A stretch of DNA of 64,000 nucleotides from NCBI RefSeq assembly GCF_002943565.1, contig NZ_PJCH01000011.1, positions 248,001 through 312,000 of the forward strand, given 5' to 3'. The position numbers were made by a program, and so were the translations under genes. This stretch comes from Hyphococcus luteus (GTDB lineage: Bacteria; Pseudomonadota; Alphaproteobacteria; Caulobacterales; Parvularculaceae). Numbering within the stretch: position 1 is the stretch's first letter; each line of letters opens with the position of its first letter. This document shows, piece after piece, positions 1-64,000 of the stretch. The notes under the pieces were generated by a model, which worked only from the letters and a program-made list of their open reading frames with translations, was not told the origin of the DNA and did not search any database.

Positions 1-445
1 GCCCTTGCCTGTCGACGACAAAGGTTTCCGGCGCGCCGGTGACGCCGAGATCGATGGCGACGCGCCCCTTCTGGTCATCGCCCACCGCCTTGTAGGGGTT
101 GCCGTAGCGGTCGAGCCAGGCCTTGCCGTCGCCGGGAGCGTCTTTCCAGTTGAGCCCGTAAATCGGCACGGCGTTCGCTTTCGTCAGCTCCATCAGCACG
201 GGGTGCTCGATATGGCAACTGACGCACCAGGAGGCGAAAACGTTCACCAATGCGACCTCGCCCTTGATGTCCTCCGTAGACAGACCGTCTTGCAGCCCTT
301 GAATGGCGGGAAGATCGAATTCCGGCAGGGGCCGATCGATGAGCTGGGAGGGAATGTTCGACGGATCGCGCGTCAGCCCATAGGCGAAAAAGGCGCCGAC
401 GACGACAAAGACGAGAATCGGAAAGATGAAAACGATGCGTCTCAT
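1..445 (-). CDS. ccmG: CcmG/DsbE thiol:disulfide oxidoreductase, C-terminal part outside window
   Basis: Membrane-anchored periplasmic thioredoxin-like protein that reduces apocytochrome c cysteines before haem attachment. About 148 codons are visible and the frame is still open at base 1. Residues 5-22 form a signal anchor, and a redox Cys-x-x-Cys lies at C74/C77 in WCVSC, followed by the EHP segment usual in CcmG. The ATG at 445 overlaps the ccmF stop by four bases (ATGA), indicating translational coupling. The identification rests on the fold motif plus the ccmF neighbour. ccmH would be expected beyond the window edge. Confidence 0.92.
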   Translation of the reverse strand, partial: MRRIVFIFPILVFVVVGAFFAYGLTRDPSNIPSQLIDRPLPEFDLPAIQGLQDGLSTEDIKGEVALVNVFASWCVSCHIEHPVLMELTKANAVPIYGLNWKDAPGDGKAWLDRYGNPYKAVGDDQKGRVAIDLGVTGAPETFVVDRQG

Positions 446-2427
446 GCGGGCGCCGCCTCCGCCGCGACGGCTTTAGGCTGGCGATGGCGCAGCTTCGCGG
501 GCTTCTTGCCCCGGTCGGCGAAGGCAATGAGCCCGCCAAGCGCCGTCACCGCCGCGCCGAGCCAGAGGAAATGCACGAAGGGATTGAAGAAGAGGCGCAC
601 GGGCCAGCCATTGCCCGACTTGTTCTCGCCGAAGGAAATATAAAGATCGCCGGGCCATTGCATGCGGATCGCCGCTTCGGTGGTTTCCATGCCGCGCACG
701 GGGTAAAAGCGCCGCTCGCCTGAAAGCGCGATCGTCTCGCCGTTTTTGCGCGCGACAAAGTCGGCGCGCTCGGCAACGTAATTCGGACCGGAAAACGGCT
801 CCACCGACTTGAGGGTCACTTCATAACCGGCGACTTCCGCCGTCGAGCCCTCGGCCATGAGGACGACGGTTTCCGATTTCCAGAGACTGATGCCCGCAGC
901 GCCGAGCGCGAAGAGCGCGAGCCCGCCATGCGCAATCGCCGCGCCCCAGGCGGCGCCCGGAAGGCCCTTGACGCGGGTGAAGCTGTCGCCCGCCGGGGCG
1001 CGGAACAGCTTGACGCGGCCCGCAATGTCGATGGCGGCGCCGCCCACAAGCCAGACGACGAGCGCCAGCGCGAAAGCGCCGGAAACGCGCGCGCGGTCCG
1101 CCAGAAAGAGAACCAGCACCGCAATCACGAGCGCCGCGCCGGCGGCGGGGATGAGCCGTTTCAGGCTGGCGGGAAGATCGCCCTTCTTCCAGGCGAGGAG
1201 CGTTCCCACCGCCGCCAGCGCCAGGGTGATCGAGGCGATCGGCGCGAAGATCATGTTGAAGTAAGGCGCGCCCACGGAAATCTTGTCGCCGGACAAGACA
1301 TCGATGAAGAGCGGATAGAAGGTGCCGACAAACACCACCGCGCAGGCGACCAGCAGCAATACATTATTGACCACAAGCGCGCCCTCGCGGCTCACCGCCG
1401 AAAAGGCGCCGGTGGCGCTCAGGGAATTTGCACGCAGCGCGAAGACCGTCAGCGACCCGCCGATGGCGGCGATGAGAATGGCGAGAATGAAGACGCCCCG
1501 CGTCGGATCGACGGCGAAAGCGTGAACCGACGTCAAAACGCCAGAACGCACGAGGAAAGTCCCCACAAGGCTCAACGAAAACGCCGTGATGGCGAGGAGC
1601 ACCGCCCAGCCTTTCATGGCGTCGCGGCGCTCGACGACGCGCACCGAATGGATCAGCGCGGTGCCGGCGAGCCACGGCATAAAGGAGGCGTTTTCCACCG
1701 GGTCCCAAGCCCACCAGCCGCCCCAGCCGAGCTCGTAATAAGCCCACCAGCTTCCCAATGCGATGCCGATAGTGAGGAACACCCAGGCGATGAGCGCCCA
1801 TGGCCTGACGAGCCGCGCCCAGACCGTGTCTGCCTTGCCGCGGATCAGCGCCGCCACCGCAAAAGAGAACGGGATCGAGAAGCCCACATAACCGAGATAA
1901 AGAAACGGCGGATGGATGGCGAGACCGGGGTCCTGCAGCAAGGGATTGAGACCGGTTCCGTCCGCCGGCGCCGGGATCAGCCGTTCGAACGGATTGGACG
2001 TAAACAGAATAAAGGCGAGAAAGGCGCTGATGATCAGCGCCTGAACGCCCAGCGTTAAGAGATGAAGGTCGCGCGGCGCGGCCTTGCCTTGCGCCGCCAG
2101 GACCGCGCTGAAGAGCGTCAGGATCAACACCCAGAGCAGCATCGAGCCTTCGTGATTGCCCCATGTGCCCGTCAGTTTGTAGATGAAGGGTTTCGCGGAA
2201 TGAGAGTTCTCGTAGACATTGACGACCGAGAAGTCGGAAACCGCAAAAGCGTGCATCAGACTCGCGAAAGCGATGGCGACGAGCGCAAAGACGACAATCG
2301 CCGAGCGCCGCCCGAAAACCGCAAAACCGGCGTCGTCGCCGCGCGCGCCTGCGAACAGCGCCACGGATTGCGCCATGGCGAGCGCGAAAGCGAGGATCAA
2401 CGCAAAATGGCCGATTTCCGGGGTCAT
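442..2427 (-). CDS. ccmF: Cytochrome c-type biogenesis protein CcmF (haem lyase subunit)
   Basis: Integral membrane core of the system I haem lyase, which takes haem from CcmE and attaches it to apocytochrome c in the periplasm. The 661-residue length is normal. Many hydrophobic segments are visible, with a tryptophan-rich WWD region at about residues 225-250 (GWGGWWAWDPVENASFMPW) and conserved histidines just after it (LIHSVRVVERRD). The start at 2427 gives the usual N-terminus MTPEIGHFAL. ccmG follows with a 4-bp overlap. No ccmE precedes it: the next gene upstream is a peptidase 233 bp away, so ccmE must lie elsewhere. Confidence 0.96.
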   Translation of the reverse strand: MTPEIGHFALILAFALAMAQSVALFAGARGDDAGFAVFGRRSAIVVFALVAIAFASLMHAFAVSDFSVVNVYENSHSAKPFIYKLTGTWGNHEGSMLLWVLILTLFSAVLAAQGKAAPRDLHLLTLGVQALIISAFLAFILFTSNPFERLIPAPADGTGLNPLLQDPGLAIHPPFLYLGYVGFSIPFSFAVAALIRGKADTVWARLVRPWALIAWVFLTIGIALGSWWAYYELGWGGWWAWDPVENASFMPWLAGTALIHSVRVVERRDAMKGWAVLLAITAFSLSLVGTFLVRSGVLTSVHAFAVDPTRGVFILAILIAAIGGSLTVFALRANSLSATGAFSAVSREGALVVNNVLLLVACAVVFVGTFYPLFIDVLSGDKISVGAPYFNMIFAPIASITLALAAVGTLLAWKKGDLPASLKRLIPAAGAALVIAVLVLFLADRARVSGAFALALVVWLVGGAAIDIAGRVKLFRAPAGDSFTRVKGLPGAAWGAAIAHGGLALFALGAAGISLWKSETVVLMAEGSTAEVAGYEVTLKSVEPFSGPNYVAERADFVARKNGETIALSGERRFYPVRGMETTEAAIRMQWPGDLYISFGENKSGNGWPVRLFFNPFVHFLWLGAAVTALGGLIAFADRGKKPAKLRHRQPKAVAAEAAPA

Positions 2428-2553
2428 AGGGTCCGCCCTTGATTTTGCGGTCCTTTTACCGGATTTGCCCCGGACAGGCTATGACTTCTCGACCATGTCA
2501 GGCGCGGTAAAAGGGCGCTGGCGGCTGGCCTGAGGCCAGCCAAAGCCCCTTGT

Positions 2554-2629
2554 GTGTCATCACCGGGCTTGTCCCGGTAATCCAGTCTTTAATGGCTCTG
2601 GATCGCCGGCATAAAGCCGGCGATGACAC
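2554..2629. repeat. Extragenic palindromic repeat, two hairpins in a long inverted repeat
   Basis: The outer ends GTGTCATC and GATGACAC are inverted copies. Inside are an ATCCAG/CTGGAT pair and two hairpins, CCGGG-CTTGT-CCCGG and CGCCGGC-ATAAA-GCCGGCG. It fills most of the gap between the M14 peptidase stop and the ccmF start. A related element lies at 49896-49964. This resembles the dispersed extragenic palindromes common in alphaproteobacteria. A smaller 8-bp hairpin (2523-2541) lies beside it. Confidence 0.75.
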
Positions 2630-2660
2630 TAGGAGAGGTTTTCCCAGCCGAGCGGGCTTT

Positions 2661-3782
2661 CTATCGCACGATATCGGCGATTTCGGCCATCACCTCGAGA
2701 TGCTCGCGGGCGAAATGGCGGCAGCGGGCCGGAGACCAGCCATAAACCGGGTCCGGATTCACATTGGCGTCCTTGAACGGCATTTCGAGGGTCATGGAAA
2801 GACAGTTCCAGGTCTCGCCCACATAGGAATTGGCGATGTCGAGATTGGCCTTGCCTGGCGCGGCTGACGGATAGCCTTCCTTGGTCTGGAAATCCTTCGA
2901 GATGTCGAGAAGGCGCGCCGAATAGCGGTTGAAGAGTTTTTCGTGGCGCTCCTCCCAGGCGGGGATGCCCTTGGCGCTGTCGAGAAAATTGTTGGCGATC
3001 GCCTCGTCGCCATGAACGTCGAGGAAGAAGTCGACACCGGTCTCTTGCATCTTTTCGCGCACGAGGAAAACTTCCGGGCTTTCCTCCATGGTCGCATTGC
3101 GCCAGGCGCGGTTTAAATCCTTGCCCGCCGCATTGGTGCGCAGATGCCCGCGCTTGGCGCCGTCGAGATTCATGCACGGAACGATGTGGAGCGTTGTTTT
3201 CTCCATCATGCCTTGCGCGGCGCCGTCATTTTCGTCCGTCAGCCGTTCCAGAAACCCTTCCATCCACCACGAGCCCATGGTCTCGCCCGGATGCTGGCGC
3301 GCGATCACCCAGAATTGGCGCGGGCCCTCCCCGGCGCGGAAATAATCGATCTCTTGGCCGTCGAGGGTCTTGCCGATCACCTCATGGGTAAGAAGCGACG
3401 CGGCTTTGACGTTCCCGATATAAGTGCGGTAGCGGCTCGTCGGATACGGCGCGAAATAGGCGTAATAGACCGGCTCTTGTTCCGGCGTGTGACGGATGAC
3501 GACCTCGCGCCCGTCGAAACTCGTCTCCACCCGGAACCAGTTTTCCTGATCGTAAGAGGCGACAGCGCGGTAATCTTTCCAGCCGCCGATATAGGACGCG
3601 GCGTAGGCGTTTTTCAGCCGCATGGCGAGCGGCGCGCGCCCGGCGCCCTCGACCTTGTAGAAAAACCACTGAAAGAAGTCCGCCTTGCCGTCCGATTTGA
3701 TCTCAAGCTGGATGTTCGAAGCGTCGGTTGCGTCGAGGCAGTTGATGTTGCCGCTGTCGAAATCGCTTGTGATCTTAATCAT
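2661..3782 (-). CDS. M14-family zinc carboxypeptidase (cytosolic carboxypeptidase-like)
   Basis: Predicted cytoplasmic metallocarboxypeptidase of 373 residues with no signal peptide. The N-terminal 120 residues resemble the beta-sandwich domain found before the catalytic domain in cytosolic carboxypeptidases. Zinc ligands are visible as H164 and E167 in RQHPGETMG and H257 in LDVHGDE. A catalytic Glu probably lies near 333 in LEMPFKD. In eukaryotes this subfamily trims glutamate tails, but the bacterial substrates are unknown. It lies 27 bp downstream of aspS on the same strand, so co-transcription is possible. Confidence 0.9.
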   Translation of the reverse strand: MIKITSDFDSGNINCLDATDASNIQLEIKSDGKADFFQWFFYKVEGAGRAPLAMRLKNAYAASYIGGWKDYRAVASYDQENWFRVETSFDGREVVIRHTPEQEPVYYAYFAPYPTSRYRTYIGNVKAASLLTHEVIGKTLDGQEIDYFRAGEGPRQFWVIARQHPGETMGSWWMEGFLERLTDENDGAAQGMMEKTTLHIVPCMNLDGAKRGHLRTNAAGKDLNRAWRNATMEESPEVFLVREKMQETGVDFFLDVHGDEAIANNFLDSAKGIPAWEERHEKLFNRYSARLLDISKDFQTKEGYPSAAPGKANLDIANSYVGETWNCLSMTLEMPFKDANVNPDPVYGWSPARCRHFAREHLEVMAEIADIVR

Positions 3783-3809
3783 TACGCATCCCTGTTACCT
3801 GAAGCGAAT

Positions 3810-5609
3810 TTAGTCTTTCTTCTCCGTAATCGGCATGACGACACGGACATGGACGTCCTTCAATTGCTGCTCCGTCGCCTCGATGGGCGCATGGAGAAGC
3901 AGGTCTTCGGCCTGCTGGTTCATGGGGAACATCGTCACTTCGCGAATGTTCTCCTGATCGCAGAGCAGCATGACGATGCGTTCGAGCCCCATGGCGCAGC
4001 CGCCATGCGGCGGCGCGCCGTATTTGAAAGCGTTCAGCATGCCGCCGAATTTCTCTTCCACGACGTCCTTGCCGTAACCGGCGATCTCGAAAGCTTTGTA
4101 CATGACGTCCGGGCGGTGGTTCCGGATCGCGCCGGAGCCGAGCTCGTAGCCGTTGCAGACAAGATCGTACTGATACGCCTTGATCGAAAGTTTTTCGTCG
4201 TCGGTCTTGGCCGCTTCGAGCGCGCCGAGGCCGCCCTGGGGCATGGAGAACGGGTTGTGGCCGAACTCGACCTTCTTGTTCTCCTCGTCCCATTCATACA
4301 TCGGAAAGTCGACGATCCAGGCGAGTTCGAAACTGCCCTTGCGGGTGAGCTCCAGCTCTTCGCCGATGACGGTGCGCGCTTTCGCGGCGACCGGCAGGAA
4401 TTCCTCCGGCTTGCCCGCGAGGAAGAAGGCGGCGTCGCCGGCTTTCAGGTGGAGCTGCGCGCGCACGGCTTCGGAGCGTTCCGGGCCGATGTTCTTTGCA
4501 AGCGGGCCCTTCGCTTCGTTTTCATCGAAGATCATGTAGCCCATGCCCGGCAGGCCTTCCTTCTGGGCGAAGGAATTCATGCGGTCGCAAAAAGCGCGGG
4601 AGCCGCCGCCTGGCGCAGGAATGGCGCGGATCTCGTTTTCCGGATCGGCTTCGAGGATCTGCGCGAAGATCTTGAAACCTGACCCGCGGAAATGATCGGA
4701 GACGACCTGCATCTCGATGGGACAGCGCAAATCCGGCTTGTCGGTGCCGTATTTCAGCATCGCCTCGTCGTAAGGAATGAGCGGGAACGGATAGGGCGTC
4801 ACTTTGCGCTCGCCCGCAAAGGCGCGGAAGGTGCGCTCCATCACCGGGCCCACCGCGTCGAACACGTCTTCGCGTTCGACGAAACTCATCTCGAGATCGA
4901 GTTGATAGAACTCGCCGGCGGACCGGTCGGCGCGCGCATCCTCGTCGCGGAAACAGGGCGCGATCTGATAATAGCGGTCGAAGCCCGAGACCATGATCAG
5001 CTGTTTAAAAATCTGCGGCGCCTGGGGCAGCGCATAGAACTTGCCGGGATGCAGGCGCGACGGCACGAGGAAGTCGCGCGCGCCTTCCGGCGAAGACGCC
5101 GTCAGGATCGGCGTCTGGAAATCGACGAAGCCCGCCTCCTCCATGCCGTTGCGGATTTCGCGCACGACCTTGGAGCGCAGCATGATGTTCCTGTGCAGCG
5201 TCTCGCGCCTCAGATCGAGATAGCGGTGACGCATCCGGATGTCTTCGGGGTAATCCGGCTCGCCAAACACAGGGAGCGGCAACTCGTCCGCCGCCGACAG
5301 AATTTCGAAAGATTCAAGGCGCACCTCGACCTCGCCCGTGGGCAGGTTCGGGTTCACCACCTCGGCGTCGCGCGCCACCACCTTGCCGCCGATGCAGATG
5401 ACGCTTTCCTGGCGCACTTTCTCGGCTTCCGCGAAGAATGGCGATTCCGGCTCCACCACGATCTGCGACAGCCCGTAATGATCGCGCAGGTCGATGAACA
5501 ACAGGCCGCCATGATCGCGCTTGCGATGGACCCAGCCCGACAGGCGAACGGTCTCGCCGACCTCGGATTTGCGCAATTCTCCGCAAGTGTGGCTACGATA
5601 GGCGTGCAT
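3810..5609 (-). CDS. aspS: Aspartyl-tRNA synthetase
   Basis: Class II synthetase charging tRNA-Asp, and possibly tRNA-Asn if nondiscriminating. The 599 residues follow the bacterial layout: N-terminal OB-fold anticodon-binding domain ([12 protein letters not shown]), catalytic domain with motif 2 ([10 protein letters not shown]), the bacterial GAD insertion, and C-terminal motif 3 (GLERIVMLL). I start at the ATG at 5609 ([12 protein letters not shown]) rather than 19 codons upstream, because TTGAGGA sits about 5 bases before it and the family begins there. Whether it discriminates Asp from Asn tRNA cannot be judged by eye. Confidence 0.97.
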
Positions 5610-5809
5610 CGATTTCCTCAAATGATTCAGTCGCGTCGGAGTGGCGGCAGAGCCCCTTATTGTCAAGGGCGGGCGGCGGCTTTGGCCCCCCGCCCGCCGG
5701 ATTCCCGGGCCCCGCGGAAAGCGCCGCTGCTGTCAAATAGACTTTACATTGCATAGGGCCGCCTTATGCCCCCATATGAGACAACGTTGTTGCAGCAATG
5801 GAGGGCGAT

Positions 5810-6913
5810 ATGGCTGAAAGGCCGCCACTGTTACCTGACCTTTTCCGGATGGTCGTGAAGATGATCGTCGGGGGCGTTCTCGTGATCGGACTTGTCTCCT
5901 GCGGGGTCGGCTGCGTCGCGGGCGCCGGCGCGGGCGGCAAAACCGCCAAGAAGGAGCCGGTCGCCAAAACCATTTATGGAAACAAGGACAGCGACAACGC
6001 GATCGAGCGGATCGACATTGTCGGCCCGATCCTCACCCACGCGCCGGACGAAACCGATGGCGGCTTTTTCTCATCGATCCAGGTCCTGACTTACGGCTAC
6101 AAGGTCAAAGAGCAGCTTCTCAAAGCCGCCAAGGACGATGACGTGAAAGCGGTGATGCTGTTCGTCTCGACGCCCGGCGGCACCATCGTCGGCAGCGAAG
6201 CGATCCATGACGGCGTCCTCGCCGTGAAAGAAGCCGGCAAGCCGATCGTCGCTCATGTGGACATGATGTCCGCCTCCGGCGGGGTCTGGTCCACCGCCGC
6301 AGCGGACAAGATTTTCGCCGATCACGGCAGCCTCGTGGGCAGCGTCGGCGTGATCTTCGGCAATTTCATGTATTATAAAGACCCCGTGGCGATCGACGGC
6401 GGGCTTTTCCGCGGCGGCGTCACCACAAGGGGCGGCGTCAAATCTACGGTCATCGCAGCGAGCGAAGGCAAGGATCTCGGCAACCCCTTCCGCCCCATGA
6501 CCGAGCGGGAGAAAACCCTGCTCGAAGCCTCGGCCAAGGAATTTTACGAGAAGTTCCTCGATCATGTGACCCAATACCGTCCCCTCGACCGCGACGCGCT
6601 GGTCGACGATTACGGCGCCATGATCTTCGCCAATGACGCGGCGGAGGCCCGCGGCTATATCGACGGCTCCAGGACCTATCAGGAGAGCATCGCCTATATC
6701 GCCGGGGAAATCGGCGCGGAGGGCGATGACTGGAAACTGGTCCTGCCGCCGGAGGTCCCGAAATCGCCCCTGGAGAAAATGTTCGGGGCGAGCCTCGCCG
6801 CCCTCAGTTCGGGCCGGATGGAAGCCGCCCAGGACGCGGCGGTCTGCGCCGAGCTCAAAACCGGGCCGGTGGCCATCACGGCCCAGTCCCTGACCTCCCT
6901 TTGCGGGCTTTAG
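5810..6913 (+). CDS. sppA: S49-family signal peptide peptidase SppA-like protease
   Basis: Membrane-bound serine protease that degrades cleaved signal peptides or membrane protein fragments. The 367-residue short form has one N-terminal transmembrane anchor (about 14-36). The nucleophile is S156 in DMMSASGG and the likely general base is K211 in GGVKST; a 55-residue Ser-Lys spacing fits the short-form Ser/Lys dyad. The start at 5810 follows GGAGGG at ideal spacing and is preferred to the in-frame ATG at 5798. A strong terminator lies 50 bp downstream. It is probably a single-gene transcript. Confidence 0.9.
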   Translation: MAERPPLLPDLFRMVVKMIVGGVLVIGLVSCGVGCVAGAGAGGKTAKKEPVAKTIYGNKDSDNAIERIDIVGPILTHAPDETDGGFFSSIQVLTYGYKVKEQLLKAAKDDDVKAVMLFVSTPGGTIVGSEAIHDGVLAVKEAGKPIVAHVDMMSASGGVWSTAAADKIFADHGSLVGSVGVIFGNFMYYKDPVAIDGGLFRGGVTTRGGVKSTVIAASEGKDLGNPFRPMTEREKTLLEASAKEFYEKFLDHVTQYRPLDRDALVDDYGAMIFANDAAEARGYIDGSRTYQESIAYIAGEIGAEGDDWKLVLPPEVPKSPLEKMFGASLAALSSGRMEAAQDAAVCAELKTGPVAITAQSLTSLCGL

Positions 6914-6963
6914 GCCCCCCGCCCTGGCGTTCCAAACCCGGGTGTTTTCCACAGGATAGACGG

Positions 6964-6996
6964 AAACCGCGCCCCTTTCCCGGGGCGCGGTTTTTT
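6964..6996 (+). terminator. Rho-independent terminator after sppA
   Basis: AAACCGCGCCCC (6964-6975) pairs with GGGGCGCGGTTT (6982-6993) around a six-base loop, followed by a run of T. It separates sppA from rnd. Confidence 0.9.
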
Positions 6997-7050
6997 GCGG
7001 CGCCGAAGGCCGCTTGTCTCCGCCCGCGCACGCCGATAGAAGCCCCGTTC

Positions 7051-8196
7051 ATGCAAGTGATCTCCACCACCGACGATTTGGCCAAATTCTCCAAGGCGCT
7101 GCGCGCGCAGCCCTTCGTGGCGGTGGATACGGAGTTCATGCGCGAGAAAACCTACTGGCCGATCCTTTGCCTCATCCAGGCGGCGGGGGACGGCGAAGAA
7201 GCGATTATCGATCCTCTCGCCGACGCTATCGACCTTGCGCCCTTCCTCGAGCTCCTCTCCGACAAAAAGGTCGTGAAGGTGTTTCACGCGGCGCGCCAGG
7301 ATCTCGAAATCTTCTACAAGCTCCTCGGCGAAGTCCCGGCGCCGCTGTTCGACACGCAGATCGCGGCTATGGCCTGCGGTTTCGGCGACCAGATCGGCTA
7401 CGAGCCGCTGATGCGCACGCTCCTGAAAGCGAAGATCGACAAGGGTTCGCGCTTCACCGACTGGGCGCGCCGGCCGCTGACCGAGGCGCAGCTTTCCTAT
7501 GCGCTCTCCGACGTCACCCATTTGCGCGCGGCCTATCCGATCCTCGCCGAAAGCCTCGAAAAGCGCGAACGCAAACACTGGGTCGAAGAGGAGATGGAGG
7601 CGCTCAATAACGGCGATCTCTATCACGTCAAACCGGAACAGGCCTGGAAGCGGCTGAAGCTGAAAGGCGTGCGGCCCAAGGAAATGGGCGTCGTCATGAA
7701 ACTCGCCGAATGGCGCGAGCGCGAAGCCCAGACCAAAGACACGCCAAGGAGCCGCGTTCTTAAAGACGAAGCGATTTTCGAACTGGCGCGGCTTCAGCCC
7801 AGGGACGCCAAAGGCCTCGGTCGCGCGCGCTCCATCCCGTCCGGCTTCGAACGCTCACGCGCCGGCGCCGCCATTCTCGACACCATCAAGGAAGGCGCCG
7901 AGCTCCCGCGCGAAGACCTGCCGCGCATCGACAAGCCGGAACGCGAAAGGGCGCCCGCCGACGTGGTCGAGCTCTTAAAGGTGCTGTTGAAGCGCCAATG
8001 CGAGGCCTTCAGCGTGGCCCCGAAACTGATCGCCTCGAGCGCCGATCTCGAAGCCATCGCCCTCGACGACGAGGCGGACGTCGCCGCCCTCGCCGGCTGG
8101 CGCCGGGAAATCTTCGGCGAGCCGGCGCTGAGGCTGAAGCGCGGCGAAATCGCGCTCAAACTCAAAAAAGGCGCCGTCGACATTATCGAGGCGTGA
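7051..8196 (+). CDS. rnd: Ribonuclease D
   Basis: 3'-to-5' exoribonuclease that trims tRNA precursors and other stable RNAs. It has 381 residues. The DEDD exonuclease domain is at the N-terminus (VAVDTEFMRE, then FHAARQDLEIF, then YALSDVTHL), and a C-terminal HRDC nucleic-acid-binding region begins near residue 205. The ATG at 7051 gives the canonical N-terminus; the longer frame to 6901 would run through the terminator. It stands alone between a terminator and a repeat-rich gap. Confidence 0.96.
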   Translation: MQVISTTDDLAKFSKALRAQPFVAVDTEFMREKTYWPILCLIQAAGDGEEAIIDPLADAIDLAPFLELLSDKKVVKVFHAARQDLEIFYKLLGEVPAPLFDTQIAAMACGFGDQIGYEPLMRTLLKAKIDKGSRFTDWARRPLTEAQLSYALSDVTHLRAAYPILAESLEKRERKHWVEEEMEALNNGDLYHVKPEQAWKRLKLKGVRPKEMGVVMKLAEWREREAQTKDTPRSRVLKDEAIFELARLQPRDAKGLGRARSIPSGFERSRAGAAILDTIKEGAELPREDLPRIDKPERERAPADVVELLKVLLKRQCEAFSVAPKLIASSADLEAIALDDEADVAALAGWRREIFGEPALRLKRGEIALKLKKGAVDIIEA

Positions 8197-8227
8197 CCGG
8201 CGCCGGCGAGGCGTTCAACAAGAGATG

Positions 8228-8722
8228 GGCGCCACGGTTAAACCGTGGCGAGTCGTCCATTGCTGGACCGGGAATTTCCCGTCACCGATTCCCCACGCTT
8301 TAAGCGTGGGGTCCAGCATTCGACAAGGGTTTCGCCAAGCCGCCGCCGGGCGGGCCGAAGGATAAAGCCAAACGCGCCGGCGGGGATAAAATTTAATCCA
8401 TGAAATTTCGTCCCCGCTCTCGCTGGCGGGCTTATGATGCGTCCTGCCGATGAAAGCCATGAGGCGCAGTTCGTCCTTGCGCCGGCGGAAAGGAGACCGA
8501 AAGCCCCCGTGAAACATTTTTACGCAAATGGCGCCAAATCGGTCTGAAAGCCAGCAAGGACGCCAGAAAAAGAAGAAGATGAAAACGAGATGACGCAAAT
8601 TGTTCCACGGGAAGATATGGTGCCAACACACTCTGGCCCGCCTTTTTTCGACTCGCCACGCTTTAAGCCTGGCGTCCACAAGGTTTGGCGCCGGACCCCA
8701 CGGTCAAGCCGTGGGGAATCGG
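8228..8722. repeat. REP/BIME-like cluster: four palindromic units in two opposed pairs
   Basis: A unit of about 28-30 bases, near CGATTCCCCACG-N-TTNAA-N-CGTGGGGTCC, occurs four times: reversed at 8228-8255, forward at 8285-8314, forward at 8649-8677, reversed at 8693-8722. Each has a near-perfect palindromic core such as CCCCACGCTTTAAGCGTGGGG. The two pairs flank about 335 bp with no convincing gene. The whole 654-bp gap from rnd to 8850 holds nothing else I can support. Confidence 0.8.
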
Positions 8723-8850
8723 AGACGGAAGAATCTCCGCCGGTGATGGCGCCCCGACAAGCAACTGGCGCTGGGGAACTGGCGTGAATCTTCCGAGCAT
8801 CCCGCAAGGGCCCCTTCCCTGAACCCGAAACCGCGATAGAATTTGATCTT

Positions 8851-9588
8851 ATGACCGACGAGACCATCGCCCGCACCGAGCATTTCGGAGAAGCGCCCTT
8901 CTTCATCTTCTGCGACCACGCCTCGAACGCCATTCCGGACGATCTGAACCGGCTCGGCCTGCCCGACGACATTCTTGAGACTCACATCGCCTGGGACATC
9001 GGCGCAAAGGCGCTCGCCGAAAACCTGGCCCGCGCGCTTGAGGGGACGTTCTTCCACTGCGGCTTTTCGCGCCTCGTTATCGACCCGAACCGCGCGCCCA
9101 CCTCTCCCGACCTCATCCCGCATACGAGCGATCAGATCCCCGTGCCCGGCAATCAGATGATGAGCGAAGCGGACTGCAAGGCGCGCATTGCGCGCTTTCA
9201 TGTTCCCTATCACGACCGGCTGGACAAGGCGCTCGACGATGCGATCGCGCGGACCGGCGCCCCCTTCGTCATCTCCATTCACAGCTTCACCAACCGCCTT
9301 CTCGGCGCGGCGGAGGACCGGCCCTGGGGCCTCGGCCTTTTATGGCGCGAAGACGAACGCTCCGCCCAGGGAATGATTAACTATCTAAGGCGGGAAACCG
9401 CTTTGGTCATCGGCGACAACGAACCCTATGACGCAAGGGAGTTCAATTATTCCGTTGACCGCCATATCGACCCGCGCAATCTTTCTCATATCACGGTTGA
9501 GGCGCGTCAGGATTTGATCTGCGACAAGACGGGTGCTGAGGAAATCGCTGAGATTCTGAGCGCCGGCGTTCGCAGCCTCGGCGATTAG
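8851..9588 (+). CDS. N-formylglutamate amidohydrolase family protein
   Basis: Predicted zinc hydrolase of 245 residues related to HutG-type N-formylglutamate amidohydrolase, which releases formate and glutamate. Visible family motifs are CDHASNAIP near residue 21, SRLVIDPNR, and ISIHSFTN at about residues 140-147. No hut genes are nearby, so a role in histidine degradation is not supported by context; many genomes carry such stand-alone paralogues of unknown substrate. It is followed 29 bp later by a carboxylate-amine ligase on the same strand, and the two may be co-transcribed. Confidence 0.85.
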   Translation: MTDETIARTEHFGEAPFFIFCDHASNAIPDDLNRLGLPDDILETHIAWDIGAKALAENLARALEGTFFHCGFSRLVIDPNRAPTSPDLIPHTSDQIPVPGNQMMSEADCKARIARFHVPYHDRLDKALDDAIARTGAPFVISIHSFTNRLLGAAEDRPWGLGLLWREDERSAQGMINYLRRETALVIGDNEPYDAREFNYSVDRHIDPRNLSHITVEARQDLICDKTGAEEIAEILSAGVRSLGD

Positions 9589-9617
9589 GCCGGCGACCGG
9601 TCGGAAAGGGGCCCATT

Positions 9618-10757
9618 ATGATGCCTGCGCTGACATTAGGGATCGAGGAGGAATATCTCCTCATTGACCCCGAGACCCGCGACCTCGTGCCCGACCCATC
9701 GCCCGACTTCATGAAAGACTGCAAGGACCGGCTCGGCGAGCGGGTGACGCCGGAATTCCTGAAATGCCAGGTGGAGATCGGCACGCCGGTCTGCACCGAC
9801 ATCAACGACGCGCGCAATCACCTCACGGCGCTGCGCTCGGTCATCATCAACACCGCCGAAAAGCACGGCATGAAACTGATGGCGGCCTCGACCCATCCTT
9901 TCGCGCAATGGGGCCGGCAGAAACACACGGCGGCGCCGCGCTACGACCTGCTCGATGCGGATATGGGCGGCGCCATCCGGCGCATGCTGATCTGCGGCAT
10001 GCATGTTCACGCCGGCATCGAAGACAAGGAAATGCGCATCGATATCCTCAACCAGGCGCGCTATTTCCTGCCGCTTCTGCTGGCGCTCTCCACCTCCTCG
10101 CCCTTCTGGGGCGGGCACGACATGGAGATGCGCTGTTCGCGCCTCGGCATTTTCGATTCCATGCCGCGCACCGGCATTCCCGACCGCTATGAAAGCTGGT
10201 CGGAATATGAACGCATGATCGAGCGCCTCGTGAATGCGGGCGTCATGGAGGACTCCACAAAGCTGTGGTGGGACATGCGCCCGAGCGCACGCTTCCCGAC
10301 GCTCGAAATGCGCATCACCGATGTCTGCACCCGGATCGAGGACGCGCTTTGCATCGCCGCGCTTTATCAGTCGATCTTGCGGATGCTCGCCCGTATCAAA
10401 CAGAAAAACATGCGCTGGCGGATTTATCCGCGCATCATGCTCGAGGAAAACCGCTGGCGCGCCCAGCGCTATGGCTGCACCAAGAGCATGATCGATCTCG
10501 GCCGCGGCGAATGCCTGCCCTTCGCCTCGCTGATCGAGGAAGTGCTCGAAATGATCGCCGAGGACGCGACCGCGCTTGGCTGCGTCAAGGAAGTCCAGCA
10601 CGCCCGCACGGTCCTGAAACGCGGCACCAGCGCCTGCCGTCAGGTGGAAACCTTTAAAAAGGCGCGTGACGACGGCGCGGACGAGCCAGAGGCCTATATT
10701 CAGGTGGTCGACATGCTGGTGCGCGAGACCGCCGCGGACCTGCCGGAATCGGCCTGA
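9618..10757 (+). CDS. YbdK-type carboxylate-amine ligase (glutamate-cysteine ligase family 2)
   Basis: ATP-grasp-like ligase of 379 residues with the family N-terminus LGIEEEYLLIDPETRDL, the CQVEIGTPVC segment, HVHAGIEDKE and WWDMRPSARFPTLEMRI. Members form gamma-glutamyl or similar amide bonds, but the in vivo substrate of the YbdK group is unsettled. Tandem ATGs at 9618 and 9621 follow AAAGGGG; either could be used. The preceding N-formylglutamate amidohydrolase-like gene suggests a shared glutamyl-amide substrate, which is inference. Confidence 0.88.
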   Translation: MMPALTLGIEEEYLLIDPETRDLVPDPSPDFMKDCKDRLGERVTPEFLKCQVEIGTPVCTDINDARNHLTALRSVIINTAEKHGMKLMAASTHPFAQWGRQKHTAAPRYDLLDADMGGAIRRMLICGMHVHAGIEDKEMRIDILNQARYFLPLLLALSTSSPFWGGHDMEMRCSRLGIFDSMPRTGIPDRYESWSEYERMIERLVNAGVMEDSTKLWWDMRPSARFPTLEMRITDVCTRIEDALCIAALYQSILRMLARIKQKNMRWRIYPRIMLEENRWRAQRYGCTKSMIDLGRGECLPFASLIEEVLEMIAEDATALGCVKEVQHARTVLKRGTSACRQVETFKKARDDGADEPEAYIQVVDMLVRETAADLPESA

Positions 10758-10799
10758 TTTCAGCGCTTTAGGCGGGCGCGAAATATTCCGCCGCGGGCC

Positions 10800-10828
10800 T
10801 TGCGGCGGGGCGCGCGCTTCGCTATACC
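10800..10828 (+). promoter_or_regulatory. Promoter of the initiator tRNA
   Basis: TTGCGG (10800-10805), a 17-base spacer and TATACC (10823-10828) form a plausible sigma-70 type promoter about 95 bases before the tRNA. The same arrangement, TTGCGG-N17-TATACT, is preserved in the duplicated copy at 27509-27537, which supports the call. Confidence 0.6.
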
Positions 10829-10922
10829 CCGCTCTCCCATTCGCGGGGCGCGCCGGTTGCGCCTCTTTCATATGCGGATGGGAACGCTGATACGCCGTCT
10901 CTCGTTCGGTCAGCAAAGTTGG

Positions 10923-10999
<77 letters not shown>

Positions 11000-11109
11000 A
11001 TTATTTCAATAGCTTATTTGAACAATTGCAGCTTTTGTCTAAGCTGAAATTCCGCTTCGGCATCATATAGGAAGCAGTAGAAGCACATTCCCTGCTGCAG
11101 GTGGTGATT

Positions 11110-11216
11110 GCTCTAAACGAGAAAGTGCGTGGCTGTCGCATGACGTTTGCGCGTCACCCGCCGGATGTTTTGACTGTCTTTTCGGCCGATCCTTCACGCC
11201 CGGATTTATGTCTCAT
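11110..11216 (-). pseudogene. IS3-type transposase OrfA N-terminal remnant
   Basis: An ATG at 11216 follows a strong GAGGAGGAG ribosome site. It encodes MRHKSGREGSAEKTVKT and then, after a frameshift, RRVTRKRHA, which resembles the start of IS3-family OrfA proteins of the SAEKTIKDIRRATRKR type. The frame breaks up within about 110 bases. Otherwise the 304-bp stretch 11000-11303 between the tRNA and the island operon holds no gene. The match is from memory and short. Confidence 0.45.
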
Positions 11217-11303
11217 CTTCGCTCCTCCTCAGAGCTGCGATGAACCAAAACCCTCCGCTAATAAAATACCTCAAAACGTCTCATGATCGTTGACGGGATA
11301 CGC

Positions 11304-12860
11304 TCAAGAGACCCGCATCTCCAACAGCGCAGGGCCTTTAAGACTGAACATCTTCTCCAGTTCCACGCGCGCGCCCGCCTCCGTCTCCGCCGACGATGCT
11401 GCAACGCCAAACCCTTGTGCGAGCGCTGTGAAATTCACGCCGGGCAGATCGGCGCCGACGGCAGGCGTCTGCATCATTGCCGAAATATGCTTCAAAGCCT
11501 CGTAACTTTGATTGTTCAGGATAATAAAACCCACATCAAGATTACGCTGGGCCGCCGTCCAGAGCGCCTGCACCGTATAGAGCGAAGAGCCGTCGCCGAC
11601 GAGCGCAATCGTTTTCCGGGAACTGTCCGCCAGCGCTGCGCCGACCGCAGCCGAAAGCGCAAAACCGAGCCCGCCTGACGCTGTTGCAAAGAATGAAGCG
11701 GCATGATTCATTCGCAGCCGGGCCTGAATAACCGAACGGGCGCTTGGCGCTTCTTCAAAAATCCTGGCGCACTCCGGGCGAAGCTCTTCTATCAGGTCGA
11801 TGGAGGCCGGAAGCGTCAACGCTTGTTCATCGCCGCGCCGCAGGGCCGGCGCCTCCCGCAGCGCGCGTTTAAAAATCGGACGCGCCGGCGCCATAGAGTC
11901 AAACGTCAGCAAGGCGTCGCGGACATTGCCGACAATAGCGACGCCACGCGGCGTGTATGACGTCGTATTTTGGTCTTCCGAAAACTGAATGATAGTCCCA
12001 CCCAGCGGCGACGCCGCCGGCGCATGAAAATGATATTGAAAGGCCGGCGCGCCAAAAACCAGGACGAGATCGTGCTTCGACAGGCGAGCCACGATCTCGT
12101 CCTCGCGGGCGGGAAGGAAGCCCGCGAATTGGTTATGGCTTTCAGGAAAACAAATCCGGCTGGCCATGGGACTGGCCCAGACAGGACAGGCCAGCTTCTC
12201 CGCCAGCGCGACCAAAGCCTCCAAGCCGCCGGCGCGATCGACTTCCGGCCCGCTGACGATCACGGGCGAGCGCGCCTTTGAGAGCAGATCAGCGGCATGC
12301 GCGACAGCCCCCTTCTCAGGCGCCGGCGCGCCGAATAGGGAGACCGGCTGGACAGGTTCGGCGCGCTGATCCCAATCGTCAACTGGCACGGAAATAAACA
12401 CAGGACCGCGGGGCGCGGACATGGCGATAGAATAAGCCCGCGCAAAAGCTCTCGGCACATCTTGCGCGCGGGCAGGCTCGCAAGCCCATTTCACATAAGG
12501 CTTCACATGAGCGGTAGGATCAGTCGCGCCGAGAAAAGGCTCATAAGGAAGAATGCTTCGGGCCTGCTGACCCGCAACGACAATCAACGGCGTGTTATTC
12601 TTGTAAGCCGTCACCAGCGAGCCCATCGCGTGACCAAGGCCAGCCGCAGAATGCAGGTTTACGATCGCAGGCTTGTCCGCGACTTGCGCATAACCGTCGG
12701 CCATGGAAAGCGCCGCCGATTCCTGAAGCCCCAGCACATAATCGAAATCGGCCGGCCAGTTCTTGAAATAGGGTAATTCAGTAGAGCCCGGATTGCCGAA
12801 CACCGTCGTCAGGCCGGTCTCGCGCATAAATGCGTAAACGCTTTCTCTGACCGTCATCAT
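11304..12860 (-). CDS. mdlC: ThDP-dependent decarboxylase, benzoylformate decarboxylase-like
   Basis: Predicted to decarboxylate a 2-keto acid (aryl-CO-COOH to aryl-CHO) with thiamine diphosphate. The 518 residues align well by eye with Pseudomonas putida benzoylformate decarboxylase: S26 in FGNPGSTELP, the ThDP-activating E47, H70 in NLHSAAG, KWACEP, the second active-site His in FQYHFHAP, and the Mg/ThDP motif GDGSSLYTVQALWTAAQ...NN. The segment NNQSYEALKHI has Ile (I459) where benzoylformate decarboxylase has F464, so the acyl pocket is probably altered. Last gene of the island's minus-strand operon, 94 bp after the second DUF3237 gene. Confidence 0.85.
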   Translation of the reverse strand: MMTVRESVYAFMRETGLTTVFGNPGSTELPYFKNWPADFDYVLGLQESAALSMADGYAQVADKPAIVNLHSAAGLGHAMGSLVTAYKNNTPLIVVAGQQARSILPYEPFLGATDPTAHVKPYVKWACEPARAQDVPRAFARAYSIAMSAPRGPVFISVPVDDWDQRAEPVQPVSLFGAPAPEKGAVAHAADLLSKARSPVIVSGPEVDRAGGLEALVALAEKLACPVWASPMASRICFPESHNQFAGFLPAREDEIVARLSKHDLVLVFGAPAFQYHFHAPAASPLGGTIIQFSEDQNTTSYTPRGVAIVGNVRDALLTFDSMAPARPIFKRALREAPALRRGDEQALTLPASIDLIEELRPECARIFEEAPSARSVIQARLRMNHAASFFATASGGLGFALSAAVGAALADSSRKTIALVGDGSSLYTVQALWTAAQRNLDVGFIILNNQSYEALKHISAMMQTPAVGADLPGVNFTALAQGFGVAASSAETEAGARVELEKMFSLKGPALLEMRVS

Positions 12861-12954
12861 GGGATGAAGAACCTTCCGAAATACATCGAATCGTTGCTGC
12901 AGCGTGATAGCCGCGCCGGCGATGCTATGGCGCTGCAGATCTCAAGGCAGGAGA

Positions 12955-13434
12955 TCAAACCACTTTGTAGTAGCGGAAAAGCGAGCGGTCGGGATCGGAC
13001 AGGCGCTCGCCGCCGCCCACAATGCAGGTTCGCATCAGCCAATCATGCGGACCTTCGGGAACGCGAAAATACGGCGTAAGACGGAAATAAGAAGGCTGCG
13101 GCTGTTGCTGCGGCCCTTGCTCCGACTTCGGCTTTTCAGACGGGACGAGATAGCCCTTATTCATGATGTAAATCGGCGTCCCGTCCTCCGCTTTCAAAAG
13201 ATAATGCGCGTTAAGCTCAATCACGCCGTCAGGGCGCACCGTCGCATAATCGGCGCCGGAGTTCGGCACAACCGCACCGTTCAACAACGGGCCGGTAATC
13301 GCGCCGCCGATGGGCGGCGTATAGCCTTGCGCCGCGCCGCCCGGCGACGGCGGAAAGATCACCCGGTCCGCACCGAAAAAAACAGTGATGTCGAACGCAT
13401 GCTCCAGGGTTACGTCGGCCGGCCCTCTGCTCAT
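12955..13434 (-). CDS. DUF3237 domain protein
   Basis: 159-residue cytoplasmic protein of the DUF3237 family, no characterised function known to me. Shared family features are GxIxGPxLNGxVxPxSGAD, the RPDGVIELNAHYLLKAEDG segment and a C-terminal Y-F-R-x-T-P-x-F stretch. It has a Q/P/K-rich loop near residue 105. The start overlaps the CocE-like gene stop by four bases (ATGA). It is a diverged paralogue of the DUF3237 protein at 15107-15601; the two bracket the hydrolase in the same operon, suggesting two related steps or a heteromer. Confidence 0.85.
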   Translation of the reverse strand: MSRGPADVTLEHAFDITVFFGADRVIFPPSPGGAAQGYTPPIGGAITGPLLNGAVVPNSGADYATVRPDGVIELNAHYLLKAEDGTPIYIMNKGYLVPSEKPKSEQGPQQQPQPSYFRLTPYFRVPEGPHDWLMRTCIVGGGERLSDPDRSLFRYYKVV

Positions 13435-15104
13435 GAAAGGCTCCTTTCCGGAATAACCGGAACGAGAAGATGGGAATCATACTCCCCGCCCCCGTGGATC
13501 ACATGTTCGCCTTTGTTTCTCAGATTCTCATGACGGGCAAAGGGAAGGTTCGGCAGGCTGTCCTTATAGATATCGCTGCCTTGAACGACGACGCGCAGCG
13601 TTTCGCCGGGCGTGAAAACCGTTGAAGACGGCCATATTTCAATTTCAACCGGCGTCGGTTCGCCGGGTACGAGCGGTTCCTCGCGGTCATGCTTGTGAAA
13701 CGGCTGCTCCGGCGTGGAACGATCTTCGTCAAGCGCCCGATGGCTCGCGCGCAGCCACCCCAACGCGGCGGGTCCATTGTCGTAAAAAGCGTAAAACATG
13801 AAACCGACATGATCTTTTGCGGCGTCGAGCTTTTGTACGGCGACGAAAATATCCATGTCTTCGGCGCCATCAGCCTCCACCCACAATTTCAGTTTCATAT
13901 GACCGGTAATTTCGATTTTTTTGTCGAAACGGATGTCAAAAACCGCACGGCCTGTTTCGGCATCATATCTGAATGACGACGCCGCGGACTGCTCAAGCTG
14001 CAAAGCCTGCCGCTCGGGATCGAGCCAGAGCTTTTGATAGGCGGCGCGCGCAAGCGGCCATTCGTTTTCCACGCGCTCTTCGAATTCATGCGCGCTTTTG
14101 CGAATTTCGAGACGCACCTTGGGCCATGCCGGCACCAGCGTGTTTTCCGCCTTCAGGAAGTGATCGAAGAAGGCTTGACGCTTCTGCCGGTTTTCCGGCG
14201 CGTAATAATGGGCCCATTTTTTGCGCCCATGAACTTCCAACCATTTTTGAGCGGAGCCAATGCGCTTAAAAGCTTCAAGCGTGCCCCGCGAATGAAGCCC
14301 ATGGTCCGACCAGCTCGCTACAACGAATGCGGGCGCGGTGATGTTTTCAAGCTCGATATCCTTGGAACGCCAGAACTCGTCTATCAACGGATGCGCCTGA
14401 ACATTCGTCCAGGTGTCTTCCGTACGCCCTGTCGAAAAGCGGATATTATCCGAAGCACGCGGAATAAATCCGGTTTCGGGGATTCCGCCATGATAAGCGA
14501 ACTCGCGGTACCAGTCCGAAAAGGCTTCCCAAGGATTAATTGCGGCCAGCGGCTGCGGCTGCAAGGCGGCGACATAATATTGAATCGCCGCAAGATAGGA
14601 CACGCCGGTCATCCCGACCTTGCCGTTCGACCAGGGCTGGCTGGCCAGCCATTCGATGACCTCAGCGCAGTCCCGGCTTTCCCGATCGCCATTATGATGG
14701 AAGACGCCTTCGCTCAGCCAGGCGCCGCGCGGATCGACGACGGCGACGGCGTAACCGCGCGCACACCAGAAGACGGGATCCGGAGCCTCGAATGGCGTCA
14801 GCGGAGAAAGCCAGTCAGGCTGAACGCCGGAAGCGGGCCAGAAAACCTGATTTGATCGCCCATGCTTGCCGTACGGCCCCCAGGCGAGAAGCACAGGCAA
14901 GTCACTCACAAATCTGTTTGGCCGATGAATATCCGCATAGATATGAACGCCGTCGCTCAGCCGGATGACCGCGTTTCTTTCAGTCAGCAGCCCGTGCTCT
15001 TCAAAGCAAAGGTAATCCGCAGGCGGCAATGGAGGCTTGTTCGGCGCCGTTGCGGGATCGACGCCGGGGCGTGTAGCCCATTCAGGAGACGCTTCTTTCG
15101 CCAT
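13431..15104 (-). CDS. CocE/NonD-family (S15-like) alpha/beta hydrolase
   Basis: Predicted cytoplasmic esterase or acyl hydrolase, 557 residues from the ATG at 15104. Nucleophile S169 lies in GVSYLAA, the acid is probably D267 in SWSDHG, and the catalytic His is H299 or H292 in EVHGRKKWAHYY. The C-terminal half is the jelly-roll domain typical of cocaine esterase and X-Pro peptidases. The fourth residue after the nucleophile is Ala rather than the usual Gly. It starts 2 bp after the first DUF3237 gene and overlaps the second. Probably opens an ester in the imported substrate; the actual ester is unknown. Confidence 0.85.
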   Translation of the reverse strand: MAKEASPEWATRPGVDPATAPNKPPLPPADYLCFEEHGLLTERNAVIRLSDGVHIYADIHRPNRFVSDLPVLLAWGPYGKHGRSNQVFWPASGVQPDWLSPLTPFEAPDPVFWCARGYAVAVVDPRGAWLSEGVFHHNGDRESRDCAEVIEWLASQPWSNGKVGMTGVSYLAAIQYYVAALQPQPLAAINPWEAFSDWYREFAYHGGIPETGFIPRASDNIRFSTGRTEDTWTNVQAHPLIDEFWRSKDIELENITAPAFVVASWSDHGLHSRGTLEAFKRIGSAQKWLEVHGRKKWAHYYAPENRQKRQAFFDHFLKAENTLVPAWPKVRLEIRKSAHEFEERVENEWPLARAAYQKLWLDPERQALQLEQSAASSFRYDAETGRAVFDIRFDKKIEITGHMKLKLWVEADGAEDMDIFVAVQKLDAAKDHVGFMFYAFYDNGPAALGWLRASHRALDEDRSTPEQPFHKHDREEPLVPGEPTPVEIEIWPSSTVFTPGETLRVVVQGSDIYKDSLPNLPFARHENLRNKGEHVIHGGGEYDSHLLVPVIPERSLS

Positions 15105-15106
15105 GT

Positions 15107-15601
15107 CTACAGCAGTACATAATAATGGATGCGGTTGGCGTTGGGAACCTTCTCCGCAACGCCGACGAAAACATGCTTGCCGAGCCATTCGTGGGGCCCC
15201 GCCGGCGGTTCGAACCGGGGCGTCACACGCATGTAATAGTCAGAAGGATCGACATCTTCATTGCGCGACATGCGCTCAGCGATCTCTTCCGAACACGCCC
15301 AGCGATAGCCGCGGTTTTGCATGTAGATGACAGCGCCGTCATCGGCTTCGAGCATGTAACGCGCATCGAAGTCGATGACGCCGTTGGGACGCTGCAACGG
15401 GAAATCGCCGCCCGACATCGGAATCACTTTCCCGTTGAGTTTCGGTCCGCTGATCTCGCCACGCGCCGCATAGATCGCCGCCCTTGTGGCGCCCATCGAT
15501 GTCGGCGTGACCCATTGCAGCCCCGCAAGATCGATCGAGATCGTAAAGGCGTACTCGAACTTGGGAAAGAATTGATCTAACGGGACGCTGGGATCGCTCA
15601 T
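15107..15601 (-). CDS. DUF3237 domain protein (larger paralogue)
   Basis: 164 residues, DUF3237 family, function unknown. It carries the conserved GEISGPKLNGKVIPMSGGDF, RPNGVIDFDARYMLEADDG, RVTPRFEPPAGPHEWL and a C-terminal HYYVLL. Clear paralogue of the protein at 12955-13434. It sits 50 bp downstream of the TonB-dependent receptor and 2 bp ahead of the CocE-like hydrolase, so it belongs to the same operon. Confidence 0.87.
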   Translation of the reverse strand: MSDPSVPLDQFFPKFEYAFTISIDLAGLQWVTPTSMGATRAAIYAARGEISGPKLNGKVIPMSGGDFPLQRPNGVIDFDARYMLEADDGAVIYMQNRGYRWACSEEIAERMSRNEDVDPSDYYMRVTPRFEPPAGPHEWLGKHVFVGVAEKVPNANRIHYYVLL

Positions 15602-15651
15602 GACTTCCCTTTCTTTTCGTCTCGGACTGGCCTCAAGATTTTAAAGCGGCG

Positions 15652-18516
15652 TTAAAAGGAAACCCTGGCGCCGACTTTAAACACGCGCCCAAGAACGTCG
15701 TAAAGGGCGGGGTTCGTCACGCCGAAGCTGGACGGGAGCTTGTTCGGCGGATCCTTATCCAGCACGTTGTCGATCGCGCCGTAAAGCCTGATCGTCGAGT
15801 CGCCGCCGACCGATAAGTCGTAATAGGCGTTCAAATCGAAATAAGCGTAGGCGGGCACCGAGTTGTCGCTGATGCTGTTGGTGAGCGTCGGATCGTAGCC
15901 CGTTTGGCTCGGCCCTATCTTCGTTACATCGTAGAGACCGGAGGCAATGAAGCGTACTCTGGCGCCTGCGCCGAAAACGTCGTTCGACCAGCGAAGATTT
16001 GTGCTCGCCTGGAATTCCGGCAGGCCCGATTGCTGCGAAACCGGATAGCCGACCTGGCCGGCGTAATCGACCGCGCCGTTAGAATCGACGGTGATGAGAT
16101 CGATTAGATAGGTGCCGTAGGCATTGAGCGAGATTTCGCCGTTAAACGCAGGCGCCGTATACCCGAGCTCGAAATCAATGCCGCGCGTTTTGATGCTGTT
16201 GAGGTTAAGCCCCACCGACCGCACCGATTCGAGCGCGCCTCCTGATGTGCGCGTGATCAGATCGCAGAAATCGTTGGCGCCGCCGTAGCAGCGGTCGACG
16301 ATCACCTGCGCGCCGACGCTGGCGATCGCGCCGTCGATGTCGATGTCGAAGTAATCAGCCGAGAAGCGTACGGCGCCGAAGCTGAACACCGCGCCCGCCG
16401 TGAAGGTCTTCGCTATCTCCGGATCGAGGTCGGGGTTGCCGCCGCTGAATATCTGGGTCAGCGAGGAAACGCCGCCATTCTGCGGATCGGTCAGGAAGTT
16501 GAAGCTCGCTCCCGTCGGATTGTAGAGCTCGAAGAAATTCGGCGCCCGGATGTCTTTCGAGCGCGTGACGCGAAGGGTCAGGAAGTCGAGGGGCTCCCAT
16601 ACGCCGCCCACTTTCCAGCTCGTCACCGTCCCGCTTGTCGAATAATCGGTCAGGCGCACGGCGCCGTTGAGATCAAGCTGGCCGATCGCGCTGTCAGACG
16701 CCGCAAGCGGAACGCCGGCCTCGAAAAAGCCTTCCTTGACCTTGACGGCCGGGCCGGAAATCGGACCGGCGTTGTTGGTGTAAAAACGCAGATCCGTAGA
16801 AATCGGATCAGCCTCGCCGGTGACGTCCTCGACGCGGTATTCGACACCGGTCGCGACCGAGACGGGTCCGGCCCAGAGGTCGAACAAATCGCCGCTGACC
16901 GTCAGTGCGGCGACATGCTGCGACAGCTTGTTGCGCTGATCGGCCGTGCCGAAAGAATAGCCGGTATTGGCCGGATCGAAGTTGTATTCGCCGAGAATGT
17001 TCAGCGGCAAACACCCGTCGACGAGGGGATTTGTCGGATCGGTCAGCGTGGACCGGCAGACTATGTTGCCGTTGGGCGTTCCGCTCATAAACTCGCCCTC
17101 GTCCACCGCATCGACAGCTCGCGCGAAGTTGGATGTGATCAGCGTGTTGTAGCCGATCTGATGGTATTTCGTTCTGCCGAACTGATAGTAGCCGTCCAGC
17201 GACCAGCTTCCGCCGAGCGCGGCCTCAAACCCGGCCGTCGTCCTGAACGTGTTCCTGTCCACTGTGCCGAAGGAAGGACCGAAATCGTTGGTGATGCGCC
17301 CCAGGCTGAACGACGTCACGCCGGCGTCGTCCATGGCGTCCGCGAGTCCGTCTGAAAGATAGGGGTTGTCGCGGTAAATCGTCGGCGCCGTGCCGAAGAA
17401 CAGACGTCCCTGCGCTGAGGTCGATGTGGCGCTAACGTCCGCGTAGGACCCCTCCGCAAAAACCTTGATCGCGTCCGTCGCCTGATACTCGGCGCGGCCC
17501 ATGAGCGAATAACGCTCGACCGGGGCATAGAGCGGGAAAAACTGATAGAAAGCATGCTGCGGATCGGCGCTGCCGCCGGACTGGAAAATCGGCGCCCCGT
17601 AATACTCGCCGTAATCGTGCTGGAAGATGGAGCCGTCCGACGCAATCTCGGTTCCGGCCAGCGGGCCACCGGCGATGAGGCCGCCCCAGCTCGCCACCGA
17701 GGGACGCACATCAGGCAGAATCAATTGCCGGGCGAGACCGTTAAGCTGCGGCACGGGGTTCGACACCGGACCGTATTCTTCGCGGCACCAGTCGCGCTCA
17801 TAGCAATCGCCGACGCCCTTATTGTCAACATATTCGCCGCCAATCAGAATATGGCCCTTGCCGTCCGCAAAGTCTGCACCATACGCCGCCGAGAGGAGAA
17901 GTTCCTTCGCGTCGTTGTTATCGCTCATCCCATATTGGACTTTTCCGTCGAAACCGTTGAGGTCGCTGCGCAGGATGACGTTTACGACGCCGGCGACCGC
18001 ATCGGAGCCGTAAGCGGCAGAGGCGCCGCCGGTCACAACCTCGACCCGACTCACAAGCGATGACGGAATGGTGTTGAAATCGACGCCGCCGGCCGTTTTG
18101 CCGAGGCTGCCTCGCGCCGTGCTCGCCACCACGCGCCGCCCGTCGATCAGGACCAGCGTGCGCGAACCGCCGAGACCGCGAAGGTCAAGGGTTTGCGCGC
18201 CGACTTCGCCAAGGAAGACACCGGTCGCCGCTGGCGTTCCCTGCGCCCGGAAAGCCGGCAGATCGTTCAGCACATCCGCGACATTGGTCTCAGCCGCTTT
18301 CTGAATCGAATCGCCGTCGATCACCGTGGTCGGCGTTGGCGCGGAAAAACCGCTGCGCGAAAGGCGCGTTCCTGTGACGACGATCGTATCGTCGTCTGCC
18401 GTGGACGCCTCTTCGCTTTGCGCATAGGCGGTGGAAAAAAACAAAGACGCCGCGACCACGGCCGGGCTTGCAGTCATGGCCAAGATATTGGCGCAGCTAT
18501 ATTTTCTAGGCTTCAT
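15652..18516 (-). CDS. TonB-dependent outer-membrane receptor
   Basis: 954-residue outer-membrane active transporter. A signal peptide (about 1-32, ending AYAQ) precedes a TonB-box-like TIVVTGTRLSRS, a plug domain (VDFNTIPSSLVSRVEVVTGGASAAYGSDAVAGVVN) and a long beta-barrel ending in an aromatic residue (VGARVSF). The type resembles the large receptors that alphaproteobacteria use for plant and aromatic compounds rather than siderophores. First gene of the minus-strand arm of the island. Its promoter carries a perfect 16-bp palindrome that I assign to the adjacent MarR regulator. Confidence 0.93.
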   Translation of the reverse strand: MKPRKYSCANILAMTASPAVVAASLFFSTAYAQSEEASTADDDTIVVTGTRLSRSGFSAPTPTTVIDGDSIQKAAETNVADVLNDLPAFRAQGTPAATGVFLGEVGAQTLDLRGLGGSRTLVLIDGRRVVASTARGSLGKTAGGVDFNTIPSSLVSRVEVVTGGASAAYGSDAVAGVVNVILRSDLNGFDGKVQYGMSDNNDAKELLLSAAYGADFADGKGHILIGGEYVDNKGVGDCYERDWCREEYGPVSNPVPQLNGLARQLILPDVRPSVASWGGLIAGGPLAGTEIASDGSIFQHDYGEYYGAPIFQSGGSADPQHAFYQFFPLYAPVERYSLMGRAEYQATDAIKVFAEGSYADVSATSTSAQGRLFFGTAPTIYRDNPYLSDGLADAMDDAGVTSFSLGRITNDFGPSFGTVDRNTFRTTAGFEAALGGSWSLDGYYQFGRTKYHQIGYNTLITSNFARAVDAVDEGEFMSGTPNGNIVCRSTLTDPTNPLVDGCLPLNILGEYNFDPANTGYSFGTADQRNKLSQHVAALTVSGDLFDLWAGPVSVATGVEYRVEDVTGEADPISTDLRFYTNNAGPISGPAVKVKEGFFEAGVPLAASDSAIGQLDLNGAVRLTDYSTSGTVTSWKVGGVWEPLDFLTLRVTRSKDIRAPNFFELYNPTGASFNFLTDPQNGGVSSLTQIFSGGNPDLDPEIAKTFTAGAVFSFGAVRFSADYFDIDIDGAIASVGAQVIVDRCYGGANDFCDLITRTSGGALESVRSVGLNLNSIKTRGIDFELGYTAPAFNGEISLNAYGTYLIDLITVDSNGAVDYAGQVGYPVSQQSGLPEFQASTNLRWSNDVFGAGARVRFIASGLYDVTKIGPSQTGYDPTLTNSISDNSVPAYAYFDLNAYYDLSVGGDSTIRLYGAIDNVLDKDPPNKLPSSFGVTNPALYDVLGRVFKVGARVSF

Positions 18517-18566
18517 AAGATCCTCCCTGAGCGCAAACTGTTGTTTTATTTTTTAATTTTGCATGA

Positions 18567-18582
18567 TGTTGATATATCAACA
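18567..18582. promoter_or_regulatory. Putative MarR operator, TonB receptor/marR intergenic
   Basis: TGTTGATATATCAACA is a perfect 16-bp palindrome in the A+T-rich region between the divergent receptor and marR genes, 51 bp before the receptor start. Versions of TGTTGA-N4-TCAACA recur at 19319, 24570 and 26625. Confidence 0.75.
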
Positions 18583-18695
18583 ACCTGAGGCTGACAAGAG
18601 GGGACGACACTTTTCTATGGTTTTTTGAAGGAAACCGATGTTGATTGAGCCCTTGGCGACACACCAACGCATCTCAGAGAAAAAAATTAACGACC

Positions 18696-19211
18696 ATGCC
18701 ACGCAATAATGATGATAACGACGAACTTGCCGTTTGGAGTCTGTTTGGCCAGACCCACATCCCCTACAGAATACTTTTTCTCGGCAAGATGCTGGACCGC
18801 CTGACCACGACGCAGGTGAAAACGCTCGCCGACCTGACGCTGGCCGAATGGCGCGTGATTGCGCATCTGGGCGTCATGGGAAAAAAGAGCGCCAGCGAAA
18901 TTTGCTCCGCAGCCATGCTGGATCGCGCCGAGGTGAGCCGGTCCGTAACGCGCCTCGTAGATCGCGGCTTGCTGAAGCGCTCCCCAAACCCGCGGAACAA
19001 GAAAAGCCAATTGCTTTCGTTGACGGCAAAAGGAACGAAGACCTATCTCGGGGTGCAAAAGCACCGCCTTGGATTTTTCGGATATCTCACCGAAGACCTC
19101 AACAAGAAGGAACTGGCGCTGCTCGACGATTTTCTGTTGCGCATCGCAAAGCGCGCCACCCGTATCGACGATACGCCCGAGACCCTGACAAAACTTATCG
19201 AAAAGTCCTGA
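18696..19211 (+). CDS. MarR-family transcriptional regulator of the island
   Basis: 171-residue winged helix-turn-helix regulator. LTLAEWRVIAHLGVMGKKSASEICSAAMLDRAEVSRSVTRLVDRGLLKR is the recognition region (split: residues about 53-101), with the wing NPRNKKSQLLSLT after it. I chose the ATG at 18696; a TTG at 18645 is in frame but has no better ribosome site. It is divergent from the TonB receptor and upstream of the oxygenase gene, the usual place for a local repressor released by an aromatic ligand. A short leader frame (18638-18709) with a good ribosome site overlaps its start. Confidence 0.88.
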   Translation: MPRNNDDNDELAVWSLFGQTHIPYRILFLGKMLDRLTTTQVKTLADLTLAEWRVIAHLGVMGKKSASEICSAAMLDRAEVSRSVTRLVDRGLLKRSPNPRNKKSQLLSLTAKGTKTYLGVQKHRLGFFGYLTEDLNKKELALLDDFLLRIAKRATRIDDTPETLTKLIEKS

Positions 19212-19318
19212 CGCTGCTCCACCATGGAAAACTGCACCGCACCATGGTCGCGGCGCTTCTATGGCGCCGCCGCAAAAGGCGCCTTGGTTATGAGCGCGCG
19301 TTGACAACGCTGTCGTTG

Positions 19319-19334
19319 TATTGAACAATCAACA
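19319..19334. promoter_or_regulatory. Putative MarR operator before the cleavage oxygenase
   Basis: TATTGAACAATCAACA matches TGTTGA-N4-TCAACA with one mismatch. A TTGACA at 19301-19306 could be the -35 box, and the palindrome would then cover the -10 region, fitting repression. Confidence 0.6.
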
Positions 19335-19411
19335 TTGTGGCGCTTGGGACCATCCCTTGCGCCGCGTTGCTGTTCTGCAAACAGCCTAACCTCCCGCGCC
19401 AAAGCATCGCC

Positions 19412-20860
19412 ATGAGCATCGTGTTCTCCAAAGAAAATCCGCTTTTTCAGGGCTGGGGCCGCCCGCTCCGGCTTGAAAGCAATATCGCCGGACTTGAACT
19501 CGTGTCGGGCGAGGTGCCGGACGGCATAAACGGATGCTGGTTTCGCGCCGGCCCGGACTGGCAGTATCCGAGCGGTCGAGACGATGACATTTTCATCGAC
19601 GGCGAAGGCATGATCCACCGTTTCAATTTTGAGAACGGCGCCGTTTCTTACCGTAGCCGCTGGGTGCGCACTGCCCGTTTTGAAGCCCAGGAAAAGGCGG
19701 GAAAAGCGCTTTTTGGACGCTATAGAAATCGTTACACGAACGATGCCTCGGTCGCTAATATCAGCATGGGCACCGGCAACACCAACGCGATCTTCCATGC
19801 CGGAAAGCTCCTTGCCCTGAAAGAAGACGACCTTCCCTATGAAATCGATCCCGAGACGCTGGAGACGATTGGAAAATACGGCCATCGCGGCGCCGTAAAA
19901 TCCGTGTGCATGAGCGCGCATCCGAAAGTCGATACAGTCGAAGACAAACTGCTGACCTACGCCTATCAGGCGAAAGGCGATGCGACGAAAGACATCGTCT
20001 ATTACGAGTTCGACAGCGACGGAACGCTCGGCAGCGAGATCTGGTTCGAGATGCCCTTCCCCGGCATGGTCCATGATTTCGCGATTACGCCAAGTTACGC
20101 AATATTTCCGATTTTTCCGCTGATCGCCGATCTTGAGCGTATCAAAAGCGGCGGCGACTATTACGCTTATTATCCCGACGAACAGATGCATGTCGCGATC
20201 GCGCCGCGCAATGGCGCCGCTAAAGACGTGAAATGGTTTAAAGGTCCAGCCTGGACTGCGGGACACATGCTGAACGCGTTCGAGGAAGACGGCCGCGTCT
20301 GCCTCGATCTTTGCCTTTATGACGGCAGTTGTTTCACCTTTCTCAAGACAGACAAAGGCGAGCCAACAACGTTCTGCCCACCCATTCTGTCGCGCCTCAG
20401 CTTTGACATGAAGCAACAAGACGACACGTTCGACCGCCGGCCCATCATGCCGGTTCCCTGCGAAATGCCGCGCACCGACGACCGCTATCAGGGCTATCCC
20501 TTACAACATGGGTTTATGATTGTTTACCGCGCCCAGGACGGAACAAGCGCGCTCGGCAAAGTCGACATGTCCACAGGCGAGATGAAGACCTGGTCGCCCG
20601 GCCCCCGCTCGTCGATCCATGAACCGCAATTCGTTCCCCGCGCGCCCGACGCGCCGGAGGGAGACGGCTGGCTGCTGGTCATTGTCAACCGGCTCGATGA
20701 CAACCACAGCGACCTTGCGATTGTCGACGCGACGGACATCGAGGCCGGCCCGGTCGCCTTGTTGCGGCTGCCGGTGCGCGTGCGATCCACCTTTCACGGC
20801 ACATGGGTTCCAGCCGATACTTTGGAAACCGGCCATCACGCGATGAAGAGGACCGCATGA
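19412..20860 (+). CDS. Carotenoid cleavage oxygenase family, lignostilbene dioxygenase type
   Basis: Fe(II) dioxygenase predicted to split an activated C=C bond into two aldehydes. 482 residues from the ATG at 19412. The four iron ligands are visible: H170 (SAHPKVD), H221 (MVHDFAIT), H285 (TAGHMLNAF) and H462 (STFHGTW). Y104 and K137-E138 fall three residues after Y101 and K134-E135 of bacterial lignostilbene/resveratrol dioxygenases, where they bind the substrate 4-hydroxyl. This favours a phenolic stilbenoid over a carotenoid. The stop overlaps the next gene's ATG. GTG at 19337 is an alternative start. Confidence 0.92.
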   Translation: MSIVFSKENPLFQGWGRPLRLESNIAGLELVSGEVPDGINGCWFRAGPDWQYPSGRDDDIFIDGEGMIHRFNFENGAVSYRSRWVRTARFEAQEKAGKALFGRYRNRYTNDASVANISMGTGNTNAIFHAGKLLALKEDDLPYEIDPETLETIGKYGHRGAVKSVCMSAHPKVDTVEDKLLTYAYQAKGDATKDIVYYEFDSDGTLGSEIWFEMPFPGMVHDFAITPSYAIFPIFPLIADLERIKSGGDYYAYYPDEQMHVAIAPRNGAAKDVKWFKGPAWTAGHMLNAFEEDGRVCLDLCLYDGSCFTFLKTDKGEPTTFCPPILSRLSFDMKQQDDTFDRRPIMPVPCEMPRTDDRYQGYPLQHGFMIVYRAQDGTSALGKVDMSTGEMKTWSPGPRSSIHEPQFVPRAPDAPEGDGWLLVIVNRLDDNHSDLAIVDATDIEAGPVALLRLPVRVRSTFHGTWVPADTLETGHHAMKRTA

Positions 20861-21378
20861 ACCCGACCTGCTGGCCTGACGGCGTTCCGGCGACAATGCC
20901 CGCGCAGGACCGCGCGGATATTATAGAGCTCTATGCGCGTTACGCCTGGGGGCTGGATCTGGCCGACGAAGAGATGCTGTTATCGGCATTTGCTGAAGAC
21001 GCGTGGTTCGACCATCTCTGGCAAGGCCGCGTACAGGGCCATGAGGCGATCCTCAAAAACATGCATGAACTGTGGGGCGAACGCTTTCACTGGTGGTTCG
21101 GACGTCAGCATGTCTTCAATCATCACATCATGACGCCGACAGAAGACGGCGCCGATGTGCGCTGTTTCTTTCAGATTCTTCAGTACAACCCCGAATACAA
21201 AAACAATTTTGTGTTTGGGGTCGGAACGAGAGAGGACAAGCTCGTTAAACGCGATGGGCGCTGGCTGTTTTACAGCCTCTATGTCAACGCCTGGACAAGC
21301 GCTGATGAAATCCCGTGGAAAGGCGTCCGCCCGGCCGCCAAGGGACCGAGCAAAACAAAGCCCGCCTCAAGCTCATAA
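20857..21378 (+). CDS. SnoaL/NTF2-like fold protein coupled to the oxygenase
   Basis: 173-residue small alpha+beta barrel protein. The region QDRADIIELYARYAWGLD followed by a Trp/His-rich core (HWWFGRQHVFNHHIM) is typical of SnoaL-4/NTF2-like isomerases, hydratases and ring-hydroxylase beta subunits. The ATG at 20857 overlaps the oxygenase stop (ATGA) and follows GAAGAGGA, so translation is coupled. It probably acts on a product or substrate of the oxygenase. The chemistry cannot be read from sequence. Confidence 0.82.
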   Translation: MNPTCWPDGVPATMPAQDRADIIELYARYAWGLDLADEEMLLSAFAEDAWFDHLWQGRVQGHEAILKNMHELWGERFHWWFGRQHVFNHHIMTPTEDGADVRCFFQILQYNPEYKNNFVFGVGTREDKLVKRDGRWLFYSLYVNAWTSADEIPWKGVRPAAKGPSKTKPASSS

Positions 21379-21416
21379 AGGTCTGCCGGTTGCGGCCGGC
21401 GGCATGTGGATCGGAT

Positions 21417-22277
21417 ATGACGACGATACTCGACAGAATTGCAGAGATCGGGTTTGAATTTTCGCCGGCGCTTGTTCAGAAATCCATCGCTCTGTTTGCG
21501 CCCACGGCGCCCTCCCCCAACGAAAAGCGCGTGCTGCGCGACTGCGCGTATGGTCCGGATGCGCGTCACCGTCTCGATATTTTCCTTCCCGAAGGCGGCA
21601 ACGAAAAGCGCGGAGTCGTCGTTTTCGTTCACGGCGGCGGTTTTATCGGCGGCGACAAAGGCGCGCCCGGCGCGCCGTTCTATAACAATATCGGCGCATG
21701 GGCGGCGGCGAACGGCATGATCGGGGTCACCATGACCTACCGGCTTGCGCCCGACCATCCATGGCCCGCCGGCGCGGAAGATGTCGCGGCAGCGATCGAC
21801 TGGCTGCACGCTCATGTCGCAGAACACGGCGGCGACCCGGACATGGTGTATCTTATGGGCCAATCGGCCGGGGCTGCTCATGTCGCCGCCTACGTCGCCC
21901 ATGACGCTTGGCGCGAACACGCCGAAAGGCGCCTCGCCGGCGCAATCATGCTGTCTGGCCTATATGATATTGCCCGGGCCGAAAGAAATGCGTTCCAAGC
22001 CGCTTATTACGGCGAAGACGATGGAGATTACGCTTCCCGCTCCTCCCTAGAAGGCTTCGCCAAGGTTTCAGTCCCCTGCTTTTTCACCATGGCCGAGCAT
22101 GACCCGGCGGATTTCCAACGGCAGGCCGAATGGGCGCGCGGCGTCTATGCGCGAAACCATGGCGGCAGTTGCGGCTTTGCTGTCTGCAAAGGGCACAATC
22201 ACATCACGCCCGTGCTACAGATCGGCGGCCCCCATGACGAGTTGGGGCCTGTCCTTTTGAACTTCATAAACCGTTAA
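21417..22277 (+). CDS. HSL-type alpha/beta hydrolase (esterase)
   Basis: 286-residue cytoplasmic esterase of the hormone-sensitive-lipase family. The oxyanion-hole motif HGGGF is at 72-76, nucleophile S150 in GQSAG, acid D229 in AEHDP and base H260 in KGHNH. The ATG at 21417 follows GGATCGGAT. It lies 38 bp after the SnoaL-like gene and ends 12 bp from a convergent gene, completing the plus-strand operon of the right arm. Candidate role: hydrolysis of an aryl or acyl ester in the island pathway. Confidence 0.9.
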   Translation: MTTILDRIAEIGFEFSPALVQKSIALFAPTAPSPNEKRVLRDCAYGPDARHRLDIFLPEGGNEKRGVVVFVHGGGFIGGDKGAPGAPFYNNIGAWAAANGMIGVTMTYRLAPDHPWPAGAEDVAAAIDWLHAHVAEHGGDPDMVYLMGQSAGAAHVAAYVAHDAWREHAERRLAGAIMLSGLYDIARAERNAFQAAYYGEDDGDYASRSSLEGFAKVSVPCFFTMAEHDPADFQRQAEWARGVYARNHGGSCGFAVCKGHNHITPVLQIGGPHDELGPVLLNFINR

Positions 22278-22289
22278 AAGGCATGACGG

Positions 22290-22703
22290 CTATTCAGGCC
22301 GGTCCTCAGCCCGCATCCAACGCCGCTCAAAAATCGCCGCGCGAATTTTCACATAAAGCCCGTCAGCGATATCATAAAACACGAAGGAATTGATGTAGAG
22401 CTGGTCGCCTTTCGCCATCGGCCCCGATGGAAAATCCGGCGCATCCTGCATCGCCGTAAATGTCGACTTCAATTCCGCCGCCAGCGTTTGGCCATCGGAC
22501 ACACAGGCGCAAATGGCTATCTTGCGCGATGCGCGCTCGTTCACCTTGGTGTAGCAATCGACGATTGCATCGCGGCCAATAAGCTCGCGGCCCGTTCCGT
22601 TCATCAGTTTGATGTCCGGCGAATAAAAGGTGATGAGCTTTTCGTAGTTCCTGTTGTTGAATGTGTCGATATAGTCAGCGAACCGTTCTTCAGGCGACAT
22701 CAT
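22290..22703 (-). CDS. SnoaL/NTF2-like protein, paralogue 2
   Basis: 137 residues. FADYIDTFNNRNYEKLITFYSPDIKL and APDFPSGPMAKGD mark the SnoaL/NTF2-like fold. It begins immediately after the stop of the preceding paralogue with no gap. The pair share the DxFNNxxY/F start and the PDF-x-GPM-x-x-GD loop, so they arose by tandem duplication and may form a heterodimer. Third gene in the MFS-led operon. ATG at 22700 is an alternative. Confidence 0.82.
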   Translation of the reverse strand: MMSPEERFADYIDTFNNRNYEKLITFYSPDIKLMNGTGRELIGRDAIVDCYTKVNERASRKIAICACVSDGQTLAAELKSTFTAMQDAPDFPSGPMAKGDQLYINSFVFYDIADGLYVKIRAAIFERRWMRAEDRPE

Positions 22704-23114
22704 TTAGCGCTCCCGAATGACGCAATATCGAGAAGAGCGAATGCGCGTGAATAGCCCTTCCGCATTAAGATCGTAAAAAATAAAATTGACAGTCTGGCGA
22801 CGATCGCCCGCCTTCATGGGGCCAGGCGCGAAATCAGGCCAGTCTTTTCGGAAATCGAGGGTCGTGACAATTTCTACAGCAACATGGGTTTTGGACCCCA
22901 CAAAGGTTTTCAGCTCGATATGCTCGTCAAGCCGTTCCATGACCATGCGATAAAACTTCACAATCTCTGCCGGCCCTTTAAGGTTCGCAGCCTGTCCGTA
23001 AAACTCCACATCAGGCGCATAAAAAGCGCTAAAGCCGTTAAAATCGTTATTATTGAACGCATCTAAATAACGCTCGAACCATTCGCGCCCACCAGCGGCG
23101 TCAATATTTTCCAT
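22704..23114 (-). CDS. SnoaL/NTF2-like protein, paralogue 1
   Basis: 136 residues from the ATG at 23114, which follows AAGGTGG; the longer frame to 23132 has no ribosome site. RYLDAFNNNDFNGFSAFYAPDVEFYG and WPDFAPGPMKAGD show the same NTF2-like family as its downstream neighbour. It lies 47 bp after the MFS gene. No dedicated catalytic residues can be named. Confidence 0.82.
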   Translation of the reverse strand: MENIDAAGGREWFERYLDAFNNNDFNGFSAFYAPDVEFYGQAANLKGPAEIVKFYRMVMERLDEHIELKTFVGSKTHVAVEIVTTLDFRKDWPDFAPGPMKAGDRRQTVNFIFYDLNAEGLFTRIRSSRYCVIRER

Positions 23115-23161
23115 GGTCCACCTTTCCATCATATTTTATTTGGAATTCAGAAAACCGCTCA

Positions 23162-24556
23162 CTATGCGGCGTCGGCTCCGGCTTTTGCCTCTTCGTAGAA
23201 ATCGTTGCGCAGCCTCACCGATGCAAAGAAGTACAGGAGCGCCGCGATGAAAAAGATGCATACAGCTACATTCAACGCCCTTTGAATGCCCAGCGCGCTT
23301 GCTTCAAGACACGCCGTAACCGCTGACGCGCTCGCCCCAGCGATTGCCACCCCGCCGGGACAAGCCGCATGGAAATCACCGTCAAATGCGCCGGTCGCCA
23401 TAAGGTCGCTCACCCAGCCTATGAAAGTTGGCCCAAGGCCCGAGCCTATCATGGTGTAAAGCATGGCGAACATCGCCGCGCCGGTCGCACGCATGCGCGG
23501 ATGAAGCAGATTCTGAATCATGCCAGAGGTTGGCGCATAAAAAATAAGCAGCATAGAGCCGGCAATTACGAGCAGTATGGTCGCCAAAGTAATATTATGA
23601 ACATTGAATGCTGCGAAATAGAAAAACGGCGCAATGCTAAGGCCAATCGCAGCCCCCCAAGCCGGCCACCGCTCGTCGCGTTTGGCAAGCCAATCGGTTC
23701 CAAATGATCCAAGCATAAGACCTATGGTAAGAAACGTCGCCGAGATAAACCCGTAATATAAAGCCGCTTCGCGCACCGGCATGTCGTAAGTTCTTGCCAG
23801 GAAAACCGCGAGAAACTGCGAAATCGATGTCATCCCAAACCCAGCAGTCGATCCGCCCGCTATGATGAGCATCAAGGATGGTTTGGAGCGCATCGTTTTC
23901 AAAAAAGCTGGGAAATCCGGAGGCGGAGAAACGCCCGGCGGAGCGCCATCGGCCAGACCGCGACTCGGTTCGCGGACGATCAAAAGAACAGACAGCGCAA
24001 CGATCAATCCGGCAGCGCCTAAAATGTAAAACGCATAACGCCAGTTCCAAGCCTCAGCAAAATAACCGCCCACAAGCGAACCGGTCAGGATGCCCGCTGG
24101 CGTGCCAAGCATTATTATGCCCATAATCGAGGAGCGCTTGTTCCTTTTAAACCTGTCGCCGACCATGGAGTTCACGGTCGGAATAAAACCCGCCTCGCCA
24201 ACGCCGACGCCAATCCGTCCCAGCGCTATATGTAAGAATGAATGCGCAAAGCCGCAAAAAACCGTCGCCGCCGACCAAACAGCCGCACAGGTCGCCATGA
24301 TTTTTACCCGCGATTTGCGTTCAGCCAAACGCGCAAGGGGGACGCCAAGCATCGAGTATAAAAACGCAAAGGCGAGCCCCTGCAACAGTCCGAGCTGCAA
24401 ATCGCTGAGGAGAAGTTCTGTCTTGATTGTCTGGGCAAGCACCGCAAAAACCGAACGGTCCGCAAAATCGAACAGACAAACAAGAAACATCAGGAAGACG
24501 AATAACCTCTGGCTGGCAGGAGCTAACAACCCCTCCTGTCCGGATTGATTTGACAC
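23162..24556 (-). CDS. MFS transporter
   Basis: 464-residue inner-membrane transporter with about 12 hydrophobic segments. The motif between helices 2 and 3 is degenerate (GVPLARLAERKSR), with GRIGVGVGEAGFIPT at helix 5. The SpnS-like MFS arrangement is common for aromatic-acid or lipid permeases. I start at GTG 24556 because AGGGAGG lies just upstream; the longer frame to 24586 would place the operator inside the coding region. It leads an operon with two SnoaL-like genes and is probably the inner-membrane partner of the TonB receptor. Confidence 0.88.
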   Translation of the reverse strand: MSNQSGQEGLLAPASQRLFVFLMFLVCLFDFADRSVFAVLAQTIKTELLLSDLQLGLLQGLAFAFLYSMLGVPLARLAERKSRVKIMATCAAVWSAATVFCGFAHSFLHIALGRIGVGVGEAGFIPTVNSMVGDRFKRNKRSSIMGIIMLGTPAGILTGSLVGGYFAEAWNWRYAFYILGAAGLIVALSVLLIVREPSRGLADGAPPGVSPPPDFPAFLKTMRSKPSLMLIIAGGSTAGFGMTSISQFLAVFLARTYDMPVREAALYYGFISATFLTIGLMLGSFGTDWLAKRDERWPAWGAAIGLSIAPFFYFAAFNVHNITLATILLVIAGSMLLIFYAPTSGMIQNLLHPRMRATGAAMFAMLYTMIGSGLGPTFIGWVSDLMATGAFDGDFHAACPGGVAIAGASASAVTACLEASALGIQRALNVAVCIFFIAALLYFFASVRLRNDFYEEAKAGADAA

Positions 24557-24569
24557 GTATGCCTCCCTA

Positions 24570-24585
24570 TGTTGATTATTCAACA
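24570..24585. promoter_or_regulatory. Putative MarR operator before the MFS operon
   Basis: TGTTGATTATTCAACA has perfect TGTTGA/TCAACA arms with a 4-base spacer. It lies 14 bases upstream of the GTG start, next to the ribosome site, where bound repressor would block the transcript. Confidence 0.75.
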
Positions 24586-24723
24586 CCTAGCGCGCCAGGA
24601 ACCAAATGTGAAGCAGCCAATCACGCAACCACAGAACATAACCGTAACGATAACTGCACAAGCGCGACGGGCCCGGGAAAGTCACACGTCATCGCCTTCG
24701 GCAGTTAGAAGCAAGCTCAGCCT

Positions 24724-25635
24724 ATGCTCGTTTATATTCTAGGCGCAGGCGCCATGGGCTGCGCGTTCGGCGCAAAGCTTTCAGCAGCCGGCTGGCGGAT
24801 ACACCTGATCGACGTAAACAAGGACCAAATCGACGCCATTAACCGGAACCGCCTGACGCTTCAGACCGATAGCGGCGAACAGACCTATGCTGTGGCAGCG
24901 AACACGGCGATTGACGCCGCCATGCCGGCGGATCTCATAATAGTCTTTACGAAATCTCTGCACACGACAGACGCCATGGCAAGCGTCGGCCATCTTATCA
25001 CCGACGATACACATGTGCTAACCCTACAAAATGGGCTTGGAAATGCGGAAAAAATTTCCACCTTTATCGCCGGAGACCGCATACTGGAGGGTGTGACAAC
25101 GGTTCCCGCCGAGATAGTCCGGCCGGGCGTCGTATCGTCTCATGGAGAAGGCGAAGTCCAGTTTTATCCTTATGGGGATGAAGTAAACGCCATGGCGGAA
25201 ACAATCGCCGCCACGCTCAACGCCGCCGGAATCGCCGCGACACTAGAACCCGCCGTAAAAAGCGCGATCTGGACAAAGGCAATTTTCAACGCCGCCATGA
25301 ACGCAACATGCGCCCTGCTCGACACTACGCCGGGGCCCCTTGGCGATCAGCAAGACGGCGTCGCCCTCATAAAAGCGCTTATCGATGAAGGCGTGCTGGC
25401 GGCGAAGGCCGCAGGGTGTCATCTTGATCCGCTGAAAATTCACGCCATGGCCAAGATGTCCATGACAGAGCATCGCGGCCATATCGCCTCCATGCTGCAA
25501 GACATCAGAGCCGGCCGGCGAACCGAAATCGACGACATCAACGGCGCGCTCGTAGAACAGGCGCGCGCGCATGGCGCAACCGCGCCCATGCATGAAACAC
25601 TATGGCGGCTCATGCGCGTACGCGAGCGGCTGTAA
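24724..25635 (+). CDS. Ketopantoate reductase-like (PanE/ApbA family) dehydrogenase
   Basis: 303-residue NAD(P)H-dependent oxidoreductase. The Rossmann motif GAGAMG is at residues 7-12, with LQNGLGN, the Lys-containing segment KSAIWTKAIFNAAMN (the expected catalytic Lys region) and SMLQDIRAGRRTEIDDINGAL of the C-terminal helical domain. True 2-dehydropantoate reductase is possible, but its place inside a catabolic island suggests a paralogue acting on a different 2-keto or 2-hydroxy acid, perhaps one that feeds the ThDP decarboxylase. Divergent from the MFS operon, convergent with the TauD-type gene. Confidence 0.85.
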   Translation: MLVYILGAGAMGCAFGAKLSAAGWRIHLIDVNKDQIDAINRNRLTLQTDSGEQTYAVAANTAIDAAMPADLIIVFTKSLHTTDAMASVGHLITDDTHVLTLQNGLGNAEKISTFIAGDRILEGVTTVPAEIVRPGVVSSHGEGEVQFYPYGDEVNAMAETIAATLNAAGIAATLEPAVKSAIWTKAIFNAAMNATCALLDTTPGPLGDQQDGVALIKALIDEGVLAAKAAGCHLDPLKIHAMAKMSMTEHRGHIASMLQDIRAGRRTEIDDINGALVEQARAHGATAPMHETLWRLMRVRERL

Positions 25636-25644
25636 AATTCTGGC

Positions 25645-26565
25645 TTATCTTGGCGCTTCTCCGGCGATCGTCGTCCGGTACATTTCGCGCCTGAACCCGT
25701 CATAATCATTGAGCGCTTGATGAATGCACAGGCGGTTGTCCCAAAGCGTCAAGGTTTTCGGCTCCCAGCGCAAACGGCACATAAAGGCCGGCTGCGTGAT
25801 GTGCCCCACCAGGTAACCGATGATCGGCGCCGCTTCCTCCTCGGCGAAGCCTTCAAAATTGATCGCGTATGACCCGTCCACATATAGGCACTTTTCGCCT
25901 GACACCGGGTGAGTCCTGACAAGCGGGTGATACGCGCCTTGAATCTTTTCTTTTAAGTCTTCGGGCAGCTCGGCGGCGGCGCGCAACTTTACCAGTTTGC
26001 CGATAGGATCGTCGCCCGGATTGCCTTTCGTCTGGGCGCCAACAAGCACGTCTCGCATGGACATGTGAACCTTCAGCGACTCGATCAGGTCTTTCATGGC
26101 GGGACTGAGCAAACGGTACGCCAGCGCGGAATTCGCCCATACCGTATCGCCGCCATAGGGAGGAATGTCTACGCCATACAGAATGCTGATTGCCGGAGGA
26201 CGCTTAAGGAATGGCGAATCGGTATGCCAACCCGCGCCGAAAACCCAGCCCGTCTTTACGTCTGCTTCCTTGATGATCGGCTGCACATTTCGATGCCCGT
26301 CAATACCGTCGGTATACGCGTCATCTGCAAATTCGCCAAAGCGAGCGCTGAACGATTCAAGCACGCCTGCGTCGATCTCCTGGTTGCGCAGATAAATCAT
26401 TTTGTGACGGAACAAGGCGTCTTCAACTTCTTTGAAGGCGTCATCGGAAAGATTTCCGACATCGACGCCCTTGATTTCCGCCCCCATCGCCGCGCAATGG
26501 GGCGCTGCTTCGATATGCCGGTATGTCTTGGCGGCGTTATACTCACGCCCGAAAGATGTGGTCAT
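25645..26565 (-). CDS. TauD/TfdA-family Fe(II)/2-oxoglutarate dioxygenase
   Basis: 306-residue non-haem iron oxygenase. The facial triad is visible as H114 and D116 in GWHTDSPF and H282 in CIHQALND, with the 2-oxoglutarate-binding Arg in FRREMYRTTI (R293/R297). Members hydroxylate next to a heteroatom and so cleave sulfonates, aryloxy ethers or O-methyl groups. In this context an ether- or methoxy-bearing aromatic is plausible. It is transcribed alone behind its own operator copy and ends 9 bp from the convergent reductase. Confidence 0.92.
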   Translation of the reverse strand: MTTSFGREYNAAKTYRHIEAAPHCAAMGAEIKGVDVGNLSDDAFKEVEDALFRHKMIYLRNQEIDAGVLESFSARFGEFADDAYTDGIDGHRNVQPIIKEADVKTGWVFGAGWHTDSPFLKRPPAISILYGVDIPPYGGDTVWANSALAYRLLSPAMKDLIESLKVHMSMRDVLVGAQTKGNPGDDPIGKLVKLRAAAELPEDLKEKIQGAYHPLVRTHPVSGEKCLYVDGSYAINFEGFAEEEAAPIIGYLVGHITQPAFMCRLRWEPKTLTLWDNRLCIHQALNDYDGFRREMYRTTIAGEAPR

Positions 26566-26584
26566 CTGTTTCCTCGCACAGTTT

Positions 26585-26609
26585 CCGTCAGACTTATGTT
26601 GTCTGACGG
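26585..26609. promoter_or_regulatory. 9-bp inverted repeat in the TauD-gene leader
   Basis: CCGTCAGAC-TTATGTT-GTCTGACGG lies between the putative operator and the start codon of the dioxygenase gene. It could form an RNA hairpin or bind a second regulator. No U-tract follows. Confidence 0.55.
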
Positions 26610-26624
26610 GAGACTAACGCATGA

Positions 26625-26640
26625 TGTTGATAAATCAATA
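26625..26640. promoter_or_regulatory. Putative MarR operator before the TauD-type gene
   Basis: TGTTGATAAATCAATA matches TGTTGA-N4-TCAACA with one mismatch. The flanks GCATGA and ACCTGAG are shared with the receptor-promoter copy, so the two promoters may have a common origin. Confidence 0.65.
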
Positions 26641-26708
26641 ACCTGAGTGACGCTCCACTACGGGAACGCCGCCCCGAAAGCGCATCCCGCATTGCCGTGA
26701 AAAACGAT

Positions 26709-26944
26709 GTCGTCCTGGACTTCTCATGGCCCGGCAAGCCAACCGACAACGCTTTCATCGAGTCGTTTATGGGAAGTTCAGAGCCGAGCGCCTGAACGCA
26801 CATTGGTTCTAAAGCCCTGACGACGCGCGTCAGAAAATGGAGGAATGGTGCAGAGACTACAATGAAGCACATCCGCACAGCGCAATCGGATATAAACCGC
26901 CGATCTCGCTGATCACTCCCGCGACGGACGCAAATCCGCCGTGA
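26709..26944 (+). pseudogene. IS3-family transposase OrfB, broken C-terminal remnant
   Basis: Read across frames, the stretch encodes DFSWPGKPTDNAFIESF, then FRAERLNAHWF, then DARQKMEEWCRDYNEAHPHS and AIGYKPPISL, the classic C-terminus of IS3-group DDE transposases. One base is missing after GAGTCGTTT and TTCTAAAGC carries a stop, so it is dead. The N-terminal two thirds are absent. It lies beside the right end of the island, away from the OrfA remnant at the left end, and probably comes from a different IS3-family element. Confidence 0.88.
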
Positions 26945-27191
26945 AACTGAAACCCGGAAATCCCCCAGCCGGGTGGCCCAACATCGGGTAGCACTTCATT
27001 ATTGTGAGGTGACATTATTAAAGTAGCCCATGAGAATGGGGCTGGACAGATGTATTCTTTATATTTACGAAATAAAAGAATGTAAGTTATTGCAATTCGC
27101 CAGTCATCGGCGCCGTTATCGCTTGCTTAAAACAGCCTCGCCGCTTGCGGCCGCTACGGTACAAGCCGGGAATGGGCGTCTGGCGCAAAAG

Positions 27192-27526
27192 CTATCTGTC
27201 CTGCAAGCCTTGACGGCGAAGAATGCCGGCGCCGGTAAGGATTGTTAGCGAGACCACAAGCCATCCGAATATCGTGTAAAGCGTCTTGCCGCAGTCCACC
27301 AGCTTGGATCTTCGCGCATGGCCTTCGCTCGTCCGGCCATATGTTTCAGCGGATGCATGAAGAGCGACGGCAAATTCCGGTATCGGTCCTGGTCCGCCTG
27401 CGCCACCGAACGAAAAGTGCATCGTTCGGCCTGCTGGACTTCCACAATCGGAATGACGACGTCTGCGGCGTAGCTGAAGAACTCTACTGCACTATTGCAT
27501 CGCGCTAATTGCGGCGGGCCGCGCAC
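27192..27526 (-). pseudogene. Frameshifted remnant of a membrane protein C-terminus
   Basis: One minus frame gives VEFFSYAADVVIPIVEVQQAERC near 27490-27420. After a shift another gives KTLYTIFGWLVVSLTILTG and ILRRQGLQDR before a stop at 27192. Together they look like the last two segments of a membrane protein, of the kind often ending pentapeptide-repeat membrane proteins. It has no start of its own. The rest of 26945-27190 shows nothing I can support. Confidence 0.4.
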
Positions 27527-27640
27527 TTCGCTATACTCCGCTTTCCGGTTCGCTAGGCGCGCCGGTTGCGCTCCTCAAAACGCGAATGGAGGCGCTGAAA
27601 TCAAGGTTTCAGCGAAGTCGGCGCGGGGTGGAGCAGTCCG
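27509..27640 (+). repeat. Duplicate of the initiator-tRNA leader with a 19-base tRNA stub
   Basis: The segment from TTGCGG (27509) through TATACT and GGCGCGCCGGTTGCGC matches the leader of the intact tRNA at 10800-10922. It ends in CGCGGGGTGGAGCAGTCCG (27622-27640), identical to the first 19 bases of the tRNA, after which the match stops. About 78 bp later the full-length degenerate tRNA copy begins, so the tRNA 5' end occurs twice here. Confidence 0.8.
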
Positions 27641-27718
27641 CCCTTCGGCGAAGGCCGAAAAACCAAAATCTGCGATCTTGCGGCGAACGCCGATTTGGCG
27701 GAAACCGTAAAAAGTTGG

Positions 27719-27795
27719 CGCGGGGTGGAGCAGTCCGGTAGCTCGTCAGGCTCATAACCTATAGGTCAGAGATTCAAATCCTCTCCCCGCGCCCA
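27719..27795 (+). tRNA. Degenerate duplicate of initiator tRNA (probable pseudo-tRNA)
   Basis: 77 bases differing from the intact copy at four positions, all in stems. G42A and A43T break the two outer anticodon-stem pairs. G53A destroys the nearly universal G53:C61 pair of the T arm. A72G converts the initiator-specific C1-A72 mismatch into a C:G pair. It should fold poorly and would lose initiator identity. It ends 6 bp from the convergent ppx gene and marks the right edge of the island. Confidence 0.85.
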
Positions 27796-27801
27796 ATTCT
27801 A

Positions 27802-28890
27802 TCACCGCTTTCTCGATTGACGCGCCTGTCTTGCGAGATCGGCGAGGATGCCTTCGCGCAGGCCTCGGTCGGCGACGCGCACGCGGCTTGCGGGCCATTC
27901 CGCCTGCAACGCTTCGAGAATGGCGCAGCCCGAGACCACAAGGTCTGCGCGCTCTTCCCCGATGCAGGGCTCCGCTGCGCGCTCCTCAAACCTCATGACA
28001 CGGAGTTTTTCCGTGACGCCCCTGGCGTCTTCGATGGTCAGCCAAAGGCCGTCCACCTTGTCGCGGCGATAGCGCGGCAGGCCGAGATGAACGCCGGCGA
28101 TCGAGGTCACCGTGCCGGAGGTGCCGAGGAGATGCGCGCGGTCGCTGACGAAGCTTTCCCTCATCCCCGCCGGATCGCCGATGCGCGCGACTGCGGCGCG
28201 CGCCTCCGCGACAACCGCCGCATAGGTTTGCGCGTTCATGTCGCGTCCGCCCCATTTTTCGGCGATGGAGACGACGCCGAAAGGCAGCGACGTCCAGGCG
28301 GCGATCTCGATGCGCCCGTCTTTTTCGTTGCGGCGCACCCAGGAAAGCTCGGTCGAGCCCCCGCCGATATCGAAGACCAGTCCCGCTTCGGCGTCTTTAT
28401 CGAGCAGCTCCGCGCAGCCGGCCACCGACAGCCGCGCCTCCTCCTCCGTCGAGATGATGTCGAATTGAAGGCCGGTTCGCGCCGACGCTTTTTCAAGAAA
28501 TTCAAGACCGTTGCGCGCGCCCCGGCAGGCCTGCGTCGCGATGCAGCGCATATGGGTGACGCTGCGGCGCTCGATTTTTTCCGCGCAGACCGCAAGGGCG
28601 GCGATGGTTCGCTCCATGGCGTTTTCCGACAGGACGCCGGACTGCGAGAGGCCTTCGCCCAGCCGCACGATGCGCGAAAACGCATCGACGATGCGGAAAT
28701 CGCGACCGCGCGGGGCGGCGATGAGAAGACGGCAATTATTAGTGCCGAGATCGAGCGCGGCGAGCCGCACCGGCTCCCGCCGCCCGCCGCCGCGTCTTCT
28801 TGAATTTCGTTTTTTCGATTTTTTTTCGCCGGGCGCGCGGCCTGAAGAATCCTCGCCGCCCGCGCGCCTACCGCGCTTGCCTTCATCCAT
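27802..28890 (-). CDS. ppx: Ppx/GppA-family exopolyphosphatase/pppGpp phosphatase
   Basis: 362-residue ASKHA-fold phosphatase hydrolysing polyphosphate or pppGpp. Motifs are LAALDLGTNNCRLLI near residue 43, VFDIGGGSTELSW and LGTSGTVTSIAG. A basic, Gly/Arg/Ser-rich extension of about 35 residues precedes the domain, as in many alphaproteobacterial members. ATG at 28890 is chosen; GTG at 28893 is adjacent. The family does not allow a choice between Ppx and GppA activity by eye. Confidence 0.92.
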   Translation of the reverse strand: MDEGKRGRRAGGEDSSGRAPGEKKSKKRNSRRRGGGRREPVRLAALDLGTNNCRLLIAAPRGRDFRIVDAFSRIVRLGEGLSQSGVLSENAMERTIAALAVCAEKIERRSVTHMRCIATQACRGARNGLEFLEKASARTGLQFDIISTEEEARLSVAGCAELLDKDAEAGLVFDIGGGSTELSWVRRNEKDGRIEIAAWTSLPFGVVSIAEKWGGRDMNAQTYAAVVAEARAAVARIGDPAGMRESFVSDRAHLLGTSGTVTSIAGVHLGLPRYRRDKVDGLWLTIEDARGVTEKLRVMRFEERAAEPCIGEERADLVVSGCAILEALQAEWPASRVRVADRGLREGILADLARQARQSRKR

Positions 28891-28992
28891 CACTTTCGCG
28901 TCCTCGCTGGAGCCTCTTGGCCGGGCTCTGATGTGTGATGTGAAAGCTTAGTCGGCGCGCCTCGTCGCGGCAAGCGCCTTATGGAAGGCGCG

Positions 28993-29157
28993 TCAAAGAA
29001 TGGTGAAAAGACAGACCGGCGCCGGCGTAGCGTTGCATTTTGCAATCTCATCCGCGCCCGCCGGCTCAAATCCCAGCGCCATGGCGAGACCGGCAAACGC
29101 AGCCAAGGCCAGCACGATCAGCATCACTCCTTTTGCAAGCATGATCAACGCAGTCAT
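28993..29157 (-). CDS. Small single-pass membrane protein (54 aa)
   Basis: ATG at 29157 follows AAGGAGAGA. The product has one hydrophobic segment (about 4-27, MLAKGVMLIVLALAAFAGLAMAL) and a short tail with two cysteines (KCNATPAPVC). No homologue is recognised. It lies between the psp operon and ppx on the same strand, 91 bp after pspC, so it could be the last gene of the psp transcript. Confidence 0.6.
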   Translation of the reverse strand: MTALIMLAKGVMLIVLALAAFAGLAMALGFEPAGADEIAKCNATPAPVCLFTIL

Positions 29158-29248
29158 GATCTCTCTCCTTTGCGCGCGCGACAGACGCACGTTCCCCATG
29201 TCCGCCTGTCGAAAACAGGCATCTCTTCTCTCTTCAGCTTGTCTTTGT

Positions 29249-29722
29249 TCAGGCGCCGCGTTCGAGGTCGCGGAACGCTTTTCTTAGTCCGTATTCGTCA
29301 GACGTCACCGCCCGCTCCAGATCGGCAAGCCGGGCGTCGAGCGCGCGAAAACGATGCTTCAGTTCAGAGAACGTCGCCTTCGGGCGTGTCGAAAAAGTGC
29401 GCCAGAAACGCTCCTCTTCCTGATCGCGATATTCCACGGGCGGGCCGTCATCCGGCTTGATGAAGATCGCCGCCGCAACATAAGCAAAAATCGGGAACGG
29501 GAAGAAGAACACTGTCAACAGAATGGACAGGACCCGCACCCATTTGACACTCCACCCGAAATAATCGGCGAGACCGGCGCACACGCCGGCAATCTTGCCG
29601 CGCCGCGTATTCCTCCGCAGACGGTGGAAATTCGGTCCAGGCCCAGGCTGTCCGGCGCGATAGGCGTAGCTGTCCTTGTCGCGCCAGTGATGATGATGGT
29701 GATGATGGTGATAATCAGGCAT
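29249..29722 (-). CDS. pspC: PspC domain protein with a natural octahistidine tract
   Basis: 157-residue phage-shock-protein C homologue. The PspC domain (about 35-95) shows LRRNTRRGKIAGVCAGLADYF and a transmembrane segment LLTVFFFPFPIFAYVAAAIFI. A C-terminal coiled segment rich in Arg/Leu/Glu follows. It senses or transmits inner-membrane stress. The N-terminus begins MPDY and then eight consecutive histidines. The ATG at 29722 overlaps the end of pspB by 8 bp. Confidence 0.92.
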   Translation of the reverse strand: MPDYHHHHHHHHWRDKDSYAYRAGQPGPGPNFHRLRRNTRRGKIAGVCAGLADYFGWSVKWVRVLSILLTVFFFPFPIFAYVAAAIFIKPDDGPPVEYRDQEEERFWRTFSTRPKATFSELKHRFRALDARLADLERAVTSDEYGLRKAFRDLERGA

Positions 29723-29960
29723 GGGGACGCTCCGGATAATCCTTGCGCCAGTCCGGCGCCTCCTTGTCCAGAATGGTCTCCAACGCCTCCACGCGGCGCT
29801 CAAGGCGCTGCGCGGTCTTCCAGAGATCGTCCACAAGCCGCTCATCGTCGGCGGAAATCGTCTTCGTCTTTCTCAGCTCCGTCCGGTAGTGCAAAAACAC
29901 CGCCGGACAGGCGACGAAGATGATCGCCACGATCGCAATAGGTCCGATCATTTCTTCCAT
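29715..29960 (-). CDS. pspB: Phage shock protein B
   Basis: 81-residue inner-membrane protein with one transmembrane helix (about 5-24) and a cytoplasmic coiled coil (DDLWKTAQRLERRVEALETIL), the standard PspB layout. With PspC it relays envelope stress to PspA. Lies 23 bp after pspA and overlaps pspC. Confidence 0.92.
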   Translation of the reverse strand: MEEMIGPIAIVAIIFVACPAVFLHYRTELRKTKTISADDERLVDDLWKTAQRLERRVEALETILDKEAPDWRKDYPERPHA

Positions 29961-29983
29961 GATGTCGCCCCTTCGCCCTTGTT

Positions 29984-30667
29984 TTAACCTTGCCCGCCGG
30001 AGGATGTGCGGTTCGCGACCCTCTGTTTCAAGGCTTCAAGCTCCGCATTGATGGCATCTTCGGCCTCAAGCTCGGCGAATTCGTCCTCCAACGTGCGCGG
30101 ACGGCCCAAAGACCAGCTTTCGGCTTCGCCCTCCAGCTCATCTATGCGGCGTTCATAGCGGTCGAACTTGGCGAGCGCCTCTTCAATGCGGCCGTCATTG
30201 ACCTGGCGGCTGACGCGGACGCTGTCGGAGGCGGCGTTGCGGCGGATTTCGAGGGAGCGCTGTTTGGCGCGCGCCTCTTTCAGCTTGGCCTGCAGCCGGG
30301 CGAGATCGTCATTGGCCTTGCCGACGGTCTCGTCGATGGCTTTGAGCTCCTGGTCGAGAAGCCCGATCATCTCTTCGGCCTTGCGTTTGGCCGCCACAGC
30401 GCCGCGGGCGAGGTCTTCCCGGCCCTTGGCGATGGCGAGTTCGGCCTTCGATTCCCACTCGGCTGCGCGTTTGGCGAATTCGGCCTTCTTGCGGTTCACT
30501 TCCTTCGAGTCGGCCAGCGCCCGCGCCGCATTGGAGCGGACCTCGACAAGCGTGTCCTCCATCTCCTGGATGATGAGGCGCACGACCTTTTCCGGATCCT
30601 CCGCCTTGTCGAGCATGGCGTTGAGGTTGGAATTGATGATGTCGCTCAGTCTTGAAAAAACGCCCAT
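29984..30667 (-). CDS. pspA: Phage shock protein A (PspA/IM30)
   Basis: 227-residue ESCRT-III-like coiled-coil protein that binds stressed inner membrane and inhibits PspF. It begins with the amphipathic helix MGVFSRLSDIINSNLNAMLDKAEDP, then EDTLVEVRSNAARALADSK and long Ala/Glu/Arg coiled coils. It is the second gene of the operon, 12 bp after a 46-codon membrane ORF, divergent from pspF. Confidence 0.96.
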   Translation of the reverse strand: MGVFSRLSDIINSNLNAMLDKAEDPEKVVRLIIQEMEDTLVEVRSNAARALADSKEVNRKKAEFAKRAAEWESKAELAIAKGREDLARGAVAAKRKAEEMIGLLDQELKAIDETVGKANDDLARLQAKLKEARAKQRSLEIRRNAASDSVRVSRQVNDGRIEEALAKFDRYERRIDELEGEAESWSLGRPRTLEDEFAELEAEDAINAELEALKQRVANRTSSGGQG

Positions 30668-30679
30668 GGCGAAAAACTC

Positions 30680-30820
30680 CTAGAAAATGATGCCGCCGAG
30701 AATGAAGCCGAGAAAGAAAGCGCCCCAGGCGAAGCCCGCCCGGCCGCGCAGCGCCGTGTTGAGACGATGGTCCCAATCCCGGTCGTAACTGCCGCGATCT
30801 TCGTATCTGTATCGGCTCAT
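30680..30820 (-). CDS. 46-aa membrane protein leading the psp operon
   Basis: ATG at 30820 follows GAGGAG. The product begins MSRYRYEDRGSYDRDWDHRL and ends in one glycine-rich hydrophobic segment, FAWGAFFLGFILGGIIF, at the very C-terminus (tail-anchored topology). It is the promoter-proximal gene of the psp operon. I know no named family for it. The strong ribosome site, tight spacing to pspA and amphiphilic design support a real gene. Confidence 0.75.
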   Translation of the reverse strand: MSRYRYEDRGSYDRDWDHRLNTALRGRAGFAWGAFFLGFILGGIIF

Positions 30821-30995
30821 CGTTTGATCTCCTCAGCGGTCTGGGTTGCTTGATAACCCCGTCACGGATTCACTACGCCAAAGCGAAGGCTCGCCGGAGA
30901 TATTTTTTTAGGATGTTGTTTTCAAAGGGAAAAATAGATTTGACGGTTTTCTGCACCTTCATAGGCAGGCTTATAATCCCGTTTTTTAGGTTTTT

Positions 30996-31017
30996 AATAC
31001 CATTTTTTGGTGGTATT
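30996..31017. promoter_or_regulatory. Palindrome just upstream of pspF
   Basis: AATACCA-N8-TGGTATT ends 8 bases before the pspF start, in the A+T-rich psp/pspF divergent region. It may be an autoregulatory PspF site or a hairpin in the pspF leader. I see no clear sigma-54 (GG-N10-GC) promoter in the region. Confidence 0.5.
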
Positions 31018-31025
31018 TTTCACCT

Positions 31026-32039
31026 ATGGCTGACCCTCAAACCCCTCCCGACCTGATCGGACAGTCGAAAGTCTTTCTCGACGCGCTGGATCACGCCTCG
31101 CGCGTCGCAATGATCGACCGCCCGGCGCTCGTTTTGGGCGAACGCGGGGCCGGCAAGGCGCTGATCGCCGCTCGCATCCACTTCCTGTCGCCCCGCTGGG
31201 ACGGCCCCCTCGTCAGGGTGAACTGCGCGGCCATGGCCGAAGGCCAGCTCGAGGCCGAGCTTTTCGGCCTGGCGGGCGGCTCGCGCCGGCCGGGACGATT
31301 GGAGCGCGCGGAAGGCGGGACGCTGTTTCTGGAGGATATTGCCGCCGCGCCTGTCGCTGTTCAGGAAAAACTTCTGCGCGTCATCGAAGACGGCGAGTAT
31401 GAACGGCCAGCCGGCGAGGAACCCCGCAAAGCGGATGTGCGGATTATCGCCTCGGCGACGGACGATCTGCGCCGCCTCGCCCATGAAGGAAAAATGCGCG
31501 CCGAGTTTCTGGACAGGCTGGCGTCAGAGCTTGTCTTCGCGCCGCCTTTGCGCGACCGGCCCGATGACATTGCGCTTCTCGCCGCTCATTTCGGCGCGCG
31601 CGCCGCCGCGGAGCTAGGATTGAAATTTCCGGGCTTTGCCCCGGAGGCTATGGTCGCGCTGAACGCCCATGACTGGCCGGGCAATGTCCGTGAGCTGAAG
31701 ACTGTCGTGGAGCGCGCCGCTTTTCATTGGGGCGAAGGCGCCGCCGAAGGAGCAATCTCGCAGATTGTCATAGATCCGTTTGAAGGTTTTTACGGCAAGT
31801 TTGACGCCAGCAAAGCGGCGCCCAAAAAACAGCTTACAGGCGCGCCCGTCAGCTTTACGCATCCGGAAACACCGCACGACGCTTATGATTTGCGCGCCTA
31901 TATGAGTAAGCTGGAAAAAGCGATTGTCGAAGACGCGCTCGCCAAGAACGGCGGCAGCCAGAAGCGCGCGGCGGAAGCGCTCTCCCTCACCTATGACCAA
32001 ATCCGCGGCATCATCAAAAAGCATGAAATCGCGGCGTAA
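31026..32039 (+). CDS. pspF: PspF-type AAA+ transcription activator lacking the GAFTGA loop
   Basis: 337-residue enhancer-binding protein that should activate psp. The AAA+ domain has Walker A GERGAGKAL near residue 39, Walker B GGTLFLEDI, and the DWPGNVRELKTVVERA motif. The C-terminal Fis-type helix-turn-helix is GGSQKRAAEALSLTYDQIRGIIKKH. E. coli PspF has HEAGAFTGAQKRHP after ELFG; here there is only LAGGSRRP, so the sigma-54-contacting GAFTGA is missing and the region is six residues shorter. Walker B acids are ED rather than DE. It may work without sigma-54. Confidence 0.92.
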   Translation: MADPQTPPDLIGQSKVFLDALDHASRVAMIDRPALVLGERGAGKALIAARIHFLSPRWDGPLVRVNCAAMAEGQLEAELFGLAGGSRRPGRLERAEGGTLFLEDIAAAPVAVQEKLLRVIEDGEYERPAGEEPRKADVRIIASATDDLRRLAHEGKMRAEFLDRLASELVFAPPLRDRPDDIALLAAHFGARAAAELGLKFPGFAPEAMVALNAHDWPGNVRELKTVVERAAFHWGEGAAEGAISQIVIDPFEGFYGKFDASKAAPKKQLTGAPVSFTHPETPHDAYDLRAYMSKLEKAIVEDALAKNGGSQKRAAEALSLTYDQIRGIIKKHEIAA

Positions 32040-32092
32040 CGAGCGCCGTACAAACGTGTTAGAAATCCGCTCTGAACTGTCCGGTGAGACTC

Positions 32093-32323
32093 ATGGATGA
32101 AAAAGAACTGAGTCGTCTCCACAAACGCATCGCCAGGCGCGCGCCGGGCGAGTTTCATTATCCTGAAATCTACGGCGCCGGCTGGAACGATTTGTGGATC
32201 GGCGACAAGGTCCGCTTTGGCCGGGAGTTTCTGGAGGCGGTGCGCGCCGGCCGCCTGCCCGGCGTTGAGGATACGGGCCGCAAGAAAGGCGGCGGCCGGG
32301 TTTACCGTTGGCGGGGCGCTTAA
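32093..32323 (+). CDS. DUF1413-like small protein
   Basis: 76 residues, start at ATG 32093 after GGTGAG (GTG at 32084 is also in frame). WNDLWIGDKVRFGREFLEAVRAGRLPGVEDTGRK resembles the DUF1413 pattern of a Leu/Trp-rich strand, LGR-x-F and a final Gly-rich Tyr-containing strand. Function unknown. It lies 53 bp after pspF and ends inside a hairpin. Confidence 0.65.
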   Translation: MDEKELSRLHKRIARRAPGEFHYPEIYGAGWNDLWIGDKVRFGREFLEAVRAGRLPGVEDTGRKKGGGRVYRWRGA

Positions 32324-32331
32324 CGCCCCGC
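32311..32331. terminator. Bidirectional hairpin between convergent genes
   Basis: GCGGGGCG-CTTAA-CGCCCCGC covers the stop of the DUF1413-like gene and abuts the phhA stop. It has no marked T-tract, so termination is likely but weak. Confidence 0.45.
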
Positions 32332-32335
32332 GCCA

Positions 32336-33262
32336 TTACCACTGGCCGCGCGTGATCACCTTGTCCGTCGGCAGGAGTTTTTCCGGATTGATGGGGTCCT
32401 TGCCCGCCCCGCGCTCATAGAACGGCGTGAAATCGCAATCGCAGATTTCGAAAAGCTGCTCGAAACTGTCGATGACGAAATAAGTCTTCTGGAAGTCGTC
32501 GACCATGTAGGCGGTGTTCAACACACGTTCCAGATCGAAGGCGACGCGGTTTGGTTTCGGGCTCTCGACCGAATAGATCGTCTCGTCTTTCGATGACAGC
32601 ATGCCGGCGCCGAAGGCGCGCAGGCCGTCTTCGGTATTGATGAGGCCGAACTCGACAATGTACCAATAGAGCCGCGCCAACATATGCTGCGCGCCGTACT
32701 CCATCGCTTTCGGCCCGCCCTTGCCGTATTTCTCCATGTAACTTGCGAACACCGGATTGGAGAGAAGCGGCACATGGCCGAAAAAGTCGTGGAAGATGTC
32801 CGGCTCCACAAGATAATCGAGCTCATGCTCCTCGCGCATCCACCAGGCGACCGGAAAGCGGCGATTGGCGAGGTGGTCGAAAAACACGCCGTCCGGGATA
32901 AGCCCCGGCACGGCGATCAATTGCCAGCCGGTCGCCTCGCCCAGAACCTTGTTGGCGTCTTCAAGCCGCGGGATCGCATCGCCGGCGTTCAGCGCCTCAA
33001 GCCCGTCGATATATTCCTGCGCCGCATAGCCCGGCAGCAGCTTCTTCTGGCGGTCATAAAGAATGCGCCAGCGCGCCTGCTCCGCCTCGGTGTAGCGCTC
33101 ATAGGGCTGCTCCACCGTGTAATCGGCGCGCATATGCTCGTAATCTCCGCGCAGCGCATGGCTGGTGTTCGCGGCGAAAGGATTTTTCGGGGCCGTCGCG
33201 GCTTCTGCGGATGCCTGGGTCATGCCGTAAACATAAGAATTTCCGCTGGGATTTCTTTTCAT
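32336..33262 (-). CDS. phhA: Phenylalanine-4-hydroxylase
   Basis: Pterin-dependent non-haem iron monooxygenase converting phenylalanine to tyrosine. 308 residues. Iron ligands are H158 and H163 in IFHDFFGHVPLL and E204 in YWYIVEFGL. Length and motifs match the monomeric bacterial enzyme. The 33262 start gives MKRNPSGNSYVYG; ATG at 33223 (MTQASAEAA) is a fair alternative. It is divergent from an Lrp-family gene, which probably controls it. No pterin carbinolamine dehydratase gene is in view. Confidence 0.96.
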   Translation of the reverse strand: MKRNPSGNSYVYGMTQASAEAATAPKNPFAANTSHALRGDYEHMRADYTVEQPYERYTEAEQARWRILYDRQKKLLPGYAAQEYIDGLEALNAGDAIPRLEDANKVLGEATGWQLIAVPGLIPDGVFFDHLANRRFPVAWWMREEHELDYLVEPDIFHDFFGHVPLLSNPVFASYMEKYGKGGPKAMEYGAQHMLARLYWYIVEFGLINTEDGLRAFGAGMLSSKDETIYSVESPKPNRVAFDLERVLNTAYMVDDFQKTYFVIDSFEQLFEICDCDFTPFYERGAGKDPINPEKLLPTDKVITRGQW

Positions 33263-33294
33263 AAATCCCGAAAAGTCAGATATTTTTGATAAAA

Positions 33295-33323
33295 TTTCCT
33301 GTATAAACTAGAAAAACAGGAAA
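33295..33323. promoter_or_regulatory. Inverted repeat between phhA and its Lrp regulator
   Basis: TTTCCTGT-N13-ACAGGAAA sits in the 68-bp divergent intergenic region and overlaps the ribosome site of the regulator gene. Position and symmetry suggest a binding site for the Lrp-type protein. Confidence 0.6.
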
Positions 33324-33330
33324 ATATTCC

Positions 33331-33795
33331 ATGATTGACGAATCCGACAAGAAAATCCTCGATCTCCTCCAGCGCGACGGGCGACTCACCAACGCCGAGA
33401 TCGCCGACAGGGTCGGCCTTTCGGTCTCCGCCGCCCACCGGCGGGTGAAACAGCTCGAAGCGGAAGGCGTCATCACCGGCTATTCGGCAAAGGTCGACCG
33501 GAGCGCCGCAGGACTGAACGTCCTCGCCTATATCTTCGTGAAGCTCGATTTTCACACGGAGGAGCACCTCGCCATCTTCGAAAAACAGGTGAACCTCATT
33601 GACGAGGTTGTTTCCTGTTCGGCGATTTCCGGCGCCGCCGGGGATTACATTTTGCAGGTTGTAGCGCGCGACATGGACGCCTTTGCTGAGGTGGCGCTGA
33701 AAAAGCTGGTCCGCCTGCCGGGCGTCAAGGACTCATCTTCCAACTTCGTTTTGTCGACGATGAAACAATCCGCCGGTTGGCCGCTGTCGATCTAG
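33331..33795 (+). CDS. Lrp/AsnC-family transcriptional regulator
   Basis: 154 residues with an N-terminal helix-turn-helix (DKKILDLLQRDGRLTNAEIADRVGLS, then AAHRRVKQLEAEGVI) and a C-terminal RAM ligand domain (GDYILQVVARDMDAF). Divergent from phhA with a symmetric site between them, so it most likely responds to phenylalanine or a related amino acid. AGGAAAA precedes the ATG. Confidence 0.94.
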   Translation: MIDESDKKILDLLQRDGRLTNAEIADRVGLSVSAAHRRVKQLEAEGVITGYSAKVDRSAAGLNVLAYIFVKLDFHTEEHLAIFEKQVNLIDEVVSCSAISGAAGDYILQVVARDMDAFAEVALKKLVRLPGVKDSSSNFVLSTMKQSAGWPLSI

Positions 33796-33857
33796 GGCAT
33801 GGATCAACAGCGGCCGCCGGAGTGCGTCAGGCTTGGGAGCTCAGCCTCCAAAAGGAT

Positions 33858-34391
33858 CTAAGCTCTGGGGCGTAGATAAGCCTGGCGCTGTGCAAAAAGC
33901 GACAGTTCGGTGCGCGTCAGCGCGCCGTTCGCATTGAGGTCCGAAGACGCGAAGATCGCGTCCTGGAGCCCCAAAAACTCCCCCTGCTGCATTGTGCCGT
34001 CTTCGCCTGCAAAGGCGTAAAAAGTGTGACGCGCCACCGCGTCGATGCGCGTCTGTTCAGCATCGCCAAGCGCGCCCGGCGCGCTGATCGGCAATGCGAT
34101 GGTTTCGACCGCGCCTTCCTTTTCGACCGAAATAAATCCGTTGAGATGGGCGAGCTCCGCGGTGACGACGGTCAGCGCTGCGAACTCGTCAACGCCCAGC
34201 GCGGCGTCGCCGTCGCGGTCCGCGCGCTGGAACACGGTTTCAGCGTAAGTCGCGGCGTCGGCTTGGGAGAGCGCTTTCACAGCCCCGTCTTCATAGGCCG
34301 GGCCGGTTTTCACCCCGACCAGCGAGGCGGCCGCGACAAAAACGGCTGCGGCTGCTGCGGCGGCGGTGTTCGTGATGATGGCGGCGGGCAT
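33858..34391 (-). CDS. Exported EF-hand calcium-binding protein
   Basis: 177 residues with an Ala-rich N-terminal signal or anchor segment (about 5-25). Two EF-hand loops are visible: DRDGDAALGVDEF near residues 58-70 and DLNANGALTRTEL near 154-166. Calcium binding is likely; the partner and role are unknown. Monocistronic and convergent with the Lrp-family gene. Confidence 0.8.
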   Translation of the reverse strand: MPAAIITNTAAAAAAAVFVAAASLVGVKTGPAYEDGAVKALSQADAATYAETVFQRADRDGDAALGVDEFAALTVVTAELAHLNGFISVEKEGAVETIALPISAPGALGDAEQTRIDAVARHTFYAFAGEDGTMQQGEFLGLQDAIFASSDLNANGALTRTELSLFAQRQAYLRPRA

Positions 34392-34558
34392 GGGTGCGCT
34401 CCCTTGTCTCTCTCAGGAGCCAAGATGGCGGCGGAGCGAGGCCGTTCTTCGAAGAAATTAAGGATTTATCCGGGCGCCGGCGCGCCCTATGGGGCCGGAA
34501 TGGGGCGAATGCGGCGAAATCGGGGAGATTTCAACCGCCGGGCGAACGCCGCGCCCGC

Positions 34559-35503
34559 TTACTCGGCGGGCTGGACCGCCGGCGCGTCTTTTTTGGCGGC
34601 GGGCTCGAGATTTTCCCCATGGATGCGGGCCCAGCGCTCCTTAATCATGGCCGAGGTCATGCGCGAACCGTCCGGCGACCAGCCCGGCGGGCCGAAGGTG
34701 TAGCCAACGACTTCTTTCAGGGACTTCGCCCGAAAGACGTCCTTCGCGATCCCGATCCATTCATGGAAGGAGATCACCAGCGGGTTGAAGGTGCCGAGAT
34801 TTTTGACGATGCCGTAGCGCGGCTTTTCCGACCGCTCTTCGGGAATGAAAGTGCCGAACATCCGGTCCCAGATGATCAAGATGCCCGCATAATTGGCGTC
34901 GAGATAGCGCGGATTAGTGGCGTGATGCACGCGGTGATGGCTCGGCGTGTTGAATATCCATTCGAAAGGGCCCATCCGGTCAATCAACTCCGTGTGGATC
35001 CAAAACTGGTAAAGCAGGCTAATAGCGCCGACGAAAGCGACCATCGCCGGATGAAAGCCGATAAAAACCAGGGGCGTCTTGAACAGGATCGACGCCAGAA
35101 TGTTGCCGGTCCATGTCTGCCTCAGCGCCGTGGTCAGGTTGTAATGTTGGGAGGAGTGATGGATCACATGGCTCGCCCAGAACCAGCGCCGCTCATGGCT
35201 GATCCGGTGAAACCAGTAATAACGGAAATCATCCAGCACCAGACATAGAAGAACCGCCCACCAAGTGTTCGGGATGGTCGTCAGGCGGAACTCATAAGCG
35301 GCGACGAACACGGCCCCGATAACGGCGAGCCCGCCAAGCAGCGGCGCAATCTGGCTGCCGAAGCCCATGATCAGACTGGCCGCGGAATCGCGCGCTTCAT
35401 AACGCCCCCGGCCCGTGAAGCGCGCAGTGATGATCTCGATGATCACCAACACCAGAAATGCGGGCACCGCGTAAGAGATGATATCCGGATAGTTGAAATC
35501 CAT
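34559..35503 (-). CDS. Sterol desaturase/fatty acid hydroxylase superfamily protein
   Basis: 314-residue di-iron membrane oxygenase with several transmembrane helices. The histidine boxes are HRISH, HVIHHSSQH and HHRVHH, in the usual order and spacing. Members hydroxylate or desaturate sterols, carotenoids, alkyl chains or ether lipids; the substrate here is unknown. It follows a small anchored protein by 4 bp, so they probably form one transcript. Confidence 0.92.
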   Translation of the reverse strand: MDFNYPDIISYAVPAFLVLVIIEIITARFTGRGRYEARDSAASLIMGFGSQIAPLLGGLAVIGAVFVAAYEFRLTTIPNTWWAVLLCLVLDDFRYYWFHRISHERRWFWASHVIHHSSQHYNLTTALRQTWTGNILASILFKTPLVFIGFHPAMVAFVGAISLLYQFWIHTELIDRMGPFEWIFNTPSHHRVHHATNPRYLDANYAGILIIWDRMFGTFIPEERSEKPRYGIVKNLGTFNPLVISFHEWIGIAKDVFRAKSLKEVVGYTFGPPGWSPDGSRMTSAMIKERWARIHGENLEPAAKKDAPAVQPAE

Positions 35504-35507
35504 AGGC

Positions 35508-35912
35508 CTATTTTGCCCCGGCCGGGGCCAGTTTGCGAGCCCATTCAGCAGCGCCTTCCGCCTCGATTACAAGCCGGCGCGAGCCGGGGTCGGTCTGGCG
35601 GATCACCAGCGCCCCCGCCTCCTCCGCCGCACGTACAGCTTCAGCCGGAAAACGCCGGGTCACGAGATCGATCCCAAGGCGCGAAACAAGGGCGATGTCG
35701 CCGCCCGCCCCTTCCGCCATGGCGGCGCGCCCTTCCCGGTCGATGAGCCAGCGGACGGGCCGGAAATCGGGTTCGTCGAAGGCGAGCCTTTCCGCCGCCG
35801 CCGCCTCCGTGACGGGCGCCGGGGGACTGCGAAAGAAGGCCCAGGCGACGCCCACCATCAGCGCGATCGCTGCAAGAGAAATCAGGGAATCGATAAGAAG
35901 ATTGCCGCTCAT
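35508..35912 (-). CDS. Membrane-anchored hypothetical protein
   Basis: 134 residues with an N-terminal hydrophobic anchor (about 5-27) and a soluble domain containing RPVRWLIDREGRAAMAEGAGGDIALVSRLG. No family is recognised. Directly upstream of the sterol-desaturase-like gene and 9 bp after the next small membrane protein, forming a three-gene unit. Confidence 0.75.
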   Translation of the reverse strand: MSGNLLIDSLISLAAIALMVGVAWAFFRSPPAPVTEAAAAERLAFDEPDFRPVRWLIDREGRAAMAEGAGGDIALVSRLGIDLVTRRFPAEAVRAAEEAGALVIRQTDPGSRRLVIEAEGAAEWARKLAPAGAK

Positions 35913-35921
35913 GAACCTCGA

Positions 35922-36140
35922 TCAGTCTCGCTCGCTTTGCGGTTGTTCAAGCCCGGCAGGCGCGCCCGCATGAGGCTCCGCCGCCTTCTCGAAATGGGCT
36001 CCCAGAAAATATGGCCACACAAAAAGCGCAAGCAAGCCCTTCCAGAAGCTCATTTTCAAAAAGCCGAGTGAAAACAGCCAGCCGAGAAACCACAGCATGC
36101 CAAGGCCGCTATGCTGCTCGATCCTGATCGCTTTGTTCAT
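35922..36140 (-). CDS. Small two-helix membrane protein
   Basis: 72 residues from ATG 36140, preceded by AGGGTG. Two short hydrophobic segments (GLGMLWFLGWLFSLGFL and FWKGLLALFVWPYFLG) precede a polar tail. No function is known. First gene of the unit leading to the desaturase-like enzyme. Confidence 0.7.
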   Translation of the reverse strand: MNKAIRIEQHSGLGMLWFLGWLFSLGFLKMSFWKGLLALFVWPYFLGAHFEKAAEPHAGAPAGLEQPQSERD

Positions 36141-36211
36141 GGCGCACCCTGTTTTGGCGATCCCCAAGCTTAACCGGCCGGAAGCCTTTCCATGTTGATT
36201 TAAGTCAACAT

Positions 36212-36793
36212 TTACTCAGCGCAAGGAATCCGCGTTGCGGCGAGCTTGTACTGCTTGACCCATTCGCCCCCATCATCCTTGACGTAGCTGATCCGACTCC
36301 AGTGATCTTCATCGTCAATGTGGAACGTCGCCTTGAAATCCGGCCTTTCCGGATAAACCTGCCACATGGTGAGAACGCCGTCGATCATTTTGGCGCGCAG
36401 ATCCTGCACCTGACGCCCGCTCGTTGCGACCCACATCATGTCCCATTCTTCCGCTTCCGGATCATACATGCGGACATTGATCCCGCGGGGACTGTCGGCG
36501 TCTTGCGCCGGGTCCGGATTATACCACTCATCAACCACCGCCATGCCTTCAAGGCCGTACCAGCCGTTCCAGCGCGCCGTGACGCCCGGTTTCGGCGGCG
36601 ACCAATGGCCCTCCCGCCAGGCGTGGAGATTGATCGTGTAATCGCCGATCAGAAAGGCGAACTGTTCTATCTCTTCCGGCGCCGAAGGATGCGGCGCGCC
36701 GGGCTCGCAAGCTTCAGGCGGCGCGATATCCTGCGCAGAGGCGGGCCCGGCATAAAACATGCCCGCCATCATGGCGGCAAACAGTCTTTTCAT
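36212..36793 (-). CDS. Exported protein of unknown function
   Basis: 193 residues from ATG 36793 after GGGAGAA; the longer frame to 36976 would overlap the neighbouring gene. It has a signal peptide (MKRLFAAMMAGMFYAGPASAQ). The mature part is Trp/Asp-rich, with FLIGDYTINLHAW and WNGWYGLEGMAVVDEWYNP, a pattern reminiscent of DUF1579-type lipocalin-like domains, which I cannot confirm. It is 100 bp downstream of an exported alpha/beta hydrolase. Confidence 0.75.
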   Translation of the reverse strand: MKRLFAAMMAGMFYAGPASAQDIAPPEACEPGAPHPSAPEEIEQFAFLIGDYTINLHAWREGHWSPPKPGVTARWNGWYGLEGMAVVDEWYNPDPAQDADSPRGINVRMYDPEAEEWDMMWVATSGRQVQDLRAKMIDGVLTMWQVYPERPDFKATFHIDDEDHWSRISYVKDDGGEWVKQYKLAATRIPCAE

Positions 36794-36893
36794 ATTTTTT
36801 CTCCCGATTTCAGTCCCGGAGAAAATACCGCCGCCCCGCCCCTCGGTCACGCCGCCGCTGGCGAAATCGCAATCGCAGCAACGCCAATGCGCG

Positions 36894-37970
36894 CTACTTC
36901 GTCGTCTCAAGCAGCTCTTCGAGATACGGCGCCCAGATTTTCGCGACCGTATGCGTCCCGTGGCCCCGTGTTTCATCCGTGATCGGCAGAACGATCGCCT
37001 TGCCGTTCGGGACTTTCTCGATTTCGCGCTCGAGGATTTTCAGCTCCGGCGGATTGACCTGATCGTCGGCGGAATTGATCGCGACAAGCCTCGTCTCGAT
37101 GTCACCGAGATGGGGCGCCGGATTGTAGTTTCGCGAAGCGTCGAAGGCGTAAATCGTATCATTCGGCTCGAGCGCGCTCGTATAGCGCTCCACAAGCTGA
37201 TCGAGAAACGCTTCGGCCTCTTCGCGCGTCGGCGCCTGTTTTTGATATTGCAGCGGGCTCGAAACCATGAAGATCAGCGGATACATCGCCGCCGTCATGC
37301 CGCGCATGGGCTTTTCTTTATAATCGCCGCCTTTCCACGCCGGATCGTCCATGATGGCGTCGATCACCATCTTGCGCTGCATGCGGTTGCGCCCGGCGAT
37401 TTCGACGGGAAGGCTTGCGAGCGGCATCGCGGCGTCCATGAATTCAGGATACATGTAAGCCCACATCCATGTGTGCATGCCGCCCATGGACGTCCCCATG
37501 ACGAGGCGCAGATGATCGACATCGAGCCCGCCGGTCAAAAGCGCATGCTGGGCGCGGACCATGTCTTCATAATCGTATTTCGGGAAATCCATCGCCATCC
37601 CGTCGGACGGCTTTGAGGAATCGCCATGACCGATCCCGTCCGGCAGGATGATGAAATATTCTTCCGCATCGAGAAGACCGCCCGGCTTGAAAAGGTAATC
37701 CGCAAAGATCGGGCGCAAAAGGGATGCGCCCGAACCGGTCGTGCCGTGCATAATGAGAACCGCGTTCGTCGCGCGGCCGGAGGCGTCCCGGCGCAAGGTC
37801 CCGATGGTGCGATAGTGGAGATTGAGATCCATCGTCTCGCCCGTGCCGAATGCAAAATCCTCGATGAGAAAATCGCCTTCGGCCGGCTGCGGATATGCGT
37901 CCTGCGCCGCAGCGCCGGAAAAGATGGGCGCCATCGCGACGAAGAGAACAATAAAGAACCGGATTGTCAT
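36894..37970 (-). CDS. Exported alpha/beta hydrolase, homoserine acetyltransferase-like fold
   Basis: 358 residues with an N-terminal signal peptide (MTIRFFIVLFVAMAPIFSGAAA). The nucleophile is the Ser of MGTSMGGMHTW, the acid is near NSADDQVNPPE and the His is in GHGTHTVA, the MetX-type arrangement. A periplasmic location argues against methionine synthesis, so it is probably an esterase or acyltransferase of unknown substrate. The start at 37970 is chosen for the signal peptide. Confidence 0.85.
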   Translation of the reverse strand: MTIRFFIVLFVAMAPIFSGAAAQDAYPQPAEGDFLIEDFAFGTGETMDLNLHYRTIGTLRRDASGRATNAVLIMHGTTGSGASLLRPIFADYLFKPGGLLDAEEYFIILPDGIGHGDSSKPSDGMAMDFPKYDYEDMVRAQHALLTGGLDVDHLRLVMGTSMGGMHTWMWAYMYPEFMDAAMPLASLPVEIAGRNRMQRKMVIDAIMDDPAWKGGDYKEKPMRGMTAAMYPLIFMVSSPLQYQKQAPTREEAEAFLDQLVERYTSALEPNDTIYAFDASRNYNPAPHLGDIETRLVAINSADDQVNPPELKILEREIEKVPNGKAIVLPITDETRGHGTHTVAKIWAPYLEELLETTK

Positions 37971-38042
37971 GAGCGCTCCCTTATCATTTTGCGGCAAAGC
38001 ATAGCCCAGGCCGCAAACCGCGTCACGGCGCGGATACATAAC

Positions 38043-38077
38043 AAAACGGCGCGTCCCTTTGCGGGCCCGCGCCGTTT
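38043..38077 (-). terminator. Terminator downstream of ndk
   Basis: AAACGGCGCG and CGCGCCGTTT pair across a 14-base loop, 24 bp after the ndk stop. Read on the minus strand it continues into TTTTG. Confidence 0.7.
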
Positions 38078-38100
38078 CGTTTCGTCAGCCAGCGTGCGGC

Positions 38101-38523
38101 TTAGCCGACAATCTCGTCTTTCGAGAAGAAGAACTCGATCTCCTGGGCGGCGGTGTCCGGGCCGTCGGAGCCGTGCACGGAGTTTTCGCCGATGGATTCG
38201 GCGAATTCGGCGCGGATCGTGCCCGGCGCGGCTTCGGCCGGATTGGTCGCGCCCATGATTTCGCGGTTTTTCGCGATGGCGTTTTCTCCTTCGAGCACCT
38301 GCACGACGACCGGCTCGGACATCATGAACTCGACGAGTTCGCCGAAGAACGGACGGTCTTTATGGACGGCGTAAAACCCTTCCGCCTGATCCTTGGTCAT
38401 GCGGATGCGCTTGGAGGCGACGACGCGCAAGCCGCCCTCTTCCAGCTTGGAGATGATCTTGCCGGTGATGTTCCGGCGCGTCGCGTCGGGTTTGATGATC
38501 GAAAAGGTGCGTTCGAGCGCCAT
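38101..38523 (-). CDS. ndk: Nucleoside diphosphate kinase
   Basis: 140-residue housekeeping kinase that balances NTP pools through a phosphohistidine. [15 protein letters not shown] opens the fold and the active His lies in NSVHGSDGP. Normal length. ATG at 38523 is preferred over the 25-codon upstream extension, because the family starts MALERTFSI. It is flanked by terminators on both sides. Confidence 0.98.
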
Positions 38524-38611
38524 GATGCGGGGTCCTTGAGCTTTGTGGAAAAAATCCGATTCGGGCGGGTTCCTAGCAACGCTTTTGCGGTGCGGCAAGC
38601 CTTAAAGGAAA

Positions 38612-38633
38612 AGGGCGGCCGAAAGGCCGCCCT
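38612..38633 (-). terminator. Rho-independent terminator after the FadJ-like gene
   Basis: A 9-bp stem AGGGCGGCC/GGCCGCCCT with a 4-base loop. On the minus strand it is followed by TTTTCCTTT. It lies 29 bp after the stop. Confidence 0.85.
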
Positions 38634-38662
38634 CTTAACGAATATTATGTTTTGGCGACGGG

Positions 38663-40864
38663 TCAAGCCGCCTTTTTGTAGAGCTTGTCGCCAGCTTTCG
38701 CCATCTCGCGGAAGCTCTCCGGCGGGTTGAAACGGGAGCCGTATTTCTGAGCGAGGCTTTCGGCCTTCCTGACAAACGTCTCGACCCCGATCGTGTCGAT
38801 ATGGCTCATGGGCCCGCCGGTCCAGGGCGCAAAGCCCCAGCCGAAAATCGCGCCGAGATCGGCCGACTGCGGATCGGAAACGATGCCTTCGGCGTAGCAT
38901 TGCGCCGCCGGAATAAGCTGGGCGTAAAGCAGGCGCTCCTTGGCTTCGTCGAGCGAAGGCTGCTCCGCCGCGACTGGGAAATATTCCGAAAGGCCGGCCC
39001 AGAGATGTTTCTTGCCGCCTTCGGGATATTCATAAAACCCGCCGCCGGATTTGCGGCCCTTGCGCCCGAGGTCTTCCACCATCTTCACGAGAAGGTCCTC
39101 GACGCCTGTGGGCTTGTAGTCGTCACCGAGTTCTTTCTTGGTGGAGTTCATGATGCGAAGCCCGAGCTCCAGCGAGGTCTCGTCGGTGAGCGCCAGCGGG
39201 CCCACGGGCATGCCCAGCGACTTCGCGGCGTTTTCGATGAGCGCCGGTTTGATCCCTTCGGCGACCATGAGCATCGCCTCGTTCAAGTAAGGCGGCACGA
39301 CGCGGTTGGTGTAAAAGCCGCGCGTGTCCTTGACGACAATCGGCGTCTTCTTGATGAGGCGCACATAATCGAGCGCGGTCGCGAGCGCTTTGTCGCCGGT
39401 TTTACCGCCGGGAATGATTTCAACGAGCGGCATCTTGTCGACGGGCGAGAAAAAGTGAATGCCGATGAACTGGTCCGGGCGTTCGGAATGTTTGGCGAGC
39501 CCCGTGATCGGCAGGGTCGAGGTGTTCGAAGCGAAGATGACGTCCTTGCCAATCACCGCTTCGGTTTTCTTGATGACGTCGGCCTTGACGTCGGGGTCCT
39601 CGAACACCGCCTCGATAATGAGATCGACGTCTTTGAGATCGTCATAATCCGTCGTCGGCGTGATCCGCGCCAGCAGCTCTTCGCCTTTTTCCTTCGTCAC
39701 CTTGCCGCGCGACACGCCTTTTTCGACGATCTTTTGCGAATAGCCCTTGCCTTTTTCGGCGTATTCGAGGTCGCGGTCGATCAATACGACGTCCGCGCCG
39801 CCTTTGGCGGTCACATAAGCAATGCCGGCGCCCATCATGCCGGCGCCGAGAACGCCGACCTTCTTGATCTCAGACGGCGGGACGTCTTTCGGGCGTTGTT
39901 CACCCTTCTCCGCCGCCTGCTTGTTGATGAACAGGGTGCGGATCATGTTGCGGGTCTGGTCGCTCGACAAAAGCTTCAGGAAATATTTCGACTCGACGCG
40001 GATCGCCGTGTCCATAGGCACGATCGAACCTTCATACATGCAGGAAAGGATATACTGCACGGCCGGGTAATTGTGCTGGGTCTGCTTTTGCGCCATGGCG
40101 TTGGCGCCGATGAAGAACTGCACGGCCCGCGGATCCATGGCGCCGCCGCCGCCCGGGAACTTGAAGCCTTTCTTGTCCCAGGGCTGCGTGGTTTTGGGAT
40201 TGGCCTTCACCCATTCCTTCGCCTTGACGACGATGTCGTCTGCGGGAACGACCTCCTGAACAATGCCTTGCGCTTTCGCGGTCGCGGGATCGATGGGTTT
40301 TCCTTGCGTGGCCATCATCGCGGCGTTCTGAAGGCCGGCGAGACGCGGCAAACGCTGGGTGCCGCCGCCGCCGGGCAAAAGCCCGACCTGCACTTCCGGC
40401 ACGCCGAGCTGGATTTTCGGGTTGTCCGCAACGACGCGGTGATGGCAGGCGAGCACAAGCTCAAGCCCGCCGCCGAGCGCAAGGCCGTTCACCGCCGCCG
40501 CGACCGGCTTGGCGTGCGCTTCGCCCTTCTGCAGCGCTTTCGCCGGGTGACCGCCGGTTTCCAGCTTGCGCAGCGTGGCGTTGAGCGCAAAGGCCGATTC
40601 AAACTGTTCCTTTTTGCTGGCGCCGCCGCCCATGCCGCCGCCGCCGAGCATGTTGAGATCGGCGCCGGCCAGGAACCCCGAGGGTTTGCCCGAGGTGATC
40701 ACCGCGCCTTTCACATTCTCGTCGGCGATGAAGGCGTCGACCCATTTGGCGAAATCCTCCATCAAATCCGCATCCCAGACATTCATGGATTTTCCGGGAA
40801 GATCGATTGTGACGAGCGCGATGCCGTCGCCGTCAACGTCAACATTCATTGCTTTGTAGGTCAT
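38663..40864 (-). CDS. fadJ: Bifunctional enoyl-CoA hydratase/3-hydroxyacyl-CoA dehydrogenase (FadJ-like)
   Basis: 733-residue fusion for the two central beta-oxidation steps. The N-terminal crotonase domain (VAAAVNGLALGGGLELVLACH, GLLPGGGGTQRL) is followed by a 3-hydroxyacyl-CoA dehydrogenase Rossmann domain (VGVLGAGMMGAGIAY) with the catalytic segment IGIHFFSPVDKMPLVEII. The ATG at 40864 gives MTYKAMNVDVDGDG. The thiolase gene ends 28 bp upstream on the same strand, making a standard thiolase-hydratase/dehydrogenase pair. Confidence 0.94.
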   Translation of the reverse strand: MTYKAMNVDVDGDGIALVTIDLPGKSMNVWDADLMEDFAKWVDAFIADENVKGAVITSGKPSGFLAGADLNMLGGGGMGGGASKKEQFESAFALNATLRKLETGGHPAKALQKGEAHAKPVAAAVNGLALGGGLELVLACHHRVVADNPKIQLGVPEVQVGLLPGGGGTQRLPRLAGLQNAAMMATQGKPIDPATAKAQGIVQEVVPADDIVVKAKEWVKANPKTTQPWDKKGFKFPGGGGAMDPRAVQFFIGANAMAQKQTQHNYPAVQYILSCMYEGSIVPMDTAIRVESKYFLKLLSSDQTRNMIRTLFINKQAAEKGEQRPKDVPPSEIKKVGVLGAGMMGAGIAYVTAKGGADVVLIDRDLEYAEKGKGYSQKIVEKGVSRGKVTKEKGEELLARITPTTDYDDLKDVDLIIEAVFEDPDVKADVIKKTEAVIGKDVIFASNTSTLPITGLAKHSERPDQFIGIHFFSPVDKMPLVEIIPGGKTGDKALATALDYVRLIKKTPIVVKDTRGFYTNRVVPPYLNEAMLMVAEGIKPALIENAAKSLGMPVGPLALTDETSLELGLRIMNSTKKELGDDYKPTGVEDLLVKMVEDLGRKGRKSGGGFYEYPEGGKKHLWAGLSEYFPVAAEQPSLDEAKERLLYAQLIPAAQCYAEGIVSDPQSADLGAIFGWGFAPWTGGPMSHIDTIGVETFVRKAESLAQKYGSRFNPPESFREMAKAGDKLYKKAA

Positions 40865-40892
40865 TGTCCGTATCCGTCCTGAATTCTTCTGG

Positions 40893-42101
40893 TTAAACGC
40901 GCTCGATGATCGTCGCCGTGCCCATGCCGGCGCCGATGCACAGCGTGATGAGCGCCGTTTCCTTGCCGGAGCGTTCGAGCTCATCGACCATGGTGCCGAG
41001 GATCATGGCCCCGGTGGCGCCCAGCGGATGGCCCATGGCGATGGCGCCGCCGTTTACATTGATGTCGGAATGATCGATGTCGAGCGCCTGCATGAAGCGC
41101 AGGACAACGGAAGCGAACGCTTCGTTCAGCTCCCAGATATCGATGTCCTTTTTATCCATGCCGGCGCGTTTCAGGGCCTTTTGCGCGGCGAATTCGGGTC
41201 CGGTGAGCATGATCGTCGGCTCGGACCCGATTGACGCCGCGGCTCTGATCCGCGCCCGGGGTTTCAACCCCAGCTTCTTGCCGATTTCTTCATTGCCGAT
41301 CAGCACCGCCGCGGCGCCGTCGACAATGCCGGACGAGTTGCCGGCGTGATGGACATGGTTGATCTTTTCAAGCTCGGGATATCTTTGCGTCGCCACGGCG
41401 TCGAAACCGGGAAAGTCGCCGAGTGCGGCGAAAGACGGGTTGAGCGCGCCGAGCGACTGCATGTCGGTGTTGGCCCGCACTGTCTCGTCATGATCGAGCA
41501 GCACCTCGCCGATGACGTCCTTCACCGGCATGATGGATTTGGAAAAACGGTTTTCCTTCCAGCTTTGCGCGGCGCGTTTCTGGCTTTCGACCGCATAGGC
41601 GTCCACATCGTCGCGGGAGAAGCCGTATTTCGTCGCGATGAGATCGGCGGAGATGCCCTGCGGCACGAAATAGGTCTTGAAGGCCGTCGCCGGGTCCGTG
41701 GGCCAGGCCCCGCCGTCGGAGCCCATGGGCACGCGGCTCATCGATTCGACGCCGCCGCCGATGGTGAGGTCGGCTTCGCCGGCTTTCACCTTCGCCGCGG
41801 CGATATTGATCGCTTCGAGGCCGGAGGCGCAGAAACGATTCACCTGGATGCCCGAGGTGGTTTCCGGATAGCCGGCGTTCAAGACCGCCGTGCGCGTGAC
41901 CACCGCGCCCTGTTCGCCTACCGGCGAGACGCAGCCAAGGGCGACGTCCTCGATCTCTCCGGCGTCGATTTCGTTGCGGTCGCGCACCGCCTGGAGCACT
42001 TGCGTCGCCAGTTCGACCGGCGTCACCTCATGGAGGGAGCCGTCCGCCTTGCCCTTGCCGCGCGGCGTGCGGACTGCGTCATAAATATAGGCTTCGGTCA
42101 T
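40893..42101 (-). CDS. Acetyl-CoA C-acyltransferase (thiolase)
   Basis: 402-residue thiolase. The acyl-binding Cys is C91 in [11 protein letters not shown], with GHPLGATGA and the second cysteine in [10 protein letters not shown]. Its pairing with the FadJ-like gene points to 3-ketoacyl-CoA thiolysis in beta-oxidation rather than biosynthesis, and it could also serve aromatic side-chain oxidation. The start at ATG 42101 is the usual [13 protein letters not shown]. Divergent from putA. Confidence 0.93.
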
Positions 42102-42306
42102 TAGGGGCGTCCTTTCGGCCTTAAAGGTCTTGTCATCGTCAAACGCTTCGCCCGCGCGCCTCAAATCGCGGGGCTCGCCTCGTAGTTAGAACCCGCTGAG
42201 GACGCTGGCAATGGCGCAATGCAGCAAGGTTTGCGGCCTTCCTTCCCGGCATTCCCTTGGCTTTCGGGATGCGGTAAGCGGGACCAAACCGTCTCATAAG
42301 GCTGTG

Positions 42307-45300
42307 ATGTCCCAAAACGCTCCATTAGCGCCCCTGCGCGCCCGTATTCGTGATCACTATCTTGCTCCCGAAGACATGCTGTTCCCGGCGCTCGCCGCTG
42401 CTGCGGGCCTTGACGACGCGACCCGCGACGAAGCCCAGGCCCGCGCGGCGGATTTCGTGCGCGCCGCCCGGGCGAATGCGGAGCGCTCGGGGCTGATCGA
42501 CAAATTCCTGCAGGAATACGGGCTGTCGACGGCTGAAGGGGTGACCCTGATGCGCCTTGCCGAGGCGCTGCTTAGAACCCCGGACGCGACGACCGCCGAC
42601 AGCCTCATCGAGGACAAGATCGAGGCCGGCGACTGGGGCGCGCACAAAGGCAAGAGCCCTTTCCCGCTGGTCAATTTCTCGACCCGGGCCTTGATGCTCA
42701 CCGCCTCCTGGCTCGACGAGATCGAGGCGAAAGATCCCTTAGGCCGCATGGCCAAGGCGACGAAAGACGCCCTCGACCGGCTGGGCGAGCCGGTGATCCG
42801 CGCCTCGGTGGCGCAGGCCATGCGCATCATGGGCGAGCATTTCGTGCTCGGCGAAACGATCGAGTCCGCCCTGAAACGCGCCCGGCGTTTTGAAGACAAG
42901 GGTTATGTCTTCTCCTACGACATGCTTGGCGAAGCGGCGCACACCGACGCCGATGCGCTGAAATATTTCGACGATTACAAAACCGCCATCGCGGCGATCG
43001 CCAAACATTCAAAACACGACTACGCCCCGGCCAATCCCGGCATCTCGGTGAAGCTTTCGGCGCTGCATCCGCGATATGAATACGGCAAGAAGACGCGCGT
43101 CCTTTCCGAACTCGGGGGCCGGGTGTGCGACCTCGCCATCGAAGCCAAAGCCGCCAATATGGGGTTTAATATTGACGCGGAAGAAGCCGACCGCCTCGAT
43201 CTCTCCCTCGACATTATTGAGCAGTTGATGCGCGACCCGGCGCTTGACGGCTGGGATGGCTTCGGCGTCGTCGTGCAGGCCTATCAGCGCCGGGCGCCTT
43301 ACGTCCTCGACTGGCTCGCGGCGCTGACGCGCGAAACCGGCCGGCGGATCACGGTCCGCCTCGTCAAGGGCGCCTATTGGGATTCCGAAATCAAACGCGC
43401 GCAGATGATGGGGCTTGAAAGCTATCCCGTCTTCACGCGGAAAGCGCTCACCGATGTGAGCTACCTCGCCTGCGCGCGCAAACTCTTCGACAATATCGAC
43501 GTCTTCTTCCCGCAATTCGCCACCCACAATGCGCTCTCCGCCGCGATGGTGCAGAAAATGGCGGGCGCGCATAAAGATTACGAGCTGCAGCGTCTTTACG
43601 GCATGGGCGAGGCGCTGCATGACAGCCTGATTGAGACCGGCGCACGCTCGCGCATCTATGCGCCGGTGGGCGGGCACCGGGAGCTGTTGCCCTATCTTGT
43701 ACGCCGGCTTCTTGAAAACGGCGCCAATTCCTCCTTCGTCAATCAGCTCATCGATCCGGATTTGTCTGTAGACGACGTGGTCGCTGATCCGCTGGAAGAG
43801 ATCGCCGGCCTTTCCGCTTACGCCAATCCGCATATTCCGGCGCCGCGCGACACGCTCGGCGGCGAACGCCTTGCCGCGAAAGGCTGGGACGAGACGCACC
43901 CGCCGACCGCCGAGCAGATGTCGCCAGCGGCGCGCAGTATGCTGGCGCCAGTGGAGGCGCAACCGATCGTCAATGGCGAAACGCTCTCCGGCGCGCGCGT
44001 GTCAGTAACCAACCCCGCTTTCGAAAACGATCCCGTGGGCGCCGTTCACAACGCCGGCGAAGCCGATGTCGACGCGGCTTGCGACGCCGCCGCTGGTTAC
44101 GCGAAAGACTGGGCTGCAACGCCCGCGGCGGAGCGCGCCGCGCCTCTCCGCCGCGCCGCGGACATGCTTGAAGACCGCGGCGAGCATTTCATGGCCCTCG
44201 CCATCTATGAGGCGGGCAAGACCTGGCCCGACGCCATCGCCGAAGTGCGCGAGGCCGTGGACTTTTTGCGGTATTACGCCGACCGCAGCGAAGAACTCCC
44301 CGGCGCGCCGCTGGGCGTCGTCGCCTGCATTTCGCCCTGGAACTTTCCCCTGGCGATTTTCCTCGGCCAGGTGAGCGCCAGTCTTGCCGCCGGGAATTGC
44401 GTCATCGCCAAGCCCGCCGAACAGACGCCGCTGATCGCTTTCGAGGCCGTGAAGCTCTTGCACGAGGCGGGCGTGCCGGCGGGCGCGCTGCATTACCTCC
44501 CGGGCGACGGGCCGTCGGTGGGCGCGCCGCTGGCCACGCACCCGCATGTCGCCGGCGTCGTCTTCACTGGCTCCATCGAGGTCGCGCATATCATCAAGAA
44601 AAGCCTCGTCGCCGCCGGCAAGCCCGATGCGGCGCTGATCGCCGAGACCGGCGGGATCAATGCGATGATCGTCGATTCCACCGCGCTCCTCGAACAGGCG
44701 GTGATGGACGTCGTCTCGTCGGCTTTCCAGAGCGCGGGCCAGCGATGCTCCGCCTGCCGAGTCGTCTGCGTGCAGGAAGACGTCGCTGAGCGTTTCAACG
44801 AAATGCTGGCCGGCGCAATGGCCGAACTCGCCGTGGGCGATCCGGCTGAACTTTACACCGATGTCGGCCCCGTCATCGACGAAGAGGCGCGCGAGACAAT
44901 CCAGCACTATGCCGACCATATGAAATTTGAGGCGACGCCGGTCGCCTTTGCGCCGGAGCCCGATCATGGCGTCAGCGGAACCTTCGTCAGGCCCGCGGCC
45001 TTCGAGATCCGCAAGCTGTCCGATCTGAAGCGCGAGATTTTCGGGCCGGTCCTGCATGTCCTGCGCTTTAACGGCGACAAGCTCGACGGGCTCGTCGACG
45101 ACATCAACGCGCTCGGCTACGGCCTCACCATGGGCGTTCACACGCGCATCGACGAAACCATGGAGCGCGTGGCGCGCCGGGCCCGCATCGGCAATGTCTA
45201 TGTAAACCGCAACCAGATCGGCGCCGTTGTCGGCGTGCAGCCTTTCGGCGGCGAAGGGCTTTCCGGCACGGGGCCGAAAGCCGGCGGCCCGCATTATCTT

Positions 45301-45990
45301 TCCGCGCTTCAAGAGCGCCCGCGCCCTGACGGCGAAGCCCCGGCGCCGGTGATGGAAAGCGAAGAAAGCTCGCTTGAAAAAGCCGCGCGCGAAAATGCGC
45401 TCCATGCTTTGCGGGCCTGGAACGCCGTGGAGCGCGGACCCGTGCTCGACAAAACCATGCAGCGCCTCGACGGCGTTGATGAAAGCCTCGCGCGCGAAAT
45501 CGCCGACGCGCATGCGGTCTTTGCAGCGAATACGGAGCTTCCGGGCCCGACCGGGGAATCCAACACGCTGAAACTGCGCGCCCGCGGGCTTGCGCTGTGT
45601 CTCGGCGGCGGCGGTCCGGACGGCGCCGATCTGAAACAAATGCTGCTCTGCCTCGCCGCCGGCAACACCGTCATCGCCGTTGAGGGCGACGCCGCGAAAA
45701 ATCTCGCCGCCGCGCTCGCGGCCGCCGGCGCGCCCAAAGGCGCCCTCGCTATCGCCGGCCCCCACCTCTCTCACGCGCTCCTCAAAGACCCGCACATCCG
45801 CCTCGCCGCCTTTGACGGCGCCGCCGCGGGCCGCGCGGAAATCGAAAGGGTTCTCGCCCAGCGCAAAGGCCCGATCATCCCGCTGGTCTCAAGCCTCGAC
45901 GCCCCCTGGCGCTTCGCCGCCGAACGGGCCTTAACCATCAATACGACCGCGGCGGGCGGCGACGTCAGATTGTTGTCCCTGGGGGAATAG
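42307..45990 (+). CDS. putA: Bifunctional proline dehydrogenase/P5C dehydrogenase PutA
   Basis: 1227-residue enzyme oxidising proline to glutamate with channelling of P5C. The N-terminal half is the FAD proline dehydrogenase barrel (VRLVKGAYWDSEIKRAQ). The C-terminal half is the aldehyde dehydrogenase with EtGG-type segment IAETGGINAM and catalytic C814 in AGQRCSA, plus GVQPFGGEGLSGTGPKAGG and a terminal domain of about 190 residues. There is no N-terminal ribbon-helix-helix, so it should not act as its own repressor. ATG 42307 (MSQNAPLAPL) is chosen. Confidence 0.96.
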   Translation: MSQNAPLAPLRARIRDHYLAPEDMLFPALAAAAGLDDATRDEAQARAADFVRAARANAERSGLIDKFLQEYGLSTAEGVTLMRLAEALLRTPDATTADSLIEDKIEAGDWGAHKGKSPFPLVNFSTRALMLTASWLDEIEAKDPLGRMAKATKDALDRLGEPVIRASVAQAMRIMGEHFVLGETIESALKRARRFEDKGYVFSYDMLGEAAHTDADALKYFDDYKTAIAAIAKHSKHDYAPANPGISVKLSALHPRYEYGKKTRVLSELGGRVCDLAIEAKAANMGFNIDAEEADRLDLSLDIIEQLMRDPALDGWDGFGVVVQAYQRRAPYVLDWLAALTRETGRRITVRLVKGAYWDSEIKRAQMMGLESYPVFTRKALTDVSYLACARKLFDNIDVFFPQFATHNALSAAMVQKMAGAHKDYELQRLYGMGEALHDSLIETGARSRIYAPVGGHRELLPYLVRRLLENGANSSFVNQLIDPDLSVDDVVADPLEEIAGLSAYANPHIPAPRDTLGGERLAAKGWDETHPPTAEQMSPAARSMLAPVEAQPIVNGETLSGARVSVTNPAFENDPVGAVHNAGEADVDAACDAAAGYAKDWAATPAAERAAPLRRAADMLEDRGEHFMALAIYEAGKTWPDAIAEVREAVDFLRYYADRSEELPGAPLGVVACISPWNFPLAIFLGQVSASLAAGNCVIAKPAEQTPLIAFEAVKLLHEAGVPAGALHYLPGDGPSVGAPLATHPHVAGVVFTGSIEVAHIIKKSLVAAGKPDAALIAETGGINAMIVDSTALLEQAVMDVVSSAFQSAGQRCSACRVVCVQEDVAERFNEMLAGAMAELAVGDPAELYTDVGPVIDEEARETIQHYADHMKFEATPVAFAPEPDHGVSGTFVRPAAFEIRKLSDLKREIFGPVLHVLRFNGDKLDGLVDDINALGYGLTMGVHTRIDETMERVARRARIGNVYVNRNQIGAVVGVQPFGGEGLSGTGPKAGGPHYLSALQERPRPDGEAPAPVMESEESSLEKAARENALHALRAWNAVERGPVLDKTMQRLDGVDESLAREIADAHAVFAANTELPGPTGESNTLKLRARGLALCLGGGGPDGADLKQMLLCLAAGNTVIAVEGDAAKNLAAALAAAGAPKGALAIAGPHLSHALLKDPHIRLAAFDGAAAGRAEIERVLAQRKGPIIPLVSSLDAPWRFAAERALTINTTAAGGDVRLLSLGE

Positions 45991-46094
45991 GGCTACAATT
46001 CCTGTTTGAAGACAGGCGCCTGCGACATTCATCGCATGTGAGGAGCGGTTCGCCGCAGCGCGCTTGGCGCACGCGGCGAGAGAGGTCAATTTCA

Positions 46095-47306
46095 ATGAAC
46101 AAGATCGAGACCGTGAATATGACCTCCATCGCAGCCTCCCCGGCCGGGGCGGGACCGTTCATCGACAGCGACGGGCGCAGCCGCGCCTGGATGAACTGGA
46201 TCTTCGCCGACAAAGCCCGGATGTTCTGGATTCTCCAGATCGCCGGCTGGCTCGGCTTTTTCGCGCTGCATATTCTGAGCGTCTCGACCTTCGTCGCCGG
46301 CCGGTCGACGGACTCCCTCCTCTATTCCGTCGCCTCCTCTCTCATCGGCTTTCTGACGACCAGCATTCTTGCGCGCCCGATCTATCGTTTCGCGCGCCGT
46401 CAGGGACCGGCGCTCCTCCTCGTCATCGTTTTGACCTCGACCATCCTCATGGCCGTCGCCATGTCGGCGATGAAAGCGCAGACTTTCGGCATTCTCTTCG
46501 GCAACGCCTGGATGGATTTGCGCGGCGCGAGCCTCGGCACCACGAACTATCTTCTCCTCATCGTGCCGGACCTGCCAGTGAACCTCTTCCTGCTCGGCTC
46601 ATGGGCGGGCTTTTATTTCGGCGTCAACTATTACCTGAAACTCCGCAACGAGATGGAGCGCGCGATCCTGTCGGCGCGGCTCGCCGATCAGGCACAACTC
46701 AAAATGCTGCGCTACCAGTTGAATCCGCATTTTCTCTTCAACACGCTGAACGCGATTTCGACGCTGGTGCTCGAACAGGACGGTCGCCAGGCAAACTCCA
46801 TGCTGACGAAGCTGTCGGCGTTCCTGCGCTACTCTCTCGACAGCGACCCGTTGCAGAAAACCTCCCTCGCCGAAGAAGTGCGCGCACTCGAACTTTATCT
46901 CGCCATCGAGAAAACCCGCTTCGCCGACCGGCTGAATGTCATCTTTGACATCGACGAGGACGCCATGAGCGCCTATGTGCCCTCGCTCATCCTGCAGCCG
47001 GCCATCGAAAACGCCATCAAATACGCCATCGCCCAGATGGAATCGGGCGGCGAGATCCGCATCGCCGCGAAACGCGAAGGAAACATGCTTTGCATGAGCG
47101 TGTGCGACAACGGCCCCAATGCGCCGGAAGACCCGTCGGCGCTTTTGAGAGACGTCAAAACCGGCGTCGGTCTCGTCAATATGCGCGACCGCCTCAACTA
47201 TCTTTATCAGGACCGCGGCGATTTCCGCCTCCGCCATGTGGAGCCCCAGGGGCTTTGCGTGGCGCTCAGAATTCCGTTTGAAACACGGGGGAACCCATCC
47301 TCATGA
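46095..47306 (+). CDS. LytS/YehU-type sensor histidine kinase
   Basis: 403-residue inner-membrane kinase. About four to five hydrophobic segments occupy residues 40-190. The His_kinase domain has LRYQLNPHFLFNTLNAIS (phosphoacceptor His) and a GHKL ATPase (LQPAIENAIKYAI, GVGLVNMRDRL). It overlaps the LytTR regulator by four bases, so the two form a two-component system. The signal is unknown. ATG 46095 follows GAGAGAGG. Confidence 0.92.
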   Translation: MNKIETVNMTSIAASPAGAGPFIDSDGRSRAWMNWIFADKARMFWILQIAGWLGFFALHILSVSTFVAGRSTDSLLYSVASSLIGFLTTSILARPIYRFARRQGPALLLVIVLTSTILMAVAMSAMKAQTFGILFGNAWMDLRGASLGTTNYLLLIVPDLPVNLFLLGSWAGFYFGVNYYLKLRNEMERAILSARLADQAQLKMLRYQLNPHFLFNTLNAISTLVLEQDGRQANSMLTKLSAFLRYSLDSDPLQKTSLAEEVRALELYLAIEKTRFADRLNVIFDIDEDAMSAYVPSLILQPAIENAIKYAIAQMESGGEIRIAAKREGNMLCMSVCDNGPNAPEDPSALLRDVKTGVGLVNMRDRLNYLYQDRGDFRLRHVEPQGLCVALRIPFETRGNPSS

Positions 47307-48118
47307 CCGATGAAAAAATCCGAGTCCTTCTCGTCGATGACGAGCCGCTCGCCTTGCGCGGCCTCAAACACCGATTGCAGAATTTTCCGGAAATCGAGAT
47401 CGTCGGCGAATGCTCGAACGGTCGCGAGGCGGTGAAAGAAATCAAGGCGCAATCGCCGGATCTCGTCTTTCTCGACATTCAAATGCCGGGGCTCGACGGT
47501 TTCGGCGTCGTGCGCGCGATGATCGGCGCGCCGGCGCCTCTCTTCGTCTTTGTCACCGCCTACGACAAATACGCCATCGATGCTTTTGAGGCAAACGCCC
47601 TCGATTACATAGTGAAGCCAGTGGAAGAAGAACGCCTGAACGACGCCCTCCATCGCGCCCGCGAAGCCCTCAAAAGCAAAGCCGCCGCAGACCGTGAATC
47701 AAAGCTCATAGAAATGCTGGCCTCGCTGTCCGACGACGACCGCGACCGCATCAAGGAGCTGATCGCCGATCCCGATTGGTCCGACAAACAGCGCTACACC
47801 GAGCGCCTGTCCTTTAAGGACGGCTCGAAAGTCGTCGTGCTTGACGCCCATGAAATCGAATGGATCGATGCGGCGGGCGATTATATGTGCATCCATGCGC
47901 GCGGAAAGACGCACATCATCCGCGAAACCATGAAAGCGCTGCAGACTCGGCTCGATCCGGCGCGTTTTCAGCGCGTGCACCGTTCCGCCATCGTCAATAT
48001 CGACCGGGTGAAGGAGCTGCACCCGCATTCGAACGGCGAATATTTCCTTATTCTCGACAACGGCGCCGAGCTGAAACTCTCGCGGTCTTATAAAGACGTG
48101 GTGGCGCGGTTTCTCTAA
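47303..48118 (+). CDS. LytTR-family response regulator
   Basis: 271 residues: receiver domain with DDEP, phosphoacceptor Asp in LVFLDIQMPG, Thr in FVTAYDKYAI and Lys in YIVKPVEEE, then a C-terminal LytTR DNA-binding domain (about 165-271, RFQRVHRSAIVNIDRVKEL). It is translationally coupled to the kinase. Its 3' end overlaps the convergent mobA by four bases. Confidence 0.94.
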   Translation: MTDEKIRVLLVDDEPLALRGLKHRLQNFPEIEIVGECSNGREAVKEIKAQSPDLVFLDIQMPGLDGFGVVRAMIGAPAPLFVFVTAYDKYAIDAFEANALDYIVKPVEEERLNDALHRAREALKSKAAADRESKLIEMLASLSDDDRDRIKELIADPDWSDKQRYTERLSFKDGSKVVVLDAHEIEWIDAAGDYMCIHARGKTHIIRETMKALQTRLDPARFQRVHRSAIVNIDRVKELHPHSNGEYFLILDNGAELKLSRSYKDVVARFL

Positions 48119-48684
48119 CCGCGAAGCTGGTCTTCGGCGCGTTTCAGGTCTTCCGGCGTGTTGATGTTGAGGAACGCCTTTTCGTCGGCGAAGAGGACGC
48201 GGCGCGCGCCGATTTCCGCCGCCAGCGCTTTTAAGGACAGCCCTTCCCCTTTCGGCGCGGCGTCAAGCGCCGCGCGCAAGGCGTCGTTGCGCCACCAGGC
48301 GAAGGTTGGATGAACGCCGCCCGCCGTCGCGGCGATGACGCATTTGCCTTGCGCGGAAAGCCGTTTGAAAAGATCGTCCGGCGCGAAAGGCCCGTCCGCG
48401 GGCGCCGTCAGGAAACCGTCCGCCTGCGGCGCGTTTTCTTCGATCCACTTGAGCGCCGCCCACAACCCCGCAGCCGGGCCCAGCGGGCCGTCTTCAAGAT
48501 CGGGAAGCGCTGTGAGGCCGGTTCCGTAATCATGGGGACCGGAAATCAGGATGCGGTCGACTTGCGGGGTAAGGCGCGCCGCGGCGCGGTCGATCATCCG
48601 TTCGCCCAGAAGTTTCAACGCGCCCTTGTCGGCGCCGCCCATGCGCCGCCCGCCGCCGCCGGATAAGATCACCGCAATCCGCAT
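48115..48684 (-). CDS. mobA: Molybdenum cofactor guanylyltransferase
   Basis: 189-residue enzyme adding GMP to Mo-molybdopterin to make the bis-MGD cofactor. The nucleotidyltransferase signature is LSGGGGRRMGGADKG with LPDLEDGPLGPAAGLWAAL and APADGPF. It starts at the base next to the moeA stop. Bis-MGD is the cofactor expected for the formate dehydrogenase encoded 8 kb upstream. Confidence 0.93.
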   Translation of the reverse strand: MRIAVILSGGGGRRMGGADKGALKLLGERMIDRAAARLTPQVDRILISGPHDYGTGLTALPDLEDGPLGPAAGLWAALKWIEENAPQADGFLTAPADGPFAPDDLFKRLSAQGKCVIAATAGGVHPTFAWWRNDALRAALDAAPKGEGLSLKALAAEIGARRVLFADEKAFLNINTPEDLKRAEDQLRG

Positions 48685-49860
48685 TCAGCGCAGCCAGACG
48701 AATTCGACTTCGCCGTCAACCTCAAGAGCGGGCGCATGGGCCGGACGGCGGATCAGGGCGTTGGCCGCGGCGAAGGGAAAAAGCAGCGAGCTGTCCTGGT
48801 TGGGCGCGGGTGCAATCCGGCCGTTCTTTGCTTCCGCCCGCAGATAGGCCTCGCGCCCGCCATTGGCGGCCAGCGGCGCCGCAAGCCGCGCTGTCGCAAA
48901 AGGCGCGGCCCAAGTCTCGCCCGCAAGGCGGCGCACCAGCGGCTGCACGAAAAGCGCCGCCGTCACCAGCGCCGAAGCGGGATTGCCCGGCAGGCCAACG
49001 ACGCGCGCGCCTTTTAACGCGCCGCACCAGGTAGGCTTGCCGGGACGCACGGCGACTTTTTCAAAGCGGATCTCGCCGCCTTCTTTCGCAAAAGCCGATT
49101 TCACGTAGTCGTAATCGCCCACCGAGGCGCCGCCCACAGGGACGATCACATCCGCTTCCGCGCCGCGCCGGAAATAGTCGCGGATCGATTCCTCGTCATC
49201 GGACGCACAGCCGAAATAGGCCGCCTCGCCGCCCCAGGCCGCGATCATGGCCGACAGCGCGTAATGATTGGAATTGACGATCTGGCCGGGCTTTAAATCG
49301 GTTCCCGGCTCCATTAGTTCGTCGCCATTGGAGAAAACCGCGACTTTCGGGCGTCGACATACCGAAATTTTCACGATATTCGCCGCCGCAAAGATCGCGC
49401 CGTGGATTTCATGCAGCCGTTCCCCTGCATGGGCGAGCACATCGCCTTCTTTGAAATCGATCCCCGCCGCGCGGATATTGCGCGGTTTTTCTTGAGACGC
49501 ATTGACGGTGATTGTCTCGCCGTCGCGCGTGACGTCTTCCTGAATGATCACATGATCGGCGCCTTCAGGGACGGCGGCGCCGGTGAATATCCGCACCGCC
49601 TCTCCTTCGCCCACCGATCCGTCAAAAGGCGCGCCCGCCGGCGCCTCGCCCATAACCTTGAGCGCCGCGCCTTGCTTCATGTCAGCGAAGCGCACCGCAT
49701 ACCCATCCATCGCCGAGGCGGCGAAAGGCGGCTGCGTCAGCCGGGCGATCACATCCTGCGCGGCGATGCGGCCCGTGAGGCCGTTTAGAGAAACGCTCTC
49801 CGCCGAAAGCGCTTCCGCATCCGTCAAAACAGCCGCAATTGCTTCTTCGACGCTCAGCAT
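48685..49860 (-). CDS. moeA: Molybdopterin molybdenumtransferase
   Basis: 391-residue MoeA, which inserts molybdate into adenylylated molybdopterin. Visible motifs are PPFAASAMDGYAVR, FTGAAVPEGADHVIIQED, NSNHYALSAMI, VPVGGASVGDYDYVK and GLPGNPASALV. It is separated from moaC by an extragenic palindrome and precedes mobA without a gap. Confidence 0.96.
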   Translation of the reverse strand: MLSVEEAIAAVLTDAEALSAESVSLNGLTGRIAAQDVIARLTQPPFAASAMDGYAVRFADMKQGAALKVMGEAPAGAPFDGSVGEGEAVRIFTGAAVPEGADHVIIQEDVTRDGETITVNASQEKPRNIRAAGIDFKEGDVLAHAGERLHEIHGAIFAAANIVKISVCRRPKVAVFSNGDELMEPGTDLKPGQIVNSNHYALSAMIAAWGGEAAYFGCASDDEESIRDYFRRGAEADVIVPVGGASVGDYDYVKSAFAKEGGEIRFEKVAVRPGKPTWCGALKGARVVGLPGNPASALVTAALFVQPLVRRLAGETWAAPFATARLAAPLAANGGREAYLRAEAKNGRIAPAPNQDSSLLFPFAAANALIRRPAHAPALEVDGEVEFVWLR

Positions 49861-49895
49861 AAAAGACAGCGTATCCTTTAAAAATCTCTCCGCTC

Positions 49896-49964
49896 ATTCC
49901 CGCGAAAGCGGGAATCCACAGCAAACTTTTCTGGATCCCCGCTTTCGCGGGGAAGAGCGGGAAT
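49896..49964. repeat. Extragenic palindromic repeat with GCGAAAGC hairpins
   Basis: ATTCCCGC-GAAA-GCGGGAAT and then CTGGAT-CCCCGC-TTTC-GCGGGG form two hairpins flanked by inverted ATTCCCGC/GCGGGAAT. Same architecture as 2554-2629 and sharing the ATCCA/TGGAT joints. It fills the moaC-moeA gap and may affect mRNA stability. Confidence 0.75.
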
Positions 49965-49991
49965 AAAAATCATGTAAGCATAAAACATGGC

Positions 49992-50474
49992 TTAGCCGTC
50001 CCGCTTGAAGTCGCCGGACTTGCCGCCGGCTTTCTCGATCAACTTCACGTCCTCGATCACCATGGATTTATCGACCGCCTTCGCCATGTCGTAAATCGTC
50101 AAGCACGCCGTCATTACGGCGGCAAGCGCCTCCATCTCGACGCCGGTCTTGCCCGTGGTTTTGACGTCCGCCGTCACCACATAGGCGTGCGCCGCGTCGT
50201 CCGGCTCGATGCGCACATTGAGCCCCGTAATGGGCAGCGGATGACACAGCGGGATAAGATCGCTCGTGCGTTTGGCGCCCATGATACCCGCAAGTTCCGC
50301 GACGGACGCCACGTCACCTTTCTTGACGCCGCCTTCGCGCACGGTTTTGTAACTCTCCGGCGTAAACACAACCCGTCCCTGAGCGACCGCGCGGCGCGCC
50401 GTGTCGTCTTTTGCGGAGACGTCAACCATGCGCGCCCGACCGGCTTCGTCGAAATGGGTGAGGTCTTTGGTCAC
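49992..50474 (-). CDS. moaC: Cyclic pyranopterin monophosphate synthase
   Basis: 160-residue MoaC, which acts after MoaA to form c[41 protein letters not shown] and [13 protein letters not shown] are family landmarks. It starts 16 bp after the moaB stop within the moa operon. Confidence 0.97.
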
Positions 50475-50490
50475 TTATTTTTCCATCAAA

Positions 50491-51021
50491 CTATTTTTCA
50501 GTGAGCCGGGGCATCAGCTCCACGAGGTTGCAAGGCTTGTGGCGAGAATCGAGCTGATAGGAAATCACCTTGTCCCAGCCGTCTTTCACCGCGCCGTTGG
50601 AGCCCGGCAGGCAGAAGATAAACGTGCCCTTCGAGACGCCGCCGCAGGCGCGCGACTGCAAGGTCGAAAGCCCGACGCTCTCATAGCTCACCTGGTGAAA
50701 GATCACCGAAAAGCCTTCGATCTCTTTTTCGAAAAGCGGGCGGACAGCCTCCACTGTCACGTCGCGGCCCGTGAGCCCGGTGCCGCCGGTGGAAATGACG
50801 ACATCGACAGTCGGATCCCCGATCCAGCCGCCGACAATTTCCTTAATGGCTTTCACATCGTCGCGCACCAGATCGCGCGCAGCCAATTCATGGCCCACCG
50901 CTTCGATCCGCTGCTGAAGCACGTCGCCGGAGGTGTCATTGGCGCGGGTGCGGGTGTCCGTGACGGTCAGCACCGCGATGCGCACCGGCTTGAATTCCAG
51001 CTCTTCATTAATGCCGTGCAT
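50491..51021 (-). CDS. moaB: MoaB/MogA-type molybdopterin adenylyltransferase
   Basis: 176 residues. VRIAVLTVTDTRTRANDTSGDVL and VISTGGTGLTGRDVTVEAV identify the MoaB/Mog fold that adenylylates molybdopterin for MoeA. The moaE stop and its ATG overlap by one base (TAATG). Assignment to MoaB rather than MogA follows length and context. Confidence 0.93.
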   Translation of the reverse strand: MHGINEELEFKPVRIAVLTVTDTRTRANDTSGDVLQQRIEAVGHELAARDLVRDDVKAIKEIVGGWIGDPTVDVVISTGGTGLTGRDVTVEAVRPLFEKEIEGFSVIFHQVSYESVGLSTLQSRACGGVSKGTFIFCLPGSNGAVKDGWDKVISYQLDSRHKPCNLVELMPRLTEK

Positions 51022-51482
51022 TATTCTTCCTCGTCATCTTTCCAGCGGGCGGCGTCCTTATAATCCGCATCCCGGGGCTCGATCCACGCCTCGCCGTCCT
51101 CGCGGATTTCCTTTTTCCAGAACATGGCCTCGGTTTTGAGGTAATCCATCAGAAAATCCGCCGCCTCAAAGGCGTCGCGGCGATGCGCAGCAGCGACGCA
51201 GACCATGACAATGGGCTCCCCGGGGCCGAGCTCGCCGACCCGGTGGATGATCAGCACGTCGTCGATCGCCCAGCGTTTCGCGGCTTCCTCTTTGATCTCG
51301 GCAATGGAGCGTTCGGTAACGCCGGGATAATGTTCGAGATAGAGTCCCGTAACGGCGCTGTCGCCCGCCGCCTCGCGCACTTTGCCGATAAAACTCACCA
51401 CAGCGCCGGCCGCCCCCGCCTTGGTCTCGAAGACGGACAGCTCCGCCCCGGGGTCAAAGGGGTCTGTGCAAACTCGAATCAT
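51021..51482 (-). CDS. moaE: Molybdopterin synthase large subunit
   Basis: 153-residue MoaE. VVSFIGKVRE, LYLEHYPGVTERSI, HRVGELGPGEPIVMVCVAAAHR and the C-terminal FWKKEI with the catalytic Lys are visible. It works with MoaD to put the dithiolene sulfurs on cPMP. Positioned between moaD and moaB. Confidence 0.96.
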   Translation of the reverse strand: MIRVCTDPFDPGAELSVFETKAGAAGAVVSFIGKVREAAGDSAVTGLYLEHYPGVTERSIAEIKEEAAKRWAIDDVLIIHRVGELGPGEPIVMVCVAAAHRRDAFEAADFLMDYLKTEAMFWKKEIREDGEAWIEPRDADYKDAARWKDDEEE

Positions 51483-51500
51483 AGGGTTCGAATCATGGGG

Positions 51501-51752
51501 TTAGCCCCCGCTCACTGGCGGTAGGAAAGCGATCTCGTCTTTATCGCCGATGGCGGCGTCACGGCTGGCGAGTGTTTCGTTGACGATAAACCGCACGGAT
51601 TTTTCGTTAAGCGACGCCCCAAGCGCAGCGTCCTCATCGCCGAGCACGGCGACAAGATCATCGATCGTCCGGGTTTCGGGCTCAAGCTTGACCTGTCGGG
51701 CGCGGGCGCCGGCGGCGTCCGCCAGTTTGCCGAAGAACAGAAGGCGCGCCAT
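51501..51752 (-). CDS. moaD: Molybdopterin synthase sulfur carrier subunit
   Basis: 83-residue ubiquitin-fold protein ending in the essential Gly-Gly (PPVSGG), where the thiocarboxylate forms. It starts 3 bp after the moaA stop. The activating enzyme MoeB is not in the window. Confidence 0.93.
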   Translation of the reverse strand: MARLLFFGKLADAAGARARQVKLEPETRTIDDLVAVLGDEDAALGASLNEKSVRFIVNETLASRDAAIGDKDEIAFLPPVSGG

Positions 51753-51755
51753 GGC

Positions 51756-52760
51756 TCAGCCTCCCGTGACGGACATATGCCGCGCCACGGCGGGCGCGGC
51801 GCCACGTTCGGAAATATCAAAGCCGTGGCGTTCGGGTTTTTTGAGCATCGCCCGGTCAAGCGCGGCGTTGAGCGCCTCGTCGGGATTTTCCCCGCGCATG
51901 GCCGCGCGCAGGTCGATCTTGTCGCCATGCCCGAGACACATATAGATCTCGCCGGTGCAGGTGACGCGCACGCGGTTGCAGCCGGCGCAGAAATTATTGG
52001 TGAGCGGCGTGATCAGGCCGAGCACGCCGCCGGTCTCCTCGATCTTCACATAGCGCGCCGGCCCGCCGGTCTTCTTGTCGATGGGCGTCAAGGTCCAATG
52101 CGAGGCAAGCGCATCCTGCACGGCGGTGAGCGGCAGATACTGATCGACGCGGTCCCCCTCGATTTCACCGAGCGGCATCACCTCGATCAAAGTCATCTCC
52201 ATGCCGCGGCCATGGGCCCATTCGATCATGGGCGCTATCTCATTCTCATTGACGCCTTTCAGCGCCACGGTGTTGATCTTGACCTCAAGCCCTGCATCCT
52301 GCGCCGCATCTAGGCCTTTCAGAACCTGAGAAAGCCGGTCGCGCTGCGTCAGCATTTCGAACTTCGCATCGTCCAACGTGTCGAGCGAAACATTGATGCG
52401 CTTGACGCCGAGCGAACACAGAACATCCGCATGGTGAGCAAGCTGGGTGCCGTTGGTGGTCAGCGTCAGTTCGTCGAAGTCGCCCGCCTCCAGCCTGCGC
52501 CCGAGCCGCGCCATAAGGGTCATGATGTCCCGGCGCACCAGGGGCTCGCCGCCGGTGACGCGGATTTTCTTGACGCCGCGATCGATAAATGCGCCGGCCA
52601 GCCGTTCCAGTTCTTCAAGGGAGAGCACATCGCGCTTGGGCAGGAACTTCATGTCCTCCGCCATGCAATAGGTGCAGCGCAGATCGCACCGGTCCGTCAC
52701 CGAAAGGCGCAGATAGGTAATCTGGCGGCCGAATGTGTCAGTCAATGATTTCAGCAGCAT
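51756..52760 (-). CDS. moaA: GTP 3',8-cyclase MoaA
   Basis: 334-residue radical SAM enzyme starting molybdenum cofactor synthesis. The N-terminal cluster motif is CDLRCTYC. The second [4Fe-4S] site is formed by CAGCNRVRVTCTG, and the required C-terminal Gly-Gly (SVTGG) is present. First gene of the moaA-D-E-B-C-moeA-mobA series. Confidence 0.97.
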   Translation of the reverse strand: MLLKSLTDTFGRQITYLRLSVTDRCDLRCTYCMAEDMKFLPKRDVLSLEELERLAGAFIDRGVKKIRVTGGEPLVRRDIMTLMARLGRRLEAGDFDELTLTTNGTQLAHHADVLCSLGVKRINVSLDTLDDAKFEMLTQRDRLSQVLKGLDAAQDAGLEVKINTVALKGVNENEIAPMIEWAHGRGMEMTLIEVMPLGEIEGDRVDQYLPLTAVQDALASHWTLTPIDKKTGGPARYVKIEETGGVLGLITPLTNNFCAGCNRVRVTCTGEIYMCLGHGDKIDLRAAMRGENPDEALNAALDRAMLKKPERHGFDISERGAAPAVARHMSVTGG

Positions 52761-52831
52761 AGGCGCTTACTCTTACACAAGTCTCGATCTGTCGGCAATT
52801 TGGCCCTTATGGCTCAGCGTTCAAGAAGGCG

Positions 52832-53557
52832 TTAACCGCTTTCCGGCTTTCGGCCCGAAACGCCGGTGGCGCAACCAAAGAAATAGGGCCGCACCTCCGC
52901 CAACAGGCCTTCCTCCTCAAGTTTCTCAGCGAAAGGCCGGATATCCCCGAAATTCATGCAATAGGCGCCTATCATGGAGAAATCCTGCGCGCCTCGAAGC
53001 ATGGTCTTTTCCACCAGCGGAAGCACCCTTTTGAGGTGAAAAAGGTAGAGCGGCCGCAAGCCCCAGCCTTTCGGGTCTGAGGCTTCAATAAACGAATAGA
53101 CGCCGCCAGGTTTGAGGACGCGCGCCGTCAATGAGGCAAGCTTTTCCTGCTGATCAAGATTGAATGTCTTCAGCCCGAACGTGGAAATCACGAAATCGGC
53201 GCTTTCATCAGGCAAGGCGCTTTCGAGAACATCGTCTTCTATGAAGTCAATCTTCTCGGAACGCATGGCGTGCAGCCGTTTCATGGCGCGCCGGTGCATG
53301 CCCGAAGAAATATCAACCGCGGTAATGCTTTCGATATTCGGTTTCGCCTTAAACAGATGCGGCCAGACTTCGCCGGTGCCGGCCATCAGGTCGTAACCGC
53401 AGAGCGCATCTCCGGCTATCGGCGAAAGCGCTTCGACGCTTTGCCGCCGCCATCTCTCGGTGAAGCCTAATGAGCAGGCGTAACTGAAAGCGATGTAGCG
53501 GCCCGAGCAGCGATCAAACACGCCCTTCACATAGGAAGGGTCATAAATGTCCTGCAC
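52832..53557 (-). CDS. UbiE/COQ5-like SAM-dependent methyltransferase
   Basis: About 241 residues from GTG 53557 (alternative ATG at 53620 overlaps fhs by 35 bp). The SAM-binding motif I is YDLMAGTGEVWP, with TAVDISSGMHRRA and LKPGGVYSFIE following. Aromatic-rich C-terminus. The substrate is unknown; ubiquinone-type methylation is only a family analogy. It lies between fhs and moaA on the same strand. Confidence 0.8.
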   Translation of the reverse strand: MQDIYDPSYVKGVFDRCSGRYIAFSYACSLGFTERWRRQSVEALSPIAGDALCGYDLMAGTGEVWPHLFKAKPNIESITAVDISSGMHRRAMKRLHAMRSEKIDFIEDDVLESALPDESADFVISTFGLKTFNLDQQEKLASLTARVLKPGGVYSFIEASDPKGWGLRPLYLFHLKRVLPLVEKTMLRGAQDFSMIGAYCMNFGDIRPFAEKLEEEGLLAEVRPYFFGCATGVSGRKPESG

Positions 53558-53585
53558 GTCTCGGGCCCCGCAGCCCCGCGCCTGT

Positions 53586-55286
53586 CTACGCAAGTCCCAC
53601 GATCTGACCATCGGGGCCAAGGCCGATTTCGAGCGCCGCCGGTTTCTTCGGAAGGCCTGGCATGGTCATGATGTCGCCGCAGACCGCCACGACAAAGCCC
53701 GCGCCCGCGGAAAGCCGCGCCTCGCGCACCTCCAGCGTATGGCCCGACGGCGCCCCGAGATTGGTCGGGTCCGTCGAGAAGCTGTATTGCGTTTTGGCGA
53801 TACACACGGGAACGTGACCGAAGCCGAGCTTTTCGAATTCCTTGAGGCTGTTCTCCGCCGCCTTGGAAAGCGAAATCCCGCCCGCGCCGTAAATTTCTTT
53901 CGCCACGGTTTCGATCTTTTTCGCCAGCGGCGCATCGTCGGAATAGATGAACTTGCCTTCGGCCTTATCCTTGTCAAGCTCTTCCTTGACCGCGGTCGCG
54001 AGATCGACAGCGCCCTTGCCGCCTTCGGCCCAGTGCTTCGACAATACGACTTTCACACCCAACTCTTCGCCGAGCTTCTTGATCACCGCGACCTCTTCAT
54101 CCGTATCGTGAATAAAGTGGTTGATGGCGACAACCGGATTGAGGCCGTATTTCTTGAGATTGGTGATGTGGCGCTTGAGATTGACCGAGCCCTTTTCGAC
54201 AGCGCCCGGATTTGCATCGCCGAGATCGCCCTTGGCGACGCCGCCCTGCATTTTAAGAGCGCGCACCGTGGCGACCAGCACCACTGCGTCCGGCCACAGG
54301 CCAGACTGGCGGCATTTGATGTCGAGGAATTTCTCCGCGCCGAGATCGGCGCCGAAGCCGGCTTCGGTCACGACCACGTCGGCGAGTTTCAGCGCCGTCT
54401 TGGTCGCCATCACCGAGTTGCAGCCATGAGCGATGTTTGCGAACGGACCGCCATGGATGAAGGCCGGGTTGTGTTCGATGGTCTGAACGAGGTTCGGCTG
54501 CAGCGCGTCTTTCAGCAGCACCGCCATGGCGCCGTCGGCGCCGATGTCGCCCGCCGTCACCGGCGTCTTGTCGCGCCGCCGCCCGATAATGATCTTCGAC
54601 AGACGATCCTGCAGATCGGCGATGTCGTTGGCGAGACAGAGGATCGCCATGATCTCCGAGGCGACGGTGATGTCGAAGCCGTTCTCGCGGGGCACGCCGT
54701 TGGCGGGGCCGCCAAGACCGATGACGATGTTCCGGAGCGCGCGGTCGTTCATGTCGACGACGCGGCGGAACGCAACGCGGCGCGGGTCGATGTCCTGCTC
54801 GTTACCCCAATAAATGTGATTGTCGATCATCGCCGCGAGCAGCGAATGCGCCGAGGTGATGGCGTGGAAGTCGCCGTTGAAATGAAGGTTGATGTCTTCC
54901 ATGGGAATGACCTGGGCGCGCCCGCCCCCGGCGGCGCCGCCTTTCATCCCGAAGCAGGGCCCGAGCGACGGCTCGCGCAGGCAGACCATGGCGTTGACGC
55001 CGATTTGGTTGAAGCCGTCGGTGACGCCGACGCTGGTCGTCGTCTTGCCCTCGCCCGCGGGGGTCGGCGTGATGGCTGTGACGAGCACCAGCTTGCCGTC
55101 TTTGCGGTCTTTCACCGAATTGATGTAATCGAGCGAGACCTTCGCCTTGAAATGGCCGTAGGGCGCCAGCGCCTCGGGCGGCACGGAAAGGCGTTTTTCC
55201 GCCAAAGGCAGGATCGGATCCATCTTGGCGGCGCGCGCGATTTCAATGTCCGGAGCACCCGGAGCAGGCAGATTATCTTGCGTCAT
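53586..55286 (-). CDS. fhs: Formate-tetrahydrofolate ligase
   Basis: 566-residue ATP-dependent ligase making 10-formyl-THF from formate. P-loop [13 protein letters not shown] is near residue 70, followed by [19 protein letters not shown] and [13 protein letters not shown]. It stands beside the formate dehydrogenase genes, so formate can be either oxidised to CO2 or assimilated as C1 units. A 7-bp inverted repeat precedes it. Confidence 0.97.
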
Positions 55287-55327
55287 GCGATAAATAGCCG
55301 GATCTCCCGGCCCTCCCTTCTTTTGAT

Positions 55328-55344
55328 TGTATGTATAACATACA
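55328..55344. promoter_or_regulatory. Inverted repeat upstream of fhs
   Basis: TGTATGT-ATA-ACATACA lies between the fdhD stop and the fhs start. It contains the 9-mer TATAACATA that also occurs in the fdsG promoter region (61115-61123). Confidence 0.55.
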
Positions 55345-55345
55345 T

Positions 55346-56155
55346 TTATGGGGCGGCGCGAACAAAACTGTTTCCGTTCCGGCAGTAAAGCGCAATATTT
55401 GCTTCCTTCGCTTTCGCAATTGCGAAGCCCGTGGGGCCCGAAACGCTGGCCACGGCGCGCACGCCGAGGCGCGCCGACTTCTCGATGATTTCATAGGAAC
55501 AGCGGCTCGACATCAACACGAAACCGTCAGCCATCTCCGTCTTGTTTCGGGCGAGTGCGCCGAGAAGTTTGTCGAGGGCGTTGTGGCGGCCGACATCCTC
55601 GCGGGCGAGCAGAATCTCGCCATGGAGCGAGGCCCAGGCTGCGCCGTGCACCGTCTTGGTGAGCTGGTTCAAAGGCTGCCAGTCGCGCAAGGCTCCGAGT
55701 GCGCGAGTAAGCGCATCGGTCGCGAGCGCCATCGCCGTCTCGCTCGTCTTCGGCAGCGTCTCGAAAAAGGTTTCGGCGTTTTCCAGCCCGCAGACGCCGC
55801 AGCCGGCCCGGCCCACGAGATTGCGCCGCTGCTGGCGGATGTCGAGGCGTTCGAGTTTCTCCGGCGCAATGGCGATATGGAGTTCAACCCCGCGTTCGCT
55901 TTGGCGAATGTCGACCGAGGAAATCTCATCCGCCGCATCGACAACGCGCTCGGTCAGCGTGAAGCCGACGGCGAAATCCTCCATGTCGGCGGGCGTCGCC
56001 AGCATAACCGCATAATTGCGCTGGTTATAAACGAAGGCGACCGGGGTTTCTTCCGGCACATGCCATTGTCCGGTTTCGGCGCCGTCCGTGATCGCCGTCT
56101 CGCGTTCGAGCGGCGGCGCGTCGCCGGTCGTCGTGAATGAAATTCCCTTGCTCAT
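55346..56155 (-). CDS. fdhD: Formate dehydrogenase accessory sulfurtransferase FdhD
   Basis: 269 residues. FdhD moves sulfur from a cysteine desulfurase to the bis-MGD cofactor before its insertion into FdsA. The sulfur-carrying motif is the CGVC pair in [10 protein letters not shown], and [16 protein letters not shown] and MSSRCSYEI are also conserved. It follows fdsA in the operon (order fdsG-B-A-fdhD). No fdsD-like small gene is visible after it. Confidence 0.96.
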
Positions 56156-56169
56156 GCTGATCTTCCCCG

Positions 56170-56194
56170 CTCACCCGACTCAAAGTCGGGTGAG
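56170..56194. other. Strong hairpin between fdsA and fdhD
   Basis: CTCACCCGACT-CAA-AGTCGGGTGAG is an 11-bp perfect stem without a T-run. It may stabilise the fdsGBA message or attenuate fdhD. Confidence 0.6.
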
Positions 56195-56208
56195 TGGACT
56201 AGGAACCA

Positions 56209-59058
56209 TCACTCCGCGGGCTCAACGACGCCGCGCTCAAGGATGCGCCGCAGATCCGGCGTCGTCGCTTCGTATTCTTCCTGCCACTCGGATTTGTGGT
56301 TCGCCGGCGTGATTTCGACGGCGGTCACCTTGTATTCCGGACAGTTTGTCGCCCAGTCGGAGTTCTCGGTGGTCACGATATTCGCCCCGCTCTCCGGATG
56401 GTGGAAGGTGGTGTAAACGACGCCCGGCGCCACGCGCTCGGAAATTTTCGCGCGCAGGGTGGTCTCGCCCTTGCGGCTGCGGATCGACACCCAATGCCCC
56501 TCATGAACGCCGCGCGCCTCGGCGTCCGAGGGGTGAATTTCAAGCACGTCCTCATGATGCCAGTCGCTGTTCTGGGTGCGCCGCGTCTGTGCGCCCACAT
56601 TATATTGCGACAGGATGCGACCCGTCGTCAGGATCAGCGGGAACTTGCGGTTGGCCTGCTCCGTTGTCGGCACATAGTCGGTAAGGACGAAATGCCCCTT
56701 GCCGCGCACGAACTCGCCGATATGCATGACCGGCGTGCCGTCCGGCGCTGCTTCGTTGCAGGGCCACTGAACGCTGCCCTTCTCGTCCAGCATCTTAAAG
56801 GAAACGCCGGCGAAGGTCGGCGTCAGCCGCGCGATCTCGTCCATGATTTGCGACGCGTTTTCATAAGGCATCTTGTAGCCCATGGCTTCGGAAAGCGCGG
56901 CGGTGATGCGCCATTCCTCCATGCCCTGCTGCGGCTTAATCGCCGGGCGCACCCGGTTGATGCGCCGCTCGGCGTTGATGAAAGTGCCGTCCTTTTCGAG
57001 GAAAGACGTGCCCGGTAGGAAGACATGGGCGAAGCGCGCCGTCTCGTTGAGAAAAAGGTCCTGCACGATAAGACATTCGAGCGAGGAGAGCGCCTGCTCC
57101 ACATGGTGCGTGTTGGGATCGGACTGGGCGATGTCCTCGCCCTGCACATACATGCCTTTATATTTGCCGGCGATCGCCTCGTCGAACATGTTCGGGATGC
57201 GGAAGCCGGGTTCGGGATCAAGCTCGACGCCCCAGTCGCCTTCGAACTCGCCGCGCACCGCATCGTCGGCGACGGAGCGGTAACCGGGAAGTTCATGCGG
57301 GAAGGAGCCCATGTCGCAGGAGCCCTGAACATTATTCTGGCCGCGCATGGGATTCACGCCGACGCCGAGCCGGCCGATATTGCCGGTCGCCATGGCGAGG
57401 TTCGCCATGCCCATGACCATGGTCGAGCCCTGGCTGTGCTCGGTGACGCCAAGCCCGTAATAGATCGCGCCGTTGCCGCCAGTGGCGTAAAGCCGCGCGG
57501 CGGCGCGGATGTCTTCGGCCGGAACGCCGGTGATCTTTTCTACATTCTCCGGCGAATTCACCGGGTCGGCGGCGAAGTCGCGCCATTCGGCGAACGAGTC
57601 GTCCTCGCAGCGCGCCTTCACGAATTCCTCATCGACGAGCCCTTCGGTCACCACCACATGGGCGAAGGCGTTGATCAGCGCGACATTGGTGCCGGGCTTC
57701 AATTGCAGATGATAATCCGCCTCGATATGGGGCGTGCGAACGAGATCGATGGCGCGCGGGTCGGCGATGATGAGCTTTGCGCCTTCACGCAGGCGGCGCT
57801 TCATCTGCGAGCCGAAGACGGGGTGCGCCTCGGTCGGGTTGGAGCCGATGACGACGATGACGTCAGCTTCCTCGACGCTGTCGAAATGCTGCGTGCCCGC
57901 GGACGTGCCGAAAGTCTGTTTGAGACCGTAGCCGGTGGGCGAATGGCAGACGCGCGCGCAGGTGTCGGTATTGTTGTTGTGAAACGCCGCGCGGATCAGT
58001 TTCTGGACCAGCCACACCTCTTCATTGGTGCAGCGCGAGGAGGTGATCCCACCGATGGACTTGCGGCCGTATTTGGCCTGGATTTCCTTCAACCGCTTAG
58101 CGGAATAGGCGATCGCCTCTTCCCAGCTCACTTCGCGCCAGGGATCTGTAGTCTTTTCACGGATCATCGGGCTCTTGATGCGGTCCTTATGGGTGGCGTA
58201 GCCCCAGGCGAAGCGGCCCTTGACGCAGGAATGGCCGTGATTGGCCTTGCCGTCCTTATCCGGAACCATCCGGATGACCTGATCGCCTTTTAGCTCCGCC
58301 TTGAAGGAACAGCCGACGCCGCAATAAGCGCAGGTGGTCAGGACCGTGCGATCCGGCACGCCCTCTTCGACCACGGATTTTTCCTGCAGCGTCGCCGTGG
58401 GGCAGGCCTGCACGCAAGCGCCGCAGGAAACGCATTCGGAATCGAAGAAATTAGCGCCGCCGACGGCGACTTTCGAGTTGAAGCCGCGACCTTCGATGGT
58501 CAGCGCCAGCGTGCCCTGCACCTCGTCGCAGGCTCTGACACAGCGCGAACAGACGATGCATTTCGACGGATCGAATTCGAAATAGGGATTGGAGACGTCT
58601 TTGGCCTGACCCAGGTGGTTCTCGCCTTCATAGCCGTAACGCACTTCTCTGAGGCCAACGGCGCCCGCCATATCCTGCAATTCGCAATCGCCATTGTCGG
58701 AACAGGTCAGGCAATCAAGAGGGTGGTCGGAGATGTAAAGCTCCATGACCCCGCGACGCAGCTTCGCCAGCCGGTCGGTCTGGGTATGAATCTTCATGCC
58801 CTCGCGCACCGGCGTCGTGCAGGAAGCGGGCGTTCCTTTGACGCCGTCGATCTCAACGAGACAGAGGCGGCAGGAGCCGAATGATTTCATCATGTCGGTG
58901 GCGCAGAGTTTCGGGATCGAAATGCCGATCTCAGCGGCGGCGCGCATGACGCTCGCGCCTTCCTCCACCTCCACATTGAAGCCGTCGATCTCCACCGTGA
59001 CCTTTTTATCGGTCTTCGGTTTCGGGGTGCCGTAATCTTTTTCTTTCAAGAGGGCCAT
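56209..59058 (-). CDS. fdsA: NAD-dependent formate dehydrogenase alpha (catalytic) subunit
   Basis: 949-residue cytoplasmic molybdoenzyme oxidising formate to CO2. It begins with a 2Fe-2S ferredoxin-like domain (GSCRLCLVEIDG), then 4Fe-4S cysteines (CSRCVRACDEVQG, CVSCGACVQACPT) and the molybdopterin domain with CAYCGVGC. The Mo ligand is probably the Cys in ARVCHSPTGYG (a Cys, not selenocysteine, enzyme). A C-terminal molydop-binding domain follows. 11 bp after fdsB. Confidence 0.97.
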   Translation of the reverse strand: MALLKEKDYGTPKPKTDKKVTVEIDGFNVEVEEGASVMRAAAEIGISIPKLCATDMMKSFGSCRLCLVEIDGVKGTPASCTTPVREGMKIHTQTDRLAKLRRGVMELYISDHPLDCLTCSDNGDCELQDMAGAVGLREVRYGYEGENHLGQAKDVSNPYFEFDPSKCIVCSRCVRACDEVQGTLALTIEGRGFNSKVAVGGANFFDSECVSCGACVQACPTATLQEKSVVEEGVPDRTVLTTCAYCGVGCSFKAELKGDQVIRMVPDKDGKANHGHSCVKGRFAWGYATHKDRIKSPMIREKTTDPWREVSWEEAIAYSAKRLKEIQAKYGRKSIGGITSSRCTNEEVWLVQKLIRAAFHNNNTDTCARVCHSPTGYGLKQTFGTSAGTQHFDSVEEADVIVVIGSNPTEAHPVFGSQMKRRLREGAKLIIADPRAIDLVRTPHIEADYHLQLKPGTNVALINAFAHVVVTEGLVDEEFVKARCEDDSFAEWRDFAADPVNSPENVEKITGVPAEDIRAAARLYATGGNGAIYYGLGVTEHSQGSTMVMGMANLAMATGNIGRLGVGVNPMRGQNNVQGSCDMGSFPHELPGYRSVADDAVRGEFEGDWGVELDPEPGFRIPNMFDEAIAGKYKGMYVQGEDIAQSDPNTHHVEQALSSLECLIVQDLFLNETARFAHVFLPGTSFLEKDGTFINAERRINRVRPAIKPQQGMEEWRITAALSEAMGYKMPYENASQIMDEIARLTPTFAGVSFKMLDEKGSVQWPCNEAAPDGTPVMHIGEFVRGKGHFVLTDYVPTTEQANRKFPLILTTGRILSQYNVGAQTRRTQNSDWHHEDVLEIHPSDAEARGVHEGHWVSIRSRKGETTLRAKISERVAPGVVYTTFHHPESGANIVTTENSDWATNCPEYKVTAVEITPANHKSEWQEEYEATTPDLRRILERGVVEPAE

Positions 59059-59069
59059 TTCGCCTTCTC

Positions 59070-60626
59070 CTACTCCGCCGCCTGTTTGGCGGGCTTGATC
59101 CCGAAATCTTCCGGGAAATGTTTCACAGCGCTCTGCACGGGGATCGGCGTCATGCCGCCCATGGCGCAGAGCGAACCGTCGACCATGAGTTCGCAGAGAT
59201 CTTCGAGCACGTCGACATTCTTGCCGTGCTCGACGCCTTCCTTGATGCGGTCCATGATTTCAACACCGCGCACCGAACCGACGCGGCAGGGCGTGCACTT
59301 GCCGCATGATTCCTCGACGCAGAATTCGAATGCATAACGCGCCTGCTCTAGCAGGTTCACGCTGTCGTCATAAATCACAATGCCGCCATGACCGACGCCC
59401 GCGCCGTTCGCCGCCATGGTCTCGTAATCCATTTCAAGATCGAACAGCCGCGGCGACAAATAGGCGCCTAAGGGGCCGCCGATCTGGACGGCGCGCACCG
59501 GCCGACCGTTGAGCGTCCCGCCGCCGATATCCTCGACCAGTTCGCGCAGCTTGAGGCCGAAAGCGGTCTCGTAAAGCCCGCCATGTTTCACATTGCCGGC
59601 GATCTGGAACGGCATGGTGCCCGTGGACTTGCCCATGCCGTAATCGCGATAGAATTTCGCGCCCTTTTCGAGAATCGCCGGAACCGAGCACAGCGAGATG
59701 ACATTGTGGACGAGCGTCGGCTTGCCGAAGAGCCCTTCGAGCGCCGGCAAAGGCGGCTTGGAGCGCACTTCGCCGCGCTTGCCTTCAAGGCTGTTCAGGA
59801 GCGAGGTCTCCTCACCGCAGATATAAGCGCCGGCGCCGATAAAGACTTCGATGTCGAACGCCTTGCCAGAGCCGCGCACATTCTCGCCGAGCAATCCGGC
59901 CTTGCGGGCGTCCGCGATTGCGTCGTTGAGAACGCGCGCCGCCACCGGATATTCCGACCGCAGATAAATATAGCCTTCCGTAGCGCCGACGGCGACGCCC
60001 GCAATGGTCATGCCCTCGATCAGGATGAAGGGGTCGCCCTCCATGATCATGCGGTCGGCGAAGGTGCCGCTGTCGCCTTCGTCGGCGTTGACGACGATGT
60101 ATTTCTGATCGGCTTCAGCGCCGGCGACGGTGCGCCATTTGATGCCCGCCGGGAAACCGGCGCCGCCGCGCCCGCGCAGGCCCGATTCGAAAACCTCTTC
60201 GCAAATAGCGGCGCTGTCCATTTTGAGCGCCTTGTCGAGACCGGCATTGCCGCCATGCTTTTCATAATCCTCGACCGACAAGGGATCGATGACGCCGCAA
60301 CGCCCGAAGATGAGCCGCGTCTGGTTTTTGAAAAACGGAATCTCTTCGACGGCGCCGACGGACTTTTCGTGTTTTCCGTCGCCCATCACAGCATCGAGGA
60401 GCGAAGCCGTGTCGCCTTCATCGACGGGACCGTAACCAATGCGCTTGCCGTCTTTCTCAACTTCGACAAGCGGCTCGAGCCAGTGCATGCCGCGCGAGCC
60501 GGTGCGCACGATTTTCAGATCAAGCTTGCGCTTGTCCGCTTCCCGGACAAGCGCGTCGGCAAGCTCGTCGGCGCCAAGGGCGACAGCGGCGGAATCCAGC
60601 GGCAGGTAAAGCGTGAGCGCCGTCAT
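59070..60626 (-). CDS. fdsB: NAD-dependent formate dehydrogenase beta (NuoF-like) subunit
   Basis: 518 residues combining an N-terminal thioredoxin-like domain (about 1-110) with a NuoF-like FMN/NAD domain: GLRGRGGAGFPAGIKW, NADEGDSGTFADR, GAYICGEETSLLNSLEG, and the 4Fe-4S ligands in ESCGKCTPCRVG. It passes electrons from FdsA to NAD+. Four-base overlap with fdsG. Confidence 0.96.
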   Translation of the reverse strand: MTALTLYLPLDSAAVALGADELADALVREADKRKLDLKIVRTGSRGMHWLEPLVEVEKDGKRIGYGPVDEGDTASLLDAVMGDGKHEKSVGAVEEIPFFKNQTRLIFGRCGVIDPLSVEDYEKHGGNAGLDKALKMDSAAICEEVFESGLRGRGGAGFPAGIKWRTVAGAEADQKYIVVNADEGDSGTFADRMIMEGDPFILIEGMTIAGVAVGATEGYIYLRSEYPVAARVLNDAIADARKAGLLGENVRGSGKAFDIEVFIGAGAYICGEETSLLNSLEGKRGEVRSKPPLPALEGLFGKPTLVHNVISLCSVPAILEKGAKFYRDYGMGKSTGTMPFQIAGNVKHGGLYETAFGLKLRELVEDIGGGTLNGRPVRAVQIGGPLGAYLSPRLFDLEMDYETMAANGAGVGHGGIVIYDDSVNLLEQARYAFEFCVEESCGKCTPCRVGSVRGVEIMDRIKEGVEHGKNVDVLEDLCELMVDGSLCAMGGMTPIPVQSAVKHFPEDFGIKPAKQAAE

Positions 60627-61081
60627 GATGCGCGCTCCTTCTTCGTCTTCTCGACGACTGCGCCGATTTTATCAGCATTCGCTCGCGCCACAAGCCGATC
60701 GCCGACCATGGCGGACGGCGCACAGGAGCAAAGACCGAGACAATAAACCGGTTCTAACGTTAAATCTTTCGACGCGCTGGTGTCGCCCATTTTCAGCGCG
60801 AATTTCTTTTCGAGCGCCGCGACGAGGGCGCGTCCGCCCGTCGCCTGACAGGCTTCCGCCGCGCACACGCGCACGACCGTTTCGCCTTGCGGCGCGCGCT
60901 TGAAGTCATGGTAAAAACTGATGACACCTTTCACCTCGGCGCGCGTCAGGTTGAACACGTCCGCGGCGACCGCTTCGGTGTCTTCGGGCAAAAACCCGTG
61001 TTCTTTCTGCACGGCGTGAAGCGCAGAGATGAGGCCGCCGGTTTTGCCGACGTATGGTTCTATTATGCTGGCTAGCGTCAC
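60623..61081 (-). CDS. fdsG: NAD-dependent formate dehydrogenase gamma (NuoE-like) subunit
   Basis: 152 residues with the thioredoxin-like 2Fe-2S fold: VRVCAAEACQATGG and YCLGLCSCAPSAMV supply the cysteines. It starts with GTG at 61081. First gene of fdsGBA-fdhD. The 59-bp upstream gap holds an A+T-rich symmetric element. Confidence 0.95.
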   Translation of the reverse strand: MTLASIIEPYVGKTGGLISALHAVQKEHGFLPEDTEAVAADVFNLTRAEVKGVISFYHDFKRAPQGETVVRVCAAEACQATGGRALVAALEKKFALKMGDTSASKDLTLEPVYCLGLCSCAPSAMVGDRLVARANADKIGAVVEKTKKERAS

Positions 61082-61113
61082 TTATCGCTCGATTTGGTGG
61101 CTACAAAGCTGAC

Positions 61114-61126
61114 TTATAACATATAA
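61114..61126. promoter_or_regulatory. A+T-rich symmetric element upstream of fdsG
   Basis: TTATA-ACA-TATAA lies 33 bases before the fdsG start, in the short gap after the LysR-type gene. It shares TATAACATA with the fhs upstream repeat. It could be the -10 region or a regulator site. Confidence 0.4.
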
Positions 61127-61140
61127 TTGCCCAGGCGCCC

Positions 61141-62370
61141 TTATGAAAGAGGGCACAGAGGATGGCGCTTTTGCGAAGCCGCCGCGGCGCCCTGCGCCCG
61201 TACGGCGTCGACCAGCGCTTTTTGGGCTGCGGTGGGACGCCAGTTGCGCCGCATGGTTAATCCTATCAGCCGCGTTACCTGTCCCGCCGGATGCGGGCGC
61301 GAGGCGAGCATGCCCGCCGATTTTTCATAACCAATCTGGAGATCGGAAAGCAGCATCATGCGATTGCTGTTCAACATAAGCACGCGGGCGGCGCTTAGGG
61401 AGTTACACTCAATAACATCTTCCGGCGCCGGAACGCCGAGCCAGGTGAAAAGCGCGTCGAAATGGCGGCGCAAAGGCGATGTGGGGCGCGGCGCAATCCA
61501 TGGATATTTTGCGAAAGCCGTAGCGCCGTCATCGCTTGCAAGTGCGGGATGCCCGGCGCGCATGACGATGGATAAAGGATCTTCGAACAGAGGCTCTTCG
61601 ACAATGTCTTTGACGAGCGGGTTTTCACGCACGGCGCCGATGAGGAAATCGGTTTCGCCGCGCCTGAGGCCGATCAGCAGGTCTTCATAAGCGCCATCAA
61701 GGATTGAAATGCGGTGTTCGGGATAATCGGCGGCGAAGTCCGCCGCGGCGGCCGGCGCCAGATGGGCGCGCGCCAGGGGCATGGCGCCGATCACAGTGGC
61801 GCCTGCCTCCCGGCCGGACAGTTCGCGCAACTCGGCCAGCCCCTGACGCAATTCGCCAAAGGCGAGCCCCGCTTTCAACGCCAGCGCCTCGGCCCGCCTT
61901 GTGGGACGCACCCCATGACTGGTGGCTTCGAAAAGCGGCGCGCCCAGCGCCCGTTCGAGGTCTTTGGCGGAACGGTGAACGGTCGGCGCGGCATAGCCTT
62001 CCGCCTTGGCGGCGTTAGCAAAACCACCATGGCGGATGATGCTGATCAGCGTCTCGAGACGCCGCCCCGACATGGCCCTCAGGAGGCTCGGCGGCGCACC
62101 CTCCCGGCCCGCCGCCTCCCCCAGCCCTTCTTCAAGAAGCGCCAGCGCCGCACGCGCCCGGGGGGCCAGCGCCGCGCCCGCAGGAGTGAGCGCCAGCCTA
62201 TTGTTTTTGCGTTCAAAAAGGGCCGCTTCCGTCCACTTTTCCAGAGCTTTCAAGGCCTGGCTGGCGGCGGGCTGGGTGAGCCCCAGCCGCGCGGCCGCCA
62301 CAGAGACCGACCCCGTGGCCGCGATCTCAGTGAAGATTTTCACCCGCCAGATATTCGGCGCATTCGCCAT
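61141..62370 (-). CDS. LysR-type regulator with two tandem helix-turn-helix domains
   Basis: 409 residues from ATG 62370. HTH 1 (about 8-66) reads VKIFTEIAATGSVSVAAARL, then TQPAASQALKALEKW. HTH 2 (about 103-160) reads RLETLISIIRHGGFANAAKA, then AAPTVHRSAKDLERALG and APLFEATSHGVRPT. A normal LysR ligand-binding domain follows (about 180-395). Ordinary members have one HTH and are 300 residues. It is divergent from ligK, the usual target layout, but also lies directly upstream of fdsG, so either pathway could be its target. Confidence 0.9.
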   Translation of the reverse strand: MANAPNIWRVKIFTEIAATGSVSVAAARLGLTQPAASQALKALEKWTEAALFERKNNRLALTPAGAALAPRARAALALLEEGLGEAAGREGAPPSLLRAMSGRRLETLISIIRHGGFANAAKAEGYAAPTVHRSAKDLERALGAPLFEATSHGVRPTRRAEALALKAGLAFGELRQGLAELRELSGREAGATVIGAMPLARAHLAPAAAADFAADYPEHRISILDGAYEDLLIGLRRGETDFLIGAVRENPLVKDIVEEPLFEDPLSIVMRAGHPALASDDGATAFAKYPWIAPRPTSPLRRHFDALFTWLGVPAPEDVIECNSLSAARVLMLNSNRMMLLSDLQIGYEKSAGMLASRPHPAGQVTRLIGLTMRRNWRPTAAQKALVDAVRAQGAAAASQKRHPLCPLS

Positions 62371-62490
62371 AGTCGATATTACCAAGGCTAGCCATTAGCA
62401 TTTTCTTATATTGCAGGAGGAATTTCAATTGGCCTTTTCGCGCAAGCAGGCCCATGTGGAACGCGAAATCGTAAATCCTGGGAGAACGCC

Positions 62491-63192
62491 ATGGGCGTCG
62501 TCGTCACTAATATCAAACGCACGGATAAAGCGGTCGTAGACGCCTTCGCCGAGGGCAGGTACGGTGTCGCCACGGTGCACGAGGCGCAAGGGCGCAAGGG
62601 CCTGCTCGCCCCGGAAATCGGCCCCATCTATAAAGGCGCCTATGTGGCCGGGACCGCCGTCACGATTTCCGCGCCGCCTTGCGACAACTGGATGATCCAT
62701 GTCGCCGTGGAGCAGTGCCAGCCCGGAGACGTGCTGGTCCTGGCTCCCACCTCTTATTCCGACGCGGGCTATTTCGGCGACCTCCTCGCCACTTCCCTGA
62801 AGGCGCGCGGGGTCAAAGGCTTGATCATCGACGCCGGCGTGCGCGATACGAAAGACCTCACAGAAATGGGCTTTCCGGTCTGGTCGAAATGCGTCTTCAG
62901 CCAGGGCACGGTGAAAGAAACTCTCGGCAGCGTGAACATTCCGGTGGTCTGCGCCGGCGCGCATGTGAACCCGGGCGATCTCATCATCGCCGATGATGAC
63001 GGCGTCGTGGTGGTCTCGAAGGAAGAAGCCGCCGACGTCCTCAAAAAATCTCACGAGCGCGAAGCCAACGAGGAATCGAAACGCCAGCGCCTCGCCGCCG
63101 GCGAGCTTGGCCTCGACATCTACAAGATGCGCGAGCGTCTCGAAGAAAAGGGCCTCAAATATATCGACCAGAAGGATTACCAGAAATCATGA
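62491..63192 (+). CDS. ligK: 4-carboxy-4-hydroxy-2-oxoadipate aldolase
   Basis: 233-residue RraA-like class II aldolase of the protocatechuate 4,5-cleavage pathway, splitting CHA into pyruvate and oxaloacetate. Typical features are [17 protein letters not shown], the metal/substrate motif [11 protein letters not shown] and the C-terminal [18 protein letters not shown] 62491 follows GGGAGA. A strong AGGAGG further upstream (62416-62421) serves a possible short leader frame. Translationally coupled to the tautomerase gene. Confidence 0.9.
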
Positions 63193-64000
63193 TGACGGCG
63201 ATCCCTGCGACCCTGATGCGCGGGGGCACATCGAAGGGTCTTTATTTCAACGCCAATGATCTGCCTGCGGACGAAGTGCAGCGCGACAAGGTGCTGCTCG
63301 CCGCCATGGGCTCGCCGGACGCGCGCCAGATCGACGGGGTCGGCGGGTCGCATCCTTTGACCAGCAAGGTCGCGGTCATCTCCGCCTCGTCGCGCGGCGA
63401 CGCCGATGTCGATTATCTTTTCCTGCAAGTAGTCGTCGACAAGCCGGAAGTCTCGTCGAGCCAGAATTGCGGCAACATCCTCGCGGGCGTTGGGCCTTGG
63501 GCCGTTGAAAATGGTTTCGTCAAAGCACAGGATGGAACGACGCCGGTGCGCATTCACATGGTCAATACAGGCAGCGTCGCCCTCGCCCATGTGCCGACGC
63601 CGGGCGGGGTCGTGGAATATGAAGGCGACGCGCGCATTGACGGCGTGCCCGGAACCGCCGCCGCCATTCCCATCGATTTTCTCGACGTCGCCGGGGCGAG
63701 CTGCGGCGCGCTTTTGCCCACCGGCAATGTCGTCGACGAAGTCGACGGCGTGGAAATCACCTGCATCGACAACGGCATGCCGGTGGTGGTTCTGCGCGCC
63801 GCCAATTTCGGTCTTTCCGGCGCGGAAAGCCCCGATGAGCTCGAAGCCAATGACGCGCTGAAAAAGCGCATCGAAAGCATAAGGCTTCAGATCGGCCCGA
63901 AAATGAATCTCGGCGACGTCGAGAAAAAGACAGTGCCGAAAATGACGCTCGTCTCCCCGCCGCTCTCCGGCGGCGTCGTCAATACGCGAAGTTTCATTCC
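63189..64000 (+). CDS. ligU: 4-oxalomesaconate tautomerase (PrpF family), truncated by window end
   Basis: At least 270 residues, open at the right edge. The PrpF isomerase fold is shown by [18 protein letters not shown] near the N-terminus, [18 protein letters not shown] with the active-site Cys, and VHMVNTG-like [11 protein letters not shown]. Coupling to ligK by ATGA overlap points to oxalomesaconate isomerisation (LigU/GalD) rather than methylaconitate isomerisation. ATG 63192 is an alternative start. Confidence 0.88.

Follow-up and report, generated by a model that had tools for sequence, protein, structure and literature searches.

A gene island of Hyphococcus luteus suggests that its host feeds on esterified ferulic acid dimers of plant cell walls

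The nearest known system to the genes that we describe here is the phenylcoumaran (DCA, beta-5) pathway of Sphingobium SYK-6, which includes phcCD, phcFGH, lsd7/lsdD, ferD, and ligW. PhcF and PhcG are reported to turn DCA-CC, a diacid of the phenylcoumaran (8-5) type, into a stilbene by decarboxylation (PMC12997858, PMC8191317). DCA-CC is named as a dihydrobenzofuran-3-carboxylate that bears a carboxyvinyl group, and LSD7 is reported to prefer lignostilbene and to use DCA-S poorly (both PMC8191317). DC-A was reportedly prepared through reduction of 8-5-coupled diferulate. The PcfL route of Novosphingobium aromaticivorans for beta-5 dimers is similar: a phenylcoumaran becomes a stilbene, and LSD, FerD, and LigW follow, but the route has an NTF2-type formaldehyde lyase that is related to LdpA (PMC11323797). 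The pinoresinol (pin) pathway of N. rhizosphaerae LY likewise combines a DUF3237 decarboxylase with an LSD.

We analyzed a 64-kb stretch of the genome of Hyphococcus luteus (the window), which contains a 15-kilobase island of genes at 11304-26565. Every gene that a preliminary description had named there is present, as borne out by Pfam and NCBIfam (Table 1). The genes run as TBDR-DUF3237b-CocE-DUF3237a-ThDP on the minus strand, MarR and then LSD-SnoaL4-HSL on the plus strand, MFS-SnoaLy-SnoaLx (minus), KPR (plus), and TauD (minus); they are not one operon.

Table 1. Features of the island and its borders, by position in the window.
Feature	Position	Strand	Basis or remark
tRNA-Met (CAT)	10923..10999	+	ARAGORN; left border of inserted segment
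ThDP-dependent decarboxylase, benzoylformate-decarboxylase type (ThDP)	11304..12860	-	NCBIfam NF005485
DUF3237a, putative PhcF-type phenylcoumaran-acid decarboxylase	12955..13434	-	PF11578; 58% to gene at SYK-6 PhcF position, same supported clade
CocE/NonD-type hydrolase (CocE)	13431..15188	-	TIGR00976; start probably 15104
DUF3237b, putative PhcG-type phenylcoumaran-acid decarboxylase	15107..15601	-	PF11578; 68% to gene at SYK-6 PhcG position, same supported clade
TonB-dependent outer-membrane receptor (TBDR)	15652..18516	-	Pfam Plug and barrel
Palindromic operator candidate TGTTGATATATCAACA	18567..18582		Between receptor and MarR genes
MarR-family regulator	18645..19211	+	Pfam MarR_2
Operator candidate, 1 mismatch	19319..19334		Precedes oxygenase gene
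Lignostilbene-type dioxygenase, LSD7/LsdB type (LSD)	19337..20860	+	PF03055, RPE65/lignostilbene-type, E 1e-129; start probably 19412
SnoaL4, NTF2-like	20803..21378	+	PF13577 (SnoaL_4); start probably 20857
HSL-type esterase (HSL)	21315..22277	+	Pfam Abhydrolase_3/BD-FAE
SnoaLx, NTF2-like	22290..22703	-	PF12680 (SnoaL_2)
SnoaLy, NTF2-like	22704..23132	-	PF12680 (SnoaL_2); 60% to gene at SYK-6 locus
MFS transporter (MFS)	23162..24586	-	PF07690; true start may be downstream of 24586
Operator candidate	24570..24585		5' end of MFS frame, facing KPR
Ketopantoate-reductase-like dehydrogenase (KPR)	24724..25635	+	TIGR00745, above cut-off
TauD-family 2-oxoglutarate dioxygenase (TauD)	25645..26565	-	PF02668
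Operator candidate, 1 mismatch	26625..26640		Precedes TauD
Broken copy, 5' part of tRNA-Met gene	27609..27640	+	Sequence comparison
Second tRNA-Met (CAT)	27719..27795	+	ARAGORN; right border

The preliminary description proposed the pathway as a candidate undescribed one. This is not supported for its core, which corresponds to the described phenylcoumaran genes of SYK-6. Judging by identity, gene order, and the tree, the DUF3237 genes are the counterparts of PhcF (58%) and PhcG (68%), and both proteins match PF11578 (E = 1e-29 and 7e-35). On identity and supported clades, the predicted pair of enantiospecific decarboxylases is thus there. The counterparts of the island's LSD (LSD7, 54%), CocE (65%), HSL (46%), SnoaL4 (61%), SnoaLy (60%), and TBDR (47%) lie at the same SYK-6 locus. 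The island LSD is only 34-40% identical to the other seven SYK-6 LSDs, and it retains the four histidines, Tyr101, Asn120, and Lys134, with Ile at 59 and Gly at 283 as in LSD7. Although it scores below the NCBIfam equivalog cut-offs for lignostilbene dioxygenases (467 vs. 800 bits for NF053778 and 442 vs. 650 for NF053780), its homology at the level of the family and its predicted catalytic residues hold. Other parts of the SYK-6 pathway are elsewhere on the same contig of H. luteus. A second putative stilbene-cleaving dioxygenase, of the LsdD type (71%), is at C3:361 kb, about 86 kb from the island, and candidates for the processing of 5-formylferulate are at C3:356-359 kb, about 82 kb away, with 78% and 71% identity to what SYK-6 has at its FerD and LigW2 positions. 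The genome also has a LigB-like gene (64%). Unlike the SYK-6 genes, the island has CocE between the DUF3237 genes, lacks phcC and phcD, and has an extra ThDP decarboxylase, KPR, and TauD; its host is Parvularcula-like and lies outside the Sphingomonadales.

Another difference from SYK-6 is that the island is inserted at a tRNA-Met gene. This gene follows GCS2 in all 22 GCS2-bearing loci (our genome and 21 of the same genus), and the site is empty in 7 of the 21 loci from the same genus. The insertion at this gene is evident from the sequence. No relative of DUF3237b was found among the viral contigs that were searched.

We compared gene neighborhoods, trees, and palindromes across 80 relatives, the best of 278 that were confirmed, with flanks of up to 10 kb, some of them on short contigs. 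Close relatives each count as a locus of their own, which means that the loci are not independent. A 55% line, which was set after we had seen a gap (57% vs. 49%), divides the 80 into 57 loci with PhcG-type orthologs and 23 others, and neighbors were counted with gene-specific identity cut-offs that were chosen after the first neighborhood results. Within 3.5 kb of DUF3237b, CocE is found at 40 of the 57 loci and MarR at 35, while neither is found at any of the 23. CocE separates the PhcG-like from the PhcF-like gene at 32 of the 57. Against our reading, it is absent from the examined stretch, sometimes a short contig, at 17. Homologs of the receptor (at least 35% identity; 18 of 57), MFS (at least 45%; 22 of 57), and KPR (at least 33%; 7 of 57) are also confined to the ortholog loci (0 of 23 each). 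Genes like the KPR, TauD, and ThDP of the window are rarer (7, 1, and 7 of 57 among these best 80 of 278), and the matches to ThDP or TauD at 23-36% in Sphingomonas and Novosphingobium loci mostly fit a second cluster of our genome (contig C13) instead. FerD- and LigW-like genes adjoin the module at 11 and 8 of the 57 loci. On the other hand, any LSD is found at only 22 of the 57 (and at 4 of the 23), which counts against our reading; the LSD7 type is found at 10, of which 8 have an HSL homolog (at least 40%). In favor of our reading, the LSDs near the module at another 11 loci belong to the LSD3 and LSD4 types, which cleave DCA-S (58-72%). One relative, G222, has LSD-SnoaL4-HSL, MFS, and a PhcD-like and PhcF-like part, and protocatechuate 4,5-cleavage genes lie near its locus and that of G229. 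Large parts of the gene set recur in other genomes.

The promoters tell a similar story. We searched for the palindrome TGTTGA-N4-TCAACA, with the central four bases free and at most one mismatch; it was found first in this cluster and then counted. The window has 4 matches (0.03 expected; none of 100 shuffles gave as many), which lie at the promoters of LSD, MFS/KPR, TauD, and receptor-PhcG-CocE-PhcF-ThDP, and the candidates at 26625 and 18567 have a 25-base context in common. In the rest of the genome the palindrome is at only three places, two of them within the TauD/ThDP/MFS cluster on C13, which again pairs TauD with ThDP. Among the best 80 of 278 relatives, there are 80 matches in the 57 PhcG-type loci and none in the 23 other DUF3237 loci. 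These data support the idea of one regulon under one regulator, as the preliminary description had it, and MarR would be the protein that binds the palindrome. Two results count against our reading: in those relatives the palindrome precedes LSD in 1 of 25 cases and TauD or ThDP in none (0 of 23 each), and the FerD/LigW/LsdD cluster of H. luteus itself gave no match. Still, because parts of the cluster recur in other genomes and one palindrome marks four of its promoters, we consider the cluster to be more than chance.

We think it probable that the island is a horizontally acquired, MarR-controlled system that breaks down hydroxycinnamate dimers of the phenylcoumaran type (8-5-coupled), with diferulate esters as the most likely substrates. 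The TonB receptor would import the esters together with the MFS carrier, and the CocE-type esterase (perhaps with the HSL-type esterase) would release the carboxyls to give 8-5 diferulic acid, which is the DCA-CC of the SYK-6 workers. The PhcG- and PhcF-like enzymes, one per enantiomer, would then decarboxylate the acid and open the furan ring to give a stilbene, which the LSD7-type enzyme of the island, the distant LsdD-type enzyme, or both would cleave to vanillin and 5-formylferulate. FerD- and LigW-type enzymes would convert 5-formylferulate to ferulate, and protocatechuate 4,5-cleavage would be the last stage. This agrees with the earlier proposal of import, ester hydrolysis, and cleavage of a stilbene by a lignostilbene-type oxygenase, with the DUF3237 pair now assigned to the PhcF/PhcG type.

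The choice of an ester rests on CocE. In an alignment of 44 sequences (the window's included and four genomes represented twice), S197 and D295 are conserved in all 44 and H327 in 38. In one relative, L128, a PhcD-like GMC oxidase fills the slot of CocE. We propose that CocE hydrolyzes an ester of the ring carboxyl, and so would expose the same carboxyl that PhcC/D produce by oxidation; if hydrolysis stands in for oxidation in this way, then the pathway is likely to start from an ester of 8-5 diferulate. However, CocE occurs together with PhcC/D in SYK-6, and the esterase could therefore have a different ester as its substrate.

The roles of the other genes are more conjectural. ThDP passes the equivalog model for benzoylformate decarboxylase (638 bits vs. 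a cut-off of 493), and its nearest PDB entries are benzoylformate decarboxylases. For TauD, the closest solved structure is an (R)-phenoxypropionate dioxygenase (RdpA kind), which is nevertheless a distant relative (E = 4e-53). ThDP, KPR, and TauD may form a side branch with a 2-keto acid as an intermediate, and we infer some step for the SnoaL proteins as well. SnoaL4 is 53-94% identical to 11 aligned relatives, but its AlphaFold model is not of usable quality (mean pLDDT of 56), and a PDB search gave one weak relative for SnoaL4 and no strong relative for SnoaLy. We considered SnoaL4 as a lyase of the LdpA/PcfL type and rejected close kinship to LdpA: SnoaL4 is only 25% identical to the LdpA candidate that we compared, which is encoded at the LdpA position in SYK-6, and shares only its Pfam. 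Our searches of the open-licence literature yielded no study of what the esterase, ThDP, KPR, or TauD genes do in such a context.

Because LSD7 is poor on DCA-S, the island's LSD may serve another stilbene, which counts against our main reading. A fuller reading, which we offer tentatively and would not bet on, is a regulon dedicated to the esterified dehydrodimers of ferulate in plant cell walls, in which CocE replaces PhcC/D and hydrolyzes 8-5 diferulate esters for PhcF/G. The real substrate of LSD7 would be a carboxylated or ester-derived stilbene that yields an aryl-glyoxylate for the ThDP decarboxylase, and the palindrome-linked TauD-ThDP pair would open a second type of dimer (e.g., 8-O-4) by RdpA-like ether cleavage to a 2-keto acid.

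Alternatively, the dimers might be phenylcoumarans at the alcohol level (dehydrodiconiferyl alcohol or gamma-acylated forms). CocE would deacylate the gamma-hydroxyl, GMC oxidases encoded elsewhere would make the acid, and PhcF/G and LSD would follow as in SYK-6. The PhcF/G chemistry would be identical, SYK-6 itself has CocE near phcF, and two of the three GMC genes in the genome are 50-53% identical to PhcC/PhcD, so oxidation is also possible, which counts against esters as the substrate. We consider this rather unlikely, as clear relatives of PhcC/PhcD are 60-70% identical and we found none in the island or the rest of the genome, unlike in G222, L085, and L128. Also, the presence of CocE or a PhcD-like gene in one slot in different genomes fits substitution and not succession (but L085 has CocE and two GMC genes). 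Similarly, the preference of LSD7 for lignostilbene and the retention of the phenol-binding Tyr101 and Lys134 would suit free stilbenoids of the resveratrol or lignostilbene type, with LSD acting first and the DUF3237 genes otherwise employed. But these substrates need neither PhcF/PhcG homologs nor CocE, which are the most conserved parts, and LSD7-type genes are found at only 10 of the 57 ortholog loci, so we would be surprised if this were correct. The stilbenoid of the preliminary description survives as a stilbene, probably an intermediate; as the substrate, an acid or ester of a phenylcoumaran (8-5) dimer fits better than a free stilbenoid.

It also seems highly unlikely that the island holds several catabolic genes with no relation to each other beyond a common regulator. 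The scarcity of KPR, TauD, and ThDP near the relatives' genes, the lack of a certain reaction to link them, and the absence of the palindrome before TauD or ThDP in those relatives would fit, but the four palindromic promoters of the window and the second pairing of TauD with ThDP would not. Least credible is catabolism of pin-type (beta-beta) lignans, even though PinX belongs to DUF3237 and PinU is an LSD homolog. The window's DUF3237 proteins are only 36-39% identical to the DUF3237 protein that SYK-6 has at its PinX position and lie in separate clades, and on these grounds we rejected this pathway. The island LSD is 40% identical to LSD5/LsdF, the type in which PinU is placed; PinX and PinU thus belong to other subgroups than the island proteins. 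(Of the pin enzymes, this comparison covered PinX and PinU.)

The cell walls of grasses are cross-linked by diferulates. Among the matches listed from the open-licence literature, we found no description of a bacterial pathway for diferulate esters, and our findings provide a concrete candidate. They also offer a possible reason for the company that a CocE hydrolase keeps with PhcF/PhcG, a lead on the physiological role of LSD7, and an operator motif that can be used to trace the regulon across genomes. Finally, the system is now seen outside of the Sphingomonadales, in Parvularcula- and Hyphomonadaceae-type bacteria, and the island suggests that its host feeds on the esterified ferulic acid dimers of plant cell walls.

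By sequence, the cluster looks like a functional counterpart of the part of the Sphingobium SYK-6 phenylcoumaran pathway downstream of DCA-CC (the 8-5 diacid), in a variant with an esterase entry. The preliminary description had listed 14 genes and read them as importing an esterified or etherified aromatic, trimming it, and cleaving its C=C bond. All 14 genes are present, with families as named. The reading itself was borne out in part, and we infer the substrate with moderate confidence. The window corresponds to C3:248001-312000 of the 4.92 Mb genome. In a genome of the same genus (G189), the cluster is found on a contig of 11.7 kb with 79-95% identity per gene (71% over a 56-residue fragment of the MFS permease), and two more carriers (G087 and G229) keep the gene order. 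G087 also has a second lignostilbene-type dioxygenase (LSD) gene adjoining the cluster (L029:14838-16220), apparently split over two reading frames.

Named genomes were scanned with an alignment of DUF3237, which gave 324 stretches and 278 confirmed relatives, of which we used the best 80. The scan returned a SYK-6 locus (L086) with homologues of DUF3237b (68%) and DUF3237a (58%) side by side and, within 20 kb, homologues of the LSD (54%), HSL (46%), SnoaL4 (61%), SnoaLy (60%), CocE (65%), and the receptor (47%). SYK-6 names were assigned by position: PhcF (SLG_09360), PhcG (SLG_09370), LSD7 (SLG_09440), and the GMC oxidases PhcC and PhcD (SLG_09480 and SLG_09500). The eight LSD genes that we located in SYK-6 fit the eight tags in the available text of PMC8191317, and residue 283 matches the published residue in 8/8. 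A pair of GMC genes is present at 1.009 and 1.011 Mb, and the intervening genes fit the tags provided that two unresolved stretches of L086 hold one gene each.

Outside this locus, SYK-6 gives five or six more DUF3237 matches (8 rows, including two near each other at 2.935 Mb). PinX also has a DUF3237 domain, and the available text of PMC12607616 gives it 42% identity to PhcG and 38% to PhcF. For the protein at the SYK-6 PinX position, identity is 42% with the PhcG candidate and 40% with the PhcF candidate, near those values, which were published for the PinX of strain LY. A tree of 132 rows groups DUF3237a with the PhcF candidate (38 rows, support 95/97) and DUF3237b with the PhcG candidate (60 rows, support 100/89), and places the PinX candidate elsewhere; the tool's warning about long branches concerns other rows. 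Two Pseudomonas loci (L126 and L127) have a PhcG-type DUF3237 (59-60%) and an LSD within 10 kb, and no CocE was seen there.

As far as the accessible text of PMC12997858 and PMC11323797 goes, PhcF and PhcG decarboxylate DCA-CC stereoselectively and open its ring, giving a stilbene; PMC8191317, similarly accessible, ascribes some contribution to PhcH and describes DCA-CC as a dihydrobenzofuran-3-carboxylate bearing a carboxyvinyl side chain. Going by the names, DCA-CC would be the cyclic 8-5 diferulic acid. In published work, DC-A was obtained by reduction of 8-5-coupled diferulate.

How the ring carboxylate might arise is suggested by the genes around DUF3237. Among the best 80 of the 278 relatives, we distinguished 57 ortholog loci (DUF3237 at least 55% identical to DUF3237b) from 23 other DUF3237 loci. 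A CocE homologue lies within 3.5 kb in 40 of the 57 versus none of the 23. CocE stands between the b and a genes at 32 of the 57 loci; the two genes adjoin on one strand at 9, including SYK-6, and adjoin divergently at 3, and no a gene was seen at 12. At the one other locus (L128), a GMC gene fills the slot. This gene is 60% identical to the PhcD candidate, as compared with 66% in genome G222 and 70% at L085, where CocE is present besides the GMC gene. GMC genes of at least 43% identity lie near 4 of the 57 ortholog loci and 2 of the 23 others, and the window's genome has three: C7:621k (53% to PhcD), one on C13 (50% to PhcC), and C7:775k (39-45%). From the slot occupancy and the distribution of GMC genes, we infer that CocE and PhcC/D may be alternative routes to the ring carboxylate. 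The closest solved relative of CocE is the CocE/NonD hydrolase 3ib3. In an alignment of 44 CocE sequences (the window's included, four genomes present twice), S197 and D295 are kept in 44/44 and H327 in 38/44; judging from the family, these are the probable nucleophile, acid, and base.

The receptor-MarR intergenic region contains TGTTGATATATCAACA, and a 25-base version of it lies upstream of TauD. When its four central positions may be any base and one mismatch is allowed, the palindrome TGTTGA-N4-TCAACA occurs exactly four times in the window (0.03 expected) and seven times in the whole genome, while the pattern read backward has zero matches genome-wide. Of the two sites on C13, one precedes a receptor gene and the other an MFS gene whose product is 68% identical to that in the window; the single site on C8 extends over the beginning of a predicted frame without likeness to cluster genes. 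Within the best 80 of 278, there are 80 sites in 40 of the 57 ortholog loci (0.33 in block shuffles) and none in the 23 others, and 61 of the 80 sites are near the start of a reference-set gene. At these 57 loci, the palindrome precedes DUF3237b in 30/58, MarR in 29/36, SnoaLx in 17/33, and the receptor in 9/29 cases, but LSD in only 1/25 and TauD (0/23), ThDP (0/23), FerD-like (0/20), and LigW (0/8) genes never. So its reach to LSD and TauD is a trait of the window (for LSD, also of G189) that is hardly found elsewhere. In SYK-6, the palindrome (L086:9510) is upstream of the SnoaLx-PhcG-PhcF run, for which the available text of the literature on the pathway names no regulator. The MarR protein probably binds this candidate operator, and the four sites would place the cluster in one regulon.

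Features of the window and of related regions in the same genome (window coordinates unless a contig or locus is named)
Feature	Position	Remark
tRNA-Met (CAT) repeats flanking the cluster	10915-11008 and 27711-27804	94% alike over 94 bases
Broken third copy, 5' part of tRNA-Met	27609-27640	
Palindrome, receptor/MarR promoter	18567	
Palindrome, LSD promoter	19319	
Palindrome, MFS(/KPR) promoter	24570	
Palindrome, TauD promoter	26625	
Second palindrome-bearing cluster	L244:7486-16772 (C13)	IclR, receptor, TauD, ThDP, two MFS, SnoaL
FerD- and LigW-type genes	C3:356-362 kb, ~82-86 kb from the island	78% and 71% to SYK-6 FerD and LigW2 positions
DUF3237 gene	C3:356-362 kb	76% to the SYK-6 gene adjoining LSD4
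LSD gene	C3:356-362 kb	71% to LSD4/LsdD
MFS gene and MarR gene	C3:356-362 kb (L069/L070)	same group as the FerD, LigW, and LSD genes

The window's ThDP enzyme is a benzoylformate decarboxylase by NCBIfam, and its TauD protein is nearest to (R)-phenoxypropionate dioxygenase. That enzyme splits an aryl ether and leaves a 2-keto acid. On C13, TauD is directly followed by ThDP, and close relatives of this pair (ThDP at least 72%) are side by side in 18 of the 57 ortholog loci and none of the 23 others (again from the best 80 of 278). The C13-type ThDP and TauD are only 24% and 35% identical to the window's. This adjacency fits a handover of the 2-keto acid from TauD to the ThDP enzyme. Window-type ThDP (at least 40%) and the ketopantoate-reductase-like KPR (at least 33%) each occur in 7 of the same 57 loci. 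Both are near the PhcG-CocE-PhcF run in L093, L098, L101, L109, and L113, and all of these except L113 also have FerD and/or LigW there.

The cluster is an island at tRNA-Met. Of 28 genomes from this genus (the window's genome counted), 22 yielded the left neighbour gene GCS2, and tRNA-Met adjoins it in 22/22. Among the 21 other loci, Ppx-GppA lies within ~90 bases of the tRNA in 7, as expected of an empty site, and starts ~1 kb beyond it in 1 (L199); in 13, it was not seen within the short stretch examined. The window's genome has the ThDP gene at that position instead. GC content is 53-56% at 22-28 kb of the window, versus 57-67% in the rest. The 14 cluster genes and six neighbouring frames gave no match to any integrase family.

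The window's LSD shares 54% identity with LSD7, as against 34-40% with the seven remaining SYK-6 LSDs. It keeps the four conserved His, Tyr101, Asn120, and Lys134 (roles as given in the accessible published work) and, like LSD7, has Ile at position 59 and Gly at 283. According to the available text of PMC8191317, LSD7 cleaves lignostilbene preferentially over the stilbene DCA-S, which is evidence against its being the principal enzyme for DCA-S. Counting every type, an LSD is found in 22 of the 57 ortholog loci versus 4 of the 23 others (best 80 of 278). Near the module, L093, L098, L101, and L109 have the LSD3 type (70-72%), L082, L096, L115, L120, L124, L125, and L130 the LSD4 type (58-62%), and L126, L127, and L128 other types.

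The window's genome has an LSD4-type gene in the C3:356-362 kb group, and a SYK-6 stretch likewise holds FerD, LigW2, MFS, DUF3237, and LSD4 genes. A ThDP paralogue (59%) lies ~12 kb from the FerD-type gene. The LigW-type protein of G087 matches solved 5-carboxyvanillate decarboxylases (E 2e-137), and a LigB-like gene (64%) is at C3:315 kb, with one stop reported within the matched stretch. Finally, L069:11484-12230 encodes a protein 62% identical to that at the SYK-6 LdpA position, so this bacterium may have a beta-1 dimer route as well.
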